IMG/VR virus record: IMGVR_UViG_3300037606_000117
Location: 1 to 24,141 of that record
Source: a virus
Reading direction: 5' to 3' (one strand)
Length of the DNA: 24,141 bases
Part shown: in pieces, positions 1 to 24,141 of the stretch
How positions within the stretch are numbered: position 1 is the stretch's first letter
Layout of the letters: each line of letters begins with the position of its first letter
The notes under the pieces: generated by a model
Told to the model about the DNA's origin: nothing
Databases searched by the model: none
What the model saw: only the letters and a program-made list of their open reading frames with translations
Program-made: the position numbers and the translations under genes

Positions 1-419
1 GCGCTGTTGCCCGAGGAAATAGAAACCTTGAACGCGCGGCTGACCTGTTCGGCAACTTGCTGAACCTGAATGGTTACCCGGTCCAGCGCGTCGTTGATTA
101 CCTTGGGGTAGAACCCGCCCTGATTGGTCAGGTCAACCGGTTGCAGGTTGCCCACCTGACTGGCCAAGGTCAACGTGGTGCCAACGGGTGGCGAGGTCAG
201 CATGGTGACGGTGCCGCCCGGGTTTGCGTTCTGGTCCGTATTGAGCGAAACCAGATAGTCGGTGTTGATGACCCTGTTCGTTTCCACGCCCGACAGGGTG
301 ACGGCCTGCACCACCAGCACGTCGGCCGACGTGAACACCTTGAAGGCAAACGGAAAGGCGACTGCGACCCCGTTGCCAGTGAACGGGCCAGCCTTGCGGG
401 TGGTACTGGAAATTGTCAA
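1..419 (-). CDS. Tail fibre protein, N-terminal virion-anchor region (partial, runs off the left edge)
   Basis: The reading frame is open from a TTG at 417-419 to the window edge (139 codons, no stop). The start is chosen because GGAG lies 7 nt upstream on the coding strand. The product begins MTISSTTRKAGPF, followed by FPFAFKVF, a DYLVSLN segment, a GGTVTML strand and DLTNQGGFYPKVINDALDR. This pattern is typical of the N-terminal head/tail-binding domain of T7-like tail fibres and tailspikes. It is followed by a helical region (IQVQQVAEQV) that leads into the shaft. The domain attaches the fibre to the short tail, while the receptor-binding part lies beyond the window. The gene follows the internal virion genes, as in many podoviruses. 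Copy 1 of the GGTGCACGTAA element and a hairpin lie directly upstream. The domain family is clear; whether the distal part is a fibre or an enzymatic spike cannot be seen. Confidence 0.85.
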   Translation of the reverse strand, partial: MTISSTTRKAGPFTGNGVAVAFPFAFKVFTSADVLVVQAVTLSGVETNRVINTDYLVSLNTDQNANPGGTVTMLTSPPVGTTLTLASQVGNLQPVDLTNQGGFYPKVINDALDRVTIQVQQVAEQVSRAFKVSISSGNS

Positions 420-429
420 AGGTGCGCTC

Positions 430-467
430 CTAGAAACTGAGAGGCAGTTTCACCCCTCAGTTTCTAG
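430..467 (-). other. Perfect 12-bp inverted repeat (hairpin) between the giant virion gene and the tail fibre gene
   Basis: CTAGAAACTGAG (430-441) is repeated inverted as CTCAGTTTCTAG (456-467) around a 14-nt loop. The element GAAACTG also recurs inside the loop. On the coding strand the stem ends exactly at the first G of the GGAG ribosome-binding site of the tail fibre gene. No U-run follows, so it is not a textbook intrinsic terminator. It could mark an mRNA processing site, limit translation of the fibre, or protect the 3' end of the upstream message. Confidence 0.7.
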
Positions 468-478
468 TTACGTGCACC
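468..478 (-). repeat. Junction element GGTGCACGTAA, copy 1
   Basis: An exact 11-bp copy on the coding strand. It starts 5 nt after the stop of the giant internal virion gene and ends 48 nt before the TTG start of the tail fibre gene. The hairpin at 430-467 follows it immediately. See the finding on the five copies. Confidence 0.85.
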
Positions 479-483
479 CCGTC

Positions 484-3400
484 CTACTTGGGGTCTTGGT
501 GCCCGGTCAGCAACGCGCCGGGGTTCTGCGTCTTGCCGTCGCGCAAGGCCTCGATGCCGTTGACCGTGCGGTTAACCTGGGCCGCTGGCAGTCGCAACAG
601 TTGGCCCGACGTGTTGATCACGGCCTTGCGCAGCCCCGGGTCCAGCTCACCTTGGTGCGATTGCTTGCCCAGCTTGGCCAGATCCGCCAGCATGCGCACC
701 CCAGCGGGGCCGCTGTAGTCGGCGCCGAACTGCGCGGTACCGGTGGCCGCCTGCACGGCGCCCGTGACTTCGCGCACCCCGACCAAGAGCCCGAACAGGA
801 AACTCAGGTGTTCCCCTATCAGCTTTTTGATAATGTGCTCGGGGTCATCCCAGTCGCCCGAATCGCCAGGGGTCAGTGCCTCCTTCAAAGCCGCGCCCAA
901 TATGACGGGGATCGAGTACAGCAAAAGATAGTCCGCTGCGAGCTTGGCCTTACTCTCGTGGTTCATGGTTTTCTGCACGCCCAGGTTCAGTGCGGTATTG
1001 AAAAAGCTGTAGAACGTGGTGAAGAGCTTGAGGCCGGGGCCGCCGCGCTCGATAGCACTCTGGTCCTTTACGCCGCCACTGCCCTGCGCGTCAATCACGG
1101 CCTGGTCAGACAGCGCCACGGAACGACTTTCGTCATTGCCTTCGGCGATGGCCTTCTCATAGGCACCCCACCAGGTGGGAATATCCACCGCTTGCTGGCA
1201 GCGCATCATGAGGAAGTAGGCCGACGCGTCCACCGCTTCGCGCACCTTGGTGCGGCCCTTCACCTGACTGCGCACCTCGTTAATCTCGCGCAGCCGGGTG
1301 AGCGCACGGGTGCGCATGAAATCAGATTTTTCATTGATGGCGTCCGCAGTCTCCAAAGGGGAGCCGATGAACTTGGCCACGCCCTTGCCCACCCACTTGG
1401 GGCCAATGCGCGCCATGGACTGGGTGATGCCCAAGGGCTGCATCAAGGCAGACATTACATTCCAGCCCAGCCCCGACACGCTCACGCCTTGCCGGATGTA
1501 GGCCAGGGCCTTCTCGCCCGCGCCCTGCGCACCCCGGTCGCCTTCGGCGTTGTCTTCCAGCCAGCGCTTGAATTGCTGGTGGGCATCCGGCCCGTACTTG
1601 CTGCGCATGGCTTCGGCTATGCGCTTGTTGCGCACCAGCTTATTGGCATCAATCAGCCATTCGTGCCACGTCAAATCGTGGATCACTTCCTGCACGCCGT
1701 TGTAAATGCCATCCAGCGAGTACAGCAATGGGCGCCCGTTGACCTCTTCCACCCGGCTCTTGGTGAACGACCGGCGCGTGGTGGCGCTAGTGTAGGCCCC
1801 GGCGAGCTGACGTTTGGCGGCTTCCGCGTCCTCGTGGGATTCGGCCCGTTCGCTGGCACGCGGATCGTACTTGATGGGATAGTACCCGCCGCGCAACGTG
1901 CCGTAAGGGGTTTGCACGGGTGTGGGCTCCACCCAGTTGGGCTCTTTCCCGTAGACCCGTTTTTCCTTCTCACCAATGGCAGGCCGGTAACTCTCGAAGT
2001 GGTCCCACACGGCTTGCACAAACTGCCAATCCGCTGGCGACAACGAATTCAGCACCGGCTGCAATTGCTGAATGGACCAGCCCTCGCCACCCAGCAAGCG
2101 CTGGGTGTTGCTCTCGTTGCCTAGGTTCAGGGCGATGGCCAGCTTGGCCTCTTTGTTGAGCGAGCGGTTAATCGACTTGAAGAACTCACCCTTGCCGCCC
2201 ATCTTGCCCTCTTTGAGGACCGGCGCCACCAGCTTGGCCAACTCTTTGGTGGCCTTCTCGCGCATGACCACCTCGTTGTCGCCCGCCATGTTGGCCGTAC
2301 GAATCAGATATTCCCACACCGGGCCGCCGTCCTTGCCGCCGTCCATGACGCGCGCCCACGTCGCCGCCTTGATGTGTTCCGCCCAGAAGTTTTTAAGGCC
2401 CACCAGCTTGGCTCCCAGCACGGTGTTGGGGGTGCGGGTGTCAGCTTTGCGGGTGCCCGCTTCCAGGTTGATGCTGGTGGTAATTTCGTCCACCGCTGCC
2501 CCGAAGTCGCGGTTGGCCTGCGCAGTCAACAGCCGGTTCTTGAGACGCCCAAGGTGTTCAATTTGCTTGATGGTATCGCGTAGGCCCCGCACTTCCTCGA
2601 CGGTCATTTCCTTGAACGACTTGCGGTTCGCTTCCTGCAGCAACTCAGGCGGAATATCGGGCTCCATGCCCTGATCCGCTTGGTCCTGCACCCACTCCAC
2701 CAGGCTTTTGCGCTTGTCGATGGTTTTCAGGCTGGTGCTGGTGCGCAGGTCAAAACGCTCCAGCAAGGCGTGGATCTGGTCCGCGTATTCGGGGTCCAGC
2801 GTCTTGCTGACCTTATCGAATTTCTTGAAGTATTCCACCGCCGACTTCACGTCTTCCTGCGCGGCATAGGCCGCTTTGGTGGCGTACAGGTTGATCAATT
2901 GATTGCGCTTGTGCATGGTGGCCTGGGCAATGTCGCCCACGGCTTTGGCCGCCGCCTTGGCAGAGCGCACCTCAGCCGCCGCGTACTGACCGGGCCGGAT
3001 GTCGCGCACCTTGAGCTTGGCAATGATTGCCGTGGCGTAGTCGCGCGCGGCTCGCGCCAGCACGTCCACCGTGTTCTTTTGCCCCGGCACCTTCTCGCGC
3101 ACGCTCATGGCCTTCTGCAAGGCCTTGAGCTCAGTGGCCACGAACTTGGCCCGCGCGTCGTTGTGGATGGCCGCGTCCGCTGCGCGCTCCAGTCCGGCCG
3201 GGGTGGCCAGGTCGCCATGCTCTTGCAGCATACGGGTGTCTACCATGCCCTCGATCACCGACTTGGGTGGCTCAGTCTCGGCCAGGGTCTTCACCAGCTC
3301 GTCGCCCGAACTGAATCCAAACAGCTCGCCCACCACGTCCGGGTTGAGCCCACCCTCGTCGCTGGTCATGCGCAACTCGGACAGCTTGCGCCACACAGCG

Positions 3401-6400
3401 TCGTCTTTGGTGCCATAGCGACGGCGCAGCTCTTCGGTCTGCAGCCTGCCATAACCCACTTCAGGCAACTCTGGCAGGTTGAGGGGCGCGTCGGCCGCCA
3501 CCTTGTCGTATCGCTTGCTGGTCAGGAACGTCCACGCGCGGTAAATGGGCTGGGCCATCACCTCACGGCGCACCTCGCGGGTGACTTGCGCGCGCAACGC
3601 GTCGTGCCGCTTTTGCAGTTCCTTGAGCTTGCGCGAACGGGCGTTCTGCAGCCACTGCATATCGCGCAGGCCACGGGCCTGCAGTTCTTCCACGGCGTCC
3701 ATGGTGGCCTGGGTGCCCTGGTCGTGGTAGGCCTTGAATTCGTCCAGGGTCATGCCCGCCTCTTCGGCGGTTTTAAACAGCGGTCCCATATCGCGGGCCG
3801 CTTCGGCTTCGGCAATCTGGTCGCTGGTGGCCAGCATGCGGTCCATGACGCTGCGCACCTCGTCGGACAGCTCCACCTTCATGGCGCCCTCGATGTCGGT
3901 CTTGCTGCCATTCACCGACTTGAGCAATGCCCGGTAGACGTTGACCAGCCACGCCCGGAAGGCCTGAAAGGTGTGCTGCAGGTCCAGGCTGGGGGCTTTG
4001 CCCTCAAACGCATAGGCTTCAAAGCCGCGCGCCCATTGCTCGTGGTAGCCCCGCTTTTCGTCGGTGGACAGGTATGACCAGTGGTCCAAGGCCGTCATTT
4101 CTGGCGTGGGCTTGACGCCCAGCCAACCCAGCGTCTTGTTCATGTCGTCCAGAATCGAGCGCTCGCCCTCACTGACTTGTTCACCCTGGGCAATGCGCGC
4201 TGCGATGCGGTTGGCCAAGTCGGTTTGCACTTCCAAGAAGAAGTGCCCGGACTCGTGGATAAAGGTGGACAAGTCCGCGTTTTTCAGCAGACTGATAATG
4301 CTGGTTTCTTGGGTTATGTCGTTGCCGAAGGCAATCTGCCCACGGGCTTGGGACTTTAGGCTGTCGCCTTGGTAGAAAGTGCCAGCGAGCGCGCCACTAG
4401 GGTTCGCGCTTCCACGATCCTGCTGCCCACGTACTGACTCCAGAAATGCGCGTCGTGCTCCCTCGCTTTGTACCAGGGATTTGAACAGAGCATTTCTTTG
4501 TAGAGTTGTGACGCCTGCCTTACCAGTTCCCGGTAGTCCGCGATCTCGCGTGACCGCTCTGGTGAGTTCTTCATTTCCAAACGTATCGCCCGTGCTTGCG
4601 TCTCTGAAAGTAGCGGTGGTGGCATCGTAAACAAGGTCGGCTCCTATTGGGTTTGAATGTCCGGTGGCCGCAATAGACACGTCCACCATGGCACGGATAT
4701 TACCCAGCGTGTCGCCGTCTGTCCAGTCCAACGGGGGCACGCCAATAGACTCGTCACCCAAATACTGATCTGGGTGGGGCTTGAGGTGGTCCGTCGTGCC
4801 GTACTTGATGGCGCTTGAGAGCATGTTTTCCAGGCGCCTGCGCATGGCCGCCGCGCTCACGCCGTTGGGGTCGCCCACAAACACCAGTCCGTTATTCAGT
4901 GCGTAATTGGCGGCCACGTCGTACACCAGACTGCCCCCGTTGCCCTCACCCACGCCCGACACGTTCACATACGCCTCGCCGCCCTTGCGGGTCATGCTGG
5001 CGTATTTGCCCGTGGACAACTTGAGAATCCAGGACTTGGTGCCTGCGGCCGCGTCGTCGTTGGGTGTGGTGTTGGCCAGCACCCACAGCTTGGTATCGTC
5101 CGTGCTCTTGTCCACGTCCGACACTGTGATGGTGACCGGCTTGTCGCCCTTGACCAGCAAAGACTTGTCCGACGCGATGTCTGTCAACTCCAGCGCATTC
5201 GAGCGTGGGTACTGATACAGGTCGTCGTTCTGGCCCAGCGTCAGCAACACCGCCGCCACCCCGGTCTTGGGGTCGTCAATTTGTGCCTGGTTCAGGATGT
5301 TGAGATCGCGGGAGGTGGGGCCGGACACAATCTCAAACGCGGGTTCCGCCGCCCCTTCTCCGTAGACGGCACCGCCATCGAGCTGCCCACCCTCAAGGCG
5401 CCGAACGTCATATCCCCGGCGTTTGAGCGCTTCGTAAACGTGCACCGCGTCCGCCTCAACCGTTGAATCGCTAAAGACCTTCACCCCGTCGGCCAATGCT
5501 TTGTCAATCAGCGCAGCGTAGAGTTTGATCCCTTCACCCTTGCCGCGCATGTTCTCCTGAACCTCGGACGAGCTGATGCGCAGCGCGCCGTCTTTGATGT
5601 GGCCGCCCACAAGCCCGGCATCGGACTTTGCGGCCAGAAAATCACTGGAGTCCTTCTGCCCTACGGTAACGCCACCCTGGTCGTACATGCCGCCCGCCAC
5701 CTCATTGGCATTGAACCCGAGCTTGTAGGTATCGGCAAACTGTTGCACCGTCATCCCGGTGCGCGCGGCCATTACCGCGTAGAAGTTGGCTGCCAGCGTG
5801 GCATATTGCTCGTTCACCTTGCTGGTGAAGCGCTTGATGTCGTTGAGCTGGGTGAGGATCTGGGCCTGCACCTGGTCGCGGCCCGCCTTGAATTCGGTGT
5901 CGTTTTCCTTCGCGGCCATCACGCGCTCAATTTCGGCGTTGATGCTGTCGCCCTTCTCGGCCATGTAGAGCTTGGCTTCATCGCGGCTCATGCCATTCAC
6001 GTCGGTGCGGGCGTGGTCAATCAGGGGCTGTGCAAATTCCGTGCCGATGGTGTTGGCCAGCAGCTCGCCCGTGGGGATGGCCAAGTCGCCGCCCGTGTCC
6101 GCTTGGGCCAATTGGGCCGCCACGCTGGGCACGGCTTGCGCCAGGGCCTGCGGGTCTACCCCGGCCTCGACCAGCTTGGCGCTGTCCACGTAGACCGTGG
6201 GCACGCCCTCGTCGGCCAAGTCCTGCGCGTAAGAGCGCAGGGTGTCGGGGCTGCGCTCCAGAAGTTTGCTGGCCTGCATGGTGGCCTGCATGGCCTCCAG
6301 CACTTGGGCGTGCTGTTCTGCTTGCTTTGCTTGGGCTTCACGCTGGGTGTTCGTACCCATAACCCGATCAATTCCCCGCGCGGCACCTGACTGCAACCCC

Positions 6401-7443
6401 ACGCCCACCAGCGTGGCGACAAGCGTTTGATAGGCTGCGTCCGGTCGTTCGGCTGCAAACTCTTTCAGCGTTTTGTCTGGGTTCAGGTTCATCCAGGTGT
6501 TGAAGTCCTGCGCCACGGTGGTCAGTTGTTCCGTCCACACCTCGGGGGCGGCCTGCCCGGCCATCGTTTTGACAAGGCTCTTGCCCGCAGCCATGTCCTC
6601 AAACAGTTTTGCCGCGGGAATCTTCTCAAAGACGTATTCAAAAACGCCGTGGGGAACCCCGTAGGCCAGCGCTTGGGCCTCGGTCTTGCCCTTGTTTCGC
6701 GCGTCGTTGTACGCCTGCGCGCCCGTGGATAGCCCCATGGCCCCCGCGATAGCACTGCCGCCCACCTTAGCCCCCATGAACAGTGCCCTGCCCAGCCCCA
6801 GGGGCAACAGCGCGAGGTTGGTGCCCGCCGACTGCAACCCGGATACGACGCCCTTGCCCGTGCTGGTGGTTGCCTCTGGGCTAAAGTAGTTCATGGACTC
6901 TTGCGCCCGGTTTGCCATATTGCGGTAGGTCGCCCCCACGTTTTGCAATTGGCTGGATCCCGACAGCCCGCCCGCTAAGTCAGCCGCAAAACCCGCCGTG
7001 TCAAAGATTGCGCCACCCAGCCCCACGGTCGCACCCATACCGACCACTTTGGCCGCGTTGCCCATGTCACCGATAAGCCCGCGTTCGGCATCCGGCGCAC
7101 TCACCAGATACTTGGCGGCCGCCGCGATGCTGGCCAACACGCCACTGTCGTCATGGGCTAGCTTGGCAAAGTCTGCATCGGTGTACTTTTTCTGTAAAAC
7201 CGGCGACGTGGCCGCGTTGTCAGCTACCGTTTTAATAGCAGCCGAACGCTCTGCGTCTTGCGGCATAGCTGCGACCACGCCCTTGGGCTGGTCCAGAAAC
7301 GTGGCGATGCGGTTGTATTTGGCCTGGTCGTCCGGGTTGACCGTGACGGCACTCGATACGGTGGCTTTGAACCGGGCGCGCTTGGCTTCCAGTTCGGCCT
7401 GAATAGCGGGGTCCAGGTCGTCCGACAAAACTTCATTTGGCAT
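484..7443 (-). CDS. Giant polyvalent internal virion protein (T7 gp16-like position), 2319 aa, with GNAT-like and HESGH zincin-like domains
   Basis: This is the last of four internal-virion-like genes; it overlaps the previous gene by 11 bp and precedes the tail fibre gene. Position and size suggest a T7 gp16-like ejected core protein. Visible parts in order: glycine/alanine-rich hydrophobic segments near residues 130-160 and 205-242; a GNAT-like domain near 600-690 with the acetyl-CoA-loop motif RGKGEG (633-638) followed by the helix HVYEALKRRGY; a conserved phage region near 850-1000; a metalloprotease-like motif FIHESGHFF with H1063, E1064 and H1067; a charged coiled-coil-like stretch near 1260-1295; an LPD38-like region near 1985-2170; and hydrophobic helices near 2169-2190 and 2210-2227 that could insert in the host membrane. 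I see no lytic transglycosylase signature as in T7 gp16. The domain assignments are pattern recognition; enzymatic activity is inferred only. Confidence 0.85.
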   Translation of the reverse strand: MPNEVLSDDLDPAIQAELEAKRARFKATVSSAVTVNPDDQAKYNRIATFLDQPKGVVAAMPQDAERSAAIKTVADNAATSPVLQKKYTDADFAKLAHDDSGVLASIAAAAKYLVSAPDAERGLIGDMGNAAKVVGMGATVGLGGAIFDTAGFAADLAGGLSGSSQLQNVGATYRNMANRAQESMNYFSPEATTSTGKGVVSGLQSAGTNLALLPLGLGRALFMGAKVGGSAIAGAMGLSTGAQAYNDARNKGKTEAQALAYGVPHGVFEYVFEKIPAAKLFEDMAAGKSLVKTMAGQAAPEVWTEQLTTVAQDFNTWMNLNPDKTLKEFAAERPDAAYQTLVATLVGVGLQSGAARGIDRVMGTNTQREAQAKQAEQHAQVLEAMQATMQASKLLERSPDTLRSYAQDLADEGVPTVYVDSAKLVEAGVDPQALAQAVPSVAAQLAQADTGGDLAIPTGELLANTIGTEFAQPLIDHARTDVNGMSRDEAKLYMAEKGDSINAEIERVMAAKENDTEFKAGRDQVQAQILTQLNDIKRFTSKVNEQYATLAANFYAVMAARTGMTVQQFADTYKLGFNANEVAGGMYDQGGVTVGQKDSSDFLAAKSDAGLVGGHIKDGALRISSSEVQENMRGKGEGIKLYAALIDKALADGVKVFSDSTVEADAVHVYEALKRRGYDVRRLEGGQLDGGAVYGEGAAEPAFEIVSGPTSRDLNILNQAQIDDPKTGVAAVLLTLGQNDDLYQYPRSNALELTDIASDKSLLVKGDKPVTITVSDVDKSTDDTKLWVLANTTPNDDAAAGTKSWILKLSTGKYASMTRKGGEAYVNVSGVGEGNGGSLVYDVAANYALNNGLVFVGDPNGVSAAAMRRRLENMLSSAIKYGTTDHLKPHPDQYLGDESIGVPPLDWTDGDTLGNIRAMVDVSIAATGHSNPIGADLVYDATTATFRDASTGDTFGNEELTRAVTRDRGLPGTGKAGVTTLQRNALFKSLVQSEGARRAFLESVRGQQDRGSANPSGALAGTFYQGDSLKSQARGQIAFGNDITQETSIISLLKNADLSTFIHESGHFFLEVQTDLANRIAARIAQGEQVSEGERSILDDMNKTLGWLGVKPTPEMTALDHWSYLSTDEKRGYHEQWARGFEAYAFEGKAPSLDLQHTFQAFRAWLVNVYRALLKSVNGSKTDIEGAMKVELSDEVRSVMDRMLATSDQIAEAEAARDMGPLFKTAEEAGMTLDEFKAYHDQGTQATMDAVEELQARGLRDMQWLQNARSRKLKELQKRHDALRAQVTREVRREVMAQPIYRAWTFLTSKRYDKVAADAPLNLPELPEVGYGRLQTEELRRRYGTKDDAVWRKLSELRMTSDEGGLNPDVVGELFGFSSGDELVKTLAETEPPKSVIEGMVDTRMLQEHGDLATPAGLERAADAAIHNDARAKFVATELKALQKAMSVREKVPGQKNTVDVLARAARDYATAIIAKLKVRDIRPGQYAAAEVRSAKAAAKAVGDIAQATMHKRNQLINLYATKAAYAAQEDVKSAVEYFKKFDKVSKTLDPEYADQIHALLERFDLRTSTSLKTIDKRKSLVEWVQDQADQGMEPDIPPELLQEANRKSFKEMTVEEVRGLRDTIKQIEHLGRLKNRLLTAQANRDFGAAVDEITTSINLEAGTRKADTRTPNTVLGAKLVGLKNFWAEHIKAATWARVMDGGKDGGPVWEYLIRTANMAGDNEVVMREKATKELAKLVAPVLKEGKMGGKGEFFKSINRSLNKEAKLAIALNLGNESNTQRLLGGEGWSIQQLQPVLNSLSPADWQFVQAVWDHFESYRPAIGEKEKRVYGKEPNWVEPTPVQTPYGTLRGGYYPIKYDPRASERAESHEDAEAAKRQLAGAYTSATTRRSFTKSRVEEVNGRPLLYSLDGIYNGVQEVIHDLTWHEWLIDANKLVRNKRIAEAMRSKYGPDAHQQFKRWLEDNAEGDRGAQGAGEKALAYIRQGVSVSGLGWNVMSALMQPLGITQSMARIGPKWVGKGVAKFIGSPLETADAINEKSDFMRTRALTRLREINEVRSQVKGRTKVREAVDASAYFLMMRCQQAVDIPTWWGAYEKAIAEGNDESRSVALSDQAVIDAQGSGGVKDQSAIERGGPGLKLFTTFYSFFNTALNLGVQKTMNHESKAKLAADYLLLYSIPVILGAALKEALTPGDSGDWDDPEHIIKKLIGEHLSFLFGLLVGVREVTGAVQAATGTAQFGADYSGPAGVRMLADLAKLGKQSHQGELDPGLRKAVINTSGQLLRLPAAQVNRTVNGIEALRDGKTQNPGALLTGHQDPK
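4356..4634 (-). CDS. Possible nested gene in another frame inside the giant virion gene, 92 aa, unknown function
   Basis: A 92-codon frame on the same strand lies wholly inside the giant gene. It starts at TTG 4634, with AGGAG 6 nt upstream; an ATG lies three codons further in, at 4625. The predicted product is hydrophilic and mostly helical (for example NSPERSREIADYRELVR) with no membrane segment or recognisable domain. By hand count, the giant frame drops to about 48% G or C at third positions here, against about 65-71% in neighbouring stretches, and uses rare AGA, CTA and GGA codons. The nested frame shows about 64%. That is the pattern expected if the nested frame is under selection, but a segment of foreign composition would explain it too. 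The start resembles the other TTG starts in this genome. Treat as a candidate only. Confidence 0.3.
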   Translation of the reverse strand: MFTMPPPLLSETQARAIRLEMKNSPERSREIADYRELVRQASQLYKEMLCSNPWYKAREHDAHFWSQYVGSRIVEARTLVARSLALSTKATA

Positions 7444-9259
7444 GGGGCAATCCAGAAAGCGGGCTCACGCCCTTGAGATACAGACGGTTGAGGTTGGCCG
7501 TGGTGGGCGCGTAGTCCGCGTCACCCGTGGCCTTGTAGGCTTTTTGCATATCGGCCAAAAGCTGCGTCTTGCGGGCTGGTGGAATCACCACGTTGCCCGC
7601 GTCCGTTGGGCTCAGGGCTGCCGCAGGCTTGTCTGAATTCCAGAGCCAGCCGTTTACCGTGACGGTCTTGGCCGCTTCCGTGCGCACCAATTCGGACTTC
7701 TCTTCGGTGGTCAGCGGACGGCGCAAGCGCTGCGCTTCGGTTTGCAGCATGCCGTCCACCCGGGTCTTGAGGTTGCCCAGCATGGCCCTGGAGTCACTGG
7801 ACAACTTGCCATAGGGATCGATGTCCAGCGTGTCCTTGACAATGGCCTTGAACGCCGTGTCGTCGATGCGGGCCTGCAGCTTGGCGTCCTTGTTCTGTAG
7901 CAGGTCGAAGCGCTGCAGCAATTGCTGGGTGCCTTCAAACCCGTATTTGGTGCGCATAGCTTCCACCTCGGCGCGGGACTTGCCGGTGAGCACGTCCGGG
8001 TCGCTGTCATGCAGGTAGTCGCCGCTGTTGGTGAGCAAGGCCATGCGGTCCTTGCGCGTGAGCTCGCTCAGGGCCCGCGCCGAATCGGACGCGCCGCGCG
8101 ACGCCCGCGTGGCCGCTTCGCTTTCCAGCCCCTTGGCAATTTCGTGGCGCTTGGCTTCGGGCAAGGCCAGCCATGCGGGTGACGCCTGCACCCGGCTCAG
8201 GGGCATGCCGGAATCGATCAGCCCGTACACCTTGTTAATGCCCCCGGCGTTGAGTTCGCCCTGTTGCGCGTTGAACGTGGCGGCCCGGTCTTTCAGGCTT
8301 TTGAGCGCGGCGTCGCGCAGTTGGGGCTCGTTCGGGAATTTATCCCGCACGGCTTCTTCCATGTCGTAGATGCGCACGGGATCGTTGGCATCCTTGGGCG
8401 CCAGGGCCTCCCAAGTCTCATTGGCCGCACGGTCGCCGCGCACCAGCACGTCCACGCTCTTGACCTGCCCCGTGAGCTTGAGCAAAGCCGTATCGGTGAG
8501 CTCGCCGTTCTTCTTGGCAGTCTGCAAATAGACATCGGCATATTCGGTTTTACCTGCCTGCAGCGCCATGGAGATAACCGACTCGTGGCCCCGGCTCAGT
8601 TGCTCCGTCGTCGCGGCCTGGATCATCGCAGCAGACCAACCGCGTAATCGGCCCTCTTCGGCAAGAGATGCCTTGATGGCGTTGCGGGATTGCTCCACTG
8701 CGTCGGCATCCCCCCACGCCAGGCCCATTTGGTCCTGCGCTAATTTGGTGGTGCCTTGCTGCACACTTACCGAATGGTCGGCGTATTCCTTGGCAACGTG
8801 CTGGGTCAGCCCGCTCTGGAATTGCTGCACGAGCTGGTTGGACTGCTGGTTGAACGCCAACCGCTGCGCTTCGTTACCCAGCCCCCGCGCGATGCCGTCA
8901 ACCTGTTCTTTGAGCTTGTCACCATAGGACTGGCCCAGCGACTTGCCGTCCTGGTCAGGATCCAGCGCTTCGGCCCCGCGTTTCATGGTGTAGCCGTCTT
9001 TCTGGTCGTAGGTCAACTTCAGGCGCGCCGCCATGGCTTTGTTCATGGCATCGGTCACGCGCACCTGGTTGGCTTGATCCGCCGCCGCCAGCGCAATCTT
9101 GCCCGCCACGTCGCCCGCCCGGCCTAGGGCTTGGCCGAACTGGCTGGCCTGGTCTGCGGCTATCGCACCCGGGGCTGGGCCGCTGGGTGCCTGAATCTGT
9201 ACGTTGGGCTGGCCAGAAACTTGCGTCTGGAAATTGTCATAGGTTGGGACGCGTGGCAT
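7433..9259 (-). CDS. Internal virion protein, T7 gp15-like position, 608 aa
   Basis: The protein is long, almost entirely helical and rich in alanine, glutamine and charged residues, with no membrane segment. It starts MPRVPTYDNFQTQV, a common opening for podovirus internal core proteins, followed by an alanine-rich helix (near residues 35-75). It has the length and position expected of the T7 gp15-like ejectosome tube protein, between the gp14-like and gp16-like genes. In T7, gp14, gp15 and gp16 leave the capsid with the DNA and form a conduit across the cell envelope; I infer the same role here. Its ATG shares one base with the TAA of the preceding gene, and its 3' end overlaps the giant gene by 11 bp, which suggests coupled translation. 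The assignment rests on gene order, size and composition more than on a conserved motif. Confidence 0.7.
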   Translation of the reverse strand: MPRVPTYDNFQTQVSGQPNVQIQAPSGPAPGAIAADQASQFGQALGRAGDVAGKIALAAADQANQVRVTDAMNKAMAARLKLTYDQKDGYTMKRGAEALDPDQDGKSLGQSYGDKLKEQVDGIARGLGNEAQRLAFNQQSNQLVQQFQSGLTQHVAKEYADHSVSVQQGTTKLAQDQMGLAWGDADAVEQSRNAIKASLAEEGRLRGWSAAMIQAATTEQLSRGHESVISMALQAGKTEYADVYLQTAKKNGELTDTALLKLTGQVKSVDVLVRGDRAANETWEALAPKDANDPVRIYDMEEAVRDKFPNEPQLRDAALKSLKDRAATFNAQQGELNAGGINKVYGLIDSGMPLSRVQASPAWLALPEAKRHEIAKGLESEAATRASRGASDSARALSELTRKDRMALLTNSGDYLHDSDPDVLTGKSRAEVEAMRTKYGFEGTQQLLQRFDLLQNKDAKLQARIDDTAFKAIVKDTLDIDPYGKLSSDSRAMLGNLKTRVDGMLQTEAQRLRRPLTTEEKSELVRTEAAKTVTVNGWLWNSDKPAAALSPTDAGNVVIPPARKTQLLADMQKAYKATGDADYAPTTANLNRLYLKGVSPLSGLPHAK

Positions 9260-9801
9260 TACTTGGCCCCCGCCGAGACACCCGCAGATGGCAATGATTT
9301 GTTGTACTGGTACCAGCTAGCAGCCACCGACCCGGCACTGCCCATCAACGACGTGACAGCGGCCTGCCCCGGGTTGATGGCGCCCGCGCTGGCCCGCGAC
9401 ATAAGCGCTTGATTGGACTGGTTGACACCCTGGGTGCGGTAGCCCCACGCGCTGCGCACGGCGTTGGCCTGGATGGTGTTGGCATCAATCTCGCCCATCA
9501 CGTCGGTGGTGGTCAGGATGTTGGCCGCGCTGCCCTCACCCAGATCCACGCCGTTGGCCGCAAGGCTGGCGCGCTGGGAGCCCTTGAGGTTGGCCGTGGC
9601 AATGCGGCTTTTTTGTTCGTCGCGCTGGCCGGTCAGTAGCGTGGACTGCGCTGAACTCTCGGACATGCGCGCGTTGATGTCGGCCAGGTTGGCCTGCAGT
9701 TCAAGGGACTGCTTTTGTGATTTGGCGCCGTAATAGGCCCCCACTGCAGAGCTGGCGGCCCCTGCGCCCTGCATCACTAACGCGGCTGCGGGATTGCACA
9801 T
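9259..9801 (-). CDS. Internal virion protein, T7 gp14-like, 180 aa, MCNP start
   Basis: The protein begins MCNPAAALVMQGAGAASSAVGAYYG, cut here for reading as a MCNP tetrapeptide followed by an Ala/Gly-rich hydrophobic helix (residues 5-24). A glutamine-rich helical middle follows (KSQKQSLELQANLADINAR), then GSQRASLAANGVDLGEGSA, which resembles the middle of T7 gp14-like proteins. T7 gp14 is an ejected core protein that inserts in the outer membrane, and the hydrophobic N-terminus here fits that. The ATG at 9801 has only a weak upstream GGGC, and copy 2 of the GGTGCACGTAA element ends 49 nt before it. The stop overlaps the next gene's ATG. The MCxP opening recurs in the small protein at 18172-18483. 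Confidence 0.75.
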   Translation of the reverse strand: MCNPAAALVMQGAGAASSAVGAYYGAKSQKQSLELQANLADINARMSESSAQSTLLTGQRDEQKSRIATANLKGSQRASLAANGVDLGEGSAANILTTTDVMGEIDANTIQANAVRSAWGYRTQGVNQSNQALMSRASAGAINPGQAAVTSLMGSAGSVAASWYQYNKSLPSAGVSAGAK

Positions 9802-9812
9802 TGTTTAGCCCA

Positions 9813-9833
9813 ATAGTAAGAGAACCTCACTAT
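9813..9833 (-). other. Small hairpin in the leader of the gp14-like gene
   Basis: ATAGTGAG and CTTACTAT on the coding strand can pair (with one G-U pair) around a short loop. The hairpin sits between copy 2 of the junction element and the start codon at 9801. It has no U-run. It occupies the same relative place as the stronger hairpin after copy 1. Confidence 0.4.
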
Positions 9834-9850
9834 CGGGGCGCCACCGTGGG

Positions 9851-9861
9851 TTACGTGCACC
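9851..9861 (-). repeat. Junction element GGTGCACGTAA, copy 2
   Basis: An exact copy. Its final TAA is the stop codon of the gp13-like gene, so the last codons of that gene lie inside the element. It ends 49 nt before the ATG of the gp14-like gene. Confidence 0.85.
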
Positions 9862-10321
9862 GCTCGAAACGATGAAAGGGCAAACCCTCAAGGCCGTAGG
9901 GCCGGGGCTCAAACACCTGAAAACCAATGTGTTGCAGCCACGCAATAGAGCGCAAATTGCGCGCGTCCACGTAGTTGAAAAGCTGGTCATAGCGCTGGCC
10001 CCACTCCAAGACCTTGCGCTTACCCAGCACCACGATGTCGCGCGGGTGGGCCATGAGGGTGTCGGTACCCAGCAACCAGGGGCAACCCTGCCCACCCAGC
10101 AACGAGACCGGCGCCAGCCCGAATAGGGCCACGGGCTCGCCGTGGCGGGTGGTCGCCACATGGCATTCCTCGCTGGCCAGCACCGCCGTGCGCAGGCAGT
10201 CCTGCAAATCCAGCTCCGGCCCATGCACGGCCTGCAGCTCTTGTACGTCGTGCTGGCGCAGGTTGCGCGCGATATGCCGCACTGCCCGCGACTCTACCGG
10301 GGCGAATACCAGCCTAGCCAC
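9851..10321 (-). CDS. T7 gp13-like virion protein with a GNAT acyltransferase fold, 156 aa
   Basis: The product resembles the GNAT-fold proteins found at the T7 gene 13 position in podoviruses. The end carries the fold's typical pattern NYVDARNLRSIAWLQHIGF followed by a glycine/proline-rich loop, and the middle has strands EECHVATTRHGEPVALFGL. The acetyl-CoA loop (Q/RxxGxG/A) is not clear, so it may be structural rather than an active enzyme. Family members lie next to the tail tubular B gene and are thought to help assembly of the internal core; that role is inferred. GTG at 10321 is taken as start, with GAGG 9 nt upstream and an 8-bp overlap with the preceding gene. The stop codon is part of copy 2 of the GGTGCACGTAA element. 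Confidence 0.75.
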   Translation of the reverse strand: MARLVFAPVESRAVRHIARNLRQHDVQELQAVHGPELDLQDCLRTAVLASEECHVATTRHGEPVALFGLAPVSLLGGQGCPWLLGTDTLMAHPRDIVVLGKRKVLEWGQRYDQLFNYVDARNLRSIAWLQHIGFQVFEPRPYGLEGLPFHRFERCT

Positions 10322-12353
10322 CCAGCGCGGCCTCGACGGTCATGGACACCAGCGTCAAGGGCAAGGGGTCCGATTGCCGCACGAATATCTGGCCGCCTTG
10401 CTGCCAGCTTGGCTCCAGCGAAATTTCCAGCTCGTCGGTTTTGAGCGCGGGCGCGCTGCCGTAGACTTCGGTGGTGCGCTGTTTGAACTGCACCAGCCGG
10501 TCCAGACTAGGCCCTGCAAACACGCCCGACGACTTGTAGACGCGCAGCCACACCTTATTGATGTTCTTGAGCCTGCCCTGCCCGTAACTGGCGTCAATCT
10601 GCGCGGACATCGGCAAGGTTTGCACATCGGCCGTGATGGGCAGGCCTACCTGCACCTTGCTACAGGCTTGCTCCAGCGTGATGCTCCCACCCGTCACGAC
10701 CTTTTGCGGGAACACCGCGCCGTCACCCAGCACGCTCACGGTCTTGCCTTCCAGCCAGGTCAGGCCGCTGATAACTGTGGCAGGCACGCCGGTATAGGTG
10801 GCGCCACAATCCACAAAAAAGGCATCGGCCTGCGTGGCAAACAGCCGAGTGCGCAGGCGCTCGATATAGCGGGTGTAGCTGCCATTGATCAAACGCCGAA
10901 CCACGACATACAGCGCATCCTCGCCGCCTTCGGCCACCACACAGCACGACTCGAACGCACCATCGGTATCGTGCTGGTGCCATGCACCTACCTGTTGCTC
11001 TGGCACGTAGGTCAGGCCCAACAACTTGCCGCCTGAGCTCACGGCCCATACCAGCGGTTGCGGGGCCTTGGAATAGGACATATCCGTGATGTCCATACCA
11101 TCAAACAGGTGCGGCGCGCGCAGGCTCAGGTCGCCCGTGATGTAGCCCCCGGCCTGGTAGTTGTATGCCATCTCGCGCATGTGGCCCCCGCGCGCGGCTG
11201 CGTACAGAATGTTGTTGTTGACGATCAAGGGCTGTGCGTTGTTGGCCCCTATGTAGCTTTGGGGCTTGACGCTGATGCTGGTGGGCGTGATGGCATCGCT
11301 GTTGATGCTGGTGACGCGCCATTCGGCGGCGCCGGTCAGCAGCACCAGATTGGCCAAAGGAACGATATGGCGGATGGTGTTGGCCTCGCGCGCGGCCACC
11401 CGAATGTTAATACTGTCGTCGTCCCGCGTGGGGATGGAATACGTCAGGTTGGATTCGGTACCCGAACGCGTCAGGCGCAGGTTTTGCGGCTCACTGATCG
11501 AGCCCGCGAAGCACCGCCGTTGCTCGAAGTACGACACCGCGCCGGGGTACAGCCCCACACCGCTGAACGGGTTGTTCGCGATGGGTGGCGTCTTGCCCAG
11601 ATTGGCCGTGATGTTGTCGTCCTTGAATGTCAGCCCGTCGGTTTGCCCGATATAGCCATACAGGCCGTTGCTTTGCTTGTAGACGTTGTACCGGGCCGCG
11701 CCCGTGCTGGCCCACGCAACCGTCATGAACTGGCCGGTGACCAGCACGTTGCCGGTGCCGCTGCCCGCAGCGGACGCGGCTGACTCCTCGAGCCCGGTGC
11801 CGCCCACGCTGGTGACCACGTAGTTGTAAACCGTAGAGCCCGCACCCGTTGGGGTGACAGTGGTCGCGCCAGGGGTGCCCAGGCTGGACACAAAGCCGAT
11901 GGTCGTCAACGTCCAGTTCAGTGCACCCAGCCGTTTGAGCTCGCGCGGCGCATAGTTGGGGTGGCAGATAGTGAGAACGTCCGCTGACTGCACAAAATGC
12001 AGGTCGAACAGATCCGCCTCCAGGTAGGGCGTGGCCACCTCGTAGGGACTGGCCCCGTTGAGCAAGGTGGCACCCTGGGTGTGAAACCGGATCGAAGAGT
12101 CCCCGAATTCCAGCACCATGGTTTGCGTGGTGCTGTGGGTGAAGGGCAGCACGCGGGTTTTTTTGGCCGGGGTCTTGACCGTGTTCACGTAGGCAAAGCC
12201 TGCACGGTTCGCCACCGGGCCGTGGGGCAGCACCAGCATGTTGCGGCAAGTGGCCAGCCCCGTCTGGAATTTGGCGTCACCTATCTGGCCCCAGAATTCG
12301 GGGGTCACCTCGCCACCGGCAAAGGACATCGTGAGTTTGCGCAAGCCGCTCAT
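10314..12353 (-). CDS. Tail tubular protein B (tail nozzle, T7 gp12-like), 679 aa
   Basis: The open frame extends further upstream, but the real start is the ATG at 12353, whose ATGA overlaps the stop of tail tubular protein A. The protein then opens with MSGLRKLTMSFAGGEVTPEF and continues FQTGLATCRNMLVLPHGPVANRAGFAYV. This is the characteristic N-terminal pattern of T7 gp12-like nozzle proteins, in which the substrate-like G-E-xxP-x-x-x-R/G-D-xxKY signature is followed by CxNmxvxPxGgxxxRxGtxFv. Later blocks (VLEFGDSSIRF, SYFEQRRCFAGS, GAEWRV, EMAYNYQAGGYITGDLSL) agree with the family, and the length is usual for it. The protein forms the hexameric distal end of the short tail. Tail tubular A lies directly before it and the gp13-like gene overlaps its end by 8 bp. 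Confidence 0.9.
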   Translation of the reverse strand: MSGLRKLTMSFAGGEVTPEFWGQIGDAKFQTGLATCRNMLVLPHGPVANRAGFAYVNTVKTPAKKTRVLPFTHSTTQTMVLEFGDSSIRFHTQGATLLNGASPYEVATPYLEADLFDLHFVQSADVLTICHPNYAPRELKRLGALNWTLTTIGFVSSLGTPGATTVTPTGAGSTVYNYVVTSVGGTGLEESAASAAGSGTGNVLVTGQFMTVAWASTGAARYNVYKQSNGLYGYIGQTDGLTFKDDNITANLGKTPPIANNPFSGVGLYPGAVSYFEQRRCFAGSISEPQNLRLTRSGTESNLTYSIPTRDDDSINIRVAAREANTIRHIVPLANLVLLTGAAEWRVTSINSDAITPTSISVKPQSYIGANNAQPLIVNNNILYAAARGGHMREMAYNYQAGGYITGDLSLRAPHLFDGMDITDMSYSKAPQPLVWAVSSGGKLLGLTYVPEQQVGAWHQHDTDGAFESCCVVAEGGEDALYVVVRRLINGSYTRYIERLRTRLFATQADAFFVDCGATYTGVPATVISGLTWLEGKTVSVLGDGAVFPQKVVTGGSITLEQACSKVQVGLPITADVQTLPMSAQIDASYGQGRLKNINKVWLRVYKSSGVFAGPSLDRLVQFKQRTTEVYGSAPALKTDELEISLEPSWQQGGQIFVRQSDPLPLTLVSMTVEAALGG

Positions 12354-13006
12354 CGTGCATTCATCCAGCCAACTTGCTGGCGTGGCGCAGCGCGGCGTTG
12401 GGACGCGTCCGAATCGCTGGCCTTGCCTAGCCAATACACAAAGGTTTTGGTGCAGGCCTGGGCGGCCTGCATGCCCGCCTCGCCCTTGAGCACGGGCCCC
12501 GCCAGCTTGGACGCCAGCAACCAGGTCAGGGCCTCGGCGAACAGCGGGGTGAATTTTGACGCATCGCTGACCAACACGGTGTAGCGCAGCACGGCATTGG
12601 CCTGGTTGGTCAGGATGATGTCGTTGCCCGCGTCGTCGGTCTCGGGGCTGAATTCTTGCGGGGTGTACGCACCGCCGACCGTGTTGTCGTAGACGCTGGT
12701 CTTGGGGGACGCGCTGTAATCGTCCGACGCGTCGGGCGCCAGGATAGAAATCAGATTGACGGCGTTGCTGGGCAGGGCGTAGGCGTAAGCCCACGTGCTG
12801 GACGGGTTGGCCACGGCGGCCAGCGTGGTGCGCCGGGTGGCAAAGGCCCACGGATGCATTTCCAGCAAGGTGCCCAGCGCGGCGGAATAGAACCGGGCGC
12901 AATGTTCCGCCTGGGCGCTGCCTTCGGGCGGGTCGATGCTGGCCACGGTGGCGCTGTCGCCCAAGTGGCTCAAAGCCTGATTGCAAATATCAACAACGGA
13001 TGCCAA
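12350..13006 (-). CDS. Tail tubular protein A (adaptor/gatekeeper, T7 gp11-like), 218 aa
   Basis: The N-terminal pattern VVDICNQALSHLG, the block SAQAEHCARFYSAAL and then LLEMHPWAFATRRTTLA are the hallmarks of T7 gp11-like tail tubular A proteins. These form the dodecameric ring joining the portal to the nozzle. A longer frame exists up to 13039, but I place the start at TTG 13006: AGGAG lies 8 nt upstream of it and the longer version would begin inside the terminator stem. The resulting MASVVDICNQ fits the family. Its end overlaps tail tubular B by four bases (ATGA), as expected for translational coupling. The gene follows directly after an intrinsic terminator, so its expression may depend on read-through or on a separate promoter. 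Confidence 0.9.
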   Translation of the reverse strand: MASVVDICNQALSHLGDSATVASIDPPEGSAQAEHCARFYSAALGTLLEMHPWAFATRRTTLAAVANPSSTWAYAYALPSNAVNLISILAPDASDDYSASPKTSVYDNTVGGAYTPQEFSPETDDAGNDIILTNQANAVLRYTVLVSDASKFTPLFAEALTWLLASKLAGPVLKGEAGMQAAQACTKTFVYWLGKASDSDASQRRAAPRQQVGWMNAR

Positions 13007-13019
13007 TTTGGGTTCTCCT

Positions 13020-13047
13020 AAAAAGAAAAGGGGCACCAAGGCCCCTT
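13020..13047 (-). terminator. Strong intrinsic terminator between the head genes and the tail genes
   Basis: On the coding strand a 7-bp GC-rich stem, AAGGGGC/GCCCCTT with a six-base loop, is followed by TTCTTTTT. The hairpin lies 25 nt after the stop of the gene at 13072 and its U-run abuts the AGGAG of tail tubular A. It is the best-formed terminator in the window. Its place after the capsid genes recalls the T7 Tphi terminator after gene 10, which lowers tail-gene expression relative to capsid. Confidence 0.85.
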
Positions 13048-13071
13048 CTCACGCACAACGAGCCCGGGGGC

Positions 13072-13446
13072 TTAGACCAGGCTGGCCTTGTCGGTCTTGC
13101 CGGCCTTGGTCGCCGCAGCTGGGATGCCCTCGGGGAGCAGACGGGCGAAGGCTGCCGCCACGGCTTCGGCCACCGCCGTGCCGATCACCGTGGCCTGTTC
13201 GGCTTGGTTCTTGGCCAGCGCGACCGCGAAGGCAGCGGGGTCACCCACACCACTGGCTTGGTTCTCAGAAACCATTTTCTTGACGCGCGCGGCGTTGCTG
13301 TCCAGGTATTCCTGGTACTTGGCACGGCCTTCGTCGCAAAGGGGTTCGAGGTTCTCGGCGGGCAGGCCGTTGTATTCGATTTCGGCGCCAGCCTGGAACA
13401 GTTCGTTGCCAACGAGGGACAACTCTTTAACGCGGTATTTGGGCAT
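13072..13446 (-). CDS. Conserved podovirus protein of unknown function, 124 aa
   Basis: I recognise this as a protein type seen beside the capsid genes of BPP-1-like phages but know no function for it. It starts MPKYRVKELSLVGNELFQAG, then has a short beta-rich part (EIEYNGLPAENLEPL), resembling a small SH3-like or gateway fold, followed by a charged helix (RAKYQEYLDSNAARVKK) and an alanine-rich tail. It has no signal peptide or membrane segment. A purine-rich GAAAGAAG lies just upstream of the ATG at 13446. It lies between the cement protein gene and tail tubular A and is the last gene before the strong terminator, which groups it with head morphogenesis. A head-completion or capsid-vertex role is possible but only inferred. 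Confidence 0.65.
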   Translation of the reverse strand: MPKYRVKELSLVGNELFQAGAEIEYNGLPAENLEPLCDEGRAKYQEYLDSNAARVKKMVSENQASGVGDPAAFAVALAKNQAEQATVIGTAVAEAVAAAFARLLPEGIPAAATKAGKTDKASLV

Positions 13447-13455
13447 GGTCTTCTT

Positions 13456-13539
13456 TCAGTGGTCGGGGAAGAGGTTGTTGAATAGGGCTTTGAAGAGACC
13501 CGCCAGGGTGCGCATCGTGGCGAGGCGTGGCGGGCCCAT
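13456..13539 (-). CDS. Tentative 27-aa ORF in the gap after the cement gene
   Basis: An ATG at 13539, four bases after the cement gene's stop, opens a 27-codon frame that fills almost the whole gap to the next gene. The last 19 residues after a second ATG (MRTLAGLFKALFNNLFPDH) would form an amphipathic helix with aromatic residues on one side. There is no convincing ribosome-binding site. Inverted CCCGCCA/TGGCGGG arms lie in the same stretch, so the sequence may instead act as a structured leader. Low confidence. Confidence 0.2.
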   Translation of the reverse strand: MGPPRLATMRTLAGLFKALFNNLFPDH

Positions 13540-13543
13540 TCGA

Positions 13544-14038
13544 TTAGCTGACTGCGAAACCAGACTTGTAGGTTATGTTCCGCAAGTCTTGCACGCTCTT
13601 CACGACAGCAGCAACGACCGACATCGAGGCCAGCGTGGTGCCGCCAGAAGCCACATAGCGCACACCCACATAGCGCTTGGGCGTGTAAGGCGCGGCGCGG
13701 TCATAGCGCAAGGGCACCAACGTGCCGGGCACCAGCGTAGCTATCGGGAAAGCGTCGGTCTGGTTGATTACCTGCACGTTGCTGGTCAGCGCCGCGTCAT
13801 CGGCCTGAACCAACTGGAACTGCACCGCAGTCACCGCAGTTGGGGCCACCAGCACGCTGATGCTGATGTTCAGCGGTTCACCGGCGCCTATGTTACCCGC
13901 CTGGTTGCCGCCGATAGAAAGCGGGCCCAAGTCCATGGTGTTGGTGCTCAGCGTGCTGTTGGCGACGAGCAACTGACCGGTAAGGACACCGGCAGCGGAG
14001 ACCGCCCCGGAGAGAAATGCAAAGTTGTCGAGGATCAT
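13544..14038 (-). CDS. Capsid cement (decoration) protein, Bbp16-like, 164 aa
   Basis: The pattern MILDNFAFLSGA, then a TMDLGPLSIGG block, GAGEPLNISISVLV, a run of beta strands, FPIATLVPGTLVPLRYDR, and YTPKRYVGVRYVASGG matches the Bbp16 family of capsid cement proteins from BPP-1-type phages. In BPP-1 this protein forms a second layer that stabilises the HK97-fold major capsid protein lattice. The sequence is almost all beta and has no membrane segment. AAGGAAATATC lies immediately before the ATG at 14038, nearly identical to the leader of the major capsid protein, so both are probably translated strongly. It directly follows the capsid gene. Confidence 0.8.
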   Translation of the reverse strand: MILDNFAFLSGAVSAAGVLTGQLLVANSTLSTNTMDLGPLSIGGNQAGNIGAGEPLNISISVLVAPTAVTAVQFQLVQADDAALTSNVQVINQTDAFPIATLVPGTLVPLRYDRAAPYTPKRYVGVRYVASGGTTLASMSVVAAVVKSVQDLRNITYKSGFAVS

Positions 14039-14070
14039 GATATTTCCTTGAAGTTAAGAGGGCGCGGATA

Positions 14071-14087
14071 AGGGGCCTAAGCCCCCT
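14071..14087 (-). other. GC-rich hairpin between major capsid and cement genes
   Basis: AGGGG and CCCCT arms around a seven-base loop lie 7 nt after the capsid gene stop. Only a short UUA follows, so it is at best a weak terminator or attenuator. It could also stabilise the 3' end of the capsid message. Confidence 0.4.
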
Positions 14088-14093
14088 ATTCCG

Positions 14094-15113
14094 TTAAACC
14101 ACGCGGCTTTCGGTGTTCAAAAGCTGGTCCACCTTGCGCAGGGGAACACCCAAGAAGCGGGTCAGGCTGTACGGCGTGCCGAACTGCGTGAGCGCTTGCT
14201 CGATGCTCAGTGCCGCGTTGGACTTGTTCAATGCCGCCACGCGCAGCATCGAGTACACGGTGCGGTTGGCGTAGAAGCAAGGGCGCCCCATCGACAGATT
14301 GGGCACGCGGTCCATGGCGCGAGACATCAAGTTGATGATCTGCGTGGCAGCGGTGGCGGACTGGGTGGCGGACTGGCCAATCAAGTCGGTGACGTTGATG
14401 TTGGCAATACGCACGATGTAGCGCCAGTCTTTGACGGCCACGCCGTTTTTCCACTGGTACAGCGCACGCATGGCCTGGAAGAAGTTGTTGTTCGCGTCAG
14501 GAACAGACTCTTCACCCAGATCCTGGTGCATCAAACCGGCCTTGGTGCCCTTCGGGAACGGGCAGAACACGGTGTTTTCACCCCACACGGCCAGATAAAT
14601 GGACGCGTTGTTCGAGCCGGTACCGCCAGCGTCCAGAATGTTCTGGCCGTTGCCCGCGCCCAGCGAGCTGTAACGGGTCTGCAGACCCAAGAACTGGCGG
14701 GGGTCAGTTGCTGGGTTGCCGTAGAACATTGCGCCGGCCATGGTTTGGTTCATGGCTTCGATGAACGCCTGGTCTTCAGACAAACGGAACGCGGCCGTGT
14801 TGCCATTGAGCTTGGCCAGTTCCACGTCGATGTGGCTGCGCGCTTCCAGGATGCCACATGCCTCGTCAATCTGGGCCGTGGTGGACTTGGAAGTCGGCAC
14901 ACCCTGGTTGATCATGCGGTAGAAAACTTGGGGCAAGCCGGTGCGGATCGTCAGACGGTGGCCGGTGGGCAAGTTGCCTTCCATGAATACCGCGTCTTCC
15001 AGAATCTCATTGGTCTGGGAGAGCAGTTCGGCGACCTTGGGCACTTGGCCGTCCGGGTCGAGTCGTTTGGCCCAGTCTGCAAGAGTGAGGGCGCCGGCGG
15101 ATAGTGTTGCCAT
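14094..15113 (-). CDS. Major capsid protein, BPP-1-like HK97 fold, 339 aa
   Basis: The protein starts MATLSAGALTLADWAKRLDPDG, followed by EILEDAVFMEGNLPTGHR, RTGLPQVFYRMINQGV, DQAFIEAMNQTMAGAMFYGN and GLQTRYSSL. This set is typical of the BPP-1-like (Bbp17) major capsid family, which has a circularly permuted HK97 fold. The length agrees with the family, and there is no sign of an N-terminal scaffold domain; scaffold is encoded separately just upstream. It forms the icosahedral shell. The ATG at 15113 has AAGGA 8 nt upstream. The scaffold precedes it and the cement protein follows, as in other phages of this type. Function is secure; the fold is from family knowledge. Confidence 0.93.
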   Translation of the reverse strand: MATLSAGALTLADWAKRLDPDGQVPKVAELLSQTNEILEDAVFMEGNLPTGHRLTIRTGLPQVFYRMINQGVPTSKSTTAQIDEACGILEARSHIDVELAKLNGNTAAFRLSEDQAFIEAMNQTMAGAMFYGNPATDPRQFLGLQTRYSSLGAGNGQNILDAGGTGSNNASIYLAVWGENTVFCPFPKGTKAGLMHQDLGEESVPDANNNFFQAMRALYQWKNGVAVKDWRYIVRIANINVTDLIGQSATQSATAATQIINLMSRAMDRVPNLSMGRPCFYANRTVYSMLRVAALNKSNAALSIEQALTQFGTPYSLTRFLGVPLRKVDQLLNTESRVV

Positions 15114-15125
15114 GATATTTTTCCT

Positions 15126-15833
15126 TTATGACTGATTGGGGTAGAGAGCCTTGGCCGTGCTTTGCGATGCCGTTGCTGGCCCCGCGCCGCCCGTGACCAT
15201 GCGGTCCTCACTGATTGCCTTGCCTGCCCGGACCATGAACCGGATCACTTCCGGGTGGTTGCCTAGGCGGGAATCGTTCAACAGGGTGCGCAGTTCAGGT
15301 GTGCCGAAAGCGTCAAGCGCTTTCTTCGCGGTCGTCAGGCTGTCGGTAAGCTTGTCTCCCCCGTATTCCTTGTCGTCCGTTGCCGATGCCGCCCATTCGG
15401 CCGCAGCCTGCTGGATTACATCGGCCTGCTTGGCTTCCCACTTCTGCGCGAGCTTCACGCCGATGTCGGACACCTTCTGCGCCTCCTCTTGGGACAGCTT
15501 GAGTTCTTTGGCAAGGCCTTCAAACTCACCCAGAACTTCCTTGTCCATGTTGACCCCTTCGGGCTCCACGAACTCGTATTTCTCGGGCACCACCTTCTCA
15601 GGTGCTGCAGCGGTCTCGTCCGTCTTGACTTCGGGGGTGTCCGTGGTCTTGTCGGTAGAGGCCTGCTGGGTTGCATCAACCTTCACTTCCGGCGTTGTGG
15701 CGGCCGGGGTGCTGGTTGACGCGCTTGAACTGGCGGCTGGCGTGGTTTGTGCGCCGTCAGTCATAAGTGTTGCGGAGCCACCACCGGATGCGGCAGGCTC
15801 TGCGTTCTGTAACCGATAGTGTAGAAACTTCAT
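15126..15833 (-). CDS. Capsid scaffolding protein, 235 aa
   Basis: The protein has the two-part composition of podovirus scaffolds. Residues about 15-90 form a disordered stretch of Ala, Ser, Thr, Pro and acidic residues. A helical part follows (LGEFEGLAKELKLSQEEAQK and AQKWEAKQADVIQQAAAEW), and the end carries the conserved scaffold block TPELRTLLNDSRLGNHPEVIRF. The scaffold directs assembly of the procapsid and leaves before DNA packaging. Its ATG overlaps the stop of the Bbp19-like gene by four bases (ATGA), and the major capsid gene follows 12 nt later. I see no protease motif. Confidence 0.88.
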   Translation of the reverse strand: MKFLHYRLQNAEPAASGGGSATLMTDGAQTTPAASSSASTSTPAATTPEVKVDATQQASTDKTTDTPEVKTDETAAAPEKVVPEKYEFVEPEGVNMDKEVLGEFEGLAKELKLSQEEAQKVSDIGVKLAQKWEAKQADVIQQAAAEWAASATDDKEYGGDKLTDSLTTAKKALDAFGTPELRTLLNDSRLGNHPEVIRFMVRAGKAISEDRMVTGGAGPATASQSTAKALYPNQS

Positions 15834-16138
15834 TCGTTGGCTTCTTTCATCATGGCCGGGTAAAGGTCAGGGCATGCGGAGTGGATCAATGCCAGCATCC
15901 GCAAACCCTCGTTACGTGCGCCTTCGGCGAAGGCCATGGTCATGCTGTTGGTGTTGAACGAGAGGCGGTACACCCCCGCCCGTTCCAGCACACGCCACAA
16001 AATCCGCCGTCCGCGCTTGCTTCCCATCAGCCACTTGACATCCTCCACCTCGCTCTGGTCAGCCAGCTTGTCCCGCGTGGTGCGGTCTTTGCGGGCCTTG
16101 TCCTGGGCTTCGGTATCGAGGGGGTCGTAGTTGCTCAT
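15830..16138 (-). CDS. Bbp19-family phage protein, 102 aa
   Basis: The central pattern EVEDVKWLMGSKRGRRILWR, then LERAGVYRLSFNTNSMTMAF and EGARNEGLRMLALIH, matches the Bbp19 family named after Bordetella phage BPP-1. Family members lie between portal and scaffold or capsid genes; their function is not established. The protein is helical and soluble. Copy 3 of the GGTGCACGTAA element ends 28 nt before its ATG at 16138, and there is no clear ribosome-binding site in that leader. Its end overlaps the scaffold gene by four bases. Confidence 0.8.
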   Translation of the reverse strand: MSNYDPLDTEAQDKARKDRTTRDKLADQSEVEDVKWLMGSKRGRRILWRVLERAGVYRLSFNTNSMTMAFAEGARNEGLRMLALIHSACPDLYPAMMKEANE

Positions 16139-16166
16139 GGGTGCAGATTAATTTCGCGCGCAGGTC

Positions 16167-16177
16167 TTACGTGCACC
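16167..16177 (-). repeat. Junction element GGTGCACGTAA, copy 3
   Basis: An exact copy, beginning 2 nt after the stop of the small capsid-associated gene and ending 28 nt before the ATG of the Bbp19-family gene. Confidence 0.85.
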
Positions 16178-16179
16178 AC

Positions 16180-16491
16180 CTAGTCGCCGTACAGCATCGA
16201 GGCCGTGTCCTTGCCGCCCCCGTTGACAATTTCCATATCAGTGAGCTGCAGCGTCAGGCTGATGTCGGGCGCGTTGCCCTCGGTCTTCGCCTCGTCGGTC
16301 TTTTCGGCTTCGGCCGTCACCCGCGTGGCCACAGCCCGCACCTTGAGCATGTAGACCGTGCCAGGGGCTGGCGCCGTGGTAATGCCCAGCGCCTCGCACT
16401 GGTCATCGCTCAGATAGATGGTGGGGCTGGCGTTGTAATCGCCAGGGCCGACAGTTGCAGAGTCGTCGGACTTGATATTCATGTTGACCAT
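16180..16491 (-). CDS. Small capsid-associated protein, possibly a capsid staple/stabilising protein, 103 aa
   Basis: A short, acidic, beta-rich protein with the pattern IYLSDDQCEALGITTAPAPG, then VYMLKVRAVATRVTAEAE and a final ISLTLQLTDMEI strand. I recognise this as a common small virion protein encoded between portal and capsid genes, sometimes annotated as a capsid staple or stabilising protein. The exact role is uncertain. AAGGA lies 6 nt before the ATG at 16491 and overlaps the portal stop region. An in-frame ATG at 16482 is a second possible start. Copy 3 of the junction element lies 2 nt after its stop. Confidence 0.55.
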   Translation of the reverse strand: MVNMNIKSDDSATVGPGDYNASPTIYLSDDQCEALGITTAPAPGTVYMLKVRAVATRVTAEAEKTDEAKTEGNAPDISLTLQLTDMEIVNGGGKDTASMLYGD

Positions 16492-16500
16492 TGCGTGTCC

Positions 16501-18168
16501 TTAGGTGTAGCCAGAAAACGCCTGCATCACATCGTTGCCCGCGTTGCCGCTGGAGGTTTGCACCGTGCCCAACTTTTGCGCAGCGCTTGCGGCTTGTTCC
16601 GCCTGGGCCATTTGTTGCGCTTTGGCCTGGGCCTGCGCGCGGGCGTTGCGGATGAGCGCTACCTTATCGGACGGCACCACGAACTCGGGGTCCACGCCCA
16701 GCATGTCGCTGTACTTGTCGGCCCAGGTGTCGCTGTCAAACTTGTCCAGCACGTCGGGCTTGAACGAGGCCACCTGTCCGAGGTTGCCCACGAACCGGTC
16801 TATGCCGTTGGTGGCAATGGCGCGCTGGGCCTGGGCCAGCATCGACACGTAGGTGACGTTCAGGTCCATGCCGTGCAGCTCAGGGGGTGGGGGTGGCACG
16901 ATGCCAGCAGCCAGCATATGCTCGAACGTGGTTTCGATCAACGGGTCCAGCATCTCGGAGTGCAAACGCTCCACCACGGGTCCCAGCATGAGCATCTTTT
17001 CCTCGTGGCGTTCGGCCACCTCGGTGGCGGTCATGGCGCTGTTGGTGCTGTTGGCCAGCATCAAGAACAGATCCGCGCTGAACGCGCCCCGGATGCGCTC
17101 GCGCACGTCCTGAATGTCACCCAGCAAGTGGTTCAAGTCCAGCCGGGTATCGAACGCGGTACGAATGCCGCCAGCAGGCCCTGCCTGGTCCACAAAGGTA
17201 ATGCCACCCGGCAGGGTGTCCACATCGCGGCCCTTCATGCTGACAGGCACCTGCAGCGGGGGCTTGGTCATGTAGTCAATGCCCTGGGCCTTGCGCATCT
17301 GCTCGTGCTGCAATTGCTTGATGTCGCCCAGCGCGTCCATGCCCGGGCTGTTGCCGTAGATGTCGCCACCCGACGTGGCCCAACGCGCAGCGATTGCGGG
17401 GAAATTCTTGAAACCTGATTCGCTCAGGAACTTGTCTTTCGCGCCATTGAGCTCGAAGTAAACCGACTTCCACGGCATGTTCAGACTGTCGCGCTTGGTG
17501 CTATCGCGGTCCGCACGGGGCTCGATGGCGTGCACGATGGTGATCCACTGGTCCAGACTGCCCCGGTCCCACAGGTTTTGCACGTTGGTGCTGCATTTGT
17601 CACGCCCGAATTCGGTGACCATCTCGCCCACGGTCTTTTGGAATTCGCGGTACAGGGTGACCACCTCGCCCTTCCAGTTCTGGGCAATACAAAACTCGCC
17701 CGTGGTCAGCGGGTACATGTGGATGACGTTCTGGTAGTCCGGCATCACGATGCTGGCCGCCGTGCCGAACGCACCCAGCTCTTCGTACATCGAGTGCAGC
17801 GCGCGGTAGGTGTTGGACTTGGCAAAGATGTCCAGCATCAAGCGGGTGACTTGCGAGAGCCACAACTTTACAGCGGGTGACTTGTTCAGGCCCGCGTCAG
17901 GCGTGGCCAGCCGGAACCAGGGCCGCGCGGGGCTGGTCATGCCCGCCATCATCCCGGCTGCCAGCACGCGCAGCGACTTGGTGCCGGTGTTGTCGTAAAT
18001 GTTGTTGTGGCGCTTTTGGCCCCGGTTGCGGTCCTGCAAAAAGAACCGGCCCGAACGGGGCAGCACAAAGTCGCTGATCTCAGACCAATGGCTCCACCAG
18101 GTCGAACGCTCGGACTTGAGCGTGGCCCACCGGGTATAGAGCCGGTCGCGGGGAGCCTGGTCAGCCAT
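16501..18168 (-). CDS. Portal protein (head-tail connector, T7 gp8-like), 555 aa
   Basis: The block LYTRWATLKSERSTWWSHW (near residue 10), then LPRSGRF, NIYDNTGTKSLRVLAAGMM, GMTSPARPWFRL and KLWLSQV match the podovirus head-to-tail connector family. Length is usual (about 500-560). The dodecameric portal occupies one capsid vertex, is the conduit for packaging and ejection, and docks the terminase and the tail adaptor. A proline run (PPPPPELHG, near residues 427-435) precedes the C-terminal helical barrel, and the end is glutamine/alanine-rich (AQAQAKAQQMAQAEQAA). The ATG at 18168 lies 3 nt after the stop of the preceding small gene, with a weak ribosome-binding site, which suggests coupling. 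Confidence 0.93.
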   Translation of the reverse strand: MADQAPRDRLYTRWATLKSERSTWWSHWSEISDFVLPRSGRFFLQDRNRGQKRHNNIYDNTGTKSLRVLAAGMMAGMTSPARPWFRLATPDAGLNKSPAVKLWLSQVTRLMLDIFAKSNTYRALHSMYEELGAFGTAASIVMPDYQNVIHMYPLTTGEFCIAQNWKGEVVTLYREFQKTVGEMVTEFGRDKCSTNVQNLWDRGSLDQWITIVHAIEPRADRDSTKRDSLNMPWKSVYFELNGAKDKFLSESGFKNFPAIAARWATSGGDIYGNSPGMDALGDIKQLQHEQMRKAQGIDYMTKPPLQVPVSMKGRDVDTLPGGITFVDQAGPAGGIRTAFDTRLDLNHLLGDIQDVRERIRGAFSADLFLMLANSTNSAMTATEVAERHEEKMLMLGPVVERLHSEMLDPLIETTFEHMLAAGIVPPPPPELHGMDLNVTYVSMLAQAQRAIATNGIDRFVGNLGQVASFKPDVLDKFDSDTWADKYSDMLGVDPEFVVPSDKVALIRNARAQAQAKAQQMAQAEQAASAAQKLGTVQTSSGNAGNDVMQAFSGYT

Positions 18169-18171
18169 CGC

Positions 18172-18483
18172 TTAACCGCCCAGCAGCGTGGTCTTGCCCA
18201 ACAGCAAGGTCTTGGGGTCCACACCTTGCGGCCCGGTCAGCATGGTGCCGCTGACGCCGCCCTTGGCCCCGGCCGCGTTGGCCGCATCCAGGCCCATGAC
18301 GTCCGGCTGCCTGCCGTTGGCTCTGTTGTTAGCCTGGTCAGCCTGGTCGGCCTGTTTGGTGGCGGCGGCCGTCGCCTTCTCGTTGGCATCGGCTTGCATG
18401 CTGGCGGCTTTGCGCTGCTCAGATGCTTGATTTATCGTGGCTGCTCCAAAAATAGCAACAGCAGCGCTGATTGGATCACACAT
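18172..18483 (-). CDS. Small virion-associated protein with MCDP start, 103 aa
   Basis: The protein opens MCDPISAAVAIFGAATI, an MCxP tetrapeptide followed by a hydrophobic helix. It continues with an alanine/glutamine-rich helix (near residues 20-55) and ends GVDPKTLLLGKTTLLGG. This C-terminal pattern recurs in small podovirus proteins encoded between terminase and portal, which I would compare with the T7 gp6.7 and gp7.3 class of minor virion or tail-assembly proteins. That role is an inference. The opening closely resembles that of the gp14-like protein at 9259-9801. Copy 4 of the junction element ends 52 nt before its ATG, inside the large terminase gene. AAGG lies 7 nt before the start. 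Confidence 0.6.
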   Translation of the reverse strand: MCDPISAAVAIFGAATINQASEQRKAASMQADANEKATAAATKQADQADQANNRANGRQPDVMGLDAANAAGAKGGVSGTMLTGPQGVDPKTLLLGKTTLLGG

Positions 18484-18486
18484 GAT

Positions 18487-20079
18487 TTAGCCTTGGTTTA
18501 ATGATTCGTAAGGATCGTGCCAGCCCCGCGCCCCGTTACGTGCACCACTGCTCTCTTCCTTTGGAAGTTGGTACTCAGGCACCGGGTAGGCAAAGGTCAG
18601 CGCCAGCGCGTCGCCATCGTCGGGGCTGGCCAGCCCGCGCGCCTTCATGTGCTCTTTGCTTTCGAGCTGGATCTGGTCCGCCGCCGTGTACTGGTACTCG
18701 ACGCTGGTCAGGTCCGTGGTCATGGCCTCGTCTTTGGTCAGGCAGCCAATAGCCAGCCATTCCTTGGCCCGCGCCCACATTTCCGCGCGCTTGTTTAGGT
18801 ACTTCTTGGCATCGTCCGCCTTGCCGCCGAACTGCACTTCCACCACATCATGGTTGAGCTGGCGCAGCCGGTCCACCACACCGCCACCCACGCCGCCGCC
18901 ATCAACGAACACCACTGCTGTCATGCCCATGGACTTGATGTAATCGACATGCTCTGCCACCTTGCTGGCCAGTTGCATGGTGTCGAGCTCGCGGTACCGC
19001 TTGACCGGAATGCCCACGCCGTCACGGCCTACGCGGGTGCGTATGACAGACTGGTCATCGCCAAAGCGCGCCACGTCCACGCCCACGGCAGCCGTGCGGC
19101 CAATGAAGCGCTCGGCCGTGGGTTTGCGGTTCATGGCCTGGTCCACCAGCTCGCGCGGGATGAACTGCAGGCTGGACGCATTGGGGAACACACCACGCAC
19201 CCGGACCTTCACAAAGTCACTGTCCTCGCCGTAGTCGCTGACCCAATCGTTGAGCATTTTTTTGTTGGTGATAGCCACCTTGCGGCTGTCGATCTGCTTG
19301 GTGATCCAGCGGTGGCGGCTTTTGCCAAAGCATTCGGCGAACGCGCCCGTGTTGCGGGTTGGGTTGCCAAAGACAAAGTGCATGGGGGAGCCGTCCGTCT
19401 TGCCGCCTTCAGCCACTTCCCATATTTTGCTGGGTATGGCACTGGCCTCATCGAACAGATACCACGGCGTGGAATTGGCCGCGTGCAAGCCCGCAAACGA
19501 CTCGCTGTTCTCCTCGCGGCTGGTTTGGGCGTCTACCCTCCAACTATCGGGATATTGCTTGTGCACGAGGCGCATAGCCCCCTTGCCGGTGGTGATGGCG
19601 AACCAGTGCTGGTTCACGGCCTTGGACAACCACGAGGCCACGCCCGCCCACGTCTTGCTGGAGAGCTGTTCCGCCGTGTTGGCCGTCACCACGCCCTTGC
19701 TGAACGGCCGGGTGGACATCACCCACAGCACCAGCCACGCAGCCATGGCCGACTTGCCAATGCCGTGGCCCGAGCTGATGGCGAACTGGATGGGGTCCAC
19801 CGCATGGACACCATCAAAGCCGCGCAGCTTGACCTGTTCGCCCAGCTCGCTCAGGAAGTCGCAGGCCCACAGGTCCGGGCCGTACTCGCAGCCATAGAGC
19901 AAATCGTAGGGGCTGGCCAGCTTCACAAGTTGCAGCTTGGTGTCGGTATCCCACGGAAAAATATACATGACGAACCCAAGCGGGTCGTCGTAGAACCGGG
20001 CGATGTCCCGGGCCAGCTCGGCATCGAGGTTAACTTGCGATGCCACTGCGCTTACGCCCGGATTCGAGGATCGTGGCAA
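18487..20079 (-). CDS. terL: Terminase large subunit (packaging ATPase and nuclease), 530 aa
   Basis: The packaging motor. The ATPase carries Walker A SGHGIGKS (residues 103-110), Walker B YLFDEAS (207-213) and the block GNPTRNTGAF (238-247). The nuclease carries GVDVARFGDDQS with D335, FVDGGGVGGG with D393, and the C-terminal SPDDGDALALTFA with D490. ARFYDDPLGFVMYIFPW near residue 27 is the usual family opening. Numbering is from TTG 20079, preceded by GGGGCGG. GTG 20046 would give 519 residues and shorten the overlap with the small subunit gene from 50 to 17 bp; both are plausible. Near the C-terminus, copy 4 of the GGTGCACGTAA element is read as Gly-Ala-Arg-Asn (512-515). The protein docks on the portal and cuts and translocates DNA. 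Confidence 0.95.
   Translation of the reverse strand: MPRSSNPGVSAVASQVNLDAELARDIARFYDDPLGFVMYIFPWDTDTKLQLVKLASPYDLLYGCEYGPDLWACDFLSELGEQVKLRGFDGVHAVDPIQFAISSGHGIGKSAMAAWLVLWVMSTRPFSKGVVTANTAEQLSSKTWAGVASWLSKAVNQHWFAITTGKGAMRLVHKQYPDSWRVDAQTSREENSESFAGLHAANSTPWYLFDEASAIPSKIWEVAEGGKTDGSPMHFVFGNPTRNTGAFAECFGKSRHRWITKQIDSRKVAITNKKMLNDWVSDYGEDSDFVKVRVRGVFPNASSLQFIPRELVDQAMNRKPTAERFIGRTAAVGVDVARFGDDQSVIRTRVGRDGVGIPVKRYRELDTMQLASKVAEHVDYIKSMGMTAVVFVDGGGVGGGVVDRLRQLNHDVVEVQFGGKADDAKKYLNKRAEMWARAKEWLAIGCLTKDEAMTTDLTSVEYQYTAADQIQLESKEHMKARGLASPDDGDALALTFAYPVPEYQLPKEESSGARNGARGWHDPYESLNQG
18536..18546 (-). repeat. Junction element GGTGCACGTAA, copy 4
   Basis: An exact copy inside the 3' end of the large terminase gene, 46 nt before its stop, in the variable tail after the last nuclease motif. 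It ends 52 nt before the ATG of the MCDP protein gene. Confidence 0.85.
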
Positions 20080-20470
20080 TGTCCACCGCCCCGCTGTGCT
20101 CCACCTGTTGCTTATCGCCGTACACCTTGGGCAGCATCTTGGCCAGCATCCACTTGCGCGTGTCCACCTGCAGGCGCCGGTGCTCGATCATGTCGCCCTC
20201 TGTGATCTCCATCCCAGTGGCCTTGCTGACGCTTTTAGTGCCGGTGACGGGGGTGTCGGCAATTTGGAGTATTTCCTCCGCGAGCCGCAGATAGCCCACT
20301 TCTCTCGCGCGGGCATACTGCGCAGCGAACCCGTTAACGTCATCCAGTACCCAAAAGCGCACGGCTGACTCGCTTGGCATGTGTAGGTCGCCGCAAATTC
20401 CGCGCAGCGATTCACCATCACTCAGGCGTTGACAGATTTCATCGGCAATTTCAGGGGAGTAGCGAACCAT
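20030..20470 (-). CDS. terS: Terminase small subunit (DNA recognition), 146 aa
   Basis: The open frame continues upstream of the true start, but the protein-like part begins at ATG 20470: MVRYSPEIADEICQRLSDGE. The N-terminal region SLRGICGDLHMPSESAVRFW is a helix-turn-helix, followed by AAQYARAREVGYLRLAEEIL, a helical oligomerisation part. This is the layout of small terminases of the Sf6-like group, which bind the packaging site and hand DNA to the large subunit. GAGGGGG lies 15 nt upstream of the ATG, rather far for a ribosome-binding site. Copy 5 of the junction element ends 28 nt before the start. The large subunit gene overlaps its end. Confidence 0.88.
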   Translation of the reverse strand: MVRYSPEIADEICQRLSDGESLRGICGDLHMPSESAVRFWVLDDVNGFAAQYARAREVGYLRLAEEILQIADTPVTGTKSVSKATGMEITEGDMIEHRRLQVDTRKWMLAKMLPKVYGDKQQVEHSGAVDIATILESGRKRSGIAS

Positions 20471-20490
20471 GCCCGCACTGTGCAACCCCC

Positions 20491-20730
20491 TCAAGCCCTT
20501 ACGTGCACCCTGCGCCAGTCGGTCGCCACCTGGCCGCGCCACCGGCCTTTGACGATGTAACGCACCAGGCTCTTGCTCACCTCGAACTTCGCGGCCAGTC
20601 TGCGATAGCCCCACCCCTCGCCATGCAAGGCCAGCAGCAGCTCGACATCGGTGTCAGTCAGCTTGGCGTTGTGGTGGCTGTCACCCACCCGGCGACCGAT
20701 GTCATTCACCGCGACGGTTCTGGTGTTCAT
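20491..20730 (-). CDS. Small helix-turn-helix DNA-binding protein, 79 aa
   Basis: The segment KLTDTDVELLLALHGEGWG, then YRRLAAKFEVSKSLVRYIV (about residues 23-61) has the spacing of a helix-turn-helix in which SKSLVRYIV is the recognition helix. A basic end follows. Such small proteins occur just before terminase genes in many phages and may regulate late genes or help recognise the packaging site; neither is shown here. AAGGAA lies 9 nt before the ATG at 20730, a good ribosome-binding site. The last codons include copy 5 of the GGTGCACGTAA element. It is the first gene of the leftward virion block and is divergent from the lipoprotein gene, with only 38 bp between their starts. Confidence 0.75.
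   Translation of the reverse strand: MNTRTVAVNDIGRRVGDSHHNAKLTDTDVELLLALHGEGWGYRRLAAKFEVSKSLVRYIVKGRWRGQVATDWRRVHVRA
20499..20509 (-). repeat. Junction element GGTGCACGTAA, copy 5
   Basis: An exact copy inside the last codons of the HTH gene, 5 nt before its stop. It ends 28 nt before the ATG of the small terminase gene, the same spacing as copy 3. Confidence 0.85.
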
Positions 20731-20768
20731 AATCGGATTCCTTCAACAGAAAATTCAAAGGGCTGAAA
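20731..20768. other. Short divergent junction between the HTH gene and the lipoprotein gene
   Basis: Only 38 bp separate the two start codons. The two ribosome-binding sites (AAGGAA leftward, AAAGGG rightward) take up much of this space. A promoter for either gene would have to overlap the other gene's coding region. I see no convincing -10/-35 pair. Confidence 0.4.
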
Positions 20769-21101
20769 ATGCGAGCTGTCACGATTACCTTGCTTACCAC
20801 CACCGCGCTTTTGTCGGCATGCGCCACGCACATGAGCGAACGAGCGGCCAAGATTCAAGTCCACAATCAAATGAGCACCTTGCTCGCAAACTGCAAAAAC
20901 CTTGGGCCGGTATCTGTAACCGCACCTTTCGACGAGTGGACCGACAGCGACGCCGAGGCTCGCAACCTTGCGCGGGATAAAGCCGCAGAAATGGGCGCCG
21001 ACACTTTGGTGATAGTCAACCGCGAGCAATTTGCAGAAGGCTCTCTTCTCACCCGCAAGATAAAGGCGGTTGTGCAGGGCGCGGCACTGCGTTGCTACTG
21101 A
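20769..21101 (+). CDS. DUF4156-like lipoprotein, likely moron, 110 aa
   Basis: The only plus-strand gene supported in the window. A lipoprotein signal peptide is clear: basic start, hydrophobic core TITLLTTTALL, then lipobox LSAC with C18 as the lipidation site. Ala at the next position predicts delivery to the outer membrane. The mature part follows the DUF4156 pattern: an NCKNLG cysteine block, ARNLARDKAAEMGADTLVIV, and a final cysteine in AALRCY, comparable to E. coli YjeI-type lipoproteins of unknown function. The two late cysteines could form a disulfide. AAAGGG lies 6 nt before the ATG. Its opposite orientation and envelope location in the middle of phage genes suggest a moron expressed from the prophage, for example for surface alteration or superinfection exclusion. 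That is inference. Confidence 0.8.
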   Translation: MRAVTITLLTTTALLSACATHMSERAAKIQVHNQMSTLLANCKNLGPVSVTAPFDEWTDSDAEARNLARDKAAEMGADTLVIVNREQFAEGSLLTRKIKAVVQGAALRCY

Positions 21102-21148
21102 ATTCACCTCTTTGTAAAAACTTGCGCGTTCACCTAGACAAACTCGAA

Positions 21149-21163
21149 CACGCAATAAATTAC
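21149..21163 (+). repeat. 15-bp direct repeat CACGCAATAAATTAC, left copy
   Basis: Identical to 21314-21328, 165 bp away in the same orientation. The pair flanks the palindromic block. It is AT-rich compared with the surroundings. Confidence 0.8.
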
Positions 21164-21192
21164 AAGAACCAGCAGGACAATCCCCGTCTCTA

Positions 21193-21240
21193 CCGGACAG
21201 ACAGGACAAGTCTCCTAGACACTTGTCCTTGTCCGTCCGG
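21193..21240. repeat. Imperfect long inverted repeat in the lipoprotein-primase gap
   Basis: CCGGACAGACAGGACAAG (21193-21210) faces CTTGTCCTTGTCCGTCCGG (21222-21240). The arms differ by one substitution and one extra base, with an 11-nt loop. No U-run follows on either strand. It shares its CCGGAC words with the next palindrome. Confidence 0.75.
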
Positions 21241-21264
21241 TTTGGGAGACTGCACCAACCGGAC

Positions 21265-21300
21265 GGACAACCGGACAGATAGCTGCTTGTCCGGTTGTCC
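21265..21300. repeat. Perfect 13-bp inverted repeat in the lipoprotein-primase gap
   Basis: GGACAACCGGACA (21265-21277) is repeated inverted as TGTCCGGTTGTCC (21288-21300) around a 10-nt loop. Together with the neighbouring palindrome, the hexamer CCGGAC or its complement occurs six times in 110 bp. The block lies between two convergent gene ends and could terminate both, but no U-run is present. It could also bind a replication or regulatory protein. Confidence 0.8.
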
Positions 21301-21313
21301 GGGTAAAAAGTTG

Positions 21314-21328
21314 CACGCAATAAATTAC
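21314..21328 (+). repeat. 15-bp direct repeat CACGCAATAAATTAC, right copy
   Basis: Identical to the left copy at 21149-21163. It overlaps the stop codon of the primase-helicase gene, whose final codons and TAA are read from its complement. Confidence 0.8.
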
Positions 21329-23427
21329 GCATACAAAGATATGCACCCGTCTTCAAGGATGTATTCGCCCTCGTCGTCGGACAAAACAGCATCCAAAGCA
21401 CGCCGCGCAGCCCGCCGATTGCTCTCGTTGGCGGCTCCCGGCGACCGGCGAACCACCTCGTCCAGCGCCGCCTTTTTCTCGATGCCCGTGGTCTGGACCA
21501 GCGTCAACTCGCCCAGCACTTCCAGCACCCGGGCCGCCCACACGCCGCTGTTCTTATTGGCGCCAGCCCCACCCTTCGAGGCCACAGGCACCGCCGCCTC
21601 TTGCACCACGCAGCTCGTCAGCACATCGCCGTCTTCATCAACGCCAACAGGCACCACACCCAAGGTGAAGCCCCATTCCAGCCCCGCCTCGCCGTCTTTT
21701 TGTTTGGTGGATCTGAGCAGGCGACCGCTTGGGGTGCTTGAGACCTCCAGCTCGGCGTCGGCAGCGGCCTGCAACCCAGACCAGCCCCTCGCCCCCTTGG
21801 CACTGTCTTTGCCCGAGTGGTGCACCAACACCACCGTGGCGCCCGTGGCCTTGTGTACGCCCTTGCAGTGCTGCAAGGCCTTGCCCACGTCCTCGCCCGC
21901 GTTCTCATTGGCACCAGGCATCACCTGGGCGAAGGTGTCGAATATCACCAAGCTCACAGGCCCACCCATGAGGATCTCTTTGCTCAGCTCCAGTGCATCG
22001 TCCTTGACCATCAGGTTTGGCGCCGCCTTGACCACACCCAAGTCCAGGCTGTCCAGATCCAGATTGTTGGCAAGGGCGTAGGCGTTGAGCCGGGTGCGAA
22101 ACCCGCCCGCACCCTCCGCCGCCACGTACACCACCCGGCCCTGCTTGACCCGCCGTCCGCGCCACGGCATACCGCGCGCAACGGCGCCAGCTAGGTCCAG
22201 TGCAATAAACGACTTGCCCGACATGGACGCCCCGTACAGCACGATCAACTCCGCACGCGGCAGCACACCCTTGACGATCCAAGTGGGGGCCGCGCCCTTC
22301 GCAAACTCGGCAACGGGGATAACCTCAAACCGCCGCCGGGTCTTGGGCTTGGGGGGTGTGATGGGCTCCGTTTTGTGGAGGTCATCCGCCTCAATATGAT
22401 CACCATCCTCGATCACATCAAAATCGTCCGCTATGTTTTCCGTAGCTGCTTGCGCAATCTCTACGGGGGCTGGCGTCGTATTTGGTGCCAGATTCTCGAA
22501 GTCAGCCAGTGTGGCCACCGGTGTGGACTTGGCTTTGCCCTTTTGGCAGTGCTCCACCCACAGGTACATCAAAGCCCGGTCACTGTCCTGGCGCCGATGG
22601 TCCAGCGCCACCTCGAATGCCCACAGATTCAAAGCCAGCAGGCTGAACACCTCGTCGTCAGACAGGCCGGCACTGTAAAGCGCTACGCTGGCCGCGAACA
22701 ACGCACGCGAACGGTCGCCGCCGTGGTCGCCCGTGGTCAGGAACGACACCACGCTGGTGGGCAATGGCAGGCTGTCCAAATTGGGCAGCACCAGCTCGTC
22801 CAGTATGTCGGGCAGCTCCAGGCTAATGATGGTGGCCGTCGTCTTGGTCTTGGCATACCGGTCGCTGAGGGCCAACAGGGTCGCTTGCTCAGGGCGCAGC
22901 ACCTCGAGGGGGCTGACCTTGAGCCGCTGCCCGGTGACAGTCAGGAAACGGAACTCGTGGCCGCCATACACCTCGATGCCCACCTCGTGGTTGGTCCAGT
23001 CGTTGGGAATCCCGCCCCCGATGAAGGTGCGCAGGCCGTTGCCGCTGGGTGACAGTTCGGTGTAGCTGGCCAGCCGGTCAATCACGTCCTGTGCCCACGG
23101 CAAAATGGTGTTGTCCGCCACGCACCGGTCCAGGTCAATGCCCACCACGTCGTGCTGGCCGGTCATCACATAGCCCAGGCCGGCAAACAGGGTGGGGTTG
23201 TCCTGGTAGGCCTTGAGCGCTTGCTCGTAGCTGTACCAGCGCTCAGGCTTGGCCGTGCTGATACCGTAGAACGGAGCCTTGGCATGGGCCGGTATTTTGT
23301 CGAACTTCTGGCGCTTTTCGTTCCAGACGGCCCGCCACGGTGCCCATCGGGCGTTGGCTTTGAGCGTGTCGGGGATGTTGTCGCCGTTGAACGGGAGCAA
23401 CGGGTTTGGGGTTTGTGGTTGGGACAT
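21325..23427 (-). CDS. Primase-polymerase fused to a RepA/DnaB-like helicase ATPase, 700 aa
   Basis: The likely phage replication protein. The N-terminal third resembles archaeo-eukaryotic primase-polymerases of the NrS-1 polymerase type: ARWAPWRAVW near residue 27, GIDLD with acidic residues (96-100), SPSGNGLRTF (126-135), and EVYGGHEF followed by RFLTVTG near 152-166. A linker with acidic residues (near 300-360) leads to a RecA-like ATPase of the AAA_25/RepA group: Walker A GASMSGKS (399-406), Walker B VIFDT with D497, and the sensor-like VLVHHSG with H536 and H537. The C-terminal part ends with a small helical region. One protein could thus unwind and prime DNA. ATG 23427 is taken as start; the codon before it is GTG and could also serve. 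It lies 19 nt after the preceding gene, and the palindromic block follows its stop. Confidence 0.88.
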   Translation of the reverse strand: MSQPQTPNPLLPFNGDNIPDTLKANARWAPWRAVWNEKRQKFDKIPAHAKAPFYGISTAKPERWYSYEQALKAYQDNPTLFAGLGYVMTGQHDVVGIDLDRCVADNTILPWAQDVIDRLASYTELSPSGNGLRTFIGGGIPNDWTNHEVGIEVYGGHEFRFLTVTGQRLKVSPLEVLRPEQATLLALSDRYAKTKTTATIISLELPDILDELVLPNLDSLPLPTSVVSFLTTGDHGGDRSRALFAASVALYSAGLSDDEVFSLLALNLWAFEVALDHRRQDSDRALMYLWVEHCQKGKAKSTPVATLADFENLAPNTTPAPVEIAQAATENIADDFDVIEDGDHIEADDLHKTEPITPPKPKTRRRFEVIPVAEFAKGAAPTWIVKGVLPRAELIVLYGASMSGKSFIALDLAGAVARGMPWRGRRVKQGRVVYVAAEGAGGFRTRLNAYALANNLDLDSLDLGVVKAAPNLMVKDDALELSKEILMGGPVSLVIFDTFAQVMPGANENAGEDVGKALQHCKGVHKATGATVVLVHHSGKDSAKGARGWSGLQAAADAELEVSSTPSGRLLRSTKQKDGEAGLEWGFTLGVVPVGVDEDGDVLTSCVVQEAAVPVASKGGAGANKNSGVWAARVLEVLGELTLVQTTGIEKKAALDEVVRRSPGAANESNRRAARRALDAVLSDDEGEYILEDGCISLYA

Positions 23428-23446
23428 CACAGGTCAAGGCCCTGGG

Positions 23447-23728
23447 TCAGCCCACAAGCTGGTGGCGCACCGACGTAGGGAACGGGTTGTGTGCAGAGGG
23501 CCCACTGATACGGGCGAGGGGGTCAGCCGATTCCTCCAGGAAGCCGCTGCGGTCCGCGCCCGTCACCTTGATGTACTCCACCTCGACCTTGGCGGAGTCC
23601 ACCAGAACGGATGCCACCAGGGCCACGGCCCGCGCCCGGTCCGGCTCCATGGGGTTCTCGCGGTTGCGCAGGTCGGCCAGGGTATCGAGCAGGTGCTGGC
23701 GCAGTGTGTTGATGTGGGGCGTGTTCAT
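23447..23728 (-). CDS. Small conserved phage protein of unknown function, 93 aa
   Basis: I know the sequence pattern DTLADLRNRENPMEPDRARA, then VALVASVLVDSAKVEVEYIKVTG from small phage proteins encoded near replication genes, but no function has been assigned as far as I know. It is helical and soluble, with no metal-binding cysteines. The helix VASVLVDSAKVEVEYIKVT may mediate oligomerisation. The ATG overlaps the stop of the HNH gene (ATGA), and the primase-helicase starts 19 nt after its stop, so it belongs to the replication operon. Confidence 0.75.
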   Translation of the reverse strand: MNTPHINTLRQHLLDTLADLRNRENPMEPDRARAVALVASVLVDSAKVEVEYIKVTGADRSGFLEESADPLARISGPSAHNPFPTSVRHQLVG

Positions 23729-24141
23729 GGGGTTGTGCTTTCGGCTTCTTTGTTAATACGGTTGACTTGACGGGTGATCGCACCCTTGAGCTGGTACAGA
23801 CGAGCCAGCTCAGGGGACTTGTTTCTAGGGTGGTTGCGCCGGGCGTTTTCTGCGCGCGTGATGGCCTCCACGGCGTCGGGTGTGATGCGCTCCAGCACCG
23901 TGGTTTTGCGCCCGGGCTTGAAAACGATGATGTGTTTGTCCGGGACAGGCCCGTTGGCCTCCTTCCAGACTAGGCGCGCCACCGGCTCCCAATCGCGCGG
24001 GCCCTTCCCCAGATCGGTGATCTTGCGATCCAGAATGCCCTCGCCGTTAATGCGGTAGCCACCCACCGGTACCCAGTTCTTGCTGGCCGCGCCACACCGC
24101 TCGCCTTTTTTGAAACGCGTCTCGTGGCTGCGTCCGCCGCT
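23725..24141 (-). CDS. HNH endonuclease (partial; start lies beyond the right edge)
   Basis: The frame is open to the window edge, so the GTG at 24066 is probably internal. Reading from the edge gives SHETRFKKGERCG, then NWVPVGGYRINGEG, a short basic linker, and DWEPVARLVWKEANGPVPDK followed by HIIVFKPG and ITRAENARRN. This is the pattern of phage HNH endonucleases with an N-terminal RFKKG segment; VFKPG and AENARRN correspond to the core and the end of the beta-beta-alpha metal motif. The position where many relatives have the first histidine of the motif (before the W of LVW) reads Ala-Arg here, so catalytic activity is uncertain. Such nucleases can help packaging or act as homing enzymes. 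The stop overlaps the next gene's ATG. Confidence 0.8.
   Translation of the reverse strand, partial: SGGRSHETRFKKGERCGAASKNWVPVGGYRINGEGILDRKITDLGKGPRDWEPVARLVWKEANGPVPDKHIIVFKPGRKTTVLERITPDAVEAITRAENARRNHPRNKSPELARLYQLKGAITRQVNRINKEAESTTP

Follow-up and report, generated by a model that had tools for sequence, protein, structure and literature searches.

In Gram-positive phages, late activators of the RinA/ArpU type are encoded by a small helix-turn-helix (HTH) gene located just before terS and drive the packaging and virion genes, and the late promoters of phage T4 use the phage sigma factor gp55. At the middle promoters of T4, the MotA box replaces the -35 ahead of a sigma70 -10, by sigma appropriation (PMC7403470), and in the late T4 genes e, soc and I-TevI, RNA from read-through folds into an inhibitory hairpin, which promoter-initiated RNA is unable to form (PMC2988022). 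Repeated asymmetric sequences have also been described in mycobacteriophages: the stoperators of cluster A, such as those of L5, occur in a single orientation at short gene junctions (PMC9283540), and the start-associated sequences of cluster K, which contain AGGAG, lie 3-7 bp before start codons, in the position of a ribosome-binding site (PMC3203893).

The viral DNA analyzed here (the window: 24,141 nt of the IMG/VR record IMGVR_UViG_3300037606_000117, positions 1 to 24,141, to which the count of five refers) carries five copies of an 11-mer, GGTGCACGTAA. On sequence grounds we read each copy as the box occupying the -35 region of a late promoter with a sigma70 -10, served by a phage activator that would most likely belong to the Bbp27 family; we give this reading a probability of about 0.8. 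The likeness to the T4 middle promoters lies in a putative phage-protein box standing in place of the -35 before a sigma70 -10, whereas the box, the spacing, the late virion genes and the predicted leaderless starts are different. By position and proposed role, the small HTH gene beside terS recalls the RinA/ArpU activators, although several dispersed promoters are found here instead of one, and the L5 stoperators share with our boxes the repetition of an asymmetric site, in one orientation, at gene junctions, but not the fixed -10 partner or the small number of sites.

Boxes and -10 elements in the window

The scan of the window gave five exact matches to GGTGCACGTAA, all on the minus strand, that is, the coding strand (Table 1); the number expected from dinucleotide shuffles was 0.02, and no shuffle reached five. 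The original prediction of five exact copies in one orientation was correct in all coordinates and in the coding strand, as were its distances from box to start codon (28 nt for terS, 52 nt for the gp14-like gene gp14a, 28 nt for the Bbp19-like gene, 49 nt for MCNP and 48 nt for the tail fibre). The one-mismatch search returned GGCGCACGTAA at 15912-15922 (-), within the Bbp19-like gene and with CTGGCA at spacer 16; it was rejected as a promoter and, since the -10 partner is absent at that spacer, left out of the site count.

The layout is rigid: all five boxes are followed, after exactly 16 nt, by a sigma70-type -10 (xAxxxT), for which the chance probability is about 4e-8. A scan of positions 9700-21400 for the TTGACA/TATAAT sigma70 consensus found none of the four sites covered by that range. 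Because the -10 is fixed at spacer 16 and the consensus scan found none of these four sites, the box is predicted to take the place of the -35, spanning about -39 to -29; this is the layout expected of an activator-dependent sigma70 promoter of a phage.

Table 1. Putative late promoter elements and candidate activator gene in the window
Feature	Positions	Strand	Remarks
Box GGTGCACGTAA, putative terS promoter	20499..20509	-	exact copy
-10 CACAGT of terS	20477..20482	-	16 nt past box; ATG 6 nt on (20470-20468); predicted leaderless
Box GGTGCACGTAA, putative promoter of gp14-like gene 18172-18483 and portal operon	18536..18546	-	inside TerL end
-10 CACGAT of gp14-like gene	18514..18519	-	ATG 30 nt on (18483), SD-like AAGG; predicted leadered
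Box GGTGCACGTAA, putative promoter of Bbp19-like/scaffold/capsid operon	16167..16177	-	exact copy
-10 TAATCT of Bbp19-like gene	16145..16150	-	ATG 6 nt on (16138-16136); predicted leaderless
Box GGTGCACGTAA, putative promoter of T7-gp14-family gene 9259-9801 (MCNP)	9851..9861	-	exact copy
-10 GATAGT of MCNP gene	9829..9834	-	in hairpin 5' arm CCCGATAGTGAG/CTTACTATTGGG; ATG 27 nt on (9801)
Box GGTGCACGTAA, putative tail-fibre promoter	468..478	-	exact copy
-10 GAAACT of tail fibre	446..451	-	at loop of long hairpin (16-17 pairs); TTG 26 nt on (419-417)
79-aa HTH protein, BPP-1 Bbp27 family, proposed activator	20491..20730	-	gene just before terS

According to the mechanism that we propose, the RNA polymerase of the host, carrying the housekeeping sigma, would recognise the xAxxxT -10 lying 16 nt past the box, and a phage activator on the 11-bp site would substitute for the missing canonical -35. 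Each promoter would head one set of virion genes (terS/TerL; gp14-like/portal; Bbp19-like/scaffold/capsid; gp14-like/internal virion proteins; tail fibre). From this layout we infer activation and the use of sigma70, together with the exact start sites and leaderless translation.

Elsewhere in the window, the stretch 21120-21330, after the primase gene, is apparently non-coding and contains AATTTATTGCGTG twice, along with numerous TGTCCGG/CCGGACA words; it is possible that it represents an iteron or origin region.

Concerted variation of the box among relatives

Viral contigs were searched with TerL and the capsid protein, which yielded relatives with a capsid identity of up to 97%. In several of them the locus harbors three to four exact copies of GGTGCACGTAA, confined to the coding strand, and in others three to four copies of another word, uniform within the genome (GGTGCGCGTAA in L132-L134, GGTGTACCTAT in L103-L105). 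The variants that are constant per genome comprise GGTGCACGTAA, GGTGCGCGTAA, CGTATACGTAC, GGTGTACCTAT and GGTGCCCGTGC, and the first two are found in close relatives with a 94% identical capsid. Whole contigs of 27-42 kb mostly carry about five copies each, on a single strand and at equivalent junctions; the check on close relatives, by which the original prediction could have fallen, thus found the element retained. Since the boxes are uniform within a genome and specific to it, they would be sites read by a trans factor particular to each phage.

A gapped EM model of the region upstream of the Bbp19-like gene (82 unique sequences) consists of the box, a 16-nt spacer, a hexamer whose second base is A and whose sixth is T (each 0.99), a gap of 6 or 7 nt, and the start codon; of the 82 sequences, about 60 fit it, 59 of them with spacer 16. 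Because the model might itself impose this pattern, copies outside the EM set were tested, using the own 9-mer of each of 92 unique genomes (BPP-1 included) and excluding the site that had defined it. This yielded 129 recurrences on the coding strand versus one on the opposite strand, and 91% of these independent copies had xAxxxT at spacer 16, versus 0-9% at the other tested offsets. Scanning viral contigs for the exact pattern with the 28-nt spacing gave 88 matches, all single copies, which we took as chance, and megablast of the whole window against phages gave weak matches to the BPP-1 group only.

In BPP-1 itself, GGTGCCCGTGC occurs exactly four times, always on the coding strand, upstream of terS, bbp24, bbp19 and bbp9, with the -10 elements AAAACT, TACTGT, TAGAGT and TAGCCT, respectively, at spacer 16; the fourth box thereby precedes bbp9, mtd, avd and brt. 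Within 26250-26318 of that genome (L210, NC_005357), the box at 26284-26294 and its AAAACT lead to an internal ATG (ATGAAAAACGCC) of bbp26 (terS), and because of their position the annotated start at 26318 is probably wrong, a leaderless start at the internal ATG being predicted instead. The VR2 of bbp36 (33230-33552, minus strand) contains 14 repeats of GGTGGCCGTGC, with a 24-bp period and one mismatch from the box, a resemblance that is likely coincidental.

Four copies of GGTACCCGTA[AT], each with a -10, were found in Limnohabitans phage DC33; this phage (PQ492659, L212) is filed under Inoviridae, and it has the capsid protein and the putative late promoters of this podovirus group. Caulobacter phage Jess A has boxes that mostly lack the -10 at spacer 16. 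The repeat TGTTCACATT of phage zth2-2 was rejected as a box, its copies being mostly without a -10 and most of them lying in one stretch.

Two classes of starts and the tail-fibre hairpin

The start codon is located either 6-7 nt past the -10 (terS and the Bbp19-like gene) or about 23-30 nt past it (the other genes). The same division holds over 220 sites: 132 have an ATG or GTG 5-8 nt past the -10, with an SD in 1% of cases in a class where the -10 fills much of the SD window, and 87 have a start farther downstream, with a maximum at 23-27 nt; an SD is present in 66% of the latter, a rate somewhat inflated by the favouring of SD-bearing start candidates. Transcription usually starts about 7 nt downstream of the -10, and for this reason the 5-8 nt class is predicted to be leaderless; the terS and Bbp19-like mRNAs thus seem to begin on the start codon, and the gp14a, MCNP and tail-fibre transcripts would have a leader of about 20-24 nt.

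The two spacing classes of the original prediction exist, but they would reflect leaderless and leadered transcripts rather than a helical phase of about two turns. The analogy that it drew with the start-associated sequences of cluster K is weak: a repeated asymmetric sequence ahead of starts is common to both, but the boxes lie 28-52 nt from the starts, upstream of the predicted transcription start, and not 3-7 bp before them with an SD core.

The -10 of the tail-fibre promoter sits at the loop of a long hairpin in most relatives. The stem enclosing it has on average 11.5 pairs at ten tail-fibre promoters versus 6.3 at the 220 other sites, and eight of the ten stems have a shuffle p <= 0.043 (mononucleotide shuffles, no multiple-test correction). 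The stem sequences vary between most genomes, with their complementarity kept (window 419-478 (-); L310-L321). This is the promoter-in-hairpin geometry of the late promoters of T4 e, soc and I-TevI, by analogy with which we infer the function of the hairpin: read-through RNA would be locked for translation, or terminated, and RNA started at the tail-fibre promoter would be without the 5' arm. The -10 differs from that of the T4 late promoters, and BPP-1 adds a terminator-like U tract past its tail-fibre hairpin (L210 near 6175).

The candidate activator and competing readings

The trans factor is likely a 79-aa HTH protein whose gene lies immediately ahead of terS, and BPP-1 Bbp27 is a 51% relative of this protein. 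When the loci were limited to those reaching 7.5 kb or more upstream of Bbp19, box and HTH gene occurred together in 55 cases, the box without the gene in none, the gene without a scored Bbp19 box in 13 and neither in 21 (Fisher 7e-12); several of those 13 loci carry their own repeated box elsewhere.

Weighted per-column mutual information was then computed over 61 genomes, with 1,460 columns from eight proteins. For box base 6, the top of all the columns was HTH column 61 (residue 58, in the recognition helix; Tyr58 in the window), with a z of 8.2 versus 5.7 for the runner-up. The residue-base pairs were Asp/G in 15/15 and Asn/A in 5/5 (cluster-level Fisher 1.2e-4), and Lys at this residue goes mostly with C or A; L251 provides one more Asp-G pair, and L306 is an exception to the rule, having Asp with C at base 6. 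For box base 11, an Arg in the N-terminal arm of the HTH protein ranks first, tied with a capsid column, and at other positions columns from unrelated proteins rank above the HTH ones. Coarser tests on 38 genomes, by windows and by pair correlation, were discarded, being dominated by phylogeny, with portal windows at the top and the HTH protein not singled out. As the null shuffles ignore phylogeny, we regard the covariation as strong support, not proof, that the HTH protein reads the box.

In the AlphaFold model (pLDDT 82.5), the protein has three helices, with residue 58 in the third, and its closest folds include the DNA-binding domains of Hin, Tn3 resolvase and Tc3, at a Z of about 5 (best 5.6), the aligned structures also including sigma region 4 domains at a Z of about 4. 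The predicted HTH fold is a common one, has no decisive relative and is silent on activation. Upstream of the HTH gene, on the opposite strand, a 110-aa ORF (20769-21101 (+)) matches BPP-1 bbp28 in position. We tentatively extend our reading to the idea, which we find possible rather than probable, that a family of 60-110 aa proteins consisting of the DNA-binding domain only, that of Bbp27, might replace sigma region 4 at the late -35, its promoters being placed to give leaderless capsid and packaging mRNAs and a hairpin-locked tail-fibre mRNA (in BPP-1, also that of the DGR), so that a single type of promoter would serve two modes of translation.

It is unlikely, although the layout allows it, that an alternative sigma of the phage or the host, so far unrecognised, reads the box instead of a Bbp27-family protein: a bipartite -35/-10 with a long, specific -35 would fit, as would the sigma region 4 alignments, but a search of 18 relatives gave no Sigma70_r4 match over the cut-off, the box differs from phage to phage along with the HTH protein, and the -10 is sigma70-like. 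A phage T7-type single-subunit RNA polymerase gave no match in the 18 relatives, nor in the control genomes.

The single orientation, the asymmetry and the short gene junctions might also suggest stoperator or operator sites (PMC9283540), with the HTH protein acting as a repressor that blocks late transcription at initiation or elongation, in the manner of cluster A mycobacteriophages, and a box overlapping the -35 region is where a repressor would block too. However, a stoperator requires no fixed -10, whereas nearly all the boxes have one; there is no canonical -35 to hide, and BPP-1 has a separately annotated cI repressor. About five sites per genome, only before virion genes, contrast with the 26 of TipsytheTRex (PMC9283540) and with the more than 20 dispersed, mostly promoter-independent asymmetric sites that characterize such a system, and the L5-type repressor has 183 residues and a second, "stoperator" domain, versus 79 residues here. 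We therefore consider repression quite improbable.

An RNA-level element, for mRNA processing or translation control, is very improbable, even though the sites lie just ahead of start codons and hairpins occur at the tail-fibre and MCNP ones, since a -10 at a fixed distance is part of the pattern conserved in the DNA, the box would be upstream of the transcription start, and no structure is common to all sites. Least credible of all is a recombination linker or module boundary, which the placement at junctions between modules would suit, since linkers should match across recombining genomes and the boxes differ between close relatives while agreeing within a genome. The original prediction had listed both an mRNA processing site and a recombination linker; the -10 at a fixed distance, the concerted change per genome and the tracking of the HTH gene speak against the two. 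Its other suggestion, a regulatory element specific to the phage, for example a non-canonical promoter, is supported.

Our literature search found no description of the box or promoter, and an earlier mention is possible, for instance in the original BPP-1 genome paper or in the Caulobacter Rauchvirus paper. The reading of the boxes as activator-dependent late promoters would endow a broad group of podoviruses with a system for late transcription and a named candidate for its activator; the group includes BPP-1, the model phage for diversity-generating retroelements, whose fourth promoter, upstream of bbp9-mtd-avd-brt, would drive the retroelement genes. The pairs Asp/G, Asn/A and, mostly, Lys/C or A constitute a rule, open to testing, for how a DNA-binding protein of very small size recognises its site, and start calls based on the promoters would amend annotations such as that of BPP-1 bbp26. 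Finally, conserved leaderless starts of highly expressed virion genes would be unusual in phages of Proteobacteria.
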